A stretch of 64,000 nucleotides of DNA from NCBI RefSeq assembly GCF_036250755.1, contig NZ_CP109583.1, forward strand, positions 5,867,501 to 5,931,500, read 5' to 3'. The notes below the pieces were generated by a model. That model ran no database searches and had not been told where the DNA came from. It saw nothing but the letters and a program-made list of their open reading frames with translations. Shown here piece after piece: positions 1 through 64,000 of this stretch (positions within the stretch are counted from its first letter, which is position 1; each line of letters starts with the position of its first letter). Origin of the DNA: Streptomyces uncialis. Its GTDB lineage: Bacteria; Actinomycetota; Actinomycetes; Streptomycetales; Streptomycetaceae. Position numbers and translations under genes: made by a program.

Positions 1-170
1 AAAGCATGATCTCCGGGCGGGGTCGGGTCGGGCGCGCTGTTGGGTGTCTGAGGGCACGGCCGTACTGGCTTGTGTCTTCGGTTGCCGGCCCCGGTGAAAG
101 TCTGCTTCGGCGGGCTGTGACGGGTGGTTGGTCGTTGTTTGAGAACTGCACAGTGGACGCGAGCATCTGT
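1..170 (+). other. 16S-23S internal transcribed spacer (3' part)
   Basis: This is the downstream end of the spacer between 16S and 23S rRNA. The 16S gene itself lies outside the window. No tRNA cloverleaf is visible in the 170 bases present. The last 25 bases carry the 5' half of the 23S processing stem. Short reading frames here are not coding. Confidence 0.85.
149..165 (+). other. 5' half of 23S rRNA processing stem
   Basis: Seventeen bases here (CACAGTGGACGCGAGCA) are the exact reverse complement of positions 3296-3312, just beyond the 23S 3' end. The two strands would pair and loop out the whole 23S, which is the usual RNase III processing stem of bacterial pre-rRNA. The pairing is seen directly; the processing role follows from rRNA operons in general. 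Confidence 0.85.
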
Positions 171-3290
<3,120 letters not shown>

Positions 3291-3295
3291 TCAGT

Positions 3296-3312
3296 TGCTC
3301 GCGTCCACTGTG
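3296..3312 (+). other. 3' half of 23S rRNA processing stem
   Basis: TGCTCGCGTCCACTGTG, the perfect reverse complement of positions 149-165. It lies six bases past the mature 23S 3' end, where the second strand of the pre-23S stem belongs. Confidence 0.85.
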
Positions 3313-3408
3313 TTGGTTCTGAAACCACGAACAACCAACACCCCCCTGCCCCGACCCAAATATTGGGTTGTGTGGGCCGGCGGGGGTGTGCGGGGTGTGT
3401 TTCGTAGT

Positions 3409-3528
3409 GTTTCGGTGGTCATAGCGTGAGGGAAACGCCCGGTTACATTCCGAACCCGGAAGCTAAGCCTTACAGCGCCGATGGTACTGCAGGGGGGACC
3501 CTGTGGGAGAGTAGGACACCGCCGAACT
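3409..3528 (+). rRNA. rrf: 5S ribosomal RNA
   Basis: A 120-nt 5S rRNA beginning GTTTCGGTGGTCATAGCGTG and ending GGACACCGCCGAACT. The terminal helix (GTTTCGGTGGT with ACCGCCGAACT) and the conserved CCGAACCCGGAAGCTAAGCC segment are present. It follows the 23S by about 120 bases, as in other Streptomyces rRNA operons. Confidence 0.95.
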
Positions 3529-3538
3529 AACTTTATAT

Positions 3539-3595
3539 GAAGGCTGTGGTCTTCAAGAGAACTTGTTTCTCTTGAAGACCACGGCCTTCTTTGCG
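3539..3595 (+). terminator. Intrinsic terminator of the rRNA operon
   Basis: A long hairpin starts ten bases after 5S. Its arms run from AAGGCTGTGGTCTTCAAGAG to CTCTTGAAGACCACGGCCTT, more than 20 paired bases with one G-T wobble and a small loop around CTTG, followed by a T-rich stretch. Length and position fit a strong rrn terminator. Confidence 0.9.
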
Positions 3596-3658
3596 TTCCC
3601 GGGTAATTCTTCGCTTTCGGACCCGTTGCGTTCTGCTTTCCGAATGTTCTGGTCTTCT

Positions 3659-3689
3659 CTTGTCGGCCCGGTGCTACCGGGCCGACAAG
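3659..3689. terminator. Perfect hairpin, likely terminator of the DUF58 operon
   Basis: CTTGTCGGCCCGGT, loop GCT, ACCGGGCCGACAAG: a 14-bp perfect stem. It lies five bases past the stop of the minus-strand DUF58 gene and about 65 bases past the rRNA terminator. It most likely ends the five-gene minus-strand operon and may also stop rRNA read-through. There is no long T tract, as is common for Streptomyces terminators. Confidence 0.75.
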
Positions 3690-3694
3690 ACTTG

Positions 3695-5005
3695 TCAGAG
3701 GCGTCCTGCTGCTTTGAGGGCGAGGTAGGCGTCCGCCAGGGCCGGGGGAAGGGCTGCCGGGGTCGCGTCCACGACGGTGACCCCGTGGCGGCGGAGTTGT
3801 TCCGCCGTGCGGTGGCGTTCGGCCTGGGCCCGGGCCGCCGCGGCGGCTTCGTAGACCGCGTCCGGGGTGCCACGGGACTTCGACATGGTCTCGATATGAG
3901 GGTCCGCCACCGCGGCGACGAGGACCGTGTGGCGCCGGGTGAGCTGGGGGAGGAGCGGGAGCAGGCCTTCTTCGACGGGGGCCGCGTCCAGGCCGGTCAG
4001 CAGCACGATCAGGGAACGGCGGGGCGCTGAACGGAGCGCTGTCGCCGTCAGTCCCCGGGCGTCCGTTTCGAGGAGTTCCGGTTCCAGGGGGGCCATCGCG
4101 TTGACGAAGGCGGGCAGCAGCTGGCCGGCGGTGCGGCCCTGGACCAGGGCGCGTACCCGGCGGTCGTAGGCGAGCAGGTCGACGCGGTCCCCGGCGCGGG
4201 ACGCGAGGGCGGCCAGGAGCAGGGCCGCGTCCATCGCGGCGTCCAGCCGGGGGGCGTCACCGACCCGGCCGGCGGAGGTCCGTCCGGTGTCGAGGACGAG
4301 CAGGATGTGGCGGTCGCGTTCCGGGCGCCAGGTGCGGACGGCGACGGCGGACCGGCGGGCGGTGGCGCGCCAGTCGATGGAACGGGTGTCGTCGCCGGGG
4401 ACGTACTCGCGGAGGCTGTCGAACTCGGTGCCCTCACCGCGGGTCAGGACGCTGGTGCGGCCGTCGAGTTCACGCAGCCGGGCCAGTTTCGACGGCAGGT
4501 GCTTGCGGCTGTGGAACGGGGGCAGGACGCGTACCGTCCACGGCACCTGGTGGGTGCCCTGGCGGGCGAACAGACCGAGGGGGCCGTAGGAGCGGATGGT
4601 GACGCGGTCGGCCTGCCGGTCGCCGCGGCGGGTGGGAAGCAGCCGGGTGGTGACGCGGCGGCGTTCGCCGGGCGGGATCGTGAGCCGGTGGCGGGACGCC
4701 TCGATCTCGGTGCCGGGTGTCCACGCGCTGGGCGGCCAGGCGTCGCGCAGCCGGGCGCGCAGCGGGCGGCCCGTGGGGTTGGTGACGGTGAGGGTGACGT
4801 CCGCGGGGTCGCCGAGGCGGACCGAGGTGTCTCCGGAGCGCGTCAGACGCAGTCGGCGTACGGGGGCGGCGAGGGCGAAGTCGCAGGCGCAGGCCAGGGC
4901 CAGCGGGGCGTTGACGGCGAGGATGCCCGTCAGCCCGGGTTCCCACAGGCCGACGGGCAGGGTGCCGAGGGCCGCGAGGAGCGCGGCGCGTCCGGTGAGT
5001 GCCAT
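3695..5005 (-). CDS. DUF58 domain-containing protein
   Basis: A 436-residue member of the DUF58 family, proteins with a von Willebrand A-like fold usually encoded next to a MoxR ATPase. Two hydrophobic segments lie at the N-terminus (residues about 5-45). The family signature REYVPGDDTRSIDW is present, followed by a strand ending LLVLDTGRTS that would form the start of the vWA-like fold. The ATG at 5005 is chosen because a GAGGAC ribosome site lies just upstream and the frame beyond it reads as arginine/proline-rich noise. It is the last gene of the minus-strand operon, 11 bases after the MoxR stop. The biochemical function is unknown; a chaperone partnership with MoxR is inferred from family context. 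Confidence 0.9.
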   Translation of the reverse strand: MALTGRAALLAALGTLPVGLWEPGLTGILAVNAPLALACACDFALAAPVRRLRLTRSGDTSVRLGDPADVTLTVTNPTGRPLRARLRDAWPPSAWTPGTEIEASRHRLTIPPGERRRVTTRLLPTRRGDRQADRVTIRSYGPLGLFARQGTHQVPWTVRVLPPFHSRKHLPSKLARLRELDGRTSVLTRGEGTEFDSLREYVPGDDTRSIDWRATARRSAVAVRTWRPERDRHILLVLDTGRTSAGRVGDAPRLDAAMDAALLLAALASRAGDRVDLLAYDRRVRALVQGRTAGQLLPAFVNAMAPLEPELLETDARGLTATALRSAPRRSLIVLLTGLDAAPVEEGLLPLLPQLTRRHTVLVAAVADPHIETMSKSRGTPDAVYEAAAAARAQAERHRTAEQLRRHGVTVVDATPAALPPALADAYLALKAAGRL

Positions 5006-5016
5006 GGGTCCTCGGC

Positions 5017-6005
<989 letters not shown>

Positions 6006-6009
<4 letters not shown>

Positions 6010-7217
6010 GAAGTGCGTACCTCTCTTTCGAGGGTGTCGAGTTGGTCGGCGAGGGCGGTCAGGGCCGCGTCGTCGCCCGGTGGCGGTCCGAAGAGGAGGG
6101 TCGGCAGACCGCCGCCGTGCTCCGGGGTGCGGAGCCGGGCGGCGAGCGCGGGCAGCAGCGCCTCGGGTGCGTGCGCTTGCGTGGGGGAGACACCGACGAG
6201 GGGGGCGAGCCGGGTGCGGGTGGCGGTGCGGAGAGCGTCGGCGGCGCGGTCGCGCGCGTTCGCCTTGCGGTAGAGGCGGGCGCGGCCTTCGGCGGTCTCG
6301 GAGGCGCGGATGGCGACGGGGAGACGTTCGGGGACCAGGGGGCCCAGTCGGCGTGCCCGCCACAGGGCGGTGAGGACGAAGGCGATGCCGAGTTGCAGGG
6401 TGGCCCAGAGCCAGCCGGAGGGGATCAGGTCGGTGAACTCGCGGTCGGCGCCGTCGAGGGCGTCGTCGGACAGCGAGGGGAGGTACCAGACCAGCTGCGG
6501 TCGGGAGCCGAGGAGTTGCAGGGCGAGGGAGGCGTTGCCGTGCTCGTCGAGGCGGTCGTTGTACAGGGGGCCGGGGGAGCCGATCACGACGGTGTCGCCG
6601 TTCGCGGCGGTCGCTGTCGCGTCGGGGCCGGCCGGGACGCGGACGAGGGTGGGCAGTCCGCCGCTCGGGTAGCAGCTCTCCGCGCGCGGCGCGCTCACGT
6701 GGTAGCGGTAGCCGCCGGTGTCGGCGTCGCCCGCGCGGTTCGCGGCGGGCAGGGCGCAGTCGGGGCCGAGGGTGCGTTCCGCGCTGGGTGCCTGGTCGGC
6801 GGTGACTCCGGGGACGAGCCGGTCGGACGCGGGCCCGGGGGCGACGAGGACGGTCCGGCCGCCGGACTCGGCGGTGGCCGTGCGCAGCCGTGTCCACTGG
6901 CCGTCGGTGAGCAGGTCGGGGGCGGCGACGAGGAGGGTGGTGCCGGGGCCGGCCGCGGCCGCCGCCTCCTCGGTGGTGGTGACGACGCGGGTGTCGACGC
7001 CGCGGTCGGCGAGGAGTTCGCTGACGGCGCGGCTGCCGAGGGGTTCGGCGGAGCGCGGGTCGAGACGGCCGCGTTCGGCGCCGGAGCGTACGGCGGCGAT
7101 GGCGACGGCGCCGACGAGGACGATCACCAGGGCGATCAGCGGTCCGCGCGCGCGGGTCCACACCTGACGGGCGGTCGGCGAGGCCGAGGTGGACGGGAGG
7201 AGGGGCGCGTGGGTCAT
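6006..7217 (-). CDS. DUF4350 domain-containing membrane protein
   Basis: A 403-residue protein with an N-terminal membrane segment (RGPLIALVIVLVGAVAIAAV, about residues 25-44). A large extracytoplasmic domain of DUF4350 type follows, including the pattern ELLADRGVDTRVV near its start. A second membrane segment lies near residue 280 (LWATLQLGIAFVLTALW), followed by a basic cytoplasmic tail. Its start and stop each overlap a neighbour by four bases (ATGA), so it is translationally coupled between the DUF4129 and MoxR genes. Function is not established; the operon suggests an envelope-associated complex. Confidence 0.88.
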
Positions 7218-8122
7218 TCGGCGTCCCCTCGGGTGCGGTCGGGTGCCTGTGCGGGACCGGGGGTGTCGGCGGTTCCCGTGCCGGTGCCGGTGCCGGTGCC
7301 GGTGCCGGAGCCGGAGCCGGAGCCGGAGCGCTGGCTGGTGCCTGTGCCTGTGCCTGTGCTGGTGCTGGTCGCGGTCGTGGTGCGGGTGGTCGTGTCGCCG
7401 GTCGGGTGGGGGTCGCTGTGGGGGGCGGGTGCGGTGAGGACCGGTTTGGCGCGCTGGAGGTCGTGGTCGAGGGCGGTGACCCGCTGGTATGTGTCGCGGT
7501 CTGCGGTGCGCCCGCCGTATGTGACGTCGTCGAAGGCGTACGCGGCGGCCCGCAGCCGGTCGGCGTGGCCGGGCAGGGGGCGGCCCGCCTCGGCGGCGGC
7601 CTCGTCGGCGGTGCGGCCGGGGCGGGCGTCGAGCAGGGCGCGTTCCTCCAGGGCGCGGACGAGGGCCCGTACGCGTTCCTGGAGGGCCGGGGTCCAGTGG
7701 CCCTGGGCGGCGTGGGTGTCGGCGGTGGCCCGGTGTTCGGCGGCGCTGCGCGGCAGGTCGCCGAAGAGGGGCGCGGAGCCGCGCGGTGTACGGGTCGGGC
7801 TGCCCAGGCGCCACCACAGCGCGCCGATCAGGGCGGCCGCCGCGAGGACGATCACCGTCAGTCCGACGACGCCGCCGGGTGACGCGCCGGAGGCGGCGGA
7901 GAAGACGTCGTCCACCCATCCCAGGAACGCGTCGAGCGCGCGCTGGAACAGGCCCGGGTCGTTCTCGTGGTACATCGGCCGGGACAGCTCGCGTTCGGCG
8001 GCCTCCCGCGCGGGGTCACGGGGGATCGTGAGCGGTGGCGCGTCGTCACCGGCGGCTGCGCCGGCCGGCGCACCCGCGATCGCGCCCGCCGCCGTGGCGG
8101 GCGCGCCCCCCGCGGCACCCAC
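7214..8122 (-). CDS. DUF4129 domain-containing membrane protein
   Basis: A 302-residue protein with one clear transmembrane segment (GVVGLTVIVLAAAALIGALWW, about residues 84-104) and a DUF4129 region behind it. DUF4129 often occurs at the C-terminus of transglutaminase-like proteins encoded beside MoxR/DUF58. Here it is a stand-alone gene. The GTG at 8122 is used: it follows the stop of the upstream gene by four bases and no better start is seen. The C-terminal 50 residues are Gly/Ser/Thr dipeptide repeats produced by a hexanucleotide tract (see 7277-7370). It overlaps the next gene by four bases. Confidence 0.85.
   Translation of the reverse strand: MGAAGGAPATAAGAIAGAPAGAAAGDDAPPLTIPRDPAREAAERELSRPMYHENDPGLFQRALDAFLGWVDDVFSAASGASPGGVVGLTVIVLAAAALIGALWWRLGSPTRTPRGSAPLFGDLPRSAAEHRATADTHAAQGHWTPALQERVRALVRALEERALLDARPGRTADEAAAEAGRPLPGHADRLRAAAYAFDDVTYGGRTADRDTYQRVTALDHDLQRAKPVLTAPAPHSDPHPTGDTTTRTTTATSTSTGTGTGTSQRSGSGSGSGTGTGTGTGTGTADTPGPAQAPDRTRGDAE
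7277..7370. repeat. Coding hexanucleotide microsatellites
   Basis: On the plus strand GTGCCG is repeated five times, then GAGCCG four times, then, after a short gap, GTGCCT about three times. Being hexamers they keep frame, and on the minus strand they encode Gly-Thr and Gly-Ser dipeptides near the end of the DUF4129 protein. Copy number is likely to vary between strains. Confidence 0.85.
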
Positions 8123-8126
8123 CCGG

Positions 8127-9428
8127 TCAGCTCCCCGGTACGGGACCGGGGGTGCCGGTGCCCTGGCCGGGGACCCCGGCGGCGCGTGCCAGGTCGAGGT
8201 CGAGGGCCTCGCGGCGGATGCGCTGGTCGATGTACAGGAGCACGGTGACGCCCGCGGTGACCGGGAGCGTCAGCATCGACGCGATGACGGAGCCGACACC
8301 GCTGATGACGAGGAACGTCCAGCCGACGCCGCTCGTGCCGGTGAGGAAGCCGGACGGGCCGTCCCCGGCGGCGACGCTCGCGATCATGCTGAAGGGGATC
8401 ACGATGATCGACGCGAGGATGTTGGCGATCACCGCGGCGAGCAGGCCGATGCCGAAGATCCGCCACCAGGCGCCCCGGACCAGCTTCAGGGACCGGCTCA
8501 TGGCCTTGCCTATGCCCTGCTTCTCCAGCATCAGCGCGGGCGAGGCCAGCGACAGCCGGACGACGAGCCACACCGCGACGCAGAGTCCCGCGATCGCGCC
8601 GATCGCGAGCAGTCCGGGGGCGCCGTCGCTGTCCCCGGCCAGCAGGCCGGGGACGAGGCTGATGCCGACGATCCCGCCGGAGATCAGCGCTATCAGCGCC
8701 GTCAGACCGAACAGCTTCGGGAGCTGGGCGCGGGCGTCGGCCCATGCCTGGGCGGTCGACACGGGCTTGCCGAGGACCGCGCGGCTGGTGACCGTCGTCA
8801 GCAGGGCTGTCGCGACGATCGTGCCGAGCAGGGTGATCGCGAGGATCACGCCCGTGACGAGCAGGGAGTTGCCGAGGGCGTCACCGAGTTCGTCGAGCGA
8901 GGCGCCCGGGTCGTTCAGGGCGGTGGTGTCGATGTCGGTGAGGACGAGGCCCTGGAGCAGCACGGTCATGATCTGGGTGACGACGGCGACGGCCAGGGAG
9001 ATCCCGAGGACCGTGCGCCAGTGGGCGCGCATCGTGGACACGGCGCCGTCGAGGATCTCGCCGACGCCGAGCGGGCGCAGCGGGATCACCCCGGGCTTGG
9101 CGGCCTGCGGCCTGCCCTGCCAGGCACCCCAGCCCGGTCCGCCGGGGCCCTGGGGACCCCAGCCCGGACCGCCCGGCGCCTGACCCCAGCCGGGGCCCGG
9201 GGCCTGACCGCCCCAGCCGGGGGGCGGGGCCTGCGGGGTACGGGCCGGTGGCGGGCCCGCGGGGGCGGACCAGTCGTCGGCGGGGGGCTGCTCCTTCGAC
9301 CACTTCGAGGTGGGGCCGGGGGCGTCCGTCGGGCCGTCCGCGGGCTCGGCGGGGCGGGGTACGCCCTGACCGTCGCCGTCGGAGGGGGCGGACCGTCCGG
9401 GCGAGGCCCAGCCCGGAGTGTCGTTCAT
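8127..9428 (-). CDS. Glycerophosphoryl diester phosphodiesterase-type membrane domain protein
   Basis: A 433-residue membrane protein and the first gene of the minus-strand operon. About 125 N-terminal residues are Pro/Gly/Ala-rich and probably disordered in the cytoplasm. About six hydrophobic segments follow, beginning near TVLGISLAVAVVTQIMTVLL. The arrangement matches the membrane-domain family annotated as glycerophosphoryl diester phosphodiesterase membrane domain, which lacks the catalytic domain. No enzyme activity should be assumed. It is divergent from mtnA across a 149-bp gap that must hold both promoters. Confidence 0.8.
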   Translation of the reverse strand: MNDTPGWASPGRSAPSDGDGQGVPRPAEPADGPTDAPGPTSKWSKEQPPADDWSAPAGPPPARTPQAPPPGWGGQAPGPGWGQAPGGPGWGPQGPGGPGWGAWQGRPQAAKPGVIPLRPLGVGEILDGAVSTMRAHWRTVLGISLAVAVVTQIMTVLLQGLVLTDIDTTALNDPGASLDELGDALGNSLLVTGVILAITLLGTIVATALLTTVTSRAVLGKPVSTAQAWADARAQLPKLFGLTALIALISGGIVGISLVPGLLAGDSDGAPGLLAIGAIAGLCVAVWLVVRLSLASPALMLEKQGIGKAMSRSLKLVRGAWWRIFGIGLLAAVIANILASIIVIPFSMIASVAAGDGPSGFLTGTSGVGWTFLVISGVGSVIASMLTLPVTAGVTVLLYIDQRIRREALDLDLARAAGVPGQGTGTPGPVPGS

Positions 9429-9577
9429 CGTGGCTCCTTCTCGGTGCCGGTCCGCGGTCGCGGCGGCGCTACGGCAGCCATCGTGCCACGACGGGTCGCC
9501 GGACGGACCGGGTGGACCGGACGCTCCGTCACCGGCGGGCCTTCATTTGTCGCACCGGTCCGGGGCAGACTGGACGA

Positions 9578-10777
9578 ATGGCTGATCAGTACGGGCGTCC
9601 AGGTGACGGAGCGCGGCGCGGGCGGACTCCCGCGATCCGTTGGGACGAACCTCCCGAAGGCCCTGTACTGGTGCTTCTCGACCAGACGCGGCTCCCGGCG
9701 GAGGAGGCGGAGCTGGTGTGCGCGGACGCCGCGTCGCTGGTGGAGGCGATCTTGACGCTCGCCGTCCGGGGAGCGCCGCTGCTCGGCCTGGCGGGCGCGT
9801 ACGGGGTGGCGCTGGCCGCGGCCCGTGGCGCCGACGTGGACGAGGCGGCCGACGCGCTCGCCGCGGCCCGCCCCACCGCCGTCAACCTCGCGCGCGGGGT
9901 CCGGCTGGCCCAGGCGGCCTACCGCGCGGCGCTCAGCGGCGGCACGACGGCCACCGGCGGTACCGGTGGCCCAGGTGCGCCCGGGGCCTCCCCCGTGGGC
10001 GCAGGGGACCGCGCAGGGGCCGCGCGGGCCGCGCTGGCGGCGGCGCGTGCCCTGCACGCGCGGGACGCCGACGCCAGCGCGGCGATGGCCCGGCACGGCC
10101 TCGCCCTCCTCGACGAGCTGCTGCCCGGCGGCCGGCACCGGGTCCTCACCCACTGCAACACCGGGGCGCTCGTGTCCGGCGGGGAGGGCACCGCCTTCGC
10201 GGTGGCGCTCGCCGCCCACCGGGAAGGACGGCTGCGGCGGCTGTGGGTGGACGAGACCCGTCCCCTGTGGCAGGGTGCGCGGCTCACGGCCTACGAGGCG
10301 GCCCGGCACGGCATGCCGTACACACTGCTCACGGACAGCGCCGCGGGATCCCTGTTCGCGGCGGGAGAGGTGGACGCGGTACTGATAGGGGCCGACCGGA
10401 TCGCCGCCGACGGTTCGGTGGCCAACAAGGTGGGGAGCTATCCGCTCGCCGTGCTCGCGCGGTACCACCATGTGCCGTTCGTCGTGGTCGCCCCGGTGAC
10501 CACCATCGACCTCGACACGCCCAGCGGGGCGTCCATCGAGGTGGAGCAGCGGTCCGGACGCGAGGTGACGGAGGTCCGGATGCCGCACACCGCGGCGGGA
10601 GCGGGAGGCGGGGTTCCGGTGGCACCCCTGGGAACCCAGGCGTACAACCCCGCGTTCGACGTGACGCCACCGGAACTGGTGACCGCCGTCGTCACCGAAA
10701 TGGGCGCCGTTTCGCCCGTGACAGCCCCGGCGATCGCCGGGCTGTGTGCCAGGTCACGCCAGGTAACGATTAGCTAA
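9578..10777 (+). CDS. mtnA: S-methyl-5-thioribose-1-phosphate isomerase
   Basis: A 399-residue enzyme of the MtnA/eIF2B-alpha-like family. It would convert 5-methylthioribose-1-phosphate to the ribulose form in methionine salvage. Family motifs seen are RGAPLLGLAGAYG, the catalytic-cysteine segment THCNTGALVSGG, and the aspartate segment IGADRIAADGSVANKVG. A Gly/Thr/Pro-rich insert of about 30 residues near residue 125 lengthens it relative to typical homologues. The start is ATG 9578: the sequence upstream in frame is not protein-like and ADQYGRPGD is a plausible N-terminus. No clear ribosome site precedes it, so a leaderless start is possible. Its 3' end carries a candidate MtrA box. Confidence 0.93.
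   Translation: MADQYGRPGDGARRGRTPAIRWDEPPEGPVLVLLDQTRLPAEEAELVCADAASLVEAILTLAVRGAPLLGLAGAYGVALAAARGADVDEAADALAAARPTAVNLARGVRLAQAAYRAALSGGTTATGGTGGPGAPGASPVGAGDRAGAARAALAAARALHARDADASAAMARHGLALLDELLPGGRHRVLTHCNTGALVSGGEGTAFAVALAAHREGRLRRLWVDETRPLWQGARLTAYEAARHGMPYTLLTDSAAGSLFAAGEVDAVLIGADRIAADGSVANKVGSYPLAVLARYHHVPFVVVAPVTTIDLDTPSGASIEVEQRSGREVTEVRMPHTAAGAGGGVPVAPLGTQAYNPAFDVTPPELVTAVVTEMGAVSPVTAPAIAGLCARSRQVTIS
10753..10767 (+). promoter_or_regulatory. Candidate MtrA binding site (direct repeat)
   Basis: GTCAC-gccag-GTAAC, a direct repeat of a GTMAC half-site with 10-bp period, lies 15 bp before the mtrA start and inside the end of mtnA. From memory, Streptomyces MtrA recognises paired GTAAC/GTCAC-like half-sites spaced about five bases, so autoregulation is plausible. 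A TAGCTA hexamer at 10771-10776 could be a -10 element, which would put transcription start at or near the mtrA start codon. Confidence 0.5.
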
Positions 10778-10781
10778 TGGG

Positions 10782-11471
10782 ATGATGTCGTTTATGAAGG
10801 GACGAGTCCTTGTCGTCGACGACGACACGGCACTGGCCGAGATGCTCGGCATCGTGCTGCGTGGTGAAGGTTTTGAACCGTCGTTCGTCGCGGACGGCGA
10901 CAAGGCGCTGGCCGCCTTCCGGGAGAGCAAGCCCGATCTGGTGCTTCTCGACCTGATGCTGCCGGGCCGCGACGGTATCGAGGTGTGCCGTCTGATCAGG
11001 GCGGAGTCCGGGGTACCGATCGTCATGCTTACGGCGAAGAGCGACACGGTCGACGTGGTCGTGGGCCTGGAGTCCGGCGCCGACGACTACATCGTCAAGC
11101 CGTTCAAGCCGAAGGAACTGGTCGCACGGATCAGGGCCCGGCTCCGGCGCTCCGAGGAGCCCGCGCCCGAGCAGCTCGCGATCGGTGACCTCGTCATCGA
11201 CGTCGCCGGCCACTCGGTGAAACGGGACGGTCAGTCCATCGCGCTGACCCCCCTGGAGTTCGACCTGCTGGTCGCGCTCGCCCGCAAACCGTGGCAGGTG
11301 TTCACCCGCGAGGTCCTGCTGGAGCAGGTCTGGGGCTACCGGCACGCCGCCGACACCCGGCTCGTCAACGTCCACGTCCAGCGGCTGCGCTCCAAGGTCG
11401 AGAAGGACCCCGAGCGCCCGGAGATCGTGGTGACCGTGCGGGGCGTCGGATACAAGGCCGGACCGAGCTGA
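10782..11471 (+). CDS. mtrA: Two-component response regulator MtrA
   Basis: A 229-residue OmpR/PhoB-type regulator. The receiver domain (residues about 7-118) shows the acidic pocket VVDDD, the phospho-acceptor strand LVLLDLMLPG and the conserved Lys in YIVKPFKPKEL. The winged-helix DNA-binding domain ends VRGVGYKAGPS. The sequence is almost the same as MtrA of other streptomycetes as I remember it. MtrA controls development and cell-envelope genes and is phosphorylated by MtrB. ATG codons at 10782, 10785 and 10794 are all possible starts; 10782 follows usual annotation. It sits one base before mtrB in the mtrA-mtrB-lpqB operon. Confidence 0.97.
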   Translation: MMSFMKGRVLVVDDDTALAEMLGIVLRGEGFEPSFVADGDKALAAFRESKPDLVLLDLMLPGRDGIEVCRLIRAESGVPIVMLTAKSDTVDVVVGLESGADDYIVKPFKPKELVARIRARLRRSEEPAPEQLAIGDLVIDVAGHSVKRDGQSIALTPLEFDLLVALARKPWQVFTREVLLEQVWGYRHAADTRLVNVHVQRLRSKVEKDPERPEIVVTVRGVGYKAGPS

Positions 11472-11472
11472 C

Positions 11473-14034
11473 ATGCCCGGGGACGACAGTGCCGTCTCGG
11501 CCACGGCACCCGGGACTCCGGGCGCGGGGGCGGGGCGGCCTGTCGGCCGGAGCGCGGTACGGCGGCGCGTGCGGCGCCTCATCGACGGCGGACTGCTGCT
11601 CCAGGGCGGTGTGCAGGGCAGCCCCGTGCTGCGGCTGTTCGCCCGCTGGGTGCGCCGCCCGCTGCTGCCCGCCGTACGCCTGTGGCGACGCAACATCCAG
11701 CTCAAGGTCGTCGCGACGACCCTGCTGATGTCGCTCGGTGTCGTCCTGCTGCTCGGATTCGTCGTCATCGGACAGGTCCGCAACGGCCTCCTCGACGCCA
11801 AGGTCACGGGCGCCGAGAGCCAGGCCACCGGCGGCTTCCAGGTCGCCGACACCCTCGCCAGGTCCGCCGGCGAGAGTACCTCCGACGGCAACGCCCGCGA
11901 CGGACTGCCCCGGCAGAACTCCGCGATCTGGCTCAACGACCTCGTCCAGCAGATGTCCGCCAGTGGCCAGGGCGCCTTCCACGTCGTCACCCTGAACCCA
12001 CCCGGCGAGGGCGGCAACGTCAGCGCCCGCGCCCCCCGCGGCTCCGGCAACGTCGACGCGCCCGCCAGCATCCCCCTGACCCTGCGCGAAGGCGTCGACG
12101 ACAACACGGGCCCCTCCCGCAGCTACACCCGCATCATCTACAGCGACGGCCGCCCCTCCCAGCCCGGCCTCGCCATCGGCACACAGCTCAGCACCCCCCA
12201 GAGCGACCGGTACGAGCTGTACTACCTCTTCCCGCTGGCCCAGGAGGAGAAGTCCCTCAGCATCGTCAAGACCACCCTCGCCACCGCCGGACTGTTCGTC
12301 GTCGTCCTCCTCGGCGCCATCGCCTGGCTCGTCGTACGCCAGGTCGTCACCCCCGTACGGATGGCCGCGGGCATCGCCGAACGCCTCTCCGCCGGCCGCC
12401 TCCAGGAACGGATGAAGGTCACCGGCGAGGACGACATCGCGCGCCTCGGCGAAGCCTTCAACAAGATGGCGCAGAACCTCCAGCTGAAGATCCAGCAGCT
12501 GGAGGCGCTGTCCCGGATGCAGCGCCGGTTCGTCTCCGACGTCTCCCACGAACTGCGCACCCCCCTCACCACCGTGCGTATGGCGGCCGACGTCATCCAC
12601 GAGGCACGCGTGGACTTCGACCCCGTCACCGCGCGCTCCGCCGAACTCCTCGCCGACCAGCTCGACCGCTTCGAGTCGCTGCTCGCCGACCTGCTGGAGA
12701 TCAGCAGGTTCGACGCGGGCGCCGCCGCGCTGGAGGCCGAACCGATAGACCTGCGCGAGGTCGTCCGCCGGGTCGTCGGCGGCGCGGAACCCCTCGCGGA
12801 ACGCAAGGGCACCCGGATACGCGTCGTCGGGGACGAGCAGCCCGTCATCGCGGAGGCCGACACCCGCCGCGTCGAACGGGTCCTGCGCAACCTCGTCGTC
12901 AACGCCGTCGAACACGGCGAGGGCCGGGACGTCGTCGTCCGGCTCGCCACGGCCGGTGGCGCCGTCGCCGTCGCCGTCCGCGACTACGGCGTCGGACTCA
13001 AGCCCGGCGAGGCCACCCGCGTCTTCAGCCGCTTCTGGCGCGCCGACCCCGCCCGCGCGCGCACCACCGGCGGCACCGGCCTCGGACTGTCGATCGCCCT
13101 GGAGGACGCGCGGCTGCACGGCGGCTGGCTCCAGGCATGGGGCGAACCCGGCGGCGGCTCACAGTTCCGCCTCACCCTCCCGCGCACCGCGGACGAGGCA
13201 CTGCGCGGCTCCCCGATACCACTGGAACCCGAGGACTCGCGGCGCAACCGGGACGCGGCCCAGGGGCCCCCGCCCCCGCCCGCCGGCGGCTCGGCGGCGA
13301 CCGTCCCGGCCCAGCTCTCCGCCGCGGCCCGCGCCGTCCCCGCACCGGCCACCGGACCCCGCGACCCGGCCGCCGGGCACCACTCGCGCACGGGGGCACC
13401 GCGCTCCGCCGCGTCCACCGTGCCCCCGCGCGCGGGCGGCCCCGGCCGGAGCCCGCTGCCCCAGCAAGGCGGGTCGACCACGGGCACCACACCCGTCGTC
13501 GACCCGGCGGCACTGCCGAGCAACGGCTCCCGGGTCGTCCCCCGCCGCGACGGCACCGGACCGGCGTCGGCCACGCACGGCGAAGCCACCGAGGACGTCA
13601 CGACGTTGTGCGGCCCCGGCACCACGTCCGGCGCGAGACGACCGCACACCCCGGGCAACGGGACGGGACCGGCCGCCGCCCCGGACACCGGCGCGCGCGA
13701 CGGGCGTGGCGTGCGCAAAGGGCACGGCGACGGACGGGATGACGGACGCGGTGCCGGACGCGGTGCCGGACGCGGTGCCGGGGATGTCGACGGGGACGTG
13801 GGCGAGGACGTGGACGGACGTGATGACGGCGGCGGCGACGGGCATGTTGGCGGGCGCCGGGACGTGGGTGGGCGCGTGGACGCCGACCGCTACCGGGGCG
13901 GCGACCGGAGCGCGGGCGGCGATCGCGGTACGGGCGGTGCCGGTGACCGTACGGGTGCCCCCGGGACATCGGCGGCACTGACGGGCACGACCGGCGACCG
14001 GCCGGGGAACGAGCGGGAGGAGCCCCGTGGGTGA
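11473..14034 (+). CDS. mtrB: Sensor histidine kinase MtrB, with long low-complexity tail
   Basis: An 853-residue membrane sensor kinase. It has a first membrane helix at about 77-99, an extracytoplasmic sensor region, a second helix at about 268-292, HAMP, and a dimerisation box SDVSHELRTPLT with His near 359. The ATPase region carries NLVVNAVEHG near 473 and GGTGLGLSIA near 536. The kinase ends by about residue 575. The remaining 280 residues are Pro/Ala/Gly- then Gly/Asp/Arg-rich and contain DNA-level 12-bp repeats near 13745-13785. Homologues I remember are nearer 690 residues, so the tail is unusually long. It shares eight bases with lpqB, implying coupling. Confidence 0.95.
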   Translation: MPGDDSAVSATAPGTPGAGAGRPVGRSAVRRRVRRLIDGGLLLQGGVQGSPVLRLFARWVRRPLLPAVRLWRRNIQLKVVATTLLMSLGVVLLLGFVVIGQVRNGLLDAKVTGAESQATGGFQVADTLARSAGESTSDGNARDGLPRQNSAIWLNDLVQQMSASGQGAFHVVTLNPPGEGGNVSARAPRGSGNVDAPASIPLTLREGVDDNTGPSRSYTRIIYSDGRPSQPGLAIGTQLSTPQSDRYELYYLFPLAQEEKSLSIVKTTLATAGLFVVVLLGAIAWLVVRQVVTPVRMAAGIAERLSAGRLQERMKVTGEDDIARLGEAFNKMAQNLQLKIQQLEALSRMQRRFVSDVSHELRTPLTTVRMAADVIHEARVDFDPVTARSAELLADQLDRFESLLADLLEISRFDAGAAALEAEPIDLREVVRRVVGGAEPLAERKGTRIRVVGDEQPVIAEADTRRVERVLRNLVVNAVEHGEGRDVVVRLATAGGAVAVAVRDYGVGLKPGEATRVFSRFWRADPARARTTGGTGLGLSIALEDARLHGGWLQAWGEPGGGSQFRLTLPRTADEALRGSPIPLEPEDSRRNRDAAQGPPPPPAGGSAATVPAQLSAAARAVPAPATGPRDPAAGHHSRTGAPRSAASTVPPRAGGPGRSPLPQQGGSTTGTTPVVDPAALPSNGSRVVPRRDGTGPASATHGEATEDVTTLCGPGTTSGARRPHTPGNGTGPAAAPDTGARDGRGVRKGHGDGRDDGRGAGRGAGRGAGDVDGDVGEDVDGRDDGGGDGHVGGRRDVGGRVDADRYRGGDRSAGGDRGTGGAGDRTGAPGTSAALTGTTGDRPGNEREEPRG

Positions 14035-16162
14035 GTCCGGAGGACTGCTCGGACGGTTGCGTGGGTTGCGTGGGTTGAGTGGTTGGCGTGAGCGGGGCGG
14101 GCGGGTGCCCGGTCCTGCGCACGGGCTCGGGCACGGCCATGGGGTCGGTGGCGGGCCTGGGCTCGGGGGCGGTGGCGTCGCTCCGGCGCCTTCGGTCCCC
14201 GGTACACCCGGCCGCGCCGACCGCTCGTCCGGCGGGCCCGACGGCGGTGTCGGCGACGGCCGCCCCGCAGACCCGCCGGCCGCCGGGCTCGGCGGCAGGT
14301 CACGGGCCGTCACACGACCGGGAGGCGGCCTCGTACTGGGGTGCTGCGCCGTCCTGCTCGCGGGCTGCGCGACCATGCCCGACAACGGGGACCTGCGTGA
14401 CGTGGACGCGTCCGAACTGCCCGACTCCCAGGTCCGCGTCTTCGCGATGCCGCCCCGGGAGGGCGCCCAGCCCGCCGAGATAGTCCAGGGTTTCCTGGAG
14501 GCCCTGACCAGCGACGACCCACAGTTCGAGATGGCCCGCAAATACCTCACCGAGGACGCGTCCAAGGAGTGGCGCCCCGAAGTGGCCACCACCGTCCTCG
14601 CCGACGGCCCCACCACCTCCGCCCAGCGCCCCGGCGACAACGACGGCGACCGCGACGGCAAGGTCTACACCCTGAACGGCAGCCGGGTCGCCACCGTCGA
14701 CGCACAGCACGCCTACAAACCCGCGAACGGCACCTACCAGCAGCCCGTCCACCTCATCAAGGACGGCGGCGCCGGGAACGAATGGCGGATCAACCGCCCA
14801 CCCCGCGGTGTCGTCCTCGGCGAGACCGACTTCCTGCGCATCTACGAACCCGTCAACAAGTACTACTTCGCCGTCGACGGCTCCTCGTCCCGGCACGGCC
14901 AGGAACGTCTCGTCGCGGACCCCGTCTACGTACGCCAGCGGATCGACCCCGTCACCCAGACCGTACGGCTGCTGCTCGATGGGCCGACCCGGTGGCTGGA
15001 CCCGGTCGTACGCTCCAGCTTCCCGACCCGCACCCTGCTGAAGAGCGGCACCCAGACCCTTACTCCCGACAGCCACGACACCCTCAAGGTGCCGCTCAGC
15101 AGTGCCGCCAACGGCGTCGGACAGACCCAGTGCACCGAGATGGCCGCACAGCTGATCTTCACCCTCCAGGACTGGCCGGCCAACGGCATCGAACAGGTCG
15201 AGATCCAGCGCTCCGACGGCTCACCGCTGTGCCAGCTCACCGCCGACCGCGCCGAGACCGTCGCACCCCACCGCACCGCCGGACGCCCCGACTACCAGTA
15301 CTTCCTCGACCTGAAGAAGCGCCTCGTCCGGCTGCCCGGCGTCAGCACCGCCGCCGACCCCGAACCGGTCCCCGGCCCGCTCGGCACCGGAGCGCAGCAA
15401 CTCAGCACCGCCGCCGTCTCCCGTGACGAGGACCTCGCCGCCGGGGTCTCCCGGGACGGCCGCTCCCTGTACGTCGCCTCCTTCCGCGACGGTGCCTCCG
15501 TCGGCGACCCGGTGCTGCGCAGCACCGCCAAGGCGGAGACCGACCGGCTGACCACCCCCAGCTGGGACGGCCGGGGCGACCTGTGGATCGCGGACAAGGA
15601 CCCCCGCGACCCCCGGCTGTTCATGCTGCGCCAGGGCACGGGTGACCCCGTCGTGGTGCGGACGCCGGGCCTGGAGGACAGTCACATCGAAGCGGTACGG
15701 GTCGCCGCCGACGGTGTGCGTATCGCGCTGATCGTGGAACGCGACGGCAAGCGGACCCTGCGGATCGGCCGCGTCGAACGCCAGGGCGTCGAGGACCGCT
15801 CACCCGTCCACGGCTACCTCCCCGGTCTCGACAGCCGCAGCGATGTCGCCGTCGTGGAGGCCCGCGCCGTGGCCCCGCAGCTGGAGGAGGTCACCGCCAT
15901 GTCCTGGGCGGGCGGCAGCCGGCTGGTGGTGGTCGGCCGGGAGAGCGGCGGGGTCCAGCAGATCCGCTATGTCCAGACGGACGGCTCCACCCCCGCGAGC
16001 GGGGTGCTCCCCGGACTGACCGGGGTGCAGGAGATCGCCGCGAGCAACGACGACCGGCTGCCGCTGGTCGCCCACTCCGACGACGGCATCGTCCGGATGC
16101 CCCCGGGCGAGCCCTGGCGGACGGTACTGAAGAACGGCACCTCGCCGGTCTACCCGGGCTGA
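14027..16162 (+). CDS. lpqB: Lipoprotein LpqB
   Basis: An LpqB-type lipoprotein, partner of the MtrAB system. A lipobox (LLAGC, Cys near residue 114) follows a hydrophobic stretch, then a GerMN-like domain (around residues 240-400) and a C-terminal beta-propeller region. The GTG at 14027 has a good GGGAGGAG site and overlaps the end of mtrB by eight bases. It gives 711 residues with about 95 residues of Gly/Arg/Pro-rich sequence before the signal peptide. In this frame the only other GTG before the lipobox is at 14105, and no ATG is seen, so no normal start lies close to the signal sequence. The true N-terminus is therefore uncertain. Confidence 0.92.
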   Translation: MGESGGLLGRLRGLRGLSGWRERGGRVPGPAHGLGHGHGVGGGPGLGGGGVAPAPSVPGTPGRADRSSGGPDGGVGDGRPADPPAAGLGGRSRAVTRPGGGLVLGCCAVLLAGCATMPDNGDLRDVDASELPDSQVRVFAMPPREGAQPAEIVQGFLEALTSDDPQFEMARKYLTEDASKEWRPEVATTVLADGPTTSAQRPGDNDGDRDGKVYTLNGSRVATVDAQHAYKPANGTYQQPVHLIKDGGAGNEWRINRPPRGVVLGETDFLRIYEPVNKYYFAVDGSSSRHGQERLVADPVYVRQRIDPVTQTVRLLLDGPTRWLDPVVRSSFPTRTLLKSGTQTLTPDSHDTLKVPLSSAANGVGQTQCTEMAAQLIFTLQDWPANGIEQVEIQRSDGSPLCQLTADRAETVAPHRTAGRPDYQYFLDLKKRLVRLPGVSTAADPEPVPGPLGTGAQQLSTAAVSRDEDLAAGVSRDGRSLYVASFRDGASVGDPVLRSTAKAETDRLTTPSWDGRGDLWIADKDPRDPRLFMLRQGTGDPVVVRTPGLEDSHIEAVRVAADGVRIALIVERDGKRTLRIGRVERQGVEDRSPVHGYLPGLDSRSDVAVVEARAVAPQLEEVTAMSWAGGSRLVVVGRESGGVQQIRYVQTDGSTPASGVLPGLTGVQEIAASNDDRLPLVAHSDDGIVRMPPGEPWRTVLKNGTSPVYPG

Positions 16163-16478
16163 CACCGGGCTGCCTGTGTTCACACCGGTCCACCCGGGCT
16201 GACGCCGGTACCCGGGCTGACACCGGGCTACCCGGGCTGACGGTCTCCCTGGGCGCCACGACCGCCACGGCAGGCTTTGCCCGGCTGTCCGGCTGTCCGG
16301 CCCGGTCGGCCCCGGGGAGCCCGGCTGTCCCGGGGGTGGCTGACATCCGACGTGACACCTCTCCCGGGCGTACCTCGGCCAGGCGCGTACCCGCTGGTCG
16401 GGCGGGGTCCGCCGGGTTTTCCACAGGCCGTTGTCCACAGGGGTGGCCGACTCCCCCGACCCTTGGCACAGTGGACTC
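16163..16478. other. lpqB-comF gap with short direct repeats
   Basis: The gap opens with several imperfect copies of ACCCGGGCTGACACCGGGCT. The first copy overlaps the lpqB stop codon, and copies continue to about 16240. A short CCGGCTGTCC repeat follows near 16280-16330. No reading frame here looks coding. The repeats can fold into GC-rich hairpins and may serve as the lpqB terminator, but no classic stem with a T tract is present. Confidence 0.6.
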
Positions 16479-17216
16479 ATGCGGGGCTGGTGGCAGGACT
16501 TCACCGACTTGGTACTGCCGACCGGATGCGGCGGTTGCGGCACTCCTCGTACGGCGTTGTGCGCGCGATGCCGTACGGGACTGACCGGACGGGCGCCGCG
16601 CCGGGTACGGCCGCTGCCCGAGCCGTCGGGGCTGCCGGTCGTCCACGCGGCGGCGCCGTACCGCGACTCGGTACGTGAGGTGCTGCTCGCCCACAAGGAG
16701 CGCGGCGCGCTGAACCTCGCGAAGCCGCTGGGCGAGGCACTGGCGGGGGCGGTGGGGGGAGGGGTGGGGGTGGGGGGAGCCCCCCGGAACCCGTCCACCA
16801 CGAACCGCCGTCCCTCTCTCCTCCTCGTCCCCGTTCCCTCCTCCCGGGGTGCCACGCGGGCCCGGGGGCACGATCCGACGCGGCGGATGGCGCTGGCCGC
16901 GGCGTCGGTGCTGCGGCGGGCGGGATGGCCGGCCGGGGTGGCCCCGGTGCTGCGTCAGCGGCGGGGTGTGCGGGATCAGGTGGGGCTCGGTCCGCAGGAA
17001 CGCAGGGCCAATCTCGACGGGGCGTTGCGGGTGGTCACAGGAGGTGACACATTGCTGGCGGAAGACGTTCGTGTGGTGATCGTGGACGATGTGATGACGA
17101 CGGGCGCGTCATTGACGGAAGCGGCCCGCGCATTACGTGCCGCGGGCAGCGGAATAACGCTGACGGCGGCCGTAGTAGCTGCATCTCCGGATTCCTTCGA
17201 AATAAACCGGAACTGA
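16479..17216 (+). CDS. ComF family phosphoribosyltransferase-like protein
   Basis: A 245-residue ComF-family protein. The N-terminus has a zinc-finger-like cysteine cluster (PTGCGGCGTPRTALCARCR), followed by a phosphoribosyltransferase-type domain with the PRPP loop VVIVDDVMTTGASL near the C-terminus. ComF proteins are linked to DNA uptake in other bacteria, but in Streptomyces the role is not established. A run of glycines and serine/proline (near residues 85-115) interrupts the domain. ATG 16479 is preferred over the TTG at 16431 because the cysteine cluster follows at normal distance. It lies between lpqB and hpf, its usual Streptomyces position. Confidence 0.88.
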   Translation: MRGWWQDFTDLVLPTGCGGCGTPRTALCARCRTGLTGRAPRRVRPLPEPSGLPVVHAAAPYRDSVREVLLAHKERGALNLAKPLGEALAGAVGGGVGVGGAPRNPSTTNRRPSLLLVPVPSSRGATRARGHDPTRRMALAAASVLRRAGWPAGVAPVLRQRRGVRDQVGLGPQERRANLDGALRVVTGGDTLLAEDVRVVIVDDVMTTGASLTEAARALRAAGSGITLTAAVVAASPDSFEINRN

Positions 17217-17531
17217 GCGAGAAGTTGCGTCGTTGCAGCTCGTGAGGGGTTCAATTCGCTTGAACGGAGGTGTCGGGCAAGAGAGGGTGACGCCATCGGC
17301 CCCGGCGGGATATGTTCAGTTGTGGGAAAGGCGGGCAGCCGATCCCGTGGATAGGGAATGCCTTGCCTCGGCTTTTTTCATCATCATCCGAGACGGTGGG
17401 GTGAGGATCTTGTCCCCGGGGGAGGAGGAGGTGAAAGCCACCGAGTCCGTGGCCTCGGGAGTCACCGGGGCCTGGTGCAAAAGGGAGACGCTCCGTCGAT
17501 CGGGCGGAGCCATCCGGGAACGGAGTTCTGC
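17217..17531. other. Upstream region of hpf
   Basis: The gap holds the palindrome GTTCAA-ttcgc-TTGAAC at 17249-17265 and a GGC followed by six T at about 17370-17378. A purine-rich run (GGGGGAGGAGGAGG) near 17418-17432 resembles a ribosome site but precedes no good start. Stress-induced promoters are expected for hpf, but no -35/-10 pair is convincing by eye. No gene is seen. Confidence 0.5.
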
Positions 17532-18230
17532 GTGGACATCGTCGTCAAGGGCCGCAAGACCGAGGTGCCCGAGCGGTTCCGCAAGCACGTGGCCGAGAAG
17601 CTGAAGCTGGACAAGATCCAGAAGCTCGACGGCAAGGTGATCAGCCTGGACGTCGAGGTGTCCAAGGAGCCCAACCCCCGGCAGGCCGACCGTGCCGACC
17701 GGGTGGAGATCACGCTCCGCTCCCGTGGCCCGGTGATCCGGGCCGAGGCGGCGGCCAGCGACCCGTACGCGGCGCTCGACCTGGCGACGGACAAGCTTGA
17801 GGCGCGGCTTCGCAAGGAGCACGACAAGCGGCGCACCCGCCGCGGCACCGGCCGTATCCCGGCCGCCGAGGTCGCCGACCGGGTCCCCGACGCCGCGCAT
17901 CTGAACGGTGACGGCAGCATCGCCAAGGACCCCGAGCCCGCGGGTGACGAGATCCCGACGAAGCGGATCGGCTCGCTGGAGGTGAAGGGCGACGGCCCTC
18001 TCGTCGTCCGGGAGAAGACGCATGTGGCCGCCCCGATGAGCCTTGACCAGGCGCTCTACGAGATGGAGCTGGTCGGGCACGACTTCTATCTCTTCGTCGA
18101 CTCCGAGACGAAGGAGCCCAGTGTGGTCTACCGGCGCCACGCCTACGACTACGGTGTCATCCATCTGACGACGGACCCCATGGTCAGCCGGGTCGAGTCG
18201 GCGGGCGCGGGCGGCGCACTCGGCGGGTGA
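17532..18230 (+). CDS. hpf: Long-form ribosome hibernation promoting factor
   Basis: A 232-residue long HPF. The N-terminal S30AE/YfiA domain starts VDIVVKGRKTEVPERFRKHV and covers about residues 1-100. A charged linker follows, then the C-terminal dimerisation domain (PMSLDQALYEMELVGHDFYLF, about residues 165-225). The long form brings two 70S ribosomes together into inactive 100S dimers in stationary phase or stress. GTG 17532 is chosen because the conserved N-terminal strand begins right there and an ACGGAG site precedes it; the longer frame upstream is not conserved-looking. Confidence 0.95.
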   Translation: MDIVVKGRKTEVPERFRKHVAEKLKLDKIQKLDGKVISLDVEVSKEPNPRQADRADRVEITLRSRGPVIRAEAAASDPYAALDLATDKLEARLRKEHDKRRTRRGTGRIPAAEVADRVPDAAHLNGDGSIAKDPEPAGDEIPTKRIGSLEVKGDGPLVVREKTHVAAPMSLDQALYEMELVGHDFYLFVDSETKEPSVVYRRHAYDYGVIHLTTDPMVSRVESAGAGGALGG

Positions 18231-18254
18231 CCGCCGTCCACCGACGGACAATGT

Positions 18255-18288
18255 GTGCCCCCGGGAGCGCGTACGCCCCCGGGGGCAC
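18255..18288 (+). terminator. Terminator hairpin after hpf
   Basis: GTGCCCCCGGG and CCCGGGGGCAC form an 11-bp perfect stem with a 12-nt loop, 25 bases past the hpf stop. No T tract follows. The position between two same-strand genes suggests hpf is transcribed separately from the downstream regulator. Confidence 0.75.
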
Positions 18289-18443
18289 CCGTGTGCGACC
18301 GGCCGGAGCACGTGGCTGTCGCCCCGGAAGGGTCCGGGCATGAAATCATGTCGGACACGTCAACCGGGTTGCTGCCGCCCCGGGTTGGCGGCGCACCGGT
18401 CGGGCGGCACCCAGACGGGCCACGGCCTTCAGGGGGAGGAACG

Positions 18444-19187
18444 ATGGCGGACAGCTTCGGACCGATGCGTGACGTGGGCGCCGACGGCGCCGTCGGCATG
18501 GGACCGGCCGGTGGTTCCTCCCGTGCGGAGCCCATCCGGGTCCTGGTGGTCGACGACCACGCGCTGTTCCGCCGAGGGCTGGAGATCGTGCTCCACGACG
18601 AGGAGGACATCCTGGTCGTAGGGGAGGCGGGCGACGGCGCGGAGGCGGTCGACAAGGCGGCGGACCTGCTGCCCGACATCGTTCTGATGGATGTCCGGAT
18701 GCCCAAACGCGGGGGGATCGAGGCATGCACCTCGATCAAGGAGGTGGCCCCGAGCGCGAAGATCATCATGCTGACGATCAGCGACGAGGAGGCCGACCTC
18801 TACGACGCGATCAAGGCGGGGGCCACCGGGTATCTGCTCAAGGAGATCTCCACGGACGAGGTCGCGACGGCGATCCGCGCGGTCGCGGACGGTCAGTCGC
18901 AGATCAGCCCTTCGATGGCGTCGAAGCTGCTCACCGAGTTCAAGTCGATGATCCAGCGCACCGACGAGCGCAGGCTGGTGCCCGCGCCCCGGCTCACCCA
19001 TCGTGAGCTGGAGGTGCTGAAGCTGGTGGCGACCGGGATGAACAACCGGGACATCGCCAAGGAACTGTTCATCAGCGAGAACACCGTGAAGAACCATGTC
19101 CGCAACATCCTGGAGAAGCTTCAGCTGCACTCCCGGATGGAGGCGGTGGTGTACGCGATGCGGGAGAAGATCCTGGAGATCCGGTAG
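18444..19187 (+). CDS. NarL/FixJ family response regulator
   Basis: A 247-residue response regulator. An N-terminal extension of about 30 residues precedes the receiver domain (RVLVVDDHALFRRGLEIVL, with phospho-acceptor strand DIVLMDVRMP). The C-terminal LuxR-type helix-turn-helix reads LTHRELEVLKLVATGMNNRDIAKEL in part. No partner kinase gene is adjacent, so it is an orphan here. ATG 18444 is fixed by a very strong ribosome site (AGGGGGAGGA) six bases upstream. It lies between hpf and the secA region, as in related genomes. Targets are unknown. Confidence 0.92.
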   Translation: MADSFGPMRDVGADGAVGMGPAGGSSRAEPIRVLVVDDHALFRRGLEIVLHDEEDILVVGEAGDGAEAVDKAADLLPDIVLMDVRMPKRGGIEACTSIKEVAPSAKIIMLTISDEEADLYDAIKAGATGYLLKEISTDEVATAIRAVADGQSQISPSMASKLLTEFKSMIQRTDERRLVPAPRLTHRELEVLKLVATGMNNRDIAKELFISENTVKNHVRNILEKLQLHSRMEAVVYAMREKILEIR

Positions 19188-19307
19188 GGCCTCCGCGGGG
19201 CGCCTTCGCTTGCGTCTCCAGGGTCTCCAGGGTCTCCCGGGTCCCCAAGGCCTCCCGGGTTCTCCGGGCTGGGCGCGCTCGTCCCCGTACGGGGCTCTCG
19301 TGGGTAT

Positions 19308-19349
19308 CCCGCGCCCCTTCGGGGCACTTGCTCGCTGCTCGGGCGCGGG
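19308..19349. terminator. Hairpin between convergent genes
   Basis: CCCGCGCCC (19308-19316) pairs with GGGCGCGGG (19341-19349). An inner stem GCCCC-TTC-GGGGC adds to the structure, and a separate CCCCGTACGGGG lies just upstream. The response regulator and the YcaQ gene converge here, so it probably works in both directions. The gap also contains a fragment of the dispersed repeat family (GCGGGGCGCCTTCGCTTG near 19196). Confidence 0.65.
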
Positions 19350-19356
19350 GACCGGT

Positions 19357-20535
19357 TCAGACGAGCGCCGCGGCCAAGGGGGCGGCCAGCGGGGCCGGGG
19401 TGACCCGCTCCACCCGTACCGTGTCGCAGCCGACCCACTCCGCGGCCTCCCTGAGGGCCTGGGCCATGGGGGCGACCGCCTTCGGGGAGTCGAGGGACAC
19501 CTGACGGGCGACCAGCGTGCGGCCGTCGCGCGCGGGGTCGACCCGGCCCAGGAGCCTGCCGCCGGAGAGCAGGGGCATCGCGAAGTAGCCGTGGATCCGC
19601 TTGGGCTTGGGGACGTACGCCTCCAGCCGGTGCGTGAAGCCGAAGATCCGCTCCGTACGGGCGCGTTCCCAGATCAGGGAGTCGAACGGGGACAGCAGCG
19701 TCGTGCGGTGCCGTCCGCGCGGGACGCTCCCAAGGGCCGCGGGGTCCGCCCACGCGGGCCGGTCCCAGCCCTCGACCGACACCGGTACGAGACCGGAGTC
19801 GGCGATGACCGTGTCGACCTGCTCGCCCTTGAGCCGGTGGTAGTCGGCGAGGTCCGCGCGGGTGCCGACGCCCAGTGAGCGGCCGGCGAGGGCGACCAGC
19901 CGCCGCAGGCACTCGCGGTCGTCCAGCTCGTCATGGAGGAGGCCGGCGGGGATGGCCCGCTCCGCGAGGTCGTACACCCGCTTCCAGCCGCGCCGCTCGG
20001 TGCACACCACCTCGCCGTACATCAGGGCGCGCTCGACGGCGACCTTCGACGCGGACCAGTCCCACCACTCGCCGCCGTTCTTCGCGCCGCCCAGCTCCGT
20101 GGCCGTCAGGGGGCCTTCGGCGCGGAGCTGCTCGACGACCTGGTCGTAGGAGCCGTCCGGCAGGTCGTGGCCCCAGTGCGGGCGGGCGCGGTAGGCGCGG
20201 CGGCGGAACGCGAAGTGCGGCCACTCCTCGACGGGCAGGATGCACGCGGCGTGCGACCAGTACTCGAAGGCGTGGGGGGCGCCGCCGGCCGTGGGCGTCC
20301 AGTACGCGCGGTCGACCGCCGGGCGGCCCACGGCGCCCAGGCGCGCGTACGGGATGAGCTCATGGGAGCGGGCCAGTACGGAGATGGTGTCGAGCTGGAC
20401 CGCGCCGAGGTGCCGCAGCACGCCCCGGACCCCGCCCCTGCGGTCCGGCGCTCCGAGGAACCCCTGCGCGCGCAGCGCGATACGGCGGGCCTCGTCGGCG
20501 GAGAGTGCGGCGGCGGGCCGCGGCAGGGTGGTCAT
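19357..20535 (-). CDS. YcaQ/AlkX-type winged-helix DNA glycosylase
   Basis: A 392-residue member of the HTH_42/YcaQ family of DNA glycosylases that unhook alkylated bases and interstrand crosslinks. The catalytic Gln-X-Asp motif reads QLD at residues 47-49 within AVQLDTISVLARSHEL. That resembles E. coli YcaQ (QXD) rather than the antibiotic self-resistance enzyme AlkZ (QXQ). Further family features are the SPFDSLIWERARTERIFGF segment and a winged-helix array. ATG 20535 is chosen because conserved sequence starts soon after it. It is monocistronic and converges on the response regulator. A housekeeping repair role is more likely than toxin resistance, as no biosynthetic genes are near. Confidence 0.87.
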   Translation of the reverse strand: MTTLPRPAAALSADEARRIALRAQGFLGAPDRRGGVRGVLRHLGAVQLDTISVLARSHELIPYARLGAVGRPAVDRAYWTPTAGGAPHAFEYWSHAACILPVEEWPHFAFRRRAYRARPHWGHDLPDGSYDQVVEQLRAEGPLTATELGGAKNGGEWWDWSASKVAVERALMYGEVVCTERRGWKRVYDLAERAIPAGLLHDELDDRECLRRLVALAGRSLGVGTRADLADYHRLKGEQVDTVIADSGLVPVSVEGWDRPAWADPAALGSVPRGRHRTTLLSPFDSLIWERARTERIFGFTHRLEAYVPKPKRIHGYFAMPLLSGGRLLGRVDPARDGRTLVARQVSLDSPKAVAPMAQALREAAEWVGCDTVRVERVTPAPLAAPLAAALV

Positions 20536-20644
20536 ATCCCGAACGATAGACGCCCCCACTGACACTCCGGGCCCCTGGTTCCGGCCGGGACGGGGCTCGC
20601 CTGGCGACGGCCGCGGACCGCGCATTTCCCGACTCCGCGGCTCC

Positions 20645-20795
20645 CTTCAGGCCGGGATGTCGTGCGGGCCCGAAGGTGTCAGGCCGGGGTGTCGTACGGG
20701 CCTGGGATGTCGTGCGGGACGGGCCGGAATGTCGTACGGGCCGGGGGTGCCGTACGGGCCGGGGTGTCAGGCCGGGGTGTCGTGCGGGGTCGGGG
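20645..20795. repeat. Imperfect tandem repeat around TGTCGTACGGGCC
   Basis: About six imperfect copies of a 20-25 bp unit containing GGCCGGGGTGTCGTACGG or GGATGTCGTGCGGG lie in tandem between the two minus-strand genes. They run into the last codons of the GNAT gene (residues PHDTPA). It is probably expanded non-coding sequence; some units can form small hairpins. Confidence 0.7.
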
Positions 20796-21378
20796 TGCCG
20801 CGCGCGGGGAGGTAGGTGTCGCGGCTCGGCATGCCCAGGTCGTGGGGGAGGAGGGAGCCCACCCAGCAGTCGCGGAGCGTGCCCTTGTTGAGGATGCCCG
20901 CGCGCAGGACGCCCTCCATGGTGAAGCCGCTGCGCTCGGCGACGGCCCGTGACGCGGTGTTGCCGACCTCGGCGCGCCATTCGAGGCGGGTGCAGGCGAG
21001 GGAGCCGAAGCCCCAGCGGGCCAGCGCCCGGACGGTCTCGGTGGTGTAGCCGCGGCCGCGGTGCCCGGCGGCGGTCCAGTAGCCGATCTCCCAGGTGCCC
21101 GAGCTCGGGTGGTGCAGGCTGGCGGCGCCGACGAGCGGGCCTGCCCCGCCGTCGGGGTCGCGCAGGCGCACGGCGAAGGAGTACTCCGTGCCGTCACGCC
21201 AGGTGCCCGGGGCGATACGGCCGACGAACAGGGCGGCGTCCTCGCGGGTGTACGGCGAGGGGACCGTCGTCCACCGCTGGATGCCGGGGTCCTGGCAGGC
21301 GGCGGACACCTCGTCGGTGTCGGCGGGGGCGAACGGCCGCAGCAGCAGGCGTTCGGTGGTCAGGGTGACGTGCTCCAT
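20767..21378 (-). CDS. GNAT family N-acetyltransferase (RimJ/RimL type)
   Basis: A 203-residue GNAT acetyltransferase. It begins [16 protein letters not shown], typical of the RimJ/RimL-like Acetyltransf_3 group. The acetyl-CoA binding loop [18 protein letters not shown] and the C-terminal signature [18 protein letters not shown] are visible. The substrate is unknown; relatives modify ribosomal protein N-termini, small molecules or antibiotics. The frame stays open far upstream only because it is antisense to secA, so ATG 21378 is the sensible start. It is divergent from secA across 231 bp. Confidence 0.9.
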
Positions 21379-21609
21379 CGACTGATTCTGCGGGTGCGCG
21401 CGGGCGGGATGCCACTGGATTCGCCGGGCGGATGTGAGCGACCGATCACAATTCGTGCGGGAGCGCGGCACCTTCCGTGGCGCTGGTCCGTTGTCCTGAT
21501 GGCTCTCGTAGGTGCGGACCTCCCGACGTGGCGCGGTCCTCGCATACGATGGCCGTTGCTCAACGGAATCCGACCGTGCCAGGCCCGACCGGCAAGGAGA
21601 TCTACCCCC

Positions 21610-24420
<2,811 letters not shown>

Positions 24421-24488
24421 TGGCCGACGTGGAGTAGGTAGCCGCTGTTCGGTGAGTGGTAGCGGTAGCGGCAGCCGCCGTTGGGTGG

Positions 24489-24534
24489 CAGCCGCAGCCG
24501 CAGCCGCAGCCGCAGCCGCAGCCGTTCGGTCGTG
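24489..24534. repeat. CAGCCG hexanucleotide microsatellite
   Basis: About seven consecutive CAGCCG units in the 3' region of secA, outside any convincing gene. A shorter GTAGCGGTAGCGGCAG repeat lies just before it. Such tracts are prone to slippage; no function is visible. Confidence 0.85.
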
Positions 24535-24542
24535 CCGGTGAC

Positions 24543-24576
24543 GGGCCGGGTTCCTCAGGGAGCCCGGCCCTTCCCG
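24543..24576 (+). terminator. secA terminator
   Basis: GGGCCGGG and CCCGGCCC form an 8-bp stem with a 12-nt loop, followed by TTCCC. It lies about 120 bases past the secA stop. The next gene is on the opposite strand and ends at 24645, so the hairpin may act in both directions. Confidence 0.7.
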
Positions 24577-24644
24577 TTGCCCGGGGCCCGGTACCCCGCC
24601 CCCCGGGGCCCGGTATCCCGTCCCGGTGGGCGGCGGTCGTCGGG

Positions 24645-25486
24645 TCAGGTTCCGGGGCCCAGGTCGATGGCCGTGCAACGCCAGCGGAGGTCCTGGCCGC
24701 GTTCCAGCCGGAACGCCATCGCGCTGAGCCGGTCCCCGGTGGCGATACGGGCGAAGACCTCGACGGCGCCGTTGCGGGGTACGCAGTAGCCGACGTCGCG
24801 GACCACGGGGGCCGGTCCCCGGGTGCGCAGCGGACCGTGTTCCGCGAGCCGGGCGAGTTCGTCGTACGCGCTGCCCGCGGTGTGGCGCAGCATCGAGTGG
24901 ACGGGCCGGCGGCCGGTGAGGACGGCGAGGAGGCGGTCGGCGAAGAGGTCGGTGGGGCGCGGCGGGCCGCTGTCGGGCGCCGCGGGGCGCCTGGCGGCGC
25001 CTGGGGGCGTCCGGGGGCCGCCCGCGAGGTGGCCGGGTGCCGGGTGGCCCGCCGGGCCACGTGCGCCGCCCTGACGGGGTACGGCGCCCCGCGGGGACCT
25101 CCCGGACGGCGGGGGTCGCGCCGGGCGGGCGGGCGCGAGGCCGCGGACCGGCCGGCGGGCCGGTGCGGTGCGCCGACGTCCTGGCCCGGGACGCGTGAGT
25201 GCCCGCCGCCGGAACCAGGGCCCGGGTCGCGCGGTGCGCCGTCACGAGTCCCGCCACCCGCCCCGCCACCCGTACCCCTGCTTGCCCCGCCACCCGTACG
25301 GCCGTCGGCCCCGCCGCCCGTACCAGCGTCCGCGCCGCCGCCCGCCACGGAACCGTCCGCGCCGCCGCCCGCCACGGAACCGTCCGCGCCGCCGCCCGCC
25401 ACGGAACCGTCCGCGCCGCCCGTCCCGGTGCCCGCCGTCCCGCCGGCCGCCGTGTGGGCCGCGGCGCGGGTCATGACCTTGTGCAT
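24645..25486 (-). pseudogene. Rv3235 family protein, reading frame broken
   Basis: The conserved C-terminal domain of the Rv3235 family is clear. Its frame reads RPTDLFADRLLAVLTGRRPV, then HSMLRHTAGSAYDELARL, and ends RWRCTAIDLGPGT at 24645. That frame is open back to a stop at 25242-25244 but has no ATG, GTG, TTG or CTG before the domain; the only ATG (24893) lies inside the conserved part. A normal-looking N-terminus, MHKVMTR, starts at 25486 in a different frame. The two join only if one base is gained or lost between about 24960 and 25241, in very GC-rich DNA. This is a recent frameshift or a sequencing error. The family's function is unknown; it usually lies next to secA. Confidence 0.75.
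25331..25416. repeat. 27-bp tandem repeat, three copies
   Basis: Three near-perfect copies of a 27-bp unit (each containing CCCGCCACGGAACCGTCC) start at about 25331, 25358 and 25385. On the minus strand each encodes GGADGSVAG in the N-terminal part of the Rv3235-family gene. The period is a multiple of three, so copy-number change would not shift the frame. Confidence 0.9.
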
Positions 25487-25832
25487 GGGGGTCCCCCGAT
25501 CGCCGGGCCGCTCTGCTACCCGGCAGTAGCTTGTGGTGGATCTTGTACGTACCGGGGGAGGGCGGCGCAACGTCCCGATGGCCTCGGGGGCGGGGGCCGG
25601 GGATTCACCTATCAGGGTGACGCCGGGCGTCTTCGCGCCGGTGGGAGCGGGGTCGGGGAGGTGAACCCCGGGGTGCGGAAGGGCGATTCCGATGCGGGTA
25701 CGCCGCCCCGATCGGGGACACGCGCACGTATCCTGGGTCAACCGGTACCCGGGAGGTCAGCCTCCCGGGAACCGTCCTCGTCGGCCTTCCGGGAGCCCCC
25801 CGAGGCAGGCCCGTCCCAGAAAGCGGCCCGTC
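25487..25832. other. Divergent promoter region with a 9-bp hairpin
   Basis: This 346-bp gap separates the minus-strand Rv3235-family gene and the plus-strand gene at 25833. The hairpin CCCGGGAGG-TCAG-CCTCCCGGG (25748-25769) sits about 65 bases before the downstream start and could be a leader attenuator or a read-through terminator. A GTATCCT element at 25730-25736 may be a -10 box. No coding frame is convincing. Confidence 0.55.
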
Positions 25833-26348
25833 ATGCGCGTGTACGTCCCCCTGACCCTTCCCGGTCTCGCAGAGGCGCACAAGGCGGGTGAGCTGGGACC
25901 CGGCCCTCTCACGGCGTACGCGGTCACCCCGGCGCTGCGCGAGTGGTACGTCTCCGACGACATCGAGGAGCTGGAGTACGCGGCGCTGAACAGGGCCGCC
26001 GCGGCCTCGCTGCGGCTGCTCGCGGTGGACCCGGGGTGTCCGCGCCGCCGGGTCGTCGTCGCGGTCGAGGTCCCCGACGCCGACGCGGTCCCCGACCCGG
26101 ACCGCGGGCTCGACCCCGGTGCGCTCGGCGAGGTGCGGATCGCCCGTCCCGTGGCGCTGGCCAGGGCCGCCGCCGTGCATGTGGACTCGGACGAGGCCGA
26201 CGCGGACGTCTCCGCGGCGGCGAGTGCGCTGGGCGCGGCGGACCAGGGCGACGGTGACGCGCAGTTCGTGGTCGACGGCGCCGAGGACCATGAGCTGCTC
26301 TGGTACGCGACGCAGGAGATCCCGCAGCTGGTGGGCCTCGGCGACTGA
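25833..26348 (+). CDS. Conserved actinobacterial protein, DUF6912-like
   Basis: A 171-residue soluble protein starting MRVYVPLTLPGLAEAHKAGE. It contains the segment YAVTPALREWYVSDDIEELEYAAL and ends WYATQEIPQLVGLGD. The pattern matches a conserved Streptomyces family that I recall as DUF6912; no function is known. There is no signal peptide or membrane segment. ATG 25833 is chosen because conserved-looking sequence begins at once. It is followed after 42 bases by the HAD hydrolase gene on the same strand, as in relatives. Confidence 0.8.
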   Translation: MRVYVPLTLPGLAEAHKAGELGPGPLTAYAVTPALREWYVSDDIEELEYAALNRAAAASLRLLAVDPGCPRRRVVVAVEVPDADAVPDPDRGLDPGALGEVRIARPVALARAAAVHVDSDEADADVSAAASALGAADQGDGDAQFVVDGAEDHELLWYATQEIPQLVGLGD

Positions 26349-26390
26349 GCCCCCGGGGCGCTGTCGGTGGTGGCGGGTACGTTCTTCCGT

Positions 26391-27071
26391 ATGGGGAAGC
26401 AGGGAACGCACATCGTCTGGGACTGGAACGGCACGCTGTTCCACGACATCGACGCCGTGGTCGGCGCCAGCAACGCCGCGTTCGCCGAGATCGGTCTGGG
26501 GCCGGTCACCGTGGAGCAGTACCGGGAGCTGTACTGCGTGCCGGTGCCCAGGTTCTACGAGCGGCGGCTGGGCCGGCTGCCCACGGAGAGCGAGTGGCTG
26601 GTCATGGACGCGGCCTTCCAGCGGCATTACACGGCGCACCGGGTCGGCTGCGGGCTGACGGACGGGGTGGAGGCGCTGCTCGCCGGCTGGCGGGGCGCCG
26701 GGCGGAGCCAGTCGCTGCTCAGCATGTTCGGGCACGAGGAGCTGGTGCCGCTGGTCCGCGCCTTCGGTATCGACGCGTCGTTCACGCTGGTCGAGGGCCG
26801 GACCGGGCCCAGTGGCGGTACCAAGGCGGAGGCGATGGCGCGGCATGTGGCGGCGCTCGGTGTGCTCGACGTGTCCCGGGTCCTGGTGATCGGTGACGCG
26901 GTGGACGACGCCGTGGCCGCGCGGTCCGTCGGCGCGGGCGCGGTGCTGTACACCGGTGGTTCGCACAGCAGAGCCGCTCTGGAGGGCGCCGGGGTGCCCG
27001 TCGTGGACTCGCTGGCCGAGGCGGTCGCGGTCGCGGAGGAGCTGGCCGGACAGCCGCTGCGCCGCCGTTGA
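26391..27071 (+). CDS. HAD superfamily hydrolase
   Basis: A 226-residue HAD phosphatase, probably phosphoglycolate-phosphatase-like in fold. Motif I is VWDWNGTL near the N-terminus, in which Asn replaces the usual third-position residue of DXDGT. Motif III Lys lies in GGTKAEAM and motif IV is VIGDAVDD. A helical cap domain lies between about residues 25 and 95. The substrate cannot be told. ATG 26391 has no ribosome site, and a TACGTT hexamer seven bases upstream suggests a leaderless mRNA. Transcription ends at the hairpin at 27144. Confidence 0.9.
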   Translation: MGKQGTHIVWDWNGTLFHDIDAVVGASNAAFAEIGLGPVTVEQYRELYCVPVPRFYERRLGRLPTESEWLVMDAAFQRHYTAHRVGCGLTDGVEALLAGWRGAGRSQSLLSMFGHEELVPLVRAFGIDASFTLVEGRTGPSGGTKAEAMARHVAALGVLDVSRVLVIGDAVDDAVAARSVGAGAVLYTGGSHSRAALEGAGVPVVDSLAEAVAVAEELAGQPLRRR

Positions 27072-27143
27072 CCGTCGGGCGGTCGCAGGGCCGTCGCAGG
27101 GCCGTTGCATGGTGACGCAGGGGGCGCAGGGTGGCCGCCGGGT

Positions 27144-27171
27144 GGCGTCCGCCCCGGCGGGGGCGGACGCC
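27144..27171. terminator. Bidirectional terminator hairpin
   Basis: GGCGTCCGCCCC, loop GGCG, GGGGCGGACGCC: a perfect 12-bp stem. It stands between the convergent HAD hydrolase and DJ-1/PfpI genes, 72 bases after one stop and 20 after the other. Confidence 0.85.
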
Positions 27172-27191
27172 GCACCGTACGGGAGGTACGG

Positions 27192-27770
27192 CTAGCCGTC
27201 CGACGGGTCCACCGGGTGGGCCGCGCGCAGGATCTTCAGGAACTCCCGCATCCACGCGGGATGGTCGGGCCACGCGCGGGACGACACGAGGGTGCCGTCG
27301 ACCACGGCCTCCGCGTCCTGGAACTCCGCGCCGTTGATCTCCATGTCCGGCTCCAGCGCCGGGTACGCGGTGACCCGGCGTCCGCGCAGGGAGCCGATGG
27401 CGGCGGTCAGCAGGGGCCCGTGGCAGATCTGGGCCACCGGCTTGTCCGCGTCGAAGAACGCCTTGAGGATCTTGCGCAGTTCCGCGTCGCCGCGCAGATA
27501 CTCCGGTGCCCGGCCGCCGGGGATCACCAGCGCGACGTAGTCGCCCGGGTCGACCTCGGCGAACGCGAGGTCCGCGGGCCAGGTGTAGCCGGGCTTCTCG
27601 GTGTACGTGTCGAAGCCGGGCTCGAAGTCATGGACGACGAACCGGAGTGTCTTGCGGGTCGGGGCCGCGATATGCACCTCGTACCCTTCCTCGCGCAGCC
27701 GCTGGTACGGGTACAGCACCTCCAGGGATTCCGCCGCGTCACCGGTCACGATCAGGACCTTCGCCGACAT
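27192..27770 (-). CDS. DJ-1/PfpI family protein
   Basis: A 192-residue cytoplasmic protein of the class I glutamine amidotransferase-like fold. The nucleophile elbow reads AQICHGPLL, with the conserved Cys-His pair, and the N-terminus SAKVLIVTGDAAESLEVLYP is typical of the PfpI group. Members include proteases, chaperones and glyoxalase-like enzymes, so the activity cannot be named. ATG 27770 (MSAKV) is preferred to the ATG four codons upstream because family members begin close to this strand. It is monocistronic and divergent from the dehydrogenase gene. Confidence 0.9.
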   Translation of the reverse strand: MSAKVLIVTGDAAESLEVLYPYQRLREEGYEVHIAAPTRKTLRFVVHDFEPGFDTYTEKPGYTWPADLAFAEVDPGDYVALVIPGGRAPEYLRGDAELRKILKAFFDADKPVAQICHGPLLTAAIGSLRGRRVTAYPALEPDMEINGAEFQDAEAVVDGTLVSSRAWPDHPAWMREFLKILRAAHPVDPSDG

Positions 27771-28434
27771 CGCCGTCCTCACTCCGTCCTGGGTCCAGCG
27801 GGCAGCGCCCGTGCGCGCCCGCGGGTTCCCGCAGCGCTCACGCGCCGCCCCCGGTGCTCACCGTGCCGTCCGCCGGGAACCCCTGCCGAGAGGGCGCGGA
27901 CGACACCAGGGGAACGCCCCGGCGGGCCCCGGGACACGCGGGCAGGCCGCCGTCGGCCGGAACCCGCTCCCGGTGCGCGGGCCCCGGCGGGCCCGTGCCC
28001 GAGCGGTGCGGTCACCCGTGCGGAGGGCCGCCCCGCGCCCGGTCCCCTGTCGCCTTCGTCACACCGCCCGCCATGCATCACACCTGCTCAGGAACGAGGT
28101 GTGCAGACTGTCAAAGTTTGACCGCTGGATTTGTACACATACGGCTCATGACGGCTCCCCAGGGGGGAGCGATAGCCTTGACCCGTGATCAGCGCGATAT
28201 CCCGCGGGGGCGTCGTAGCCCCTGCCCTGCGCCCGGTGCACGCGGAGGAAATCCGTGCCCGGGCGGTCGCTGGTCCTCGCGCACAGGGCGACGGCCGGTA
28301 CTTGGCTGAATCCGCCCCGGGCTGCGCGCATCGCGGCATAGCGTCACCAACGACCGGACACCCCGTGTCGTGGCGTTACGTCTCTTCACCTTTTTCTACG
28401 TCACGCAACGGCGCGCGACAGGAGCCAGAGGACA
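27771..28434. other. Long regulatory gap upstream of glutamate dehydrogenase
   Basis: This 664-bp gap has no convincing gene. Its first 300 bases are GC-rich and featureless. From 28100 it becomes less GC-rich and carries the palindrome GTCAAA-G-TTTGAC (28110-28122), the hairpin GCTCCCC-AGG-GGGGAGC (28154-28170), and an imperfect inverted repeat GCGTTACGT...ACGTCACGC near 28373-28407. The latter is 30-60 bases before the dehydrogenase start. Regulation of both flanking genes probably lies here. Confidence 0.55.
28110..28122. promoter_or_regulatory. 13-nt perfect palindrome, candidate operator
   Basis: GTCAAA-G-TTTGAC, overlapping a TTTGAC that could serve as a -35 hexamer. It is one of very few AT-richer palindromes in the window. 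It stands 313 bp before the dehydrogenase start and 340 bp before the divergent DJ-1/PfpI gene. The binding protein is unknown. Confidence 0.4.
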
Positions 28435-31400
28435 ATGCAGACCAAGCTGGACGAAGCCAAGGCCGAGCTGCTCGCACGGGCCGCCCGGGTAGCTGAGAAC
28501 AGTCCGGTCGGGGGCACACTGCCGACCGGGACGACGGGCGAGGGAGCCCCCGACCGGGACACCCTGCTCGCGTTCCTCCAGCGCTACTACCTGCACACCG
28601 CGGCCGAGGACCTCGCCGACCGTGACCCGGTCGACGTGTTCGGGGCCGCCTACTCCCATCACCGGCTCGCCGAGACGCGCCCCCAGGGCACGGCGAACGT
28701 CCGGGTGCACACCCCCACCGTCGAGGAGAACGGCTGGACGAGCAGCCACTCCGTGGTGGAGGTCGTCACCGACGACATGCCGTTCCTCGTCGACTCCGTC
28801 ACCAATGAACTGTCCCGGCAGAACCGCGGCATCCATCTGGTGATCCACCCGCAGCTCGTGGTGCGCCGCGACGTCACCGGCAAGCTCCTGGAGATCCTTC
28901 CCGGCGAGCGGGCCTCCGGCGGCCGCAAGGACCTTCCGCACGACACGCTCGTCGAGTCGTGGATCCATGTGGAGATCGACCGCGAGACCGACCGCGCCGA
29001 CCTCAAGCAGATCACCGCCGATCTGCTGCGGGTCCTCTCCGACGCCCGGGAGGCCGTCGAGGACTGGGAGAAGATGCGGGACGCGGCGCTGCGTATCGCC
29101 GACGACCTGCCCTCCGAGCCGACCGCCGACGATCTGCGGGACCAGGAGGTCGAGGAGGCCCGCGAGCTGCTGCGCTGGCTCGCCGCCGACCACTTCACCT
29201 TCCTCGGCTACCGCGAGTACGACCTGCGGGACGACGACTCGCTGGCGGCCGTCCCCGGCACCGGTCTCGGGATCCTCCGCTCCGACCCGCCGCTCGAGGG
29301 CGACGACCACCACCCGGTCAGCCCGTCGTTCAACCGGCTGCCCGCCGACGCCCGCGCCAAGGCCCGTGAGCACCGGCTCCTCGTCCTCACCAAGGCCAAC
29401 AGCCGCTCCACCGTGCACCGGCCGTCCTACCTCGACTACGTCGGGGTGAAGAAGTTCGACGCCGACGGCAACGTCGTCGGGGAACGCCGCTTCCTCGGAC
29501 TGTTCTCGTCCGCCGCCTACACGGAGTCCGTGCGCCGGGTGCCCGTCGTGCGGCGCAAGGTCGCGGAGGTCCTCCAGTGCGCGGGCTTCTCGCCCAACAG
29601 CCACGACGGCCGCGACCTGCTCCAGATCCTGGAGACGTACCCGCGCGACGAGCTGTTCCAGACCCCGGCCGACGAGCTGCGCGCCATCGTCACCAGCGTC
29701 CTCTACCTCCAGGAACGCCGCCGGCTGCGGCTCTACCTGCGCAAGGACGAGTACGGGCGCTACTACTCCGCTCTGGTCTACCTGCCCCGCGACCGCTACA
29801 CGACCGGGGTGCGGCTGCGGATCATCGACATCCTCAAGGAGGAGCTGTCGGGGACCAGCGTCGACTTCACCGCGTGGAACACCGAGTCGATCCTGTCCCG
29901 GCTGCACTTCGTCGTCCGGGTCGCCCCGGGCACCGAACTGCCGCTGCTCAGCGACGCCGACAAGGACCGCATCGAGGCCCGGCTGGTCGAGGCCGCCCGG
30001 TCCTGGGCCGACGGCTTCGGGGAAGCCCTCAACGCCGAGTGCGGTGAGGAGCGCGCCGCCGAACTGCTGCGCAACTACGGCCACGCGTTCCCCGAGGGCT
30101 ACAAGGCCGACCACTCGCCGCGGGCCGCCGTCGCCGACCTCGGACATCTCGACGCCCTCAAGCACTCCCCGCACGACTTCTCGCTCAGCCTGTACGAGCC
30201 GGTCGGCAGCGCCCCCGAGGAGCGCCGCTTCAAGATCTACCGCACGGGTGAGCCGGTCTCCCTGTCCGCGGTGCTCCCGGTCCTCAGCCGGCTCGGCGTC
30301 GAGGTCATCGACGAGCGGCCCTACGAGCTGCGCTGTGCCGACCGGACGACCGTGTGGATCTACGACTTCGGGTTGCGGCTGCCGAAGTACGTGAGCGGCG
30401 GCAACGGCGACTACCTCGGCGAGGACGGCCGCGAGCGGTTCCAGGAGGCGTTCTCCGCTACCTGGACCGGCGCCGCCGAGAACGACGGCTTCAACGAACT
30501 CGTCCTGAGCGCCGGGCTCACCTGGCGCGAGGCGACGGTGCTGCGCGCGTACGCGAAGTATCTGCGGCAGGCCGGTTCCACCTTCAGCCAGGACTACATG
30601 GAGGACACCCTCCGCAACAACGTCCACACCACCCGGCTGCTGGTCTCCCTGTTCGAGGCGCGGATGTCACCGGAGCGCCAGCGCGCCGGGACGGAGCTGA
30701 CGGACGGCCTGCTGGAGGAACTGGAGGGCGCCCTGGACCAGGTCGCGTCCCTGGACGAGGACCGCATCCTGCGCTCGTTCCTCACCGTCATCAAGGCGAC
30801 CCTGCGCACCAACTTCTTCCAGCACACCGACAACGGCGGGTACCACGCCTACGTGTCGATGAAGTTCGACCCGCAGGCCATCCCGGACCTCCCGGCGCCC
30901 CGGCCCGCGTACGAGATCTGGGTGTACTCCCCGAAGGTCGAGGGCGTCCATCTGCGGTTCGGGAAGGTCGCGCGCGGCGGTCTGCGCTGGTCCGACCGGC
31001 GTGAGGACTTCCGTACCGAGATCCTCGGGCTGGTCAAGGCGCAGATGGTGAAGAACACCGTGATCGTGCCGGTCGGCGCGAAGGGCGGATTCGTCGCCAA
31101 GCAGCTGCCCGACCCGGCCGAGGACCGCGACGCGTGGCTCGCCGAGGGCGTCGCCTCGTACAAGACGTTCATCTCCGCGCTCCTCGACATCACCGACAAC
31201 CTGGTCGGCGGGGAGGTCGTGCCGCCGCAGGGCGTCGTCCGGCACGACGAGGACGACACCTATCTCGTCGTCGCCGCCGACAAGGGCACCGCGACCTTCT
31301 CCGACATCGCGAACAAGGTCGCGGAGGACTACCGCTTCTGGCTCGGGGACGCCTTCGCCTCCGGCGGCAGCGCGGGCTACGACCACAAGGGCATGGGCAT

Positions 31401-33384
31401 CACCGCCCGCGGCGCCTGGGAGTCCGTGAAGCGGCACTTCCGGGAGCTGGGCCACGACTCCCAGCGCCAGGACTTCACCGCCGTCGGCGTCGGTGACATG
31501 TCCGGCGACGTGTTCGGCAACGGCATGCTGCTGTCCGAGCACATCCGGCTCGTCGCCGCGTTCGACCACCGGCATATCTTCATCGACCCCAGCCCCGACT
31601 CGGCCGTGTCCTACGCCGAGCGGCGCCGGCTGTTCGAACTGCCGCGTTCCTCGTGGGCCGACTACGACAAGGCGCTGCTGTCGCCCGGCGGCGGGATCTT
31701 CCCCCGTACCGCCAAGGCCGTCCAGCTCAACAGCCATATCCGGGAGGCCCTCGGCATCGACCCGGCCATCGCCAAGATGACGCCCGCCGACCTGATGCGG
31801 GCCGTCCTCCAGGCCCCGGTCGACCTGCTGTGGAACGGCGGCATCGGGACGTACGTCAAGTCGTCCGCCGAGTCCAACGCGGACGTCGGTGACAAGGCCA
31901 ACGACGCCATCCGCGTGGACGGCGCCGAACTGCGGGCCAAGGTCGTCGGCGAGGGCGGCAACCTCGGGCTGACCCAGCTCGGCCGGATCGAGTTCGCCGA
32001 GAAGGGCGGCCGGGTCAACACCGACGCCATCGACAACAGCGCGGGCGTCGACACCTCCGACCACGAGGTGAACATCAAGATCCTGCTCAACGCGGTCGTC
32101 GCGGACGGCGACATGACCGTCAAGCAGCGCAACAAGCTGCTCGCGCAGATGACCGACGAGGTCGGCCGGCTGGTGCTGCGCAGCAACTACGCGCAGAACG
32201 TCGCCCTCTCCAACGCCGTCGCGCAGTCCTCGTCGCTGCTCCACGCGCACCAGCGGTTCATGCGCAAGCTCACCAAGGACGGCGACCTCGACCGGGCCCT
32301 GGAGTTCCTGCCGACCGACCGGCAGATCCGGGAGCGGCTCGGCGCGGGCCGCGGCCTCACCCAGCCGGAACTCGCCGTCCTGATGGCCTACACCAAGATC
32401 ACGGCCGCCGAGGAGCTGATCGGCACCGGGCTGCCCGACGAGCCGTATCTGCGCAAGCTGCTGCTGGCCTATTTCCCGGCGGCCCTGCGCGAGCGGTTCC
32501 CGGAGCAGATCGACACCCACGCGCTGCGCCGCGAGATCATCACCACGATCCTCGTCAACGACACGGTGAACACCGGCGGTTCGACGTTCCTGCACCGGCT
32601 GCGCGAGGAGTCCGGGGCGTCCCTGGAGGAGATCGTGCGGGCGCAGCTCGCCGCACGGGAGATCTTCGGTCTGAACGCGGTGTGGGACGCCGTCGAGGCG
32701 CTGGACACCGTCGTCGCGGCGGATGTCCTCACCCAGGTCAGGCTGCATTCGCGGCGGCTGGTGGAGCGCGGCACGCGCTGGCTCCTCAACAACCGGCACC
32801 AGCCGCTGGAACTGGCGGAGACCATCGGCTTCTTCAGCGACGGGGTCCGTCAGGTCTGGGCCGAGCTGCCGAAGCTGCTGCGCGGCGCGGACTCGGAGTG
32901 GTACCAGCGGATCTGCGACGAGCTGACCGGGGCGGGGGTGCCCGACGAGCTGGCCTCCCGGGTCGCCGGGTTCTCGTCGGCGTTCCCGGCGCTGGACATC
33001 GTCGCGATCGCGGACCGGGTGAAGAAGGATCCGATGGCGGTCGCCGAGGTGTACTACGACCTCGCGGACCGGCTGCGGATCACCCAGCTGATGGACCGGA
33101 TCATCGAGCTGCCGCGGGCGGACCGCTGGCAGTCGATGGCCCGCGCGTCCATCCGTGAGGACCTGTACGCGGCGCACGCGGCGCTGACGGCGGACGTCCT
33201 CGCGGTGGGTGACGGCGAGTCGTCGCCGGAGCAGCGGTTCAAGGCGTGGGAGGAGAAGAACGCGGCGATCCTCGGGCGGGCCCGGTCGACGCTGGAGGAG
33301 ATCCAGGTGTCGGAGGACTTCGACCTGGCGAATCTGTCGGTGGCGATGCGGACCATGCGGACGCTGCTGCGTACGCATACCTGA
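28435..33384 (+). CDS. NAD-specific glutamate dehydrogenase (large, about 180-kDa class)
   Basis: A 1,649-residue NAD-dependent glutamate dehydrogenase of the large class. It would oxidise glutamate to 2-oxoglutarate and ammonium. The N-terminal half contains ACT-like regulatory regions (from about residue 85: SSHSVVEVVTDDMPFLVDSV). The catalytic half has the substrate-binding segment GGLRWSDRREDFRTEILGL, the lysine loop VPVGAKGGFVAK, and the dinucleotide-region segment VVGEGGNLGLTQLGRIEFA near residue 1165. Length matches the S. clavuligerus-type enzyme. ATG 28435 has a weak purine-rich site. It is a stand-alone transcript ended by a strong terminator at 33434. Confidence 0.97.
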   Translation: MQTKLDEAKAELLARAARVAENSPVGGTLPTGTTGEGAPDRDTLLAFLQRYYLHTAAEDLADRDPVDVFGAAYSHHRLAETRPQGTANVRVHTPTVEENGWTSSHSVVEVVTDDMPFLVDSVTNELSRQNRGIHLVIHPQLVVRRDVTGKLLEILPGERASGGRKDLPHDTLVESWIHVEIDRETDRADLKQITADLLRVLSDAREAVEDWEKMRDAALRIADDLPSEPTADDLRDQEVEEARELLRWLAADHFTFLGYREYDLRDDDSLAAVPGTGLGILRSDPPLEGDDHHPVSPSFNRLPADARAKAREHRLLVLTKANSRSTVHRPSYLDYVGVKKFDADGNVVGERRFLGLFSSAAYTESVRRVPVVRRKVAEVLQCAGFSPNSHDGRDLLQILETYPRDELFQTPADELRAIVTSVLYLQERRRLRLYLRKDEYGRYYSALVYLPRDRYTTGVRLRIIDILKEELSGTSVDFTAWNTESILSRLHFVVRVAPGTELPLLSDADKDRIEARLVEAARSWADGFGEALNAECGEERAAELLRNYGHAFPEGYKADHSPRAAVADLGHLDALKHSPHDFSLSLYEPVGSAPEERRFKIYRTGEPVSLSAVLPVLSRLGVEVIDERPYELRCADRTTVWIYDFGLRLPKYVSGGNGDYLGEDGRERFQEAFSATWTGAAENDGFNELVLSAGLTWREATVLRAYAKYLRQAGSTFSQDYMEDTLRNNVHTTRLLVSLFEARMSPERQRAGTELTDGLLEELEGALDQVASLDEDRILRSFLTVIKATLRTNFFQHTDNGGYHAYVSMKFDPQAIPDLPAPRPAYEIWVYSPKVEGVHLRFGKVARGGLRWSDRREDFRTEILGLVKAQMVKNTVIVPVGAKGGFVAKQLPDPAEDRDAWLAEGVASYKTFISALLDITDNLVGGEVVPPQGVVRHDEDDTYLVVAADKGTATFSDIANKVAEDYRFWLGDAFASGGSAGYDHKGMGITARGAWESVKRHFRELGHDSQRQDFTAVGVGDMSGDVFGNGMLLSEHIRLVAAFDHRHIFIDPSPDSAVSYAERRRLFELPRSSWADYDKALLSPGGGIFPRTAKAVQLNSHIREALGIDPAIAKMTPADLMRAVLQAPVDLLWNGGIGTYVKSSAESNADVGDKANDAIRVDGAELRAKVVGEGGNLGLTQLGRIEFAEKGGRVNTDAIDNSAGVDTSDHEVNIKILLNAVVADGDMTVKQRNKLLAQMTDEVGRLVLRSNYAQNVALSNAVAQSSSLLHAHQRFMRKLTKDGDLDRALEFLPTDRQIRERLGAGRGLTQPELAVLMAYTKITAAEELIGTGLPDEPYLRKLLLAYFPAALRERFPEQIDTHALRREIITTILVNDTVNTGGSTFLHRLREESGASLEEIVRAQLAAREIFGLNAVWDAVEALDTVVAADVLTQVRLHSRRLVERGTRWLLNNRHQPLELAETIGFFSDGVRQVWAELPKLLRGADSEWYQRICDELTGAGVPDELASRVAGFSSAFPALDIVAIADRVKKDPMAVAEVYYDLADRLRITQLMDRIIELPRADRWQSMARASIREDLYAAHAALTADVLAVGDGESSPEQRFKAWEEKNAAILGRARSTLEEIQVSEDFDLANLSVAMRTMRTLLRTHT

Positions 33385-33433
33385 GCGGTGGTACGTGGGC
33401 GGGCCGTTTCGGTCCGCCCACGAAGTGCGCAGG

Positions 33434-33475
33434 GGCGCCCCGTACCTGGTGAGGTACGGGGCGCCTCCCTTTTTT
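33434..33475 (+). terminator. Intrinsic terminator of glutamate dehydrogenase
   Basis: GGCGCCCCGTACCT, loop GGTG, AGGTACGGGGCGCC: a perfect 14-bp stem followed by TCCCTTTTTT. It is the clearest intrinsic terminator in the window, 50 bases past the dehydrogenase stop. Confidence 0.95.
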
Positions 33476-33835
33476 GCCGGTTCCGCGGGGCGCCTTCGCT
33501 TGGGCTTTCGAGGTTTGTCCGGGTGGGCGTGCTTGTTCCCTGTGCCGTCGCTCGGTGGGTGCGCGGTTCCTCGCGCCCCTGGGTTCGTGCACCTGGGCGT
33601 GCTTGTTCCTGTGCGGGCCGTTCGTGGGTGCGCGGTTCCTCGCGCCCCTGGGTACTCGGTGCTGGGCGCACTTGTTCCTGTGCTGTCGCTCGGTGGTTTC
33701 GCGCAGTTCCCCGCGCCCCTGGGTGGGTGCCTCTTGCGGTCGCTCTTCGGGTGCGGGGCGGTTCTCGTTTTCGCGCGGTTCCCCGCGCCCCTTTGGGGGG
33801 CCTCCTGCTGTGGGTGTTCGGGTGCGGGGGTCCAC
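33476..33835 (+). repeat. Dispersed modular repeat, forward orientation only
   Basis: About 360 bp made of repeated modules. The recurring core is GCGC(A/G)GTTCC(C/T)CGCGCCCC, seen four or five times, alternating with CTTGTTCC(C)TGTGCCGTCGCTCGG-type and TCTTCGGGTGCGGGGC-type spacers. The core can fold as GCGCGG-TTCC-CCGCGC. The same modules recur at 40.2-41.9, 48.9 and 57.6-58.5 kb. It fills the gap between the dehydrogenase terminator and the GtrA gene. Reading frames through it are accidental. Confidence 0.85.
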
Positions 33836-33919
33836 CGACAGGGTGTATCGGGTAATACGGGCAATAGGTGACATTCCGTCTATGGTGGACCCGATTGTCA
33901 CACCGAGGGGTGCCGCTTC

Positions 33920-34582
33920 GTGACCGTGAATGTCTCCGCCCGCCCACAGCGACCACCGTCCGCGCCCGCGTTCCCGCCCGCCCCGGCCCGGCTGCGCGGG
34001 CTGGCGCTGGAGATCGTGAAGTTCGGGATCGTCGGCGGCACCGGCGTCGCGGTCAACTTCGCCGTCTTCAACGTGCTGCTGCACGCGCTGGGCACCGGCC
34101 CCATGACCGCGACGGTCCTCGCCAGCTCGCTCGCCATGGCGGGCAACTACCTCGGCTTCCGCTTCTACGCCTACCGCGACCGGGCCTCGCGCACCCAGCG
34201 CCAGATCATGCTGTTCTTCGTCTTCAGCGGACTCGGTGTCCTCATGGAGAGCGTGCTGTTCTACGCCGCGTACCACGGCGCGGGACTGACCGGCCCGCTG
34301 GCGTCGAACCTCGCGAAGGCCCTGTCCATCGGCCTCGCCTCCGCGTTCCGGTTCCTGGTCTACCGGACCTGGGTCTTCCAGCCGGACGGCGGCGCCCCCG
34401 CCGGGAACCGGGAAAGCGGTCACTCCTGCGGACACGGGCAGGAGAGCGGCCAGCCCCGTGGCCGCCGTGGCCCCCACCGCAACCGCAGGAAGAGCGGCCA
34501 CCGCGCCGGCCACCCCTGCGGACACGACACCCTGCCCGACGCCCGGCGGGCGCCGGACCGCGCGGCCCGCGCGCGGCGATGA
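33920..34582 (+). CDS. GtrA family membrane protein
   Basis: A 220-residue protein with four hydrophobic segments (for example KFGIVGGTGVAVNFAVFNVLL and QIMLFFVFSGLGVLMESVLFY) and the GtrA-like ending FRFLVYRTWVF. GtrA proteins are thought to flip or present polyprenyl-phosphate-linked sugars for surface glycosylation. A basic, Gly/His/Arg-rich tail of about 65 residues follows the membrane domain, which is long for the family. GTG 33920 is preferred. Its last four bases overlap the next gene, marking the start of a plus-strand surface-polymer operon. Confidence 0.88.
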   Translation: MTVNVSARPQRPPSAPAFPPAPARLRGLALEIVKFGIVGGTGVAVNFAVFNVLLHALGTGPMTATVLASSLAMAGNYLGFRFYAYRDRASRTQRQIMLFFVFSGLGVLMESVLFYAAYHGAGLTGPLASNLAKALSIGLASAFRFLVYRTWVFQPDGGAPAGNRESGHSCGHGQESGQPRGRRGPHRNRRKSGHRAGHPCGHDTLPDARRAPDRAARARR

Positions 34583-36135
34583 CCCTCGACCGGGCGCGGC
34601 CGACGGCACCCTCGGCGCCCCGTCCCCCCGCCCGCTCCCGGGCCCTGGCCGCGGCCCGCTCGACGGCCCCGTACGCCGTGTGGGGCGCCGCCCTGCTCCT
34701 GGTCGTCCTGCTGGCGCTGGTGATCGTCCCGCTGCCGTGGATCGGTGACCTCGGGATGCACGCCGCGACCGTCGAACGGCTGCGCCACGACCTCGCCCAC
34801 CCGGGCAACCCGCTGGTCGCCGAGGACACCCCCAGCCCCTACTACTCGCCGTGGACCGTGCTGCTCGGGCTGTTCGCGGTGCTCGGCGGGGTGCCCACGT
34901 TCGGGGTGCTGCGCACCGGCGCGGTGATCGCGCTCGCGGTGCTGCTCGGCGGGGTGTGGCGGTTCGTACGGACGTTCACCCCGCGGACCGCCGCCGTCCC
35001 CGTGACCCTGCTGTGCCTGACGCTGCTGTGGGGGACCCAGGTCTTCGCGTGGAGCGGGTTCACGGGCCTCGGCTCACTGGCGCTGACCGTCTCGTACCCC
35101 AGCACCCTCGCGCTGGGACTCGCGTTCCATCTGTGGGCGTGGCTGCGCCGGGCACTGGCCGCCGGGGCGTCCTGGGCGGTGTTCCTGGGGCTGGGACTGC
35201 TGTGGGGGACGGCACTGCTGGTGCATCAGTTCACCGGGGTGGTCGCCGCGCTGGGCGCCGTGGCCCTGGTGCTCGGGGCGCGGCCGTGGCCCGCCCGGGT
35301 GGTGTGGGCGCGGCTCGCCGCCGGGGCGCTCCTCGGGCTGCTGCTGGTCGGGGTGTGGCCGTACTACGACTTCTTCGCGCTGCTCGGGGCCGGCGGGCTC
35401 GACGCGATCCACCGGGCGCTGTACCAGGACACCGTGGTCCGGTTCGGGCTGGCCGCCGTCGGGGTGGTGGCCCTCGGGGCGCGCTGGACCCGGGACCGGC
35501 GTGATCCGCTGGTCCTCTTCTTCGGGCTGGGCCTGCTCGCCGTCGTCCTCGGGCAGCTCACCGGGCATCACGCGTGGGGCCGGGCACTGCCCGCCGCCCT
35601 GGTGCCCGCGCAGCTCGCGGCGGGCATCGAGGTCTTCGACCGGGGGCGCCCCCGCTGGCGGGCGCTGTACGGGGGAGCGCTCGGCGCCGCGCTGCTCGCC
35701 GGGGCGTGGGCGCAGATCGGCACGGTCGGGTACGTGGTCCCGCCGCGCGAGCTGCCCGGCCCGGTCGCGGCGAAGGCGCGGGAGCCGTGGGAGGGGTACC
35801 GCTGGATCGTCCCGTGGACCCGGTACGGGGACGTGGTGATGGCGAAGGTGCTCCCCGCGCGGCAGATCCCCGCGCACGGCCCGTACACCGTGGCGCCCGG
35901 CTACCCGGACGTGCTGCTGCCCGACGCGCGGCAGCGCACCGCCGCCATGGACCGCTACTACGCGCGCGGCACCGCCCCCGCCGAACGCGCGCGCATCCTG
36001 CGGACCTACCAGGTCCGCTGGGTCCTGGACGGTCCGCGTACGCCGGGGGACGGACTGCGGGAGACCGCGCGGGGCCCCGGCGGGCACCGGCTGTACGGGG
36101 TGCCGGTGCCCGGGGCGGCGGGGGGAGGCGGCTGA
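34579..36135 (+). CDS. Polytopic membrane protein, GT-C-like (paralogue of 49377-50939)
   Basis: A 518-residue protein with a first membrane helix near residue 35, then the extracytoplasmic motif GDLGMHAATVERL. About ten more hydrophobic segments follow, and a soluble C-terminal tail ends with a strand-like VRWVLDGPRTPGDG. An acidic residue after the first helix, a large first loop (SPYYSPW) and many helices are typical of GT-C glycosyltransferases that use lipid-phosphate sugars. It shares motifs along its whole length with the protein at 49377-50939. The start overlaps GtrA by four bases. Donor and acceptor are unknown. Confidence 0.8.
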   Translation: MTLDRARPTAPSAPRPPARSRALAAARSTAPYAVWGAALLLVVLLALVIVPLPWIGDLGMHAATVERLRHDLAHPGNPLVAEDTPSPYYSPWTVLLGLFAVLGGVPTFGVLRTGAVIALAVLLGGVWRFVRTFTPRTAAVPVTLLCLTLLWGTQVFAWSGFTGLGSLALTVSYPSTLALGLAFHLWAWLRRALAAGASWAVFLGLGLLWGTALLVHQFTGVVAALGAVALVLGARPWPARVVWARLAAGALLGLLLVGVWPYYDFFALLGAGGLDAIHRALYQDTVVRFGLAAVGVVALGARWTRDRRDPLVLFFGLGLLAVVLGQLTGHHAWGRALPAALVPAQLAAGIEVFDRGRPRWRALYGGALGAALLAGAWAQIGTVGYVVPPRELPGPVAAKAREPWEGYRWIVPWTRYGDVVMAKVLPARQIPAHGPYTVAPGYPDVLLPDARQRTAAMDRYYARGTAPAERARILRTYQVRWVLDGPRTPGDGLRETARGPGGHRLYGVPVPGAAGGGG

Positions 36136-36242
36136 CCGGGACGGGCCGCCCCGGCGGACACTCGTCCGACGGCGGGGCGGTGGCTTCATGAGACGGTGGG
36201 AAATGCCCGGACATGTCCGGGCCGAGGCAGGGAGGAGCGGTC

Positions 36243-38462
36243 GTGCGGCCCCGCTTGAGTGTTGTGGTGTACGGCAGGAACGTGCAGGGCAGGCTGGCGG
36301 ACTGTCTGGAGGGGATCGTCACCGCCCCCGGCGCCGACACGGAGGTGATCGTCGCGACGACCGGACCCGCCGCCCACCGGCTGGCCGAGGGCTACGCGCT
36401 GCGGGACCCCCGTATCGTCCCGCTGCCGCTGCCCGAGGGGACCCCCGACGTCCGCGCGCGGGCCCTCGCCGCCGACCGGGCCCGCGGCCCCTGGCTGCAC
36501 TTCGTCCCCGCGAAGGACCGCCTCCCCGCGGACGCCCCGCGCGTCCTCGCCGGCCTCACCGCCGACCAGCCGCCCGAGGTCGACGTCATCGCCCTGGACC
36601 ACGTCACCTCGACCTGGTACTCCCAGGCCCGCCCGTCCCCCGACGGCACCCTCCTCGCCCGCGCCGGCCGGGCACCGCTGGCCCTCGCCGACTTCCCCGA
36701 CCTGCTGCGTGTCACCCCGCTGCTCGGCGCCCGGCTCGTGCGCACCGCCTTCTGGCGCGCCCACCCCGACCTGGGCGAACACCCCGATGACCTCGTCGTG
36801 TCCTATACGGCCCTGCTGCGCGCCGGACGGGTGGCCGCCCTCGACCAGGTCGCCCTCGACGAACGTCGGCTGCGCCCCGCGAGCCTGCCGCCCCCCACCC
36901 CCGAGGACCGCTACGCGGCCGTCGGACGGTACGAGGCCGTGCAGGAACTCATGGCGGAACTCGGCACCCCCGCCCCGCTGCGGGCGGCGCTGTACGACGT
37001 GATGGTCCATGAGTGGCTGCGGATCATCGCGCGCGGCGACCTGCCCCGACCGGTCGCCCGGGAGTTCTTCCACCGCGCCGCCCGCGCCGCGAACCGCTGG
37101 CGCCCCGCCGGACACCCCCGGCCCGACGGCCTCGACGGGATCAGGTACCGGCTCCTCGAACAGGACGCGTACCCCCGCTACCGGGCCGTGCAGAGCGTCA
37201 ACCACAAGCGCCGCGAGGTCCAGCGGGAGCTGCGGCGCCGGGGCCGCCGGGCCGCCGCGAAGCTGCGCGACCACCACTACCGGCGCGCCCTGGAACAGCC
37301 CGTGGACCCGCACCTCGCGGTGTTCTCCGCCTACTGGGACCGGGGCGTCACCTGCAACCCGGCCGCGATCGCCCGCACCCTCGGCGACCTCGCCCCGCAC
37401 ATCCACCGGGTGTGGGTCGTCGCCAGGGACAAGGTGCCCCTGCTGCCGCCCGGCACCGACCATGTCGTCCCCGGCACCCGCCGCTACTGGGAGGTCATGG
37501 CCCGCGCCCGGTACCTCGTCAACAACGTCAACTTCCCCGGCGCCGTCGTCAAACGCCCGGACGCGATCCACCTCCAGACCCATCACGGCACCCCGCTCAA
37601 ACGCATGGGACTGGACCAGCTCGACCACCCCGCCGCCGCCAAGGGCCTCAACTTCCGCGCCCTGCTCGCCCGCGTCGACAAATGGGACTACAGCGTCTCC
37701 GCGAACGCCCACTCCACCGAGACCTGGGAACGCGCCTACCCCGCCCGCTATGTCTCCCTCGACCACGGCTACCCCCGCAACGACGTCCTGCACCGCGCGA
37801 CACCCGCCCGCATCCGCGCGATCCGCGAACGCCTCGGCATCGCCCGCGGCCGCACCGCGTTCCTCTACGCGCCCACCCACCGGGACTACGAGGCGCGCTG
37901 GACACCCCGGCTCGACCTCGCCGAACTCGCCGGACAGCTCAGCGACGACACCGTGATCCTGGTCCGCGGCCACTACTTCTACGGGGTCGCCCCGCCCGCG
38001 CTCGCCGCGCTGCGCCGCAGCGGCCGGGTCGTCGACGTGTCCTCGTACGACCCCGTCGAGGACCTGCTGCTCGCCGCCGACGGACTGATCACCGACTACT
38101 CGTCCATCATGTTCGACTACGCGGGCCTCGACCGGCCCATCGTGATCTACGCCGACGACTGGGAGACGTACGCGACCACCCGCGGCGTCTACTTCGACCT
38201 GACGGCCCAGCCGCCCGGGCGGCTCGCCCGCACCCAGGACGAGCTCACCGACATCATCCGCTCGGGCGCCTGGCGGGACGCCGAGGCCGCCCGCACCCGC
38301 GCCGCGTTCCGCCTGCGGTTCTGCGGATACGATGACGGCCACGCCGCAGAACGCGTCGTACGCCGGGTCTTCCTCGGGGAGACCGGGGACACCCTGCCGA
38401 CGGTGGTCCCCGTCGGCGAAAGGCCCCCGGTCCCGACCCCGCAGGAGGCGGACGACACATGA
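36243..38462 (+). CDS. GT2-like / CDP-glycerol glycerophosphotransferase fusion (TagF-like)
   Basis: A 739-residue fusion. The N-terminus resembles a GT2 glycosyltransferase (PRLSVVVYGRNVQGRLADCL), but the DXD catalytic strand is replaced by HFVPAKD (about residues 86-92), so this domain looks inactive. The C-terminal half (about 355-715) is a CDP-glycerol glycerophosphotransferase domain with LQTHHGTPLKRMGLDQ, FLYAPTHRDY and LITDYSSIMFDY. Such enzymes polymerise polyol-phosphate or glycosyl-phosphate wall polymers. GTG 36243 is used because GGAGGAG ends five bases before it; an ATG at 36213 is the alternative. It overlaps the next gene by ATGA. Confidence 0.9.
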   Translation: MRPRLSVVVYGRNVQGRLADCLEGIVTAPGADTEVIVATTGPAAHRLAEGYALRDPRIVPLPLPEGTPDVRARALAADRARGPWLHFVPAKDRLPADAPRVLAGLTADQPPEVDVIALDHVTSTWYSQARPSPDGTLLARAGRAPLALADFPDLLRVTPLLGARLVRTAFWRAHPDLGEHPDDLVVSYTALLRAGRVAALDQVALDERRLRPASLPPPTPEDRYAAVGRYEAVQELMAELGTPAPLRAALYDVMVHEWLRIIARGDLPRPVAREFFHRAARAANRWRPAGHPRPDGLDGIRYRLLEQDAYPRYRAVQSVNHKRREVQRELRRRGRRAAAKLRDHHYRRALEQPVDPHLAVFSAYWDRGVTCNPAAIARTLGDLAPHIHRVWVVARDKVPLLPPGTDHVVPGTRRYWEVMARARYLVNNVNFPGAVVKRPDAIHLQTHHGTPLKRMGLDQLDHPAAAKGLNFRALLARVDKWDYSVSANAHSTETWERAYPARYVSLDHGYPRNDVLHRATPARIRAIRERLGIARGRTAFLYAPTHRDYEARWTPRLDLAELAGQLSDDTVILVRGHYFYGVAPPALAALRRSGRVVDVSSYDPVEDLLLAADGLITDYSSIMFDYAGLDRPIVIYADDWETYATTRGVYFDLTAQPPGRLARTQDELTDIIRSGAWRDAEAARTRAAFRLRFCGYDDGHAAERVVRRVFLGETGDTLPTVVPVGERPPVPTPQEADDT

Positions 38463-40192
38463 CATCCCCCGAGGCGGCCGTCCCGCCGCGCGTCGACCGC
38501 CCCGACCGCTCCTCGCTGGTCGTCCGGTCCGCCCAGGCGGTCGGCGAACCCGATGTGACCGTCACGGTCATCGTCCACAACGACGCCGAACGGCTGCCGC
38601 GCGCCGTCGAGTCGCTGCGCGCGCAGACGCACCGCGCCATCGAGATCATCATCAGCGACGACCACTCCACCGACGACACCCCGCGCGTGGCCCGCGCCCT
38701 CGCCGACCTCGACGACCGCATCACCGTCCTGCGGCTGCCCGAGAACAGCGGCGGATGCAGCGTCCCCCGCAACCGCGCCCTGGACATCGCCCGCGCGCCG
38801 TACGTGATGTTCCTCGACAGCGACGACGAACTGCCGCCCCGCGCGGTCGAGTCGCTGCTCGCCGCGCACCGGGAGCAGCGCGTCGACTTCGTGATGGGCG
38901 CCGTCGAACGCGTCCGCGTCGACACCGGCCGCACCTCGACCTGGATGCCGCACCTGGTGGCCGAGCGGCGGACCGTACGCGGAATCGGGTCGGAACCCGG
39001 GCTGCTGTTCGAACACCTGGCGACCAGCAAGATGTACCGCACGGAATTCCTGGACCGGCACCGGCTGCGCTTCCCCGAGGGCATCCACTACGAGGACCAG
39101 CTGTTCTCCGCCCAGGCGTACTGCCTCGCCGAGGCGTTCACCGTCGTCCCGGACCGTGTCTACCGCTGGTACATCGCGCCGCTCGCCGCCGCCGGGGCCG
39201 CTTCGATCTCCAACCAGCGCCACAAACTCGGCAACGTCCGCGACCGCGTCCACGTCCAGCGCCTCATCGACGAGTTCCTCGTGGAGACCGGACACACGGA
39301 CCTGCGCCCCGACAAGGACCACAAGTTCCTCAAGCACGACTTCCGGATGTACGCGGGTGACCTCCCCCACCGCGACGACGCGTGGCTCGCCGGGTTCGCC
39401 GAGCTGGTGAACCCGTACCTCGCGACGCTCGCCCCCGCCGCGTACGCCCGGCTGACGCGCCCCGAGCGGGTGGTGCTCCAACTGGTACGGGACGGGCGGC
39501 TCGACGAGGCACGGATCGCCGCGCGCGGCCTCGCGCAGGAGGTCGCGCCCCGGACCGTCAGCGCGGGCACCGACGGACGGCTGTACTGGGGCGACCGGGT
39601 GCCGGCCACCTCGGCCGGACGCCGGGAACTGGACCTCGCGGACGAGCGGGTGGACAGCGGACCGTTCTCCGGCAAGCTGTTCCGGCACGAGATCCTGTCC
39701 GTCGCCCAGGGCCCCGGCGCCGTCGTCGACCTCGTGGTGCGCAGCTACGACCCCGGGCTGCGGCTGGCGGTCGGCCCGCAGTCCGCGCTGCTGGCCATCG
39801 CGCCGGGCCGGCGGCGGCTCGAAGTCCCCTTCCGCCTCGACCCGGTGCGGCCCGGGGTGTTCGAGGGGCAGGTGCGGCTGGACCTCGCGCAGGCCCCGGT
39901 CCCGGTGCGCGGGTTCGTGGGCGCACGGCATCCCGTCGTCGTCCTCACCCAGGACGGCCTGCGGAACACGGGGCCGCTGCTGGCGCCCCTCGGGTTCCCC
40001 GCGATGAGTACCCGGGTCGGTTACCACGGGGGGCTCGCGCCGCACGACATCACGGTGGAGCCGGAGCCGCAGGGTGCGGGGCGGCTCCAGATCCGGTGGG
40101 CCCCCAAGGGGCTGCCCGCGCGCGTCTTCCAGGTGGCCCGAGCGGGGGCCCTGCGGGCCGGGCTTCGAGGTGGGGGCCGCCCCCGTCGCTGA
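38459..40192 (+). CDS. Family 2 glycosyltransferase with C-terminal extension
   Basis: A 577-residue enzyme. The N-terminal GT-A domain (about residues 33-260) has VTVIVHNDAERLPRAVESL, ISDDHSTDDTP and the metal-binding FLDSDDELPP (DSDD at 120-123), so it looks active. The C-terminal half (about 330-577) has beta-rich sequence similar in style to that of the GT2 at 43098-44960 and no recognised domain. It overlaps the TagF-like gene by four bases and may supply the GT2 activity that the neighbour's degenerate domain lacks. The gene ends a few bases before the large repeat complex. Confidence 0.88.
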   Translation: MTSPEAAVPPRVDRPDRSSLVVRSAQAVGEPDVTVTVIVHNDAERLPRAVESLRAQTHRAIEIIISDDHSTDDTPRVARALADLDDRITVLRLPENSGGCSVPRNRALDIARAPYVMFLDSDDELPPRAVESLLAAHREQRVDFVMGAVERVRVDTGRTSTWMPHLVAERRTVRGIGSEPGLLFEHLATSKMYRTEFLDRHRLRFPEGIHYEDQLFSAQAYCLAEAFTVVPDRVYRWYIAPLAAAGAASISNQRHKLGNVRDRVHVQRLIDEFLVETGHTDLRPDKDHKFLKHDFRMYAGDLPHRDDAWLAGFAELVNPYLATLAPAAYARLTRPERVVLQLVRDGRLDEARIAARGLAQEVAPRTVSAGTDGRLYWGDRVPATSAGRRELDLADERVDSGPFSGKLFRHEILSVAQGPGAVVDLVVRSYDPGLRLAVGPQSALLAIAPGRRRLEVPFRLDPVRPGVFEGQVRLDLAQAPVPVRGFVGARHPVVVLTQDGLRNTGPLLAPLGFPAMSTRVGYHGGLAPHDITVEPEPQGAGRLQIRWAPKGLPARVFQVARAGALRAGLRGGGRPRR

Positions 40193-40339
40193 GCTGGACG
40201 GCTCGCCTTTGGCTTGCGCTTCCGAGGTCTGTCCGGCTGGACGTATTTGTTCCCTGTGCCGTCGCTCGTCGGGTGCGCGGTTCCCCGCGGGTCGCCTTCG
40301 CTTGCGCTTCCCAGGTCTGTCCGGGTGGGCGTACTTGTT

Positions 40340-41300
40340 CCTGTACAGGTTGTCCGGGGGTGCGCAGTTCCCCGCGCCCCTGAGGTGCTGCCCTTTTGCG
40401 GTTGTTCTTCGGGTGCGGGCCGGTCCTCGTTCTTGCGCGGTTCCCCGCGCCCCCGGGTTCGTCCACCTGAACGCATCTGTTCCTGTGCGGGCTGTCCGGG
40501 GGTGCGCAGTTCCTCGCGCCCCTGAGGTGCTGCCCTTTTGCGGTTGTTCTTCGGGTGCGGGGCCGTCCTCGTTCTTGCGCGGTTCCCCGCGCCCCCGGGT
40601 TCGTCCACCTGAACGCATCTGTTCCTGTGCGGGTTGTCCGGGGGTGCGCAGTTCCTCGCGCCCCTGAGGTGCTGCCCTTTTGCGGTCGTTCTTCGGGTGC
40701 GGGCCGGTCCTCGTTTTTGCGCGGTTCCCCGCGCCCCTGGGTTCGCCTACCTGAACGCATCTGTTCCTGTGCGGGTTGTCCGGGGGTGCGCAGTTCCTCG
40801 CGCCCCTGAGGTGCTGCCCTTTTGCGGTCGTTCTTCGGGTGCGGGGCCGTCCTCGTTTTTGCGCGGTTCCCTGCGCCCCTGGGTTCGCCTACCTGAACGC
40901 ATCTGTTCCTGTGCGGGTTGTCCGTGGGTGCGCAGTTGCTCGCGCCCCTGAGGTGCTGCCCTTTTGCGGTCGTTCTTCGGGTGCGGGGCCGTCCTCGTTT
41001 TTGCGCGGTTCCCTGCGCCCCTGGGGTCGTCCACCTGAACGCATCTGTTCCTGTGCGGGTTGTCCGTGGGTGCGCAGTTCCTCGCGCCCCTGAGGTGCTG
41101 CCCTCTTGCGGTCGTTCTTCGGGTGCGGGGCCGTCCTCGTTTTTGCGCGGTTCCCCGCGCCCCTGGGTTCGCCTACCTGAACGCATCTGTTCCTGTGCGG
41201 GTTGTCCGTGGGTGCGCAGTTCCCCGCGCCCCTGAGGTGCTGCCCCATTACGGTCGCTCTTCGGGTGCGGGCCGGTCCTCGTTTGCGCAGTTCCCCGCGC
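40340..41300 (+). repeat. Tandem array with exact 142-bp period
   Basis: The landmark GAGGTGCTGCCC begins at 40382, 40524, 40666, 40808, 40950, 41092 and 41234, always 142 bp apart. Units differ by only a few substitutions and no length change. Each unit contains two GCGC-GTTCC-CGCGCCCC cores separated by two different spacers. Because 142 is not a multiple of three, the open frames through the array shift from unit to unit and are not genes. Confidence 0.95.
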
Positions 41301-41348
41301 CCCTTTGGGGGCGCCTCGGGTTGCTGGGGCTGTCCGTCTTCTGCGGAA

Positions 41349-41485
41349 CCCCCCTCCTCGCGCAGTCGCATGGCTGCGGGAGGGGGTGGGCGGGAATCTC
41401 TGCCCGCAGACTCCGATGCTCTTCAGTCGGGTAAGGGGGATGTCCGACCGAGCGCGTTGGAGCGAGGACGGAGAATCCCGACCGG
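41349..41485. repeat. Core element copy A (about 136 bp)
   Basis: Begins CCCCCTCCTC and ends GAATCCCGACCGG. It is almost identical to 58023-58158: over the central 120 bases I find one substitution (GGGTAAG versus GGGCAAG). It contains potential stems, TGCGGG...CCCGCA around GGGCGGGAATCTCTGCCCGC and GTCC...GGAC further on. It has no credible reading frame. It is flanked on both sides by the modular repeats in opposite orientations. A structured RNA or a mobile non-coding element are both possible. Confidence 0.85.
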
Positions 41486-41865
41486 CCCCGACCCGAAGAA
41501 CCGGCCGGATGCGCCCCAAAGGGGCGCGGGGAACTGCGCGAAACCACCGAGCGACGGCACAGGAACGAAGGGCGCCCAGCCGGACGGACCTCGGAAGCGC
41601 AAGCGAAGGCGACCCGCGGGGAACTGCGCGAAGACGAGAACCGCCCCGCACCCGAAGAGCGACCAGAAGGGGCAGCATCCAGGGGCGCGGGGAACTGCGC
41701 GAAACCACCGAGCGACGGCACAGGAACGAAGTACGTCCCGCCGGACGGACCTGGGAAGCGCAAGCGAAGGCGACCCGCGGGGAACTGCGCACCCCACGAG
41801 CGACGGCACAGGGAACAAGTGCGCCCAGCTGGAACCCCAGGCGCGACGGGGAGCCGTGGAACGTG

Positions 41866-42852
41866 TCAGCGGCGGGGCGCCGGGCGGGACTGGGCGCGCT
41901 GCCAGCCCAGCCAAGCCGACGTGACCATGTCGCGCACATCCCGCTGCGGCTTCCACCCGAGCACCCGCGCGGCCCGATCGGCACAGGCGACGACCCGCGC
42001 GGGGTCCCCCGCCCGCCGCGGCGCGACCTCCGGCGGGAGACGACTGCCCGTGGCGGCCGTGATCTCGCTGATCATCTCGCGCACGGAGACCCCCTCGCCC
42101 CGCCCGATGTTGAGGGTCAGTTCGGCGCCCGGACCCCGCTCCCGCAGATGCCGCGCGGCGGCCACATGCGCCTCGGCCAGGTCCGCGACATGGATGTAGT
42201 CACGTACACAGGTGCCGTCCGGCGTCGCGTGGTCGGTGCCGAAGATACGCGGCGGCCGGTTCGCGGTCAGCCGCTCCAGGACCATGGGGACAAGGTTGAA
42301 CTTGCCGCTGTCCGCGAGTTCGGGTGAGGCGGCCCCCGCGACGTTGAAGTAGCGCAGCGACGCCGTCGACAGCCCATGGGCGCGCCCGGCGGCCCTGACC
42401 AGCCACTCACCGACGAGCTTGGTCTCGCCGTACGGGTTCACCGGCACGCACGGGGTGTCCTCCGTGACCAGCCGGGTGTCCGGCGCGCCGTAGACGGCCG
42501 CCGACGACGAGAAGACGAACGAGGACACCTCGGCCGCCGTCACCGCGTCGAGGAGGACCCGCAGGCCCTCGACGTTCTCGTGGTAGTAGCGCAGCGGGAG
42601 TTCCACGGACTCGTCGACCCGTTTGCGGCCCGCCAGATGCACGACCCCGGTGATCTCGTGCCCGGACAGCGCGCGGGCGACCAGCTTCGGGTCCAGGGTC
42701 GATCCCACCACCAGGGGTACGCCGTCGGGCACCCGGTCGGCGTCGCCGGTGGAGAGGTCGTCGTAGACCACGGTCCGCTCGCCCGCCGCGCGCATCGCGC
42801 GGACGACATGGGCCCCGATGTAGCCGGCACCGCCGGTGATCAGCCAGGTCAT
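41866..42852 (-). CDS. galE: UDP-glucose 4-epimerase
   Basis: A 328-residue short-chain dehydrogenase-type epimerase that interconverts UDP-glucose and UDP-galactose (or the N-acetyl forms). The N-terminal NAD-binding motif is TGGAGYIG, the catalytic Ser lies in FSSSAAVYG and the Tyr-X3-Lys pair is YGETK. The C-terminal sugar-binding segment includes CVRDYIHVADLAEAH. Length is normal. It sits beside glycosyltransferase genes rather than a galactose operon, so it likely supplies UDP-galactose for surface polymer. It is transcribed in the same direction as the GT2 and GT87 genes upstream, after a 245-bp gap that includes the palindrome CGCCCGTACGGGCG at 42949. Confidence 0.93.
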   Translation of the reverse strand: MTWLITGGAGYIGAHVVRAMRAAGERTVVYDDLSTGDADRVPDGVPLVVGSTLDPKLVARALSGHEITGVVHLAGRKRVDESVELPLRYYHENVEGLRVLLDAVTAAEVSSFVFSSSAAVYGAPDTRLVTEDTPCVPVNPYGETKLVGEWLVRAAGRAHGLSTASLRYFNVAGAASPELADSGKFNLVPMVLERLTANRPPRIFGTDHATPDGTCVRDYIHVADLAEAHVAAARHLRERGPGAELTLNIGRGEGVSVREMISEITAATGSRLPPEVAPRRAGDPARVVACADRAARVLGWKPQRDVRDMVTSAWLGWQRAQSRPAPRR

Positions 42853-43097
42853 GGTCGTTGTTCACCCTGTCCTGTCGTATGGGCGCGCGTCTGGCGGCGC
42901 GCGCTGAAGCGTGTCATGCGGTGGTCGCACGGACGCGCGAAGAGGGATCGCCCGTACGGGCGCAGTCTGTCAGAGCCCACCGCCCCCGCGCTGAGCTGCG
43001 ACGCAACCAAGAGGAATTCTGACTTCCCGTCAACAGTGGGCGCAAGTAACCCCTTTGGGTGATCTTCCGCGACGAGGTGCAGTGTCGTGCGCCGGTG

Positions 43098-44960
43098 CTA
43101 CGGGGAGGGCCGCCGTCCGCCGGGGCGCAGCAGCCGGACCAGCCGCCGTCGTGCGACCCCGAGCGCCCCGCGTGGCCCGAGGGCGATCCGCAGCGCGAGC
43201 GCCCCCGAGTGGGTGGCGTAGGGCTGCGCCAGCAGGAAGCCGTGCCGGGGGTCGGGGACGGCGTGGCGCCGCAGGTCCCCGGGTCCCTCCGCGGCGTGCG
43301 CGGTGACCCGGCGCCCGGTGCCGTCGGCGAACCGCAGCCGCACCCGCAGGTCCCATGTCCCGGCGCCCAGCTCCCGCAGCGGCACGGCGGCCTCGGCGGT
43401 CCAGGTGCCGTCGTGCCGCCCGGCGGTGAATTCCACGGCGTGCGCCCATCCCACCCGTCCCGACCGCCGTTCCGCGAACTCCGCGACGGCCGTCACAGGT
43501 CCCGCCGCGGCCACCCGCCCGTACAGCTCGTGCAGCCGGAGCCGCAGCAGTGTCCCGCGCGCGCGGGGGCGCAGCCGGCCCTCGACGGCCAGCGGCAGGG
43601 CCGCGGCGGGCCGGACGACGAGCTTCTCCAGGGTGGCCCCGGGCAGCTCGGCGGACCACACGGGGGTGCCGTCCGGATCGCGCGCGTAGGGCGGCAGCAG
43701 CCGGGCGGGACGGGCGGCGAGTTCCCGCAGCCGTACGAGGTCCCTGGGTTCGGGTGAGACGAGCAGCACGCGCGCGACGAGGCGTCCCGGACTGTCGGCG
43801 GGTTCCAGGTCGGCGCTGTCGAATCCGGCCAGATGGGCGCGGGCGTCGGCCCACCACAGTCGCCGGTACTCGGGGGAGCGGCGGACGAGCTCCTTCGCGT
43901 ACATGCGCAGCGAGAGGTCGAGGAACGCGGCCCGGCTCGCGCGCGCGAGGGACTTCGCGCCCGCCGCGCGGAGGATGTCGACGGCCTGTCCGTGGGCGCG
44001 GGTGCGGGCCCGCCAGTTGTCGACGCCCGCGCGGTCCAGCGAGATCGACAGCCGGGACGCCCCGCGCCGCACATGCCACACATAGACGGGGTCCGGCACG
44101 CGGGCGATCCGGGGCCCGGCGGCGAGCACCCGGGCGGTGAACACGAAGTCCTCGTAGGGGAAGCGGCCGTCGGGGAACCGGATGCCGTGGCCGCGCAGGA
44201 AGTCCGTGCGGTAGAGCTTGTTGACGCACAGGGTGTCCCGCGCGAGCGCCGGGAGATCGGCCGGGTGCTCCACGACGGGCAGCCCGGTGGGTGCTCCGAC
44301 GGGTCCGGCCGGGCCGCTTTCCGGGACGGCCGGGGGGCGTGGGGCGGCCCCGGCCGGGTCGAAGGGTTCGGCGGGGTCGGCCGGTTTCCAGGGGTCCGAC
44401 AGATCCACCAGGTCCAGCGGGTCCTCCGCCGGGTTCACCGGGTTCACCGGGTCCGGCGGGTCCGGCGCGTCCGGTGGTGCCGACGGGGGCGGGGGGAGCG
44501 CCGGATCACCGGGCCCGGTGGGGCGCGGGGTGTACAGCCGGGGCTGCCAGGGGGTGTCGGGGCCGTGGGGGAGTTCGCGGCGTACGCAGAGCCCCGCGGC
44601 GACCTGGGCACGGTGCTCCTGGGCGGCCGTGAGGAGCCGTTCGGCGGCCCGGGGCGGCAGGAGGTCGTCGCTGTCGAGGAACATCACGTACGGGGCCGTG
44701 CAGGCCGCCAGACCGTCGTTGCGGGGGGTGCCGCAGCCGCCGCTGTTGCCGGTGCGGGGCAGGACCCGCAGCCGGGGTTCGCCGTCCGCGAGGGCGGCCA
44801 GTACTTCCCGGCTGCCGTCGGTGGAGCCGTCGTCCACGGCGATCACCTCCCGGACCACCGGCCCTTGGGCCAGGGCGGAGCGCACCGCGTCGGCCACGTG
44901 CGTCGCGTCGTCGTGGCCGATCACGATCACGCTCACCTGGGCGTGGCGCGGGAGTTCCAC
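43098..44960 (-). CDS. Family 2 glycosyltransferase with proline-rich insertion
   Basis: A 620-residue GT2 enzyme. The GT-A core has VSVIVIGHDDATHVADAV, VDDGSTDGS and FLDSDDLLPP (metal-binding DSDD near 96-99). An insert of about 85 residues rich in Pro/Asp/Gly (about 145-228) splits the domain before VCVNKLYRTDFL-type acceptor-region sequence. The C-terminal 300 residues are beta-rich and resemble the tail of the GT2 at 38459. GTG 44960 has GAGGAG eight bases upstream. It overlaps the GT87 gene by 28 bases, so the two are coupled. Confidence 0.87.
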   Translation of the reverse strand: MELPRHAQVSVIVIGHDDATHVADAVRSALAQGPVVREVIAVDDGSTDGSREVLAALADGEPRLRVLPRTGNSGGCGTPRNDGLAACTAPYVMFLDSDDLLPPRAAERLLTAAQEHRAQVAAGLCVRRELPHGPDTPWQPRLYTPRPTGPGDPALPPPPSAPPDAPDPPDPVNPVNPAEDPLDLVDLSDPWKPADPAEPFDPAGAAPRPPAVPESGPAGPVGAPTGLPVVEHPADLPALARDTLCVNKLYRTDFLRGHGIRFPDGRFPYEDFVFTARVLAAGPRIARVPDPVYVWHVRRGASRLSISLDRAGVDNWRARTRAHGQAVDILRAAGAKSLARASRAAFLDLSLRMYAKELVRRSPEYRRLWWADARAHLAGFDSADLEPADSPGRLVARVLLVSPEPRDLVRLRELAARPARLLPPYARDPDGTPVWSAELPGATLEKLVVRPAAALPLAVEGRLRPRARGTLLRLRLHELYGRVAAAGPVTAVAEFAERRSGRVGWAHAVEFTAGRHDGTWTAEAAVPLRELGAGTWDLRVRLRFADGTGRRVTAHAAEGPGDLRRHAVPDPRHGFLLAQPYATHSGALALRIALGPRGALGVARRRLVRLLRPGGRRPSP

Positions 44961-46249
44961 GGAACACTCCTCGGGGTCTCGTGCGCGTCGGGGGCGGGCG
45001 GCGGCGGGCGGCGGGCGCCGGGCGGCCGGGTCGCGCGCCACAGCCGCCGCGCGGACAGCGCGGTCGCGGCGACCAGTAGTCCGTTGCGTGTCAGCAGCAG
45101 CAGACAGCCCGTCCAGCTCGAAGCGACCACCTCCGCGTACAGCAGCGGGTAGACGACCGTGCTGACCGCCGTGGCCAGCACCACCAGCGCCGCCACCGGC
45201 CGCTGGCTGGTGCGGTGCGAGGTGAGGCACACGGCGGCGAGCCCCAGCAGCCACACCAGGTACTGCGGGCTGATGACCCGGCTCGTCGTCGTGAACAGCA
45301 GCACCGCGCACAGGGCCGCGTCGTAGGGCGTGGCCTCGGTCCAGCGGCGGGCCCCCGCGCGCCACACCAGCAGCAGCACCCCGGCGGCGGCGGTCAGCGC
45401 CAGCGACACGGCGGCGACGGTGTCCACCTGGGGGCCGACGAACTCCATCGCGCCGTACCGGTACCGCACCGTCCCGGGCCATCCCGCGTGCCGGGCGAGG
45501 CCCAGCAGGGTGCCGCCCAGCGACTCGATCTGCACCCCGCGCGCGCCTTGCTCGCGCAGGAAGCCCTGCGGGTTGCGGAACGCGACGGCCAGCAGGATCA
45601 ACAGCAGCCCGCCCGTGACGGCCGCCGCCGTCCACGCCCGGCGGGTGGGGCGGCCCCGGGGTGTGCCCAGCAGGATCAGCGCGGGCCACAGCTTCACCGC
45701 GGCCCCGAGCGCCGCGCACACCCCTCCCGCGCGCGCGGACCGCTCCGCGACCAGCAGCCCGGCCACGGCGAAGGCGGTCACCTGTACGTCGTAGCGCGCG
45801 AGCGGCAGATGCAGCAGCAGGGGGAGTGCGCACACCCACAGCGCGGCGCCGCCCAGGGTGCGGCCGGGCCGCAGCCCCGCGCGCGTGAGGGCCGCGGTGA
45901 CGATGGCGTCCGCGAGCAGGGTCAGTGCGACGAACGCCTCGAAATAGGTCAGCCAGGGCACCAGCGCGGGCGCGAGCAGCACGGGTCCCGCGCCCGGTGG
46001 GTACTGCCACAGCGCGTCGCCCACCGGGAAGGTCCCGTCGCCCAGTTGCCCCGCCCAGCGCGCGTACAGATGGTGCACCTCGCGGGACACCCCACCGGAA
46101 CCGAGCAGGACGGAACCGCTGTGCGTGAGCAGGAACAGCATCCCCGCGCGCGTGGCGAGCCATCCGGCCGCCAGGGCGAGCGGTCCGCCGCCGAGGGGCC
46201 GGGTACGGCGTGCGGACGCGCTGCCCGGGACGAGTGTCTGAGGGGTCAT
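44933..46249 (-). CDS. GT87-like polytopic mannosyltransferase family protein
   Basis: A 438-residue membrane protein with about ten hydrophobic segments. The first loop contains REVHHLYARWAGQL and the later ALWQYPPGAGPVLL and LPLARYDVQVTA. KLWPALILLG and SPQYLVWLLGL are typical of the GT87 (formerly DUF2029) family. These enzymes transfer sugars from polyprenyl-phosphate donors outside the membrane. ATG 46249 is preferred; a TACGCT hexamer seven bases before it suggests a leaderless start, and a GTG at 46270 is the alternative. It heads the minus-strand set with GT2 and perhaps galE. Confidence 0.83.
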   Translation of the reverse strand: MTPQTLVPGSASARRTRPLGGGPLALAAGWLATRAGMLFLLTHSGSVLLGSGGVSREVHHLYARWAGQLGDGTFPVGDALWQYPPGAGPVLLAPALVPWLTYFEAFVALTLLADAIVTAALTRAGLRPGRTLGGAALWVCALPLLLHLPLARYDVQVTAFAVAGLLVAERSARAGGVCAALGAAVKLWPALILLGTPRGRPTRRAWTAAAVTGGLLLILLAVAFRNPQGFLREQGARGVQIESLGGTLLGLARHAGWPGTVRYRYGAMEFVGPQVDTVAAVSLALTAAAGVLLLVWRAGARRWTEATPYDAALCAVLLFTTTSRVISPQYLVWLLGLAAVCLTSHRTSQRPVAALVVLATAVSTVVYPLLYAEVVASSWTGCLLLLTRNGLLVAATALSARRLWRATRPPGARRPPPPAPDAHETPRSVPWNSRATPR

Positions 46250-46412
46250 CAGCGGGAGCGTATGCCGCACAACGGACGAGACCCCGCCTAATACGCCCAG
46301 GCGCCACCGTATGACCAGAAAATCGCCCGCATGCTGCTCAAGACCTGCCTCGCGGCCCGCTGCGCGCGGGAGGGCCGGCGAACTGCCGCGCGGGGCCGCC
46401 CGTCGTGTGTCC

Positions 46413-46745
46413 TCATGGCGTACCGCTCGGCGACTCGGTCGCGGCGAGGCGCAGGATCGGCCCGAGCAGGTCCGGGAAGCGGGCGCCGAGATCGTCGGCG
46501 CGCAGCCGGATGCGCCGGTGCCGACCGTCGACGGTCATGCTGATCAGACCGGCCTCGCGCAGGATCCGCCAGTGGTTGGACAGCGTCGACAGCGGCACGG
46601 TCAGCCCTTCGGCGAGCGCGGAACAGGTCGAGTCCGGGCTTCCCATGGCTCGCCGCACCAGCTCCAGACGTACCGGATCGCCGAGCGCGTGCAGCACCGG
46701 TGCGAGCGTCAACGACTCGGTCGAGGGCTGGGGCAGTGGTCGCAT
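46413..46745 (-). CDS. ArsR-like winged-helix transcriptional regulator
   Basis: A 110-residue single-domain repressor. It has the ArsR-family pattern APVLHALGDPVRLELVRRA, then a recognition-helix segment TVPLSTLSNHWRILREAGLI and the wing GRHRRIRL. There is only one cysteine in the region (DSTCSALAE), so a metal-thiol site is unlikely and the effector is probably organic. It is divergent from an MFS exporter, with a clear inverted repeat between them, so it most likely represses both. Confidence 0.92.
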   Translation of the reverse strand: MRPLPQPSTESLTLAPVLHALGDPVRLELVRRAMGSPDSTCSALAEGLTVPLSTLSNHWRILREAGLISMTVDGRHRRIRLRADDLGARFPDLLGPILRLAATESPSGTP

Positions 46746-46768
46746 GGCCCGATCCTAACATTCAGTTC

Positions 46769-46793
46769 GATAGTTCGGGATTATGGAACTATC
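46769..46793. promoter_or_regulatory. Operator between ArsR-like regulator and MFS gene
   Basis: GATAGTTC - nine bases - GAACTATC, a perfect 8-bp inverted repeat, with an extra CAGTTCGA just before it that repeats the AGTTC half-site. It lies 24 bp from the regulator start and about 54 bp from the exporter start. It is AT-rich against the local background, as expected for a bound promoter. Confidence 0.75.
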
Positions 46794-46846
46794 CTGGAAG
46801 TTCTTCGACGCCCTCAGGGGCATCCGCGTCGCAGAAGGGAACGGCG

Positions 46847-48307
46847 TTGACCGCACACCAGGACTTACCGAAGGCCGAGGCACCCGAGGCAGTGGACAGG
46901 CGGCCGAAGCGGACAGCGCTCCTGCTCACCGTGACCTGTATGGGGCAGTTCATGGTGCTGCTCGACAGCACGATCGTCGGCGCGGCGCTGCCCGATATGC
47001 AGCAGCGCCTGCACCTCCGGCTGGACGGCCTGCAATGGATCGTCGACTCCTATGTGCTGCTCGTCGCCATGCTGCTGCTCTCCGGCGGTGTCCTCGCCGA
47101 CCGTCTCGGCCGCAAACGCGTGTTCCTGGCCGGTGCGACGGTGTTCACCCTCGCCTCGGTGCTGTGCGCCGCCGCCCCCTCGCCGGGATGGCTGATCGCT
47201 GGACGCGCGCTCCAGGGCATCGGGGCCGCCGCGCTGAGCCCCGCCTCGCTGGCTCTGCTCGCCGCCGCCCACCCCGTGCCGCAGGACCGCGTCAAGGCCA
47301 TCGGGCTGTGGGCCGGACTCAGCGGGATCGGCCTGGCCGCCGGACCGGCCGCCGGCGGGGTCCTGGTGGACGCGTTCGGCTGGCCGGCCATCTTCCTCGT
47401 CAACGTACCCATCGGCGCCGTCCTGCTCGTGGCCGCTCTGTACGTCCTGACCGAGTCCAGCGACCCGGCCGCACCGGCGATCGACATCCCGGGCGCGGCC
47501 CTGTCCGTCCTCGGTGTGGGGGCGCTGTCCTTCGGACTGATCGAGGGCGGTTCCCGCGGCTGGACCTCGCCGGTGATCCTCGGCAGCTTCGCCGCCGCGG
47601 TGGTGACCCTCGCCGCCTTCGTCGCCGTCGAACAGCGCGCTCCGGCACCGATGCTGCCGCTGCGGCTGTTCCGGCAGCGGCTGTTCACCGTCTCCAGCAC
47701 CGCGATGGCCGTCGTCGGTTTCGCGCTCATGGGGTCGTCCTTCTTCTTCTCCCAGTTCTTCGTCCACGTCCAGGGCAGTTCGATCCTGCGCGCGGGCCTC
47801 CAGACCCTGCCCGTCACCCTCGCCATGGTCGTCGTCAGCCCGTACGCGGGCCGTCTCGCCGTCAGGTACGGCTTCCGGATCGTGGTCACCACCGGCCTCG
47901 CCCTGGCCGGACCGGGGCTGCTGGCACTGGGCTTCGTCCAGGCCGACACCGCCTACGCGCACGTCTGGTGGCGACTGGCCGTCACCGGCGTCGGATTCGC
48001 CCTGGCCATGTCCCCGCTGACCGGAGCCGCCATCCAGGCCGTCGGCACGCACGAGAGCGGACTCGCGTCGGGTGTCATCAGCACCACCCGGCAGATCGGC
48101 GCGGTGCTCGGGGTGGCGGTCCTCGGAGCGGTCGTCCGCACCCGGCAGTCCGGCGGCGCCTCCTTCGAGGCAGCCCTCAGCAGCGCCTTCGTCGTGGCGG
48201 GCGCCGTCACCCTGGCCGGCGCCGTGGTCACCGGCCTGTGGCTGTGGACGCGCCGTGGAACGGGAGCAGCATCGTGTCCGACGCCCCCTCACGTCCCACG
48301 GCGGTGA
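46847..48307 (+). CDS. MFS multidrug-type exporter (DHA2, 14-TMS)
   Basis: A 486-residue drug:H+ antiporter of the DHA2 family. It shows TCMGQFMVLLDSTIVGAALP in the first helix, motif A as GGVLADRLGRKRVF, and motif C as GLSGIGLAAGPAAGGVLVD. About 14 hydrophobic segments are visible. The likely start is TTG 46847 (LTAHQDLPKAE), preceded by GAAGGGA; no ATG or GTG is well placed. It is divergent from the ArsR-like repressor and probably induced by the exported compound. Its 3' end overlaps the convergent GNAT gene by 80 bp. Confidence 0.92.
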   Translation: MTAHQDLPKAEAPEAVDRRPKRTALLLTVTCMGQFMVLLDSTIVGAALPDMQQRLHLRLDGLQWIVDSYVLLVAMLLLSGGVLADRLGRKRVFLAGATVFTLASVLCAAAPSPGWLIAGRALQGIGAAALSPASLALLAAAHPVPQDRVKAIGLWAGLSGIGLAAGPAAGGVLVDAFGWPAIFLVNVPIGAVLLVAALYVLTESSDPAAPAIDIPGAALSVLGVGALSFGLIEGGSRGWTSPVILGSFAAAVVTLAAFVAVEQRAPAPMLPLRLFRQRLFTVSSTAMAVVGFALMGSSFFFSQFFVHVQGSSILRAGLQTLPVTLAMVVVSPYAGRLAVRYGFRIVVTTGLALAGPGLLALGFVQADTAYAHVWWRLAVTGVGFALAMSPLTGAAIQAVGTHESGLASGVISTTRQIGAVLGVAVLGAVVRTRQSGGASFEAALSSAFVVAGAVTLAGAVVTGLWLWTRRGTGAASCPTPPHVPRR

Positions 48308-48764
48308 AGCCACGGGCGGCATAGAGACGGACGGCCGGGTTCCCGTCCTCCACGCTGAGGCTCAGCCCGTCGGCGCCGGACCGCTCCGCCAGCCTCACCA
48401 GTTCGTCCAGCAGGGCACTCCCGACACCACGTCCCCGATATGCGGGCAGAACACCGATGGTCAGCTCCGGCACCTGCGGGCCGACATGGCCGTACCCGGG
48501 TTCGTCGGCCGGGAAGACCCGCGCCCAGGCAGCACCCACAGGCCGCCCGGCGTCGTCCTCGGCCACCACGCCGAAGTCTCCCGGCCGGGGCCACCCCGTG
48601 ACGTAGTGCGCGATGTCCGGCGTCCCCAGGGCCTCGTCAAGGGTGAACCGGGGCCCGTCCCAGTTGAACGCCGCGAGCAGCACCTCCCCCAGAAACCCCC
48701 CGTCCCCCGCCCCCGCGGCCCGCAACCGAACCCCCGCACCGAAAACACCCGCCCCATCCGTCAT
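48228..48764 (-). CDS. GNAT family N-acetyltransferase
   Basis: A 178-residue single-domain GNAT. The acetyl-CoA loop reads YRGRGVGSALLDELVRLAE and the C-terminal part LSLSVEDGNPAVRLYAARGF is characteristic. Tail-to-tail with the MFS exporter, it may form a detoxification set with it (export plus modification), but this is inference from location. Its last 80 bases are antisense to the exporter's end. Confidence 0.92.
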   Translation of the reverse strand: MTDGAGVFGAGVRLRAAGAGDGGFLGEVLLAAFNWDGPRFTLDEALGTPDIAHYVTGWPRPGDFGVVAEDDAGRPVGAAWARVFPADEPGYGHVGPQVPELTIGVLPAYRGRGVGSALLDELVRLAERSGADGLSLSVEDGNPAVRLYAARGFTAVGREGASDTMLLPFHGASTATGR

Positions 48765-48854
48765 CCCCCCTACCTACCAACACCCCCACACCCCCCGCGA
48801 CCCATTAACCCCCAGTCCACAGGAACAGCCCCGCACCCGAAGGACATCATCAGC

Positions 48855-49205
48855 CAGCCAGCGCCCCCAAAGGGGCGCGGGGAACTGCGCAAACCCACGA
48901 GCGACGGCACAGGAATGAAGTACCCCCCGCCGGACAGACCCAGGAAGCGCAAGTGAAGGCGACCCGCGGGGAACCGCGCAAAAACGAGGACCGCCCCGCA
49001 CTCGAAGAACAACCCGAAGGGGCGCCCCAAAGGGGCGCGGGGAACTGCGCAAAAGACGAGGGCAGCCCCGCACCCGAAGAGCGACAGCAAGAGGCACCCA
49101 CCCAGGGGCGCGGGGAACTGCGCAAACCCACGAGCGACGGCACAGGAACGAAGTACCCCCCGCCGGACAGACCCAGGAAGCGCAAGTGAAGGCGACCCGA
49201 GGGGA
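48855..49205 (-). repeat. Dispersed modular repeat, reverse orientation only
   Basis: Four copies of GGGGCGCGGGGAACTGCGCA-type cores (about 48873, 48968, 49034 and 49108) alternate with AGCGACGGCACAGGAA and CCGGACAGACCCAGGAAGCG spacers. It is the reverse-orientation version of the modules at 33.5 kb and lacks the 136-bp core. It occupies the gap between the GNAT and the membrane-protein gene. A run of about 70 C/A-rich bases (48764-48840) precedes it. Confidence 0.85.
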
Positions 49206-49248
49206 ACAATCCCCCCGCCCCGCTCGTCAGACACCACAGAGGGTGTGG

Positions 49249-49284
49249 CGGGGCCGCTGGTATCCCCCCCCACCAGCGGCCCCG
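49249..49284 (-). terminator. Terminator hairpin near membrane-protein gene
   Basis: CGGGGCCGCTGGT, ten-base loop, ACCAGCGGCCCCG: a perfect 13-bp stem located 93-128 bases past the stop of the minus-strand gene at 49377. A second perfect hairpin, GTGCGCCGGG-CCCG-CCCGGCGCAC, lies at 49305-49328, closer to the stop. The pair would give efficient termination and insulate the gene from the repeat block. Confidence 0.8.
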
Positions 49285-49376
49285 CGCATCCTCGCCCCCC
49301 GATCGTGCGCCGGGCCCGCCCGGCGCACCCCGGCGTCCTGGTCAGACGCCCGTCACCCGCGTACGGGGTGCCCTGG

Positions 49377-50939
49377 TCAGGCGCCCCGCACCCGGGCGAG
49401 CACCTCCCCGCTGCGCGGGTCCCACGCGACGACGACCGCCTCCGGCGGAGCCGTCTGCCGGGGCGACAGCAGCAGCCACCGCACCCCGTAGCGCTTCACG
49501 ATCTCCGCCCGCCGCGTGGGCGAGGAGTTCGGCGCGAGATAGGTGTGCACCGCCGACCACCGGCGGCTCCGCTCGCGTTCCTCCAGCGCGGGATCGGGCC
49601 ACGGCGGCGCCACCAGGTTCAGCCCGTACCCCGGCAGTGACCGGGCAGGCCGGTACCCGTCCGCGAGGATCACCTCGCCGCGCCCGACATGCTGCGTCAC
49701 CCACGCGTACGTGGGCCACCGCGGCGGCTGCTTGAACCCGACCGGGTCCAGCGAGCGGGGCACCACCGCCCCCGCGTGCACCGTGAGGAAGCCGGTCAGC
49801 GCCGCCGCCACGGCCGCCACGCCGAGTGCCCGCCGCCGCCGTGACCAGGGCCGGGGCGTGGCCAGCTCCACCGCGAGGGCGAAGTGCAGCGGGACCAGGG
49901 CCATACCCATCACCCGTCCGTAGGTGTAGTGCCCGGTGAACCAGCCGTACGCGATGACCAGCAGGTCCAGGCCGAACATCAGCACCAGCGGGTCCCGGCC
50001 GCCGTCGCGCCGCCATCTGGCCCACAGCGCGGGCAGCCCCAGCGCCCCGAGCCAGAAGCGCTCACGGGTGTTCCGGTAGAGCCGTGCGTGGATGGCGTCC
50101 ACGCTGGAGTCGCCCGCCAGTGAGAACACCGAGAAATACGGCCACATCGCCGCCACCGCGCACGCCGCGAGCACGGCGAGCAGCCACGGCAGCCCGACCC
50201 CGTACCGGCGCCACGCCGCGCGTGACAGCCACTGCCGCCCGTGCGCGGGGACGACGAACGCCGCGACGCCGACGGCCGCCGCGATCACGGTGATCGGGTG
50301 GACGAGCAGGATCAGCCCGAGCAGCGCGCCCAGTCCCGCGTGCCCCCGCCACCGGGGCGCGGAGTCCCGGATCAGCGACGCCGTCCACGCCCATGCCCAG
50401 AAGGTCAGGCCGATCGCGAACGTGGACGGGTACCCGAGGTTCCCCGTCATCGACATCAGCCCGAGGAACCCGGACCACCAGGTGCCGAGCGTGCCCCACA
50501 GCAGCAGCATCGCGGCCAGCGCGAACACCGGTGCCCACGGCCCGGTCGTGGGGCGGGAGACCGCGCGGGTGAACCGGGCGACACCGGTGAGCAGGACCAG
50601 CAGGTTCACCGGGCCGGAGAGTTTGACGACCTCCCAGCCCGCGAGACCCGTGAGCTTCGCGAACAGCGCCTGCGTCACCGCGTACGGCGTGTAGTAGGGG
50701 CTGCCGTCGCCCGGCAGGTCGGCCATCGGGTGCCGGGGTGACAGCAGATCCGCCGTGAGACGTTCCACCACGGCCGCGTGCTGCCCGAAGTCGCAGCACA
50801 TCGGCACCCGCCAGTACGCGAGGGACATCACCAGCCAGAACAGCCCGCCGAACACCATGAACGGAGTGGGGCGCCGGCGGTGTCCGCGAAGCGCGGTAGC
50901 GCCCCGGGCCCGGGTACGGGTCAGGAGATCGGCGCTCAT
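49377..50939 (-). CDS. Polytopic membrane protein, GT-C-like (paralogue of 34579-36135)
   Basis: A 520-residue protein with about eleven hydrophobic segments. After the first helix comes CCDFGQHAAVVERL, then SPYYTPYAV, LLLWGTLGTWWSGF, YPSTFAIGLTFWAWAW, AMWPYFSVFSL, and a C-terminal YGVRWLLLSPRQ. Each block has a counterpart in the 34579-36135 protein at the same relative position, so the two are paralogues. The GT-C-like topology suggests transfer from a lipid-phosphate sugar. ATG 50939 is chosen because the hydrophobic region starts about 25 residues later. It is divergent from a TagF-like fusion gene. Confidence 0.8.
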   Translation of the reverse strand: MSADLLTRTRARGATALRGHRRRPTPFMVFGGLFWLVMSLAYWRVPMCCDFGQHAAVVERLTADLLSPRHPMADLPGDGSPYYTPYAVTQALFAKLTGLAGWEVVKLSGPVNLLVLLTGVARFTRAVSRPTTGPWAPVFALAAMLLLWGTLGTWWSGFLGLMSMTGNLGYPSTFAIGLTFWAWAWTASLIRDSAPRWRGHAGLGALLGLILLVHPITVIAAAVGVAAFVVPAHGRQWLSRAAWRRYGVGLPWLLAVLAACAVAAMWPYFSVFSLAGDSSVDAIHARLYRNTRERFWLGALGLPALWARWRRDGGRDPLVLMFGLDLLVIAYGWFTGHYTYGRVMGMALVPLHFALAVELATPRPWSRRRRALGVAAVAAALTGFLTVHAGAVVPRSLDPVGFKQPPRWPTYAWVTQHVGRGEVILADGYRPARSLPGYGLNLVAPPWPDPALEERERSRRWSAVHTYLAPNSSPTRRAEIVKRYGVRWLLLSPRQTAPPEAVVVAWDPRSGEVLARVRGA

Positions 50940-51303
50940 CGTGCGCCTCCGTGTCGTGCGGTGTCGATGGTCATGTCGGAGCCCCGCGATCGGTGGTGGT
51001 GCGGCCGGGGCGGGGAATCCCCGCCCCTGGGGGAGGACGTGCCGGACCGCCGGCCGAGCTCCTGCCGGCGCTGGCGGCATGCCGCCGTGCGGCGTTCCGC
51101 GTGGCTGCCGGGCAGGACGGGGCTGGGCGGGAGCTGCACGTGGCGCCGCCTTTCGACGGGAAAGCGTGAGACGCGTGACCTCTCAGCAAAGGGGAGGGTT
51201 CGTCGCCTTTGCCGATTCCCGTCATCGCCCGCGCCGTTGATCACCCCATCGAGTGACGAACGGTCTTCGACAGGCTGGGCCGACCTGACTACCGTCGAGA
51301 GTT
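50940..51303. other. Divergent promoter region of a membrane protein and TagF-like gene
   Basis: It contains a near-perfect palindrome GGGGCGGGGA-A-TCCCCGCCCC (51007-51027). A candidate promoter for the plus-strand gene is TTCGAC (51266-51271), 18 bases, TACCGT (51290-51295). The ATG at 51304 lies eight bases after that -10, so the mRNA may be leaderless, which fits the absence of a ribosome site. No gene is seen in the gap. Confidence 0.55.
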
Positions 51304-53592
51304 ATGCCCCGATTCTCCGTAGTCGTCCCCGTATATCGCATTCAGGGCTACCTACGGGAGTGCCTGGAGTCGGTCCTGGGACAGACCCCTCCCCCCGACG
51401 GCACCCCCGACCCCGCCCCCGTCACCCCCACGCCCGACGCCCCCGCCGCGCCCACCCCCGACCCCTCCACCCCGGGCGACCGCACCCCCGACCGCCCCAC
51501 CCCCAGCCGCCGCGCCCCCAGCCGCCGCGCCCCCCACCACCTCGCCGCCCCCGCCGCGCTCACCGTCGACCGCCCCACCCCCAGCCGTCCCCCCACCCTC
51601 GAACTCATCGTCGTGGACGACGCGTCCCCCGACGCGAGCGCCGCGATCGCCGCCGAGTACGCGGCCCGGGACCCCCGGGTCCGGCTGATCCGACTGGACC
51701 GGCACACCGGCGCGGGCGCGGCCCGCAACGCGGGAGCCGCCCGCGCCCGGGGCGAGTACCTCTTCTTCCTGGACGGTGACGACCTGCTGCTGCCGGGGGC
51801 CCTCACCGCCCTCGACCGGGCCCTCACCCACGCGGGCGACCCCGAGGTCCTGCTGTTCGGACACGACACGATCGACTGGTGGGAGACCGTCCGGCCGGTC
51901 GACGAGGACCTGACCGGCGACCCCCTCGCCCTCGCCCCCGTCGCCTGGAACCGGGTCGTACGACGCGAGTTCTGGCACGCCCACGCGCTGGGGTTCACCG
52001 ACGAGGCCCCCTACGAGGACGTGATCCCCGCCCACCGGGCCGTCCTGCTGGCGGGCGAGCGGGCCACCGTGCTCGACCGGGTCTGTGTGCGCTGGCGCGA
52101 ACGGCGCGGCGGCAGCGTCTCCACCACCCCCGGCCCCGCGCACCTCGCGTTCCTCGCCCGCTACGACACCCTGCTCGGCGGCCTCGCACCGGACGAGCGC
52201 GCCCGGGTCTTCCCGTACCTCACCCCCCGCGCGCTCGCCGTGCTCACCGATCCCGGCCGGATCAGGTCCGCCGACCGCCGGGACTTCTTCCGGGAGACCG
52301 CCCGGCTGCACCGCGCCCACGCGCCCGCCGGACACGTCCCGCGGACCGCGGAGGAACGCGCGGTCGCCGCCGGTTCCTCCCTCGCCTACGACAAGCTGCG
52401 CAAGGCCGGCACCCGGCGCCGACGCCTCGCCGCGGGACTGAACCGCGGACGGGCCGGGCTGCGCGGCAGGCTCATGCGGGCCGCCTACCGCGCCGACCTG
52501 CGCCGCGGACTCGACCCCCGGCTGGCCGTCTACAGCGCCTACTGGAACCGCGGTGTCTCCTGCAATCCCGCCGCCGTGTACGCCAAGGCCCGGGAACTCG
52601 CCCCGCACATCCGTGGGGTGTGGGTGGTCGCCGCCGAGCACCGCCACCATGTCCCGGACGGCGTCGAGTACGTCGTCGAGGGCACCCGCCGCTACTGGCG
52701 GACCATGGCCCGCGCCACCTACCTCGTCAGCAACTCCGGCTTCCCCGGCGGATTCACCAAACGCCCCGGCCAGACCTACCTCCAGACCCACCACGGCACC
52801 CCGCTCAAGAGGATGGGCCTCGATCAGCGCCGCTATCCCGCCGGGACGCACGGCATCAGCTTCAGCGCGGTCCTCGCCCACGCCGACCAGTGGGACCTCA
52901 GCCTCTCGGCCAACCCCCACTCCACCGAGGTCTGGGAACGCGGCTACCCCTCCACCGCGTACCGCGCCCTGGAACTGGGCTACCCCCGCAACGACGTCTA
53001 CTTCCGCACCGGACCCGACGAGGTCGGACGGCTGCGTGCCGCGCTCGGCGTCCCGCCCGGCCGCACGGCCCTGCTCTACGCGCCCACCCACCGGGACCAC
53101 CAGCCCGGCTTCCTGCCCCGGCTCGACCTGGAACGCTTCGTCCGCGCGCTGGGCCCCCGGTACGTGGTGCTGGTCCGCGCCCACTACCGCTGCGGACCCG
53201 GCGCGGAGGTCCCCCGGCACCCCCGCGTCCTCGACGTGACCGCCCACCACCGGGTCGAGGAACTGTGCCTCGCCGCCGACGCGCTGATCACCGACTACTC
53301 GTCACTGATGTTCGACTACGCATGCCTGGACCGCCCGATCATCACCTACGCCCCCGACTGGCAGGCGTACCGGCTGGCCCGCGGCACCTACTTCGACCTG
53401 CTGTCCGGCCGCCCCGGCGACACCCCGGGTGCCGTCGCCACCGTGGAGGACGAACTGATCGAACTGTTCCGCTCGGGCCGCTGGGACACCCCCGCGACGG
53501 ACCGCCTCCGCGCGGCGTTCCGCACCCGCTTCTGTCCCTACGACGACGGCCACGCGGCGGAACGGGTGGTCCGTGAACTCATGCTGACCTGA
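51304..53592 (+). CDS. GT2 / CDP-glycerol glycerophosphotransferase fusion with proline-rich insertion
   Basis: A 762-residue bifunctional-looking enzyme. The N-terminal GT2 domain starts RFSVVVPVYRIQGYLRECLESVLGQ in part, but a 70-residue Pro/Thr/Arg-rich insert (about residues 29-98) separates it from LELIVVDDASPD. The catalytic FLDGDDLLLP (DGDD at 157-160) is intact. The C-terminal half (about 403-760) is a glycerophosphotransferase domain with LQTHHGTPLKRMGLDQ, LLYAPTHRDH and LITDYSSLMFDY. It is a paralogue of 36243-38462, and the architecture is that reported for polydiglycosylphosphate-type synthases in Streptomyces (from memory). ATG 51304; a leaderless start is likely. Confidence 0.9.
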   Translation: MPRFSVVVPVYRIQGYLRECLESVLGQTPPPDGTPDPAPVTPTPDAPAAPTPDPSTPGDRTPDRPTPSRRAPSRRAPHHLAAPAALTVDRPTPSRPPTLELIVVDDASPDASAAIAAEYAARDPRVRLIRLDRHTGAGAARNAGAARARGEYLFFLDGDDLLLPGALTALDRALTHAGDPEVLLFGHDTIDWWETVRPVDEDLTGDPLALAPVAWNRVVRREFWHAHALGFTDEAPYEDVIPAHRAVLLAGERATVLDRVCVRWRERRGGSVSTTPGPAHLAFLARYDTLLGGLAPDERARVFPYLTPRALAVLTDPGRIRSADRRDFFRETARLHRAHAPAGHVPRTAEERAVAAGSSLAYDKLRKAGTRRRRLAAGLNRGRAGLRGRLMRAAYRADLRRGLDPRLAVYSAYWNRGVSCNPAAVYAKARELAPHIRGVWVVAAEHRHHVPDGVEYVVEGTRRYWRTMARATYLVSNSGFPGGFTKRPGQTYLQTHHGTPLKRMGLDQRRYPAGTHGISFSAVLAHADQWDLSLSANPHSTEVWERGYPSTAYRALELGYPRNDVYFRTGPDEVGRLRAALGVPPGRTALLYAPTHRDHQPGFLPRLDLERFVRALGPRYVVLVRAHYRCGPGAEVPRHPRVLDVTAHHRVEELCLAADALITDYSSLMFDYACLDRPIITYAPDWQAYRLARGTYFDLLSGRPGDTPGAVATVEDELIELFRSGRWDTPATDRLRAAFRTRFCPYDDGHAAERVVRELMLT

Positions 53593-53737
53593 GACGGGGC
53601 CCGGCGAGCGGCACCCCGCCCACCGGACCCCGCACCCCCTCACCGGACCCCCGAACCCGCTCACCGGAGGACCGCACCGGCCCCCCGCACCGGATCGGAC
53701 CACCGGGACACCACGAGCGGCTGTGCTCCACGAGCGG

Positions 53738-54655
53738 CTACTTCACCGCGCCCGCCATCACCCCCGAGACGAACTGCCGCTGGAACGCGAAGAACACGGC
53801 CAGCGGGATCACCATCGAGATGAACGCCCCGGGCGCCAGCACATCGATGTTGTTGCCGAACTGGCGGACCTGGGTCTGGAGCGCCACGGTGATCGGCTGG
53901 TTCGCCGCGTCCGTGAAGATCAGGGCCACCAGCATGTCGTTCCAGACCCACAGGAACTGGAAGATCCCGAGGCTCGCGACCGCGGGACCGCCGAGCGGCA
54001 GCACCACCCGCAGGAACAGCCGCAGCTCACCCGCGCCGTCCAGCCGCGCGGCCTCCAGCAGCTCCCGGGGGATCTCCGCGAAGAAGTTCCGCAGCAGGAA
54101 CACCGCGAACGGCAGCCCGAAGCCGACATGGAACAGCACCACGCCCAGGATCGACCCGAACAGCCCGAGATCCCCGAACAGCCGGGCGATCGGCAGCAGC
54201 GCCACCTGCACCGGCACCACCAGCAGCCCCACGACCCCGAGGAACCACCAGTCCCGCCCGGGGAACTCCAGCCATGCGAAGGCGTACCCGGCGAGCGCGC
54301 CGATCACCACCACCAGCACCGTCGTGGGTACGGCGATGAGGACCGTGTTCCACAGCGAGTCGGTGATCGCGGGGTTGTCCAGCAGCTTGCTGTAGTTGCC
54401 GAACGTCAGCTGCGCGGGTTCCGTGAGGACGGTCCACCAGCCGCTGTCCGCGAGATCGCGGGGGGTGCGCAGCGACGACAGGAGCAGTCCGAACGTGGGG
54501 ACCAGCCAGAACACCCCCACGACGACCAGCAGCACCCGTACCAGCCCACCGCTGACCACACCCGCCAGCCGTGCCCCGAGCGAGGGTTTCGCCGGGGCCG
54601 TCCCCCCGGTCTTCGCCGTGGCCGCCGGGGCGGCCGTTCCACCGTGCGCGGTCAT
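53738..54655 (-). CDS. Carbohydrate ABC transporter permease (MalG-like)
   Basis: A 305-residue inner-membrane permease with six hydrophobic segments. The cytoplasmic EAA loop reads ELLEAARLDGAGELRLFLRV, placing it in the sugar-uptake (MalG) group. The N-terminal 30 residues are Ala/Gly/Thr-rich. ATG 54655 overlaps the upstream permease by four bases. It is the last gene of the binding protein-permease-permease operon. No ATPase gene is present; in Streptomyces such importers commonly use the shared ATPase MsiK. The sugar is not identifiable. Confidence 0.93.
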   Translation of the reverse strand: MTAHGGTAAPAATAKTGGTAPAKPSLGARLAGVVSGGLVRVLLVVVGVFWLVPTFGLLLSSLRTPRDLADSGWWTVLTEPAQLTFGNYSKLLDNPAITDSLWNTVLIAVPTTVLVVVIGALAGYAFAWLEFPGRDWWFLGVVGLLVVPVQVALLPIARLFGDLGLFGSILGVVLFHVGFGLPFAVFLLRNFFAEIPRELLEAARLDGAGELRLFLRVVLPLGGPAVASLGIFQFLWVWNDMLVALIFTDAANQPITVALQTQVRQFGNNIDVLAPGAFISMVIPLAVFFAFQRQFVSGVMAGAVK

Positions 54656-56004
54656 CGCCGTGCCTCCCGCCGCAGCCGCCGGATGTTGAACAGCATCACC
54701 GGGATCACGAGCAGCAGCAGCAGCACCGAGATCGCGCTCGCTACCCCTGGTCTGCCGTCGCTGAACGCCGACCGGTAGAGCTGGAGCGCCAGCACGTTCG
54801 CGTCGTCCTGCGACGAGCCGGGGGCGATGATGTACACCAGGTCGAAGATCTTCAGGACGTTGATCATCAGCGTCACCAGGACGACCGCGAGCACGGGCGC
54901 CAGCAGCGGCACGGTGATCCTGCGGAACACCTGCCACTCGTTCGCCCCGTCGACCCGGGCCGCCTCCATCAGCTCCCGGGGCACACTCGCGAGCCCCGCC
55001 GCGATCAGCACCATCGCGAAGCCCGCCCACATCCAGATGTACGACACGATCACCGCCGGGGTCACCAGCCCCGGCCCGAGCCAGTCCACCCCGTTGTACG
55101 CCTCCCGGAAGTTGGCCTCCGGCAGCCGCAGCAGCGCCCCGTCCGCCTTGTCCGACAGGGTGAACGTCCCGTCGGCGGCGGCGGTCGTCCGTTCGACGAC
55201 CGTCCCGTCCCGCACGGCCTCGATCCGCATCCCCGGATATCCGAGCTCCGCGCTGTCGACCCCGCCGAGGGTGCCCACGCCCTTGCCCCGGGTGAAGTCC
55301 TGCCAGGTCGTGCCCGTCACCTTCCCCGGATCGGCGGACGCGGCCTTCGCGGCCTTCGCCCCGTCCGGCATCAGGTCCGGCGCCACCCCGACCAGCGGCA
55401 GTACGACCGGCTCACCTACGCGCACCGGATCCTTGGTGACGAACGCCCCGCCGCCCGCCGCGCGCAGCGGCGAATCACGGCCCGGGTGGGCCTTCGGGAA
55501 CGCCGACGACTCGGCGAACGTGTCGTGCACCCCCACCCACACCGCGTTGGCGACACCCCGGTCCGGGTCCTGGTCGTAGACCAGCCGGAAGATGATGCCC
55601 GCCGCCAGCATCGAGATCGCCATCGGCATGAAGACGACCAGCTTGAACGCCGTGCCCCAGCTGACCCGTTCGGTCAGCACCGCGAAGATCAGCCCGAGGG
55701 CCGTCGCCAGGGTCGGCGCGAGGACGATCCAGATCACGTTGTTGCGGAACGCGGTCCTGATGCCGTCGTCCGTGAAGAGTTCCCGGTAGTTGTCGATCCC
55801 GGCGAAACCGCCGCCGGTGTCGCTGACGAAACTGCGGATCAGCGAGTACCCGATCGGGTAGACCACGAGTGCGCCGAGCAGCATCACGGCGGGCAGCAGG
55901 AACAGCACCACCACCGCCTTGCGGGTACCCGTCACACTCTTGCGCCGTGGGGACCTGGGGGACACCGGGCCGCTGCCGGTGCCCCCCGCCGTTGCCGACG
56001 TCAT
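54652..56004 (-). CDS. Carbohydrate ABC transporter permease (MalF-like) with large periplasmic-side insert
   Basis: A 450-residue permease. Hydrophobic segments lie at about 30-52, 86-108, 122-142, 312-340, 365-390 and 425-443. The EAA loop is ELMEAARVDGANEWQVF. Between the third and fourth segments lies an extracytoplasmic insert of about 140 residues (160-300). It contains VGEPVVLPLVGVAPDLMP and a beta-strand-like stretch (MRIEAVRDGTVVERTTAAAD) resembling small carboxypeptidase-regulatory-like folds. MalF proteins can carry such loops, but this one is unrelated by eye. It overlaps the next gene by ATGA and starts seven bases after the binding protein stop. Confidence 0.92.
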   Translation of the reverse strand: MTSATAGGTGSGPVSPRSPRRKSVTGTRKAVVVLFLLPAVMLLGALVVYPIGYSLIRSFVSDTGGGFAGIDNYRELFTDDGIRTAFRNNVIWIVLAPTLATALGLIFAVLTERVSWGTAFKLVVFMPMAISMLAAGIIFRLVYDQDPDRGVANAVWVGVHDTFAESSAFPKAHPGRDSPLRAAGGGAFVTKDPVRVGEPVVLPLVGVAPDLMPDGAKAAKAASADPGKVTGTTWQDFTRGKGVGTLGGVDSAELGYPGMRIEAVRDGTVVERTTAAADGTFTLSDKADGALLRLPEANFREAYNGVDWLGPGLVTPAVIVSYIWMWAGFAMVLIAAGLASVPRELMEAARVDGANEWQVFRRITVPLLAPVLAVVLVTLMINVLKIFDLVYIIAPGSSQDDANVLALQLYRSAFSDGRPGVASAISVLLLLLVIPVMLFNIRRLRREARR

Positions 56005-56011
56005 CGCCGGA

Positions 56012-57433
56012 TCAGTCCTTGTACGCCTTGGCCGCGGCGGCCTCCAGCTTCTGCTGGGCCCCCGCCACGTCCTTCGGATCCTTCAGGAAGTCCTGGAGCA
56101 CCTTCCACTCGCCCTTGCCGGGGGTGCCGCCGAACGCCTGCGGAGCCTGGTCCGACATATCGAAGCGGAAGTCGTCGCCCGCGCCGACCAGCGCCTTCGC
56201 GATGTCCCGCTGGACGTCGTTCGGGTACGACGCGAGATCCAGGCTCTTGTTCGGCGAGAGATAGCCGCCGAGCTTCGCCCAGACCGCCGCCGCGTCCGGC
56301 GACGCGAGGAAGGTGAGCAGTGCCTGGCCCGCCTTCGACTCCTTCAGCAGCACCGCCGCGTCACCGCCGCTGACCACGGGCGCCTCGCCGCCCACCGCGG
56401 GGAACGGGAACACCTTCGCGTCCGTGCCGATCTTCGCGTTCGCCTGGGCGACATTGATCCCGACGAAGTCCCCCTCGAAGACCATGCCCGCCTCCGGCTG
56501 GTCGCCGCCGGTGAACGTCTGCTCCACCGAGCGCGGGAACTCCGTCTGGAGCGCGCCGTCCGCGCCGCCCGCCAGATAGTCGTCCTTGCCGAAGAGCTCC
56601 CCGAGGGTGGTCAGGGCCTTCTTCACGGACGGGTCCGTCCACTTGATCTCGTGCTTGGCGAGCTGGTCGTACTTCTCCGGCCCGGCCTGCGACAGATAGA
56701 CGTTCTCGAACCAGTCGGTGAGCACCCAGCCGTCGGCGCCGCCGACCGACATCGGGGTCACCCCCGAGTCGTACACCGTCCGCGCCGTCGCCATGAACTC
56801 GTCCCAGGTCTTCGGCTCCTTCGCCCCCGCGTTCTCGAAGACGGTCGTGTTGTACCAGACCAGCGACTTGTTGGCGGCCTTGAAGTACACGCCGTACTGC
56901 TCGCCGTCCACCTTCCCCAGGTCCTGCCAGCCCCGGGCGAAGTTCTTCGTCAACTGCTCCTTCGCGTCCGCGCCGACCGGCTTGGCCCACTTGTTGTCGA
57001 CGGCCTGCTTCACGGCGCCGACCTGCGGGAGCATCGCCACGTCCGGCGGGGCGCCGCCCGCGATCTTCGAACCGAGGAAGTTGATGATCGGGTCCTGTGC
57101 GGGGACGAACGTGACCTTCGCGCCCGTCCGCTTCTCGAACTCGGCGAGCACCTTCTTGAAGTTCTCCTGCTCCGGTCCCGTCCATACGGCGGCGACCTCC
57201 AGCTTCTGCCCGTCCAGCTTGGGCAGTTGGAGTCCGGAGCCGCTGGGCGCGGTGGCGGTGCCCGTCGCGTTGTTCGCCCCGTCGCCGTCGCTGTCGCCGC
57301 CGTCGTCACCGCAGGCCGCCAGGCTCAGGGCGAGGGCGGTGGTGACCGCGAGGGCCCTGACCGGATGCCGGTGCCGGCGGCTCGTGGTCCTGCTGGTTCC
57401 GTTCGGATTTCCGTGCGGGTTGGTGGTGCGCAT
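56012..57433 (-). CDS. ABC transporter extracellular solute-binding lipoprotein
   Basis: A 473-residue sugar-binding lipoprotein (family 1 solute-binding proteins). A basic N-terminus and hydrophobic stretch lead to the lipobox SLAAC (Cys 41), then an Asp/Gly/Thr-rich linker. The mature domain includes VWTGPEQENFKKVLAEFEKR, the hinge-like WYNTTVFENAGAKEPKTWDEF and TFLASPDAAAVWAKLGGYLSP. It captures the substrate outside the membrane for the two permeases downstream. It is the first gene of the operon. ATG 57433 is the only start giving a normal signal peptide. Confidence 0.95.
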   Translation of the reverse strand: MRTTNPHGNPNGTSRTTSRRHRHPVRALAVTTALALSLAACGDDGGDSDGDGANNATGTATAPSGSGLQLPKLDGQKLEVAAVWTGPEQENFKKVLAEFEKRTGAKVTFVPAQDPIINFLGSKIAGGAPPDVAMLPQVGAVKQAVDNKWAKPVGADAKEQLTKNFARGWQDLGKVDGEQYGVYFKAANKSLVWYNTTVFENAGAKEPKTWDEFMATARTVYDSGVTPMSVGGADGWVLTDWFENVYLSQAGPEKYDQLAKHEIKWTDPSVKKALTTLGELFGKDDYLAGGADGALQTEFPRSVEQTFTGGDQPEAGMVFEGDFVGINVAQANAKIGTDAKVFPFPAVGGEAPVVSGGDAAVLLKESKAGQALLTFLASPDAAAVWAKLGGYLSPNKSLDLASYPNDVQRDIAKALVGAGDDFRFDMSDQAPQAFGGTPGKGEWKVLQDFLKDPKDVAGAQQKLEAAAAKAYKD

Positions 57434-57462
57434 CGCTGCCCCGTCCTCTTGACGCGTCTGGC

Positions 57463-57476
57463 TCGCGTGCTTGCGA
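57463..57476. promoter_or_regulatory. Possible LacI-type operator upstream of sugar transporter
   Basis: TCGCGTGCTTGCGA, an imperfect palindrome (outer TCGC/GCGA arms), 30 bases before the binding-protein start. LacI-family repressors of sugar operons bind palindromes of this general type, with a central CpG. No regulator gene is adjacent, so this is weak evidence. Confidence 0.3.
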
Positions 57477-57589
57477 ACGCTGGTCCGTGGGACCTGGTGT
57501 ACGCCCGTGGGGTTCGGCCCGACAAGGGAACCGCCCCGCCCAACTACCCGATCGTGTCACCCTCGTGACTTCCCGCCCCCGCCCCTGGG

Positions 57590-58450
57590 TTTCCCGTGCG
57601 GGTCGCCTTCGCTCGCGCTTCCGAGGTCCGTCCGGCTGGGCGTACTTGTTCCCTGTACGGGTACGTCCGGGGGTGCGCAGTTCCCCACGGGTCGCCTTCG
57701 CTCGCGCCGCGAGGTCTGTCCGGCTGGGCGTACTTGTTCCCTGTGCGGCTACGTCCGGGGGTGCGCAGTTCCCCGCGCCCCTGGGTGGTGCCCCCTTGCG
57801 ATCGTTCTTCGGGTGCGGGTCCGTCCTCGTCTTTTGCGCAGTTCCCCGCGGGTCGCCTTCGCTTGCGCCCCGAGGTCTGTCCGGGTAGGCGTACTTGTTC
57901 CCTGTGCCGTCGTTCGTGGGGTGCGCAGTTCCCCGCGCCCCTTTGGGGCGCCCACCTGGGGCTGTTCTCAGTCTGCGGGTGGGGTCAGACAGCAGGCCGG
58001 CGTCAGCTCGGCTGGGGTTCAACCCCCTCCTCTCGCAGTCGCATGGCTGCGGGAGGGGGTGGGCGGGAATCTCTGCCCGCAGACTCCGATGCTCTTCAGT
58101 CGGGCAAGGGGGATGTCCGACCGAGCGCGTTGGAGCGAGGACGGAGAATCCCGACCGGCACCGACCCGAAGAACCGACAGAACGCGCCCCAAAGGGGCGC
58201 GGGGAACTGCGCAAGAACGAGAACCGGCCCGCACCCGAACAGCGACGAACAGGGGCAGCATCCAGGGGCGCGGGGAACTGCGCGAAACCACCGAGCGACG
58301 GCACAGGAACAAGCGCGTCCAGCCGGACAGACCTAGGAAGCGCAAGCGAAGGCGACCCGCGGGGAACTGCGCAAACCCACCGAGCGACGGCACAGGAACA
58401 AGCGCGTCCACCCGGACAGACCTCACAAGCGCAAGCCAAGGCAACCCCCA
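57590..58450. repeat. Second modular repeat complex with inverted arms around the core
   Basis: The left arm (57590 to about 57955) holds forward modules: CGCTTCCGAGGTCCGTCCGG, CGTACTTGTTCCCTGT and GCGCAGTTCCCCGCGCCCC. The right arm (about 58190-58450) holds the same modules reversed: GGGGCGCGGGGAACTGCGC, AGCGACGGCACAGGAACAAG and CCGGACAGACCT. The core sits between them at 58023-58158. The outer ends again form inverted repeats. The element fills the 1.06-kb gap between the sugar transporter and the FHA/FtsK gene. It has the same plan as 40197-41860 without the tandem amplification. Confidence 0.88.
58023..58158. repeat. Core element copy B (about 136 bp)
   Basis: Near-identical to 41349-41485 from the CCCCCTCCTC start through GAATCCCGACCGG. 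It is followed in both places by ACCCGAAGAACCG and then GCGCCCCAAAGGGGCGCGGGG. Identity this high between two sites 16.7 kb apart, in otherwise diverging repeats, implies recent duplication, gene conversion or selection. Confidence 0.85.
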
Positions 58451-58495
58451 CGGGGCCCAGGTACGGGCGCCGTCGCGAGGGCCGGACGGCCACCG

Positions 58496-61400
58496 TCACA
58501 GCAGGGACGGGACCGCTACCGCGGATATCGACCGCGTAGCCCGCTCCACCGCACTGGCCAGCAACGCCAGATCCGTGGGCCCGTTCCCCAACTCCCGCAC
58601 GGACCGACGGACGGGCGGATCCCCCATCCGCTCCCACTCCACCACCACGACCCGCGGCCGGGACGTCGCCGTCCGCGGAATCCGCCCCGTGACCCGCCCG
58701 CCCTGGAACCCGGTGACCCGCCCGTCGGCCCCCCGCAGGGTGCCCCGCCCGGGCCCCGGCTCGTCGGCCCCGCCCCGTACCGCGTCCAGCACGACCCGTA
58801 CCCCCGCGCGGCGCGCGGCCTCGCTGTCCACGACCCGGGTCCCGCTCGCCGCGCCCGCGACCAGGTGCACACCGAGCCGCTCGCCCTCACGAGCCACCGC
58901 CTCCAGCGCCCGGACGACGGACCCCGCGGCGGGCCGGCCGGTCGAGCCGAGCGGCGGCGACAGCAGCGCGTCGAGGTCGTCGACCACGACGACCAGCCGG
59001 GGCAGCGGCGGCCCCGGATCACCGCGCCGCACGGGCCGCAGCCGCATCGTGGAACTCGGCGGCGTGTCGAGATCCCCCGCCCCGTCACCCGGAACCGCCG
59101 AGGGGCGCGGCTCCCCGCCCTGGCGGACCACCCCGGACACCCGGTTCCCCCGCAGCGGACCCCGCTGGGCGACGACCCGGTCCGGTACCTCCTCGCGGCT
59201 GTGCCACCCCGTGAAGTCGAGCAGGCCCAGCAGCTCGGCCCGCCGCTTCAGTTCCGCGCTGAGCGCCTGCGCGAACTCCCGCATCCGCAGCGGGTCCCCG
59301 GCGGCCAGATACGTCGTCACATGGGGCAGTTCCGTGCAGACCGCGAGCCCGCCCGCGCCGTCCCGGCCGGGCGGCGCGCCACCCGTGACGTCCCGGCCGT
59401 CGACCAGGACCATCGCCAGCCGGTCGGGGCGTTCGGCGGCCGCCAGCGACGCGGTGACCGCGCGCAGCAGTTCGGTGCGGCCGCTGCCCGGCGGCCCCTC
59501 GATCAGCAGATGGGTGCCCTCGTGCGCGAGGTCCACGCCCACCGGCCCGCGCGGCCCGGCACCGAGCACCGTCCAGGCCCGCCCGCCGACGGCCCGCGCG
59601 TCGTCGGACGCGGCGGCCCAGCGGGCCATCAGCGACGCGGGTGTCGCCCGCGCCAGCCCCAGCTCGTCCAGCAGCCGCGCGACCCGGGGCAGCGGAGCCG
59701 CGACCCGGGGCGCCCGGTCGCCCGCGCCGCCCTCCGTGCGCAACGGCGCCAGCGCCCGCGCGAACCGCTCGGCCCACGCCCCCGACACCGCGTCCACCGC
59801 ACCGGCCGTGCCCTGCCCGGCGACCCGCCCGGCGGCGACCCGGACCAGCCGGACCTCCGTCGCCACGTCCCCGCTGAGCAGCGCGACCGCCCCGCACTCC
59901 CGCAGCGGCGGGCTCGCCGCGCACGCGTCCTCGTACACCTCGGCCACGGCCGCCCCGCCGTCGCCGGGCACCGCCGCCGTCTCCGCGAGACACACCACAT
60001 GGATACCGGCGCCCGGCCCGAACGCGCACAGCCGCGCCACCGCGTCCCGCAGCGGGGCGGACCCCGGGTCGCCGTCCACGATCAGCACGGTGAGCGATCC
60101 GTCGTTCCCGGCCGCCGGGGCGGGCTGCCCGGTGCCCCCGGCCGCCGTCCGGGCGAACACCCCGGCCTCACCCTCCGAACCCAGCGCCCAGGACGTCCCG
60201 CCGCCGCGGACGGCGCCCGCCCCGTTCCCGCCGAACACGTCCCCGCCCGCGGGCGCCCCGCCGCCGCGCTCCTCCAGTACCCGGATCAGCTCCGCCGTCC
60301 GCGCCATGGCCTGCTCCCGGTCGTACGCGAGCAGCAGCCGGCAGTCCTGGCCGTGTCCCGGGCGGGTGTGCGGCAGCCAGCCGAGCCAGCTCCAGCGGGC
60401 GACCCGCTCCTCCATCGGCCGCGCCCGGTCCGCGCTCAGCAGCACGATCTCCAGGGTGTCCGGCGAGTGCAGCGCGGCGAGCTGCGCCACCACCGACCGG
60501 GCCACCCCGGCCAGCCGCGCCCCGGGCCCGGTCAGCCCCAGCCCGCCGGCCTCGCGCAGCCCGACCGTCACCGGGACGCCCGCCAGTACCCCGCTGCCCG
60601 CCGGGTCGGCGCGGTCCGTGGTGCCGAGCCGGACCGTCAGGGCCTCCCGGTGCGCGCCGTCCCGCTCCCACAGCCGGGGCCCGGGGCCGAGCGCGGTGAG
60701 CAGCAGCGACGCGGGATCGGGCCACAGCTCGGGTGTCGCCGCCGGGTCCGGCCCGGCGTCCTCGTCCAGGTGCCCGTGTCCGTCGGCGGACGGGTCGTCG
60801 TCCTCGTACGGGTCCCACTCGGGCCGCGTCCCGCGACCGCCCGTGAGGCGGCGGGCCCAGGCGGTCAGCCCGCCCCGCCGCCGCGCGCCCGGCCGGGACG
60901 GCCCGTCGTCCTCGTGGTCCCGCTCCGACGGGCCGTCGTCCGGGTACGGGTGCCCGCCGCCGTGCGGGTCCCGCCCCGCGGCCTCGTCCGCCCACCGGGG
61001 GCCGTCGTCGTATCCCCTGCCGTCGTGCCCGAAGCCGTGGGAGCCGTCGTCCCCGGAGCGGTGAGGGGGTGCGCGCTGGTCCCCGCGCCCCCGCGCACGC
61101 CCGCGTGGGCCTGCGCGTCCCGCCCGGGCTCCGCGCGGTACGCGGCGGCGGAGCCGTACGACCGCGGGTCCGCGCGGTCCGGGCCGGGGGAGCCGTACGA
61201 CTGCCCCGCCCCATGGGTGACCGCGGCTCCCGGGTGGGTGGCCGCACCGGCCTGGCGTGCCCTGGGCACCCCGGGTCCGAGGCCCGCCGGGCCGGGAACG
61301 CCGTCGCCTTCACCGGCGTCGGGTCCCGCTGCCGGGTCGTCGCCGTGCCCGGGTACGCGGACGAAGCCCTCGCCGTCCGGCGTGGTGGGCAGCGGCGGCG

Positions 61401-61983
61401 GCAGTTCCCGGGAGGAGGCGAGCCGCAGCGTGGACTCGCCGAGCCGCAGCAGCGCGCCCGGCTCCAGCGGCATCGGCGCCCGCCCGACGGCCGCGCCGTA
61501 GAGCCGGGTGCCGTTGGTGGAGCCGAGGTCCGCGACGGTCACCAGACCGTCCTCGGTGACGGTGATCTCGCAGTGCAGCCGGGACACGTCCGGGTCGTCG
61601 AGGGGGACCCCGGCCTCGGCGGACCGGCCGACGAGGACCCGGCCGCCGTGCAGCAGATGCACCCCGCCCGCGTCGGGCCCGCCGACGACCTGGAGCTGCG
61701 CCGCCGCGTCGGCCGGTCCGGGACCGGGGTCCGCGGGAGCGCCGAGGGACAGCACCGCGCCGTCGATCAGCGGCGGCTCGCCGAGGACCCGGCGCTGGAG
61801 GTCGAGGCGCTCCGGGCCCCGGTACACGACCACGGGTCCGTCACCGCCCGCCACCGCCGACGCGAGGTCCGACGCCACCGCCGCCAGCGGGGTCCCGGCG
61901 GGCGCGGTGACGAGGACGTCCCGCGCCATGACGCGGCTCGTGGCGTCGGGGCGCGGCCCGAGGACGGTCAGCCGGATCTGCAT
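58496..61983 (-). pseudogene. FHA domain / FtsK-SpoIIIE-like ATPase, split by a frameshift
   Basis: The first part starts at ATG 61983 (MQIRLTVLGPRPDATSR). It carries a forkhead-associated domain with VLVGRSAEAG, SRLHCEITV and LGSTNGT, which binds phosphothreonine. That frame ends at a stop at 60865. The second part, in another frame that is open from upstream of 61160 to 58496, contains GLTAWARRL, an FtsK-like ATPase with Walker A GPPGSGRTEL and Walker B LVVVVDDLDALL. Sequence character switches near 61040-61080. Adding one missing base would give one protein of 1,162 residues, the form I recall in other streptomycetes. It is divergent from a Ser/Thr kinase whose targets its FHA domain could bind. 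Real mutation or base-call error cannot be separated here. Confidence 0.8.
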
Positions 61984-62672
61984 CGCCGTCAGCGGTCCCT
62001 TCTGCGGATGCGCCCAGAACGAGGCCACCGGGGGCCGTGCTGTGATTCCCCCCACCGCACTCCGGGCACGTCGACCAGTACGGGGGCATCCTCGCATCCG
62101 CCACCGACAACACGCCCGGCCGCCATCTGTTCGTGATCTTGAATGATCGGCTCTGCCCGCAAAAGTGCCCGCCCGGCGCCCGCGCGGGCGCTCCCGGCAA
62201 CCAACGCCCCCGGCCGCGCGTCTTACCGCCGAACACGGATACGGGCCGGTCCCGGCCGGTACGGGGTGCCGGGGCGGTGTCCGGGAGCGGTCGGGGGAAC
62301 CCTGGTCTCCCCCGGACACCCGGACCCGGAGGGACGCGGGCGCGACCGGGGAACCGGGGCGCCCGGGCCGGTACGCGGTCCCCGGGAAACCGGGTGGCCC
62401 GGGCGGGCGGCACTACAGTGGGCCGCAAGCATCACGCCCTGGTCCCTCGCCCCGGACCCGCGGAGCACCTCCCGCGGAACCGGGGCACGGAGCGGGTGGC
62501 ACCACCCCGAGCACGCCGAGCGGTCCGGATGACCGGGGGCGGGCGCGGGTAACCGAAGAGAGCGCGGTCACCGACGATCACGCCCGGACCACCCCCCGGA
62601 ACAGTCCGACCGAACCCGGATCGGGCCGGAGCGAGGCTGAGCAGGCCCCGAAGCAAGCAGGGAGCGCATGAC
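61984..62672. other. Divergent region between FHA/FtsK gene and kinase gene
   Basis: This 689-bp gap has no convincing gene. Near 62128-62168 is a less GC-rich pocket with the interrupted palindrome GATCTTGAATGATC, suited to a promoter for the FHA/FtsK gene. A TACAGT at 62414-62419 could be a -10 element for the kinase. The rest is GC-rich with many GGTACCGG-like and CCCGGG motifs. A CPECGG-containing frame just upstream of 61983 on the minus strand is short and unsupported. Confidence 0.5.
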
Positions 62673-64000
62673 GTGCGGCCGGTAGGAAGCAAGTACCTCC
62701 TGGAGGAGCCGCTCGGACGTGGTGCCACGGGCACCGTCTGGCGGGCGCAGCAGCGGGAACGGGCGGGCGCCGAGGCGGCCGTGCCGGGGCAGCCCGGCGA
62801 GACCGTGGCGATCAAGGTCCTCAAGGAGGAGCTGGCCAACGACTCCGATGTCGTGATGCGGTTCCTGCGCGAGCGCTCGGTGCTGCTGCGGCTCACCCAC
62901 CCGAACATCGTCCGGGTCCGTGACCTGGTCGTCGAGGGCGATCTGCTGGCCCTGGTGATGGACCTCGTCGAGGGTCCCGACCTGCACCGCTACCTCCGCG
63001 AGAACGGCCCGTTCTCGCCGGTCGCGGGTTCCCTGCTGACCGCGCAGGTCGCGGACGCGCTCGCCGCCAGCCACGCCGACGGTGTGGTGCACCGCGATCT
63101 GAAGCCCGCGAACGTCCTGCTGCGCCAGGACAACGGCGAGATGCACCCGCTGCTGACGGACTTCGGCATCGCGCGGCTCGCCGACTCCCCGGGGCTGACC
63201 CGGACCCATGAGTTCGTCGGCACCCCCGCGTATGTCGCGCCGGAGTCCGCCGAGGGCCGCCCGCAGACCAGCGCCGTCGACATCTACGGCGCCGGGATCC
63301 TGCTCTACGAGCTGCTCACCGGCCGTCCGCCGTTCTCCGGCGGGTCCGCGCTCGAAGTGCTGCACCAGCATCTGAGCGCCGAGCCGCGCCGCCCGTCCAC
63401 CGTGCCCGAGCCGCTGTGGACGGTGATAGAGCGCTGCCTGCGCAAGAACCCGGACGAGCGGCCCAGCGCCGAGAACCTCGCCCGGGGCCTGCGCGCCGTC
63501 GCCCAGGGCATCGGGGTGCACGCCACCTCGGCGCAGATCGCCGCCGCCGAGAACGTGGGCGTGCTGCTCGCGCCGGACCCGGCGCCCACGGCCGTGCCCG
63601 GCGCGGCCGACCCCACCACCGTCCTGCCGAACACCGGGCCCCCCGGTCTGTTCGACGCGGGCCGCTACGACGCGAACGCCGCCACCAGCTACCTCCCGCA
63701 CACCGCGGGCGCCCCCGGTGCCCCCGGCGCGGCCGACCCGACGGCCGTGCTGCCGAGCACCGGCCCCCGGGACGCCGATCCCACCTCCGTGATGCCGCCG
63801 GTCCCGGGCCACCACCCGCAGGGCGCCGCCCCCGGTGGCCCCGACGACCCGCACCCCTGGCAGAACCAGCTCCGGGCCGCCCGCGACCGCAACGAGCAGA
63901 CCCAGGTCCAGTACCTGAACCCGGACGAGGACCCGCTGCGCCGCCGTCCCCAGCGCCAGGTGGCCCCGCGCCCGCAGCAGCCGCCGCAGCAGGCCCCGCA
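62673..64000 (+). CDS. pkaA: Serine/threonine protein kinase, PkaA-like (continues past window)
   Basis: The first 442 codons of a Hanks-type kinase. The Gly-rich loop is LGRGATGTVW, the ATP-binding Lys is 48 (VAIKVL), and the catalytic loop is HRDLKPANVLL (Asp 142). DFG is at 163-165, the activation segment ends VGTPAYVAPES, and the kinase domain ends near residue 290. A Pro/Ala/Thr-rich region with repeated DPTTVLP-type motifs follows. No membrane segment has appeared by the window edge. GTG 62673 has GGGAG about eight bases upstream; an ATG five bases before it is out of frame and stops at once. The symbol rests on similarity and remembered gene order next to the FHA/FtsK gene. Confidence 0.85.
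   Translation, partial: MRPVGSKYLLEEPLGRGATGTVWRAQQRERAGAEAAVPGQPGETVAIKVLKEELANDSDVVMRFLRERSVLLRLTHPNIVRVRDLVVEGDLLALVMDLVEGPDLHRYLRENGPFSPVAGSLLTAQVADALAASHADGVVHRDLKPANVLLRQDNGEMHPLLTDFGIARLADSPGLTRTHEFVGTPAYVAPESAEGRPQTSAVDIYGAGILLYELLTGRPPFSGGSALEVLHQHLSAEPRRPSTVPEPLWTVIERCLRKNPDERPSAENLARGLRAVAQGIGVHATSAQIAAAENVGVLLAPDPAPTAVPGAADPTTVLPNTGPPGLFDAGRYDANAATSYLPHTAGAPGAPGAADPTAVLPSTGPRDADPTSVMPPVPGHHPQGAAPGGPDDPHPWQNQLRAARDRNEQTQVQYLNPDEDPLRRRPQRQVAPRPQQPPQQAP

What the first reader, a model, noticed from the sequence alone, without database searches (positions are those of the whole stretch)
40197..58450. Two copies of an arm-core-inverted arm element with a nearly identical 136-bp core
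At 40.2-41.9 kb and 57.6-58.5 kb the same plan appears. Forward GC-rich modules come first, then a core of about 136 bp, then the same modules in reverse. The two cores (41349-41485 and 58023-58158) differ by about one base in 120, while the arms have diverged and one has amplified. The outer ends are inverted repeats of each other. No transposase or gene lies inside. This looks like a defined non-coding element, not random GC-rich spacer: a non-autonomous mobile unit, a recombination or chromosome-organisation site, or a transcribed structured RNA. I know of no named Streptomyces element with this layout.
Basis: seen in the sequence. Interest (0 to 1): 0.78.

Follow-up and report, generated by a model that had tools for sequence, protein, structure and literature searches.

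The report
High-copy hairpin repeat of Streptomyces uncialis
The two look-alike stretches are two of at least 150 copies of a non-coding, hairpin-rich repeat that sits between genes in one Streptomyces lineage, built from a short palindrome that many other Streptomyces also carry; how it spreads and what it does are open.

Summary
The window's genome (flanking genes about 98% identical to Streptomyces uncialis DCA2648) carries at least 150 full-length copies of the core. In 179 of 179 core-bearing clusters examined, 15-bp sites (GCGCAGTTCCCCGCG), spaced by 53-75-bp cassettes, all point at the core. The core folds as two hairpins; read as RNA, the element tested folds into one giant hairpin.

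The core is lineage-specific: of 295 Streptomyces species genomes, only the window's own has it convincingly. The site is genus-wide: it occurs in 31 of 61 Streptomyces genomes and in 0 of 137 other class members. Other species surround different centres with the same convergent layout, or have only a bare palindrome.

Elements sit between genes, mostly by 3' ends. Positions agree between the two strains (18 of 18 mapped sites), but cassette number and core alleles change fast. No target duplication, fixed end or REP-type transposase was found.

I read it as an untagged, REP/BIME-like mosaic repeat, amplified around a lineage-specific structured core and remodelled by recombination between and within copies. 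The route of first insertion and any cellular function are not shown.

The parts
40200..41347 (+). Element 1, left arm: 15 forward sites (GCGCAGTTCCCCGCG and variants) separated by cassettes, including 6.8 copies of a 142-bp two-cassette unit
41348..41497 (+). Element 1, core (hairpin 1 about 41354-41385; main hairpin about 41386-41486)
   Evidence: coordinates of L004 in alignment A1
41498..41850 (-). Element 1, right arm: 4 reverse sites with cassettes
57592..57951 (+). Element 2, left arm: 4 forward sites; 57923-57951 is the inner inverted repeat next to the core
58021..58170 (+). Element 2, core (hairpin 1 about 58027-58058; main hairpin about 58059-58159); in S. uncialis DCA2648 the core at this site lies in the opposite orientation
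58184..58450 (-). Element 2, right arm: 3 reverse sites; 58184-58212 is the inner inverted repeat
33384..33920 (+). Gap holding a one-sided array of 4 forward sites, no core
48307..49377 (-). Gap holding a one-sided array of 4 reverse sites, no core

Best explanation
The two stretches are members of a high-copy, extragenic, non-coding mosaic repeat that is REP/BIME-like in kind. SHOWN: a 15-bp half-palindrome, GCGCAGTTCCCCGCG followed by CCCC, is a genus-wide Streptomyces repeat whose smallest observed form is a bare inverted pair (a hairpin). In this lineage the halves carry tandem 53-75-bp cassettes, and the centre carries a structured core of about 140 nt (two hairpins). SHOWN: copies lie between genes, mostly next to 3' ends. 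Their positions agree between two strains about 98% identical at all 18 sites mapped, while cassettes are gained and lost and core segments change mostly between alleles already present in the family. INFERRED: recombination within an element (unequal exchange at the sites) and between elements (gene conversion across the shared arms) remodels the copies. INFERRED: conversion across arms could also have carried the lineage's core into other palindromes, since every core seen is centred between convergent arms. INFERRED: gene 3' ends are where such DNA does least harm, and there the transcribed element, a very stable hairpin from either strand, may block or protect RNA 3' ends. The route by which the first palindromes entered new gaps is not shown.
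For: Grammar: 179 of 179 core clusters read forward sites, core, reverse sites. Same chassis with other centres: 25 centres in genome G083, no core match in any G083 locus fetched; bare 12-17-nt centres in G083 and G032. Genus limit: 8 of 11 Streptomyces, 0 of 137 others. 3' bias: 52 convergent, 78 tandem, 8 divergent, 0 inside genes of 138 cores. Positions: 18 of 18 shared. Turnover: site number differs at 18 of 21 shared elements; 257 of 298 core differences are between alleles each carried by at least 5% of copies. Mosaic: mean r2 falls from 0.244 within 5 bp to 0.009 beyond 80 bp, four gametes in 669 of 741 column pairs, while the main hairpin is inherited largely as a unit. Folding: z -42 for element 2 (20 shuffles), -5.2 for its core.
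Against: In the less selected set, the S. uncialis ortholog is still the closest core for 13 of 18 own copies, so turnover between copies is moderate; the lower figure (7 of 21) came from a set chosen for likeness to the window core. Opposite arms of one element are not more alike than arms of different elements, so exchange between arms is not supported. Cassette types are biased to one side of the core, which simple conversion of a symmetric palindrome does not explain. None of 31 predicted core pairs shows a change on both sides, so conserved RNA structure is not proved. Three site-bearing Streptomyces (G064, G011, G073) do have a Y1 transposase match, so a link between such an enzyme and the site in other species is not excluded. 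With 2 mismatches allowed, 10 sites or cores of the unselected sample fall inside called genes. No donor and recipient of a conversion event was caught in the act, and insertion into an empty palindrome was not observed.
Confidence: 0.6

Rival explanations
1. A MITE-like element: the whole arm-core-arm unit is moved in trans by a transposase that was not identified here.
For: Lineage-specific burst to at least 150 copies. Not found in the homologous gap of other species: of 29 relatives' loci none shows a convergent array or a core match, and both flanking genes were found in 26. The commonest end words on both sides share the motif GTCGCCTTCGC.
Against: No shared direct word at the ends above chance (3.63 observed, 3.73 in shuffles). 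Ends vary in length and in cassette. 18 of 18 mapped sites shared between strains. No gene seen inside the elements. Only one transposase family (PF01797) was tested.
Confidence: 0.2
2. A functional structured RNA: the core is transcribed and acts as RNA, the arms being its processing or stability stem.
For: Core z-score -5.2 in the forward and -3.3 in the reverse strand. Paired columns of the main-stem region vary far less than unpaired ones (mean entropy 0.07 against 0.42, p 1.8e-6). In the main stem the common changes listed all keep a standard pair in the forward strand.
Against: Core orientation is unrelated to the transcription of tandem neighbours (36 along, 42 against). One core is inverted between strains. 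No Rfam match in the elements. No double-sided compensatory change. No expression data.
Confidence: 0.1
3. A chromosome-organisation or protein-binding array: the repeated 15-bp site is bound by a nucleoid or condensin-type protein, with convergent order setting polarity.
For: Strict polarity of the sites. The 150 listed copies are concentrated in the chromosome centre: 2 in the terminal 2.4 Mb against 39 expected, the limits being set after seeing the list.
Against: 30 of 61 sampled Streptomyces have no exact 19-mer, so it cannot be essential to the genus. No orientation bias about the assumed origin (66 of 150).
Confidence: 0.07
4. An invertible switch: the inverted repeats beside the core are sites of a dedicated invertase.
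For: The core of element 2 is inverted between the two strains at its 29-bp inner repeats.
Against: 36 of 37 distinct shared elements have the same orientation, and arms keep side-specific cassette types.
Confidence: 0.03

Closest known systems
REP sequences (GTAG- and CGTC-tagged; PMC3733652, passages read)
   Same: Short palindromic repeats in high copy, extragenic, clustered, next to gene 3' ends and between convergent genes, copy number differing strongly among species.
   Different: No GTAG or CGTC tag (0 of 63 sites in G000, 0 of 597 in S. uncialis loci). No Y1 transposase found in the genome. Here half-palindromes are spread out in long polar arrays around a structured core. The same paper mentions untagged REP-like families in other bacteria; this would be one of that sort. 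The word Streptomyces does not occur in the paper's held main text.
BIMEs of enterobacteria (recalled)
   Same: Mosaic composites of a palindromic unit plus spacer motifs, extragenic.
   Different: BIME units alternate in orientation (recalled); here all units point at one centre, and the centre is a lineage-specific core of about 140 nt.
MITEs
   Same: Non-coding, inverted-repeat organisation, lineage-specific high copy.
   Different: No constant terminal inverted repeat, no detectable target duplication, variable length (5th-95th percentile 367-977 bp).
Intrinsic terminators
   Same: GC-rich hairpins between convergent genes.
   Different: At the one locus compared (L166) an ordinary hairpin is seen by eye in many relatives' gaps beside the end of the right-hand gene; G000 has one there too, and the element lies beside it (read), so the element is an addition.

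Membership tests
REP (GTAG/CGTC super-families) | Short palindrome in high copy, extragenic, 3'-end biased | tested here: met
   (3' bias tested on core-bearing elements of G000 and S. uncialis only)
REP (GTAG/CGTC super-families) | GTAG or CGTC tetranucleotide next to the palindrome | tested here: not met
   0 of 63 sites (G000), 0 of 597 (S. uncialis loci), 0 of 86 (G083), 0 of 19 (G032), 1 of 9 (G009, CGTC)
REP (GTAG super-family) | Associated RAYT (Y1 tyrosine transposase, PF01797) in the genome | tested here: not met
   none in G000, G083 or G032, the three site-richest; 4 of 25 genomes match, three with sites (G064, G011, G073) and one without (G025); the control rings in 5 of 14 known genomes
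BIME | Mosaic of palindromic units and spacer motifs between genes | tested here: met
BIME | Units in alternating orientation (recalled) | tested here: not met
   179 of 179 core clusters are strictly convergent
MITE | Constant terminal inverted repeats | tested here: not met
   ends vary; the commonest outer 12-mer is shared by 8 of 131 left ends, though several of the commonest words share one motif
MITE | Target-site duplication | tested here: not met
   3.63 observed against 3.73 shuffled; end positions are approximate, so a short duplication could be missed
MITE | Insertion polymorphism among close strains | tested here: not met
   18 of 18 mapped S. uncialis cores also present in G000 (18 of 127 could be mapped)
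Known structured RNA (Rfam 15) | Match to a curated family | tested here: not met
   one weak match (E 0.47, below the gathering score) outside the elements, none in them
Functional structured RNA | Compensatory changes on both sides of pairs | tested here: not met
   0 of 40 and 0 of 31 pairs; nearly all pairs hardly vary, so the test has little power
Functional structured RNA | Transcription of the core | not testable with these tools
   no expression data at hand
Phage- or plasmid-borne repeat | Present in phage or plasmid records | tested here: not met
   window 41190-41520 has no match in 72,556 plasmid and 50,697 phage records (low-complexity filter on)

The most novel reading that the evidence does not exclude
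A genus-wide palindromic 'chassis' that acts as a landing platform: each Streptomyces lineage fits its own structured centre between the same convergent half-sites, and that centre spreads through the genome without a transposase, by recombination across the shared arms. Positions then stay fixed while modules (cassettes, tail, main hairpin) are reshuffled between copies.
Probability: 0.3. Interest if true: 0.75.

Novelty: new variant of a known kind. Interest (0 to 1): 0.56.

Why it matters
High-copy extragenic repeats are best known from Proteobacteria, where a tyrosine transposase is thought to spread many of them (PMC3733652, passages). Here a Streptomyces lineage has at least 150 copies of an element of about 640 bp that is unusually large and ordered, with no such transposase found, stable positions and fast internal change. 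It offers a tractable case for asking how bacterial repeats spread and homogenise without a dedicated enzyme. The range across the genus, from no exact site to over a thousand, is a ready comparative series. It also warns annotators: arrays of 15-bp repeats with 42-75-bp spacers could be taken for CRISPR arrays (my inference), and the core could be taken for a new RNA.

Tried and rejected
Known RNA family: an Rfam scan of the 18.6-kb stretch gave nothing in the elements. Weak core match in another species (G235, 36 bits): the locus has no arm sites within 2 mismatches, taken as chance. RAYT-driven REP: rejected for G000. Phage or plasmid origin: no match. Exchange between the two arms of one element: opposite arms are not more alike (0.79, 16 elements) than arms of different elements (0.82), whereas same-arm cassettes are (0.87, 45 elements, p 1.3e-6, a test that pools non-independent pairs). 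Replication-strand bias: none (66 of 150, origin position assumed). Target duplications: none detected. Element as the gene pair's terminator: rejected at the one locus compared. Free reassortment of all core columns was my first reading; one search showed that the main hairpin stays together. One search raised a divide warning that could have printed false zeros, so I repeated it: Cramer's V is 0.31-0.64 within the main hairpin, 0.67 within the tail, 0.14-0.46 within hairpin 1, and at most 0.29 (median 0.08, 51 block pairs, one more too sparse) between modules. So the unit claim holds for the main hairpin and tail, not for hairpin 1. My first ortholog set (7 of 21 orthologs ranked first) was biased, since own loci were chosen by likeness to the window core; the less selected set gave 13 of 18, and both are reported.

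Rows dropped: one search leaves out 19 of 157 cores at locus edges, and S. uncialis loci already paired with own loci; one search aligns 173 of 179 cores; one search uses 131 elements with 1.5-kb flanks; one search uses 532 cassettes from 145 elements; maps 18 of 127 S. uncialis cores, the rest having no fetched G000 counterpart. Of the 18, one is the window's own element 2, three lie in the evenly spaced samples, and the others in DNA fetched at positions predicted from S. uncialis.
Full report
WHAT IS THERE. Both stretches are as described. The cores at 41348-41497 and 58021-58170 are 98% identical over 143 bp. Each lies between forward modules on its left and reverse modules on its right, and my codon-usage gene caller puts no gene in either gap. 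The modules are cassettes of about 53-75 bp (lengths) separated by a 15-bp site, GCGCAGTTCCCCGCG. Element 1 has 15 forward and 4 reverse sites, element 2 has 4 and 3. The long left arm of element 1 is a 142-bp two-cassette unit repeated 6.8 times. Element 1 lies between convergent genes (38459-40192 plus, 41866-42852 minus); element 2 lies between two minus-strand genes.

IT IS A LARGE FAMILY. The window belongs to a 9.26-Mb genome (G000). A covariance model of 30 cores, built, scored 150 candidates there, the cap, and all 150 were full-length at 146-187 bits. So there are at least 150 copies; 20 evenly spaced 20-kb samples hold 6. Of 295 Streptomyces species genomes searched with the model, G000 matched, and one other (G235) gave a 36-bit match with no arm sites near it, taken as chance. 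That search used stricter filters and 10 scored candidates per genome. Flanking genes of that strain are mostly 97-99% identical to G000.

STRICT GRAMMAR. In the fetched G000 and S. uncialis loci, 179 of 179 core-bearing clusters read forward sites, core, reverse sites (site scan with one mismatch; 8 have no site on the left and 5 none on the right). Those loci were chosen for the core. An unselected 400 kb of G000 plus the window gave 14 multi-site gaps, 7 of them with a core, and 8 cores in all (one at a sample edge); none of the 14 had the diverging order, and 10 sites or cores of this sample fell inside called genes when 2 mismatches were allowed. Five convergent pairs without a full core were also seen in the core-chosen loci; two of them look like remnants of deleted cores, by my reading. 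Cassette types are biased to one side of the core: 49 to 0, 59 to 2 and 124 to 27 on the left, 7 to 40 on the right, for four of the five commonest types; the fifth is 17 to 23. So the element has a polarity and is not a plain mirror.

GENE CONTEXT. Of 138 cores with both neighbours called, 52 lie between convergent genes, 78 between tandem genes, 8 between divergent genes and none inside a gene. In tandem gaps the core is nearer the upstream gene's end (median 315-329 bp) than the next start (481-504 bp). Core orientation is unrelated to tandem transcription (36 along, 42 against). The 150 listed copies avoid the chromosome ends: 2 in the terminal 2.4 Mb against 39 expected, with limits I set after seeing the list.

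THE CHASSIS IS GENUS-WIDE, THE CORE IS NOT. The 19-mer made of the site plus CCCC has 1156 exact copies in G000, 748 in G083, 392 in G032, and none in 30 of 61 Streptomyces genomes. In a class-wide draw it is found in 8 of 11 Streptomyces and 0 of 137 others. In G083 the same convergent order surrounds 25 distinct centres made of other hairpins; no G083, G032, G009, G013 or G022 locus fetched has a core match. Some centres are only 12-17 nt, so the element there is a bare palindrome (G083 L266; G032 L302, L306). The order is not absolute elsewhere: one G009 locus (L314) ends in a diverging pair. I read the bare palindrome as the older form and the arrays plus core as a lineage-specific build-up; that direction is inferred.

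COMPARISON WITH EMPTY GAPS. One convergent gap of G000 (L166) was compared with 29 other Streptomyces. In 26 both flanking genes were found in the locus. None of the 29 shows a convergent array or a core match (one search gave the loci); four carry a single site-like word (L277, L278, L285, L300), and L299 is partly masked. Many of these gaps show, by eye, an ordinary hairpin near the end of the right-hand gene, and G000 has one there beside its element. So the element is an addition to an ordinary gap. These relatives are too distant (about 71-83% DNA identity over the matched part) to define an insertion junction.

DYNAMICS BETWEEN TWO STRAINS. Eighteen S. uncialis cores could be mapped to G000 DNA fetched by predicted position, to the evenly spaced samples, or to the window, and the core is present at the same site in 18 of 18. 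A first set of 21, chosen for cores on both sides, is shared by construction. Two elements are in both sets, so there are 37 distinct shared elements; 36 have the same orientation. The exception is element 2 of the window, whose core is inverted between its 29-bp inner repeats, and which also differs in sequence. Site number differs at 18 of 21 shared elements. Core identity at shared sites is 88-99%, mean 95%, and 84-99% in the first set, with flanks mostly at 97-99%. Of 298 core differences in the first set, 257 are between alleles each carried by at least 5% of copies. The ortholog is the best match for 13 of 18 in the less selected set and 7 of 21 in the set chosen by likeness to the window core.

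MOSAIC CORES. Among 173 cores, association between variable columns falls from mean r2 0.244 within 5 bp to 0.009 beyond 80 bp, and 669 of 741 column pairs show all four combinations. By blocks, the five variable segments of the main hairpin stay associated (Cramer's V 0.31-0.64), the tail segments too (0.67), hairpin 1 less so (0.14-0.46), while associations between modules are at most 0.29, median 0.08 (which repeats with its divide warning mended). So the main hairpin seems to reassort as a unit against its neighbours. Recurrent mutation at loop positions could add to this.

STRUCTURE. The core folds with z -5.2 in the forward and -3.3 in the reverse strand. Paired columns of the main-stem region are far less variable than its unpaired columns. 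The common stem variants listed keep standard pairing in the forward strand, but no pair changed on both sides, so an RNA role is not proved. The whole of element 2 folds at -601 kcal/mol against -418 in 20 shuffles, z -42, as expected from its inverted arms.

MECHANISM. Shown: shared sites, changing cassettes, reassorting modules, one inversion, and no Y1 (REP-type) transposase match in G000. Against a simple story, three site-bearing species (G064, G011, G073) do have one. Inferred: recombination within and between elements does the remodelling, and conversion across the arms may have carried the core into palindromes. Not shown: how palindromes reach new gaps, and any cellular function. A transposase acting in trans remains possible (0.2); only one family was tested.

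LITERATURE. Ten full-text searches of the open-licence library returned no paper that by its listing describes this element; only the top rows of the longer lists were shown, and subscription papers are mostly missing there. I read passages, not whole texts, of PMC3733652 and PMC1590033.

VERDICT. A real, ordered, high-copy repeat: a new variant of the REP/BIME kind that fails the REP tag and transposase tests and the BIME alternation test (recalled), so it is like them without being a proven member.

Noticed in passing
window 33384-33920 and 48307-49377: Two gaps carry one-sided arrays of four sites each without a core; they may be half elements or remnants.
   Followed up: partly
L176 about 5619-5889 and L152 about 4144-4414: An apparently shared convergent element whose centre is unlike the usual core (271 nt including the two sites in both strains), perhaps an older or different centre.
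   Followed up: no
L105 6655-6789 and L154 1363-1537: Convergent elements whose centre looks like a core with its main hairpin partly or wholly deleted.
   Followed up: no
L176 1-1118 against L077: A stretch that matches S. uncialis at several offsets of about 333 bp, suggesting a tandem repeat of variable copy number next to an element.
   Followed up: no
L170 near 1126-1216 against L061: S. uncialis has about 2.5 kb where G000 has 89 bp; no arm sites nearby, a strain-specific insertion or deletion.
   Followed up: no
window 36264-38462 and 51304-53592: Two CDP-glycerol glycerophosphotransferase-family proteins (PF04464) with glycosyltransferases around them: likely a cell-wall glycopolymer region.
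   Followed up: no
G083 loci L222-L271: Centres made of hairpins with TTCG and GCGAAGC loops, recurring within that genome: a second centre family on the same chassis.
   Followed up: partly
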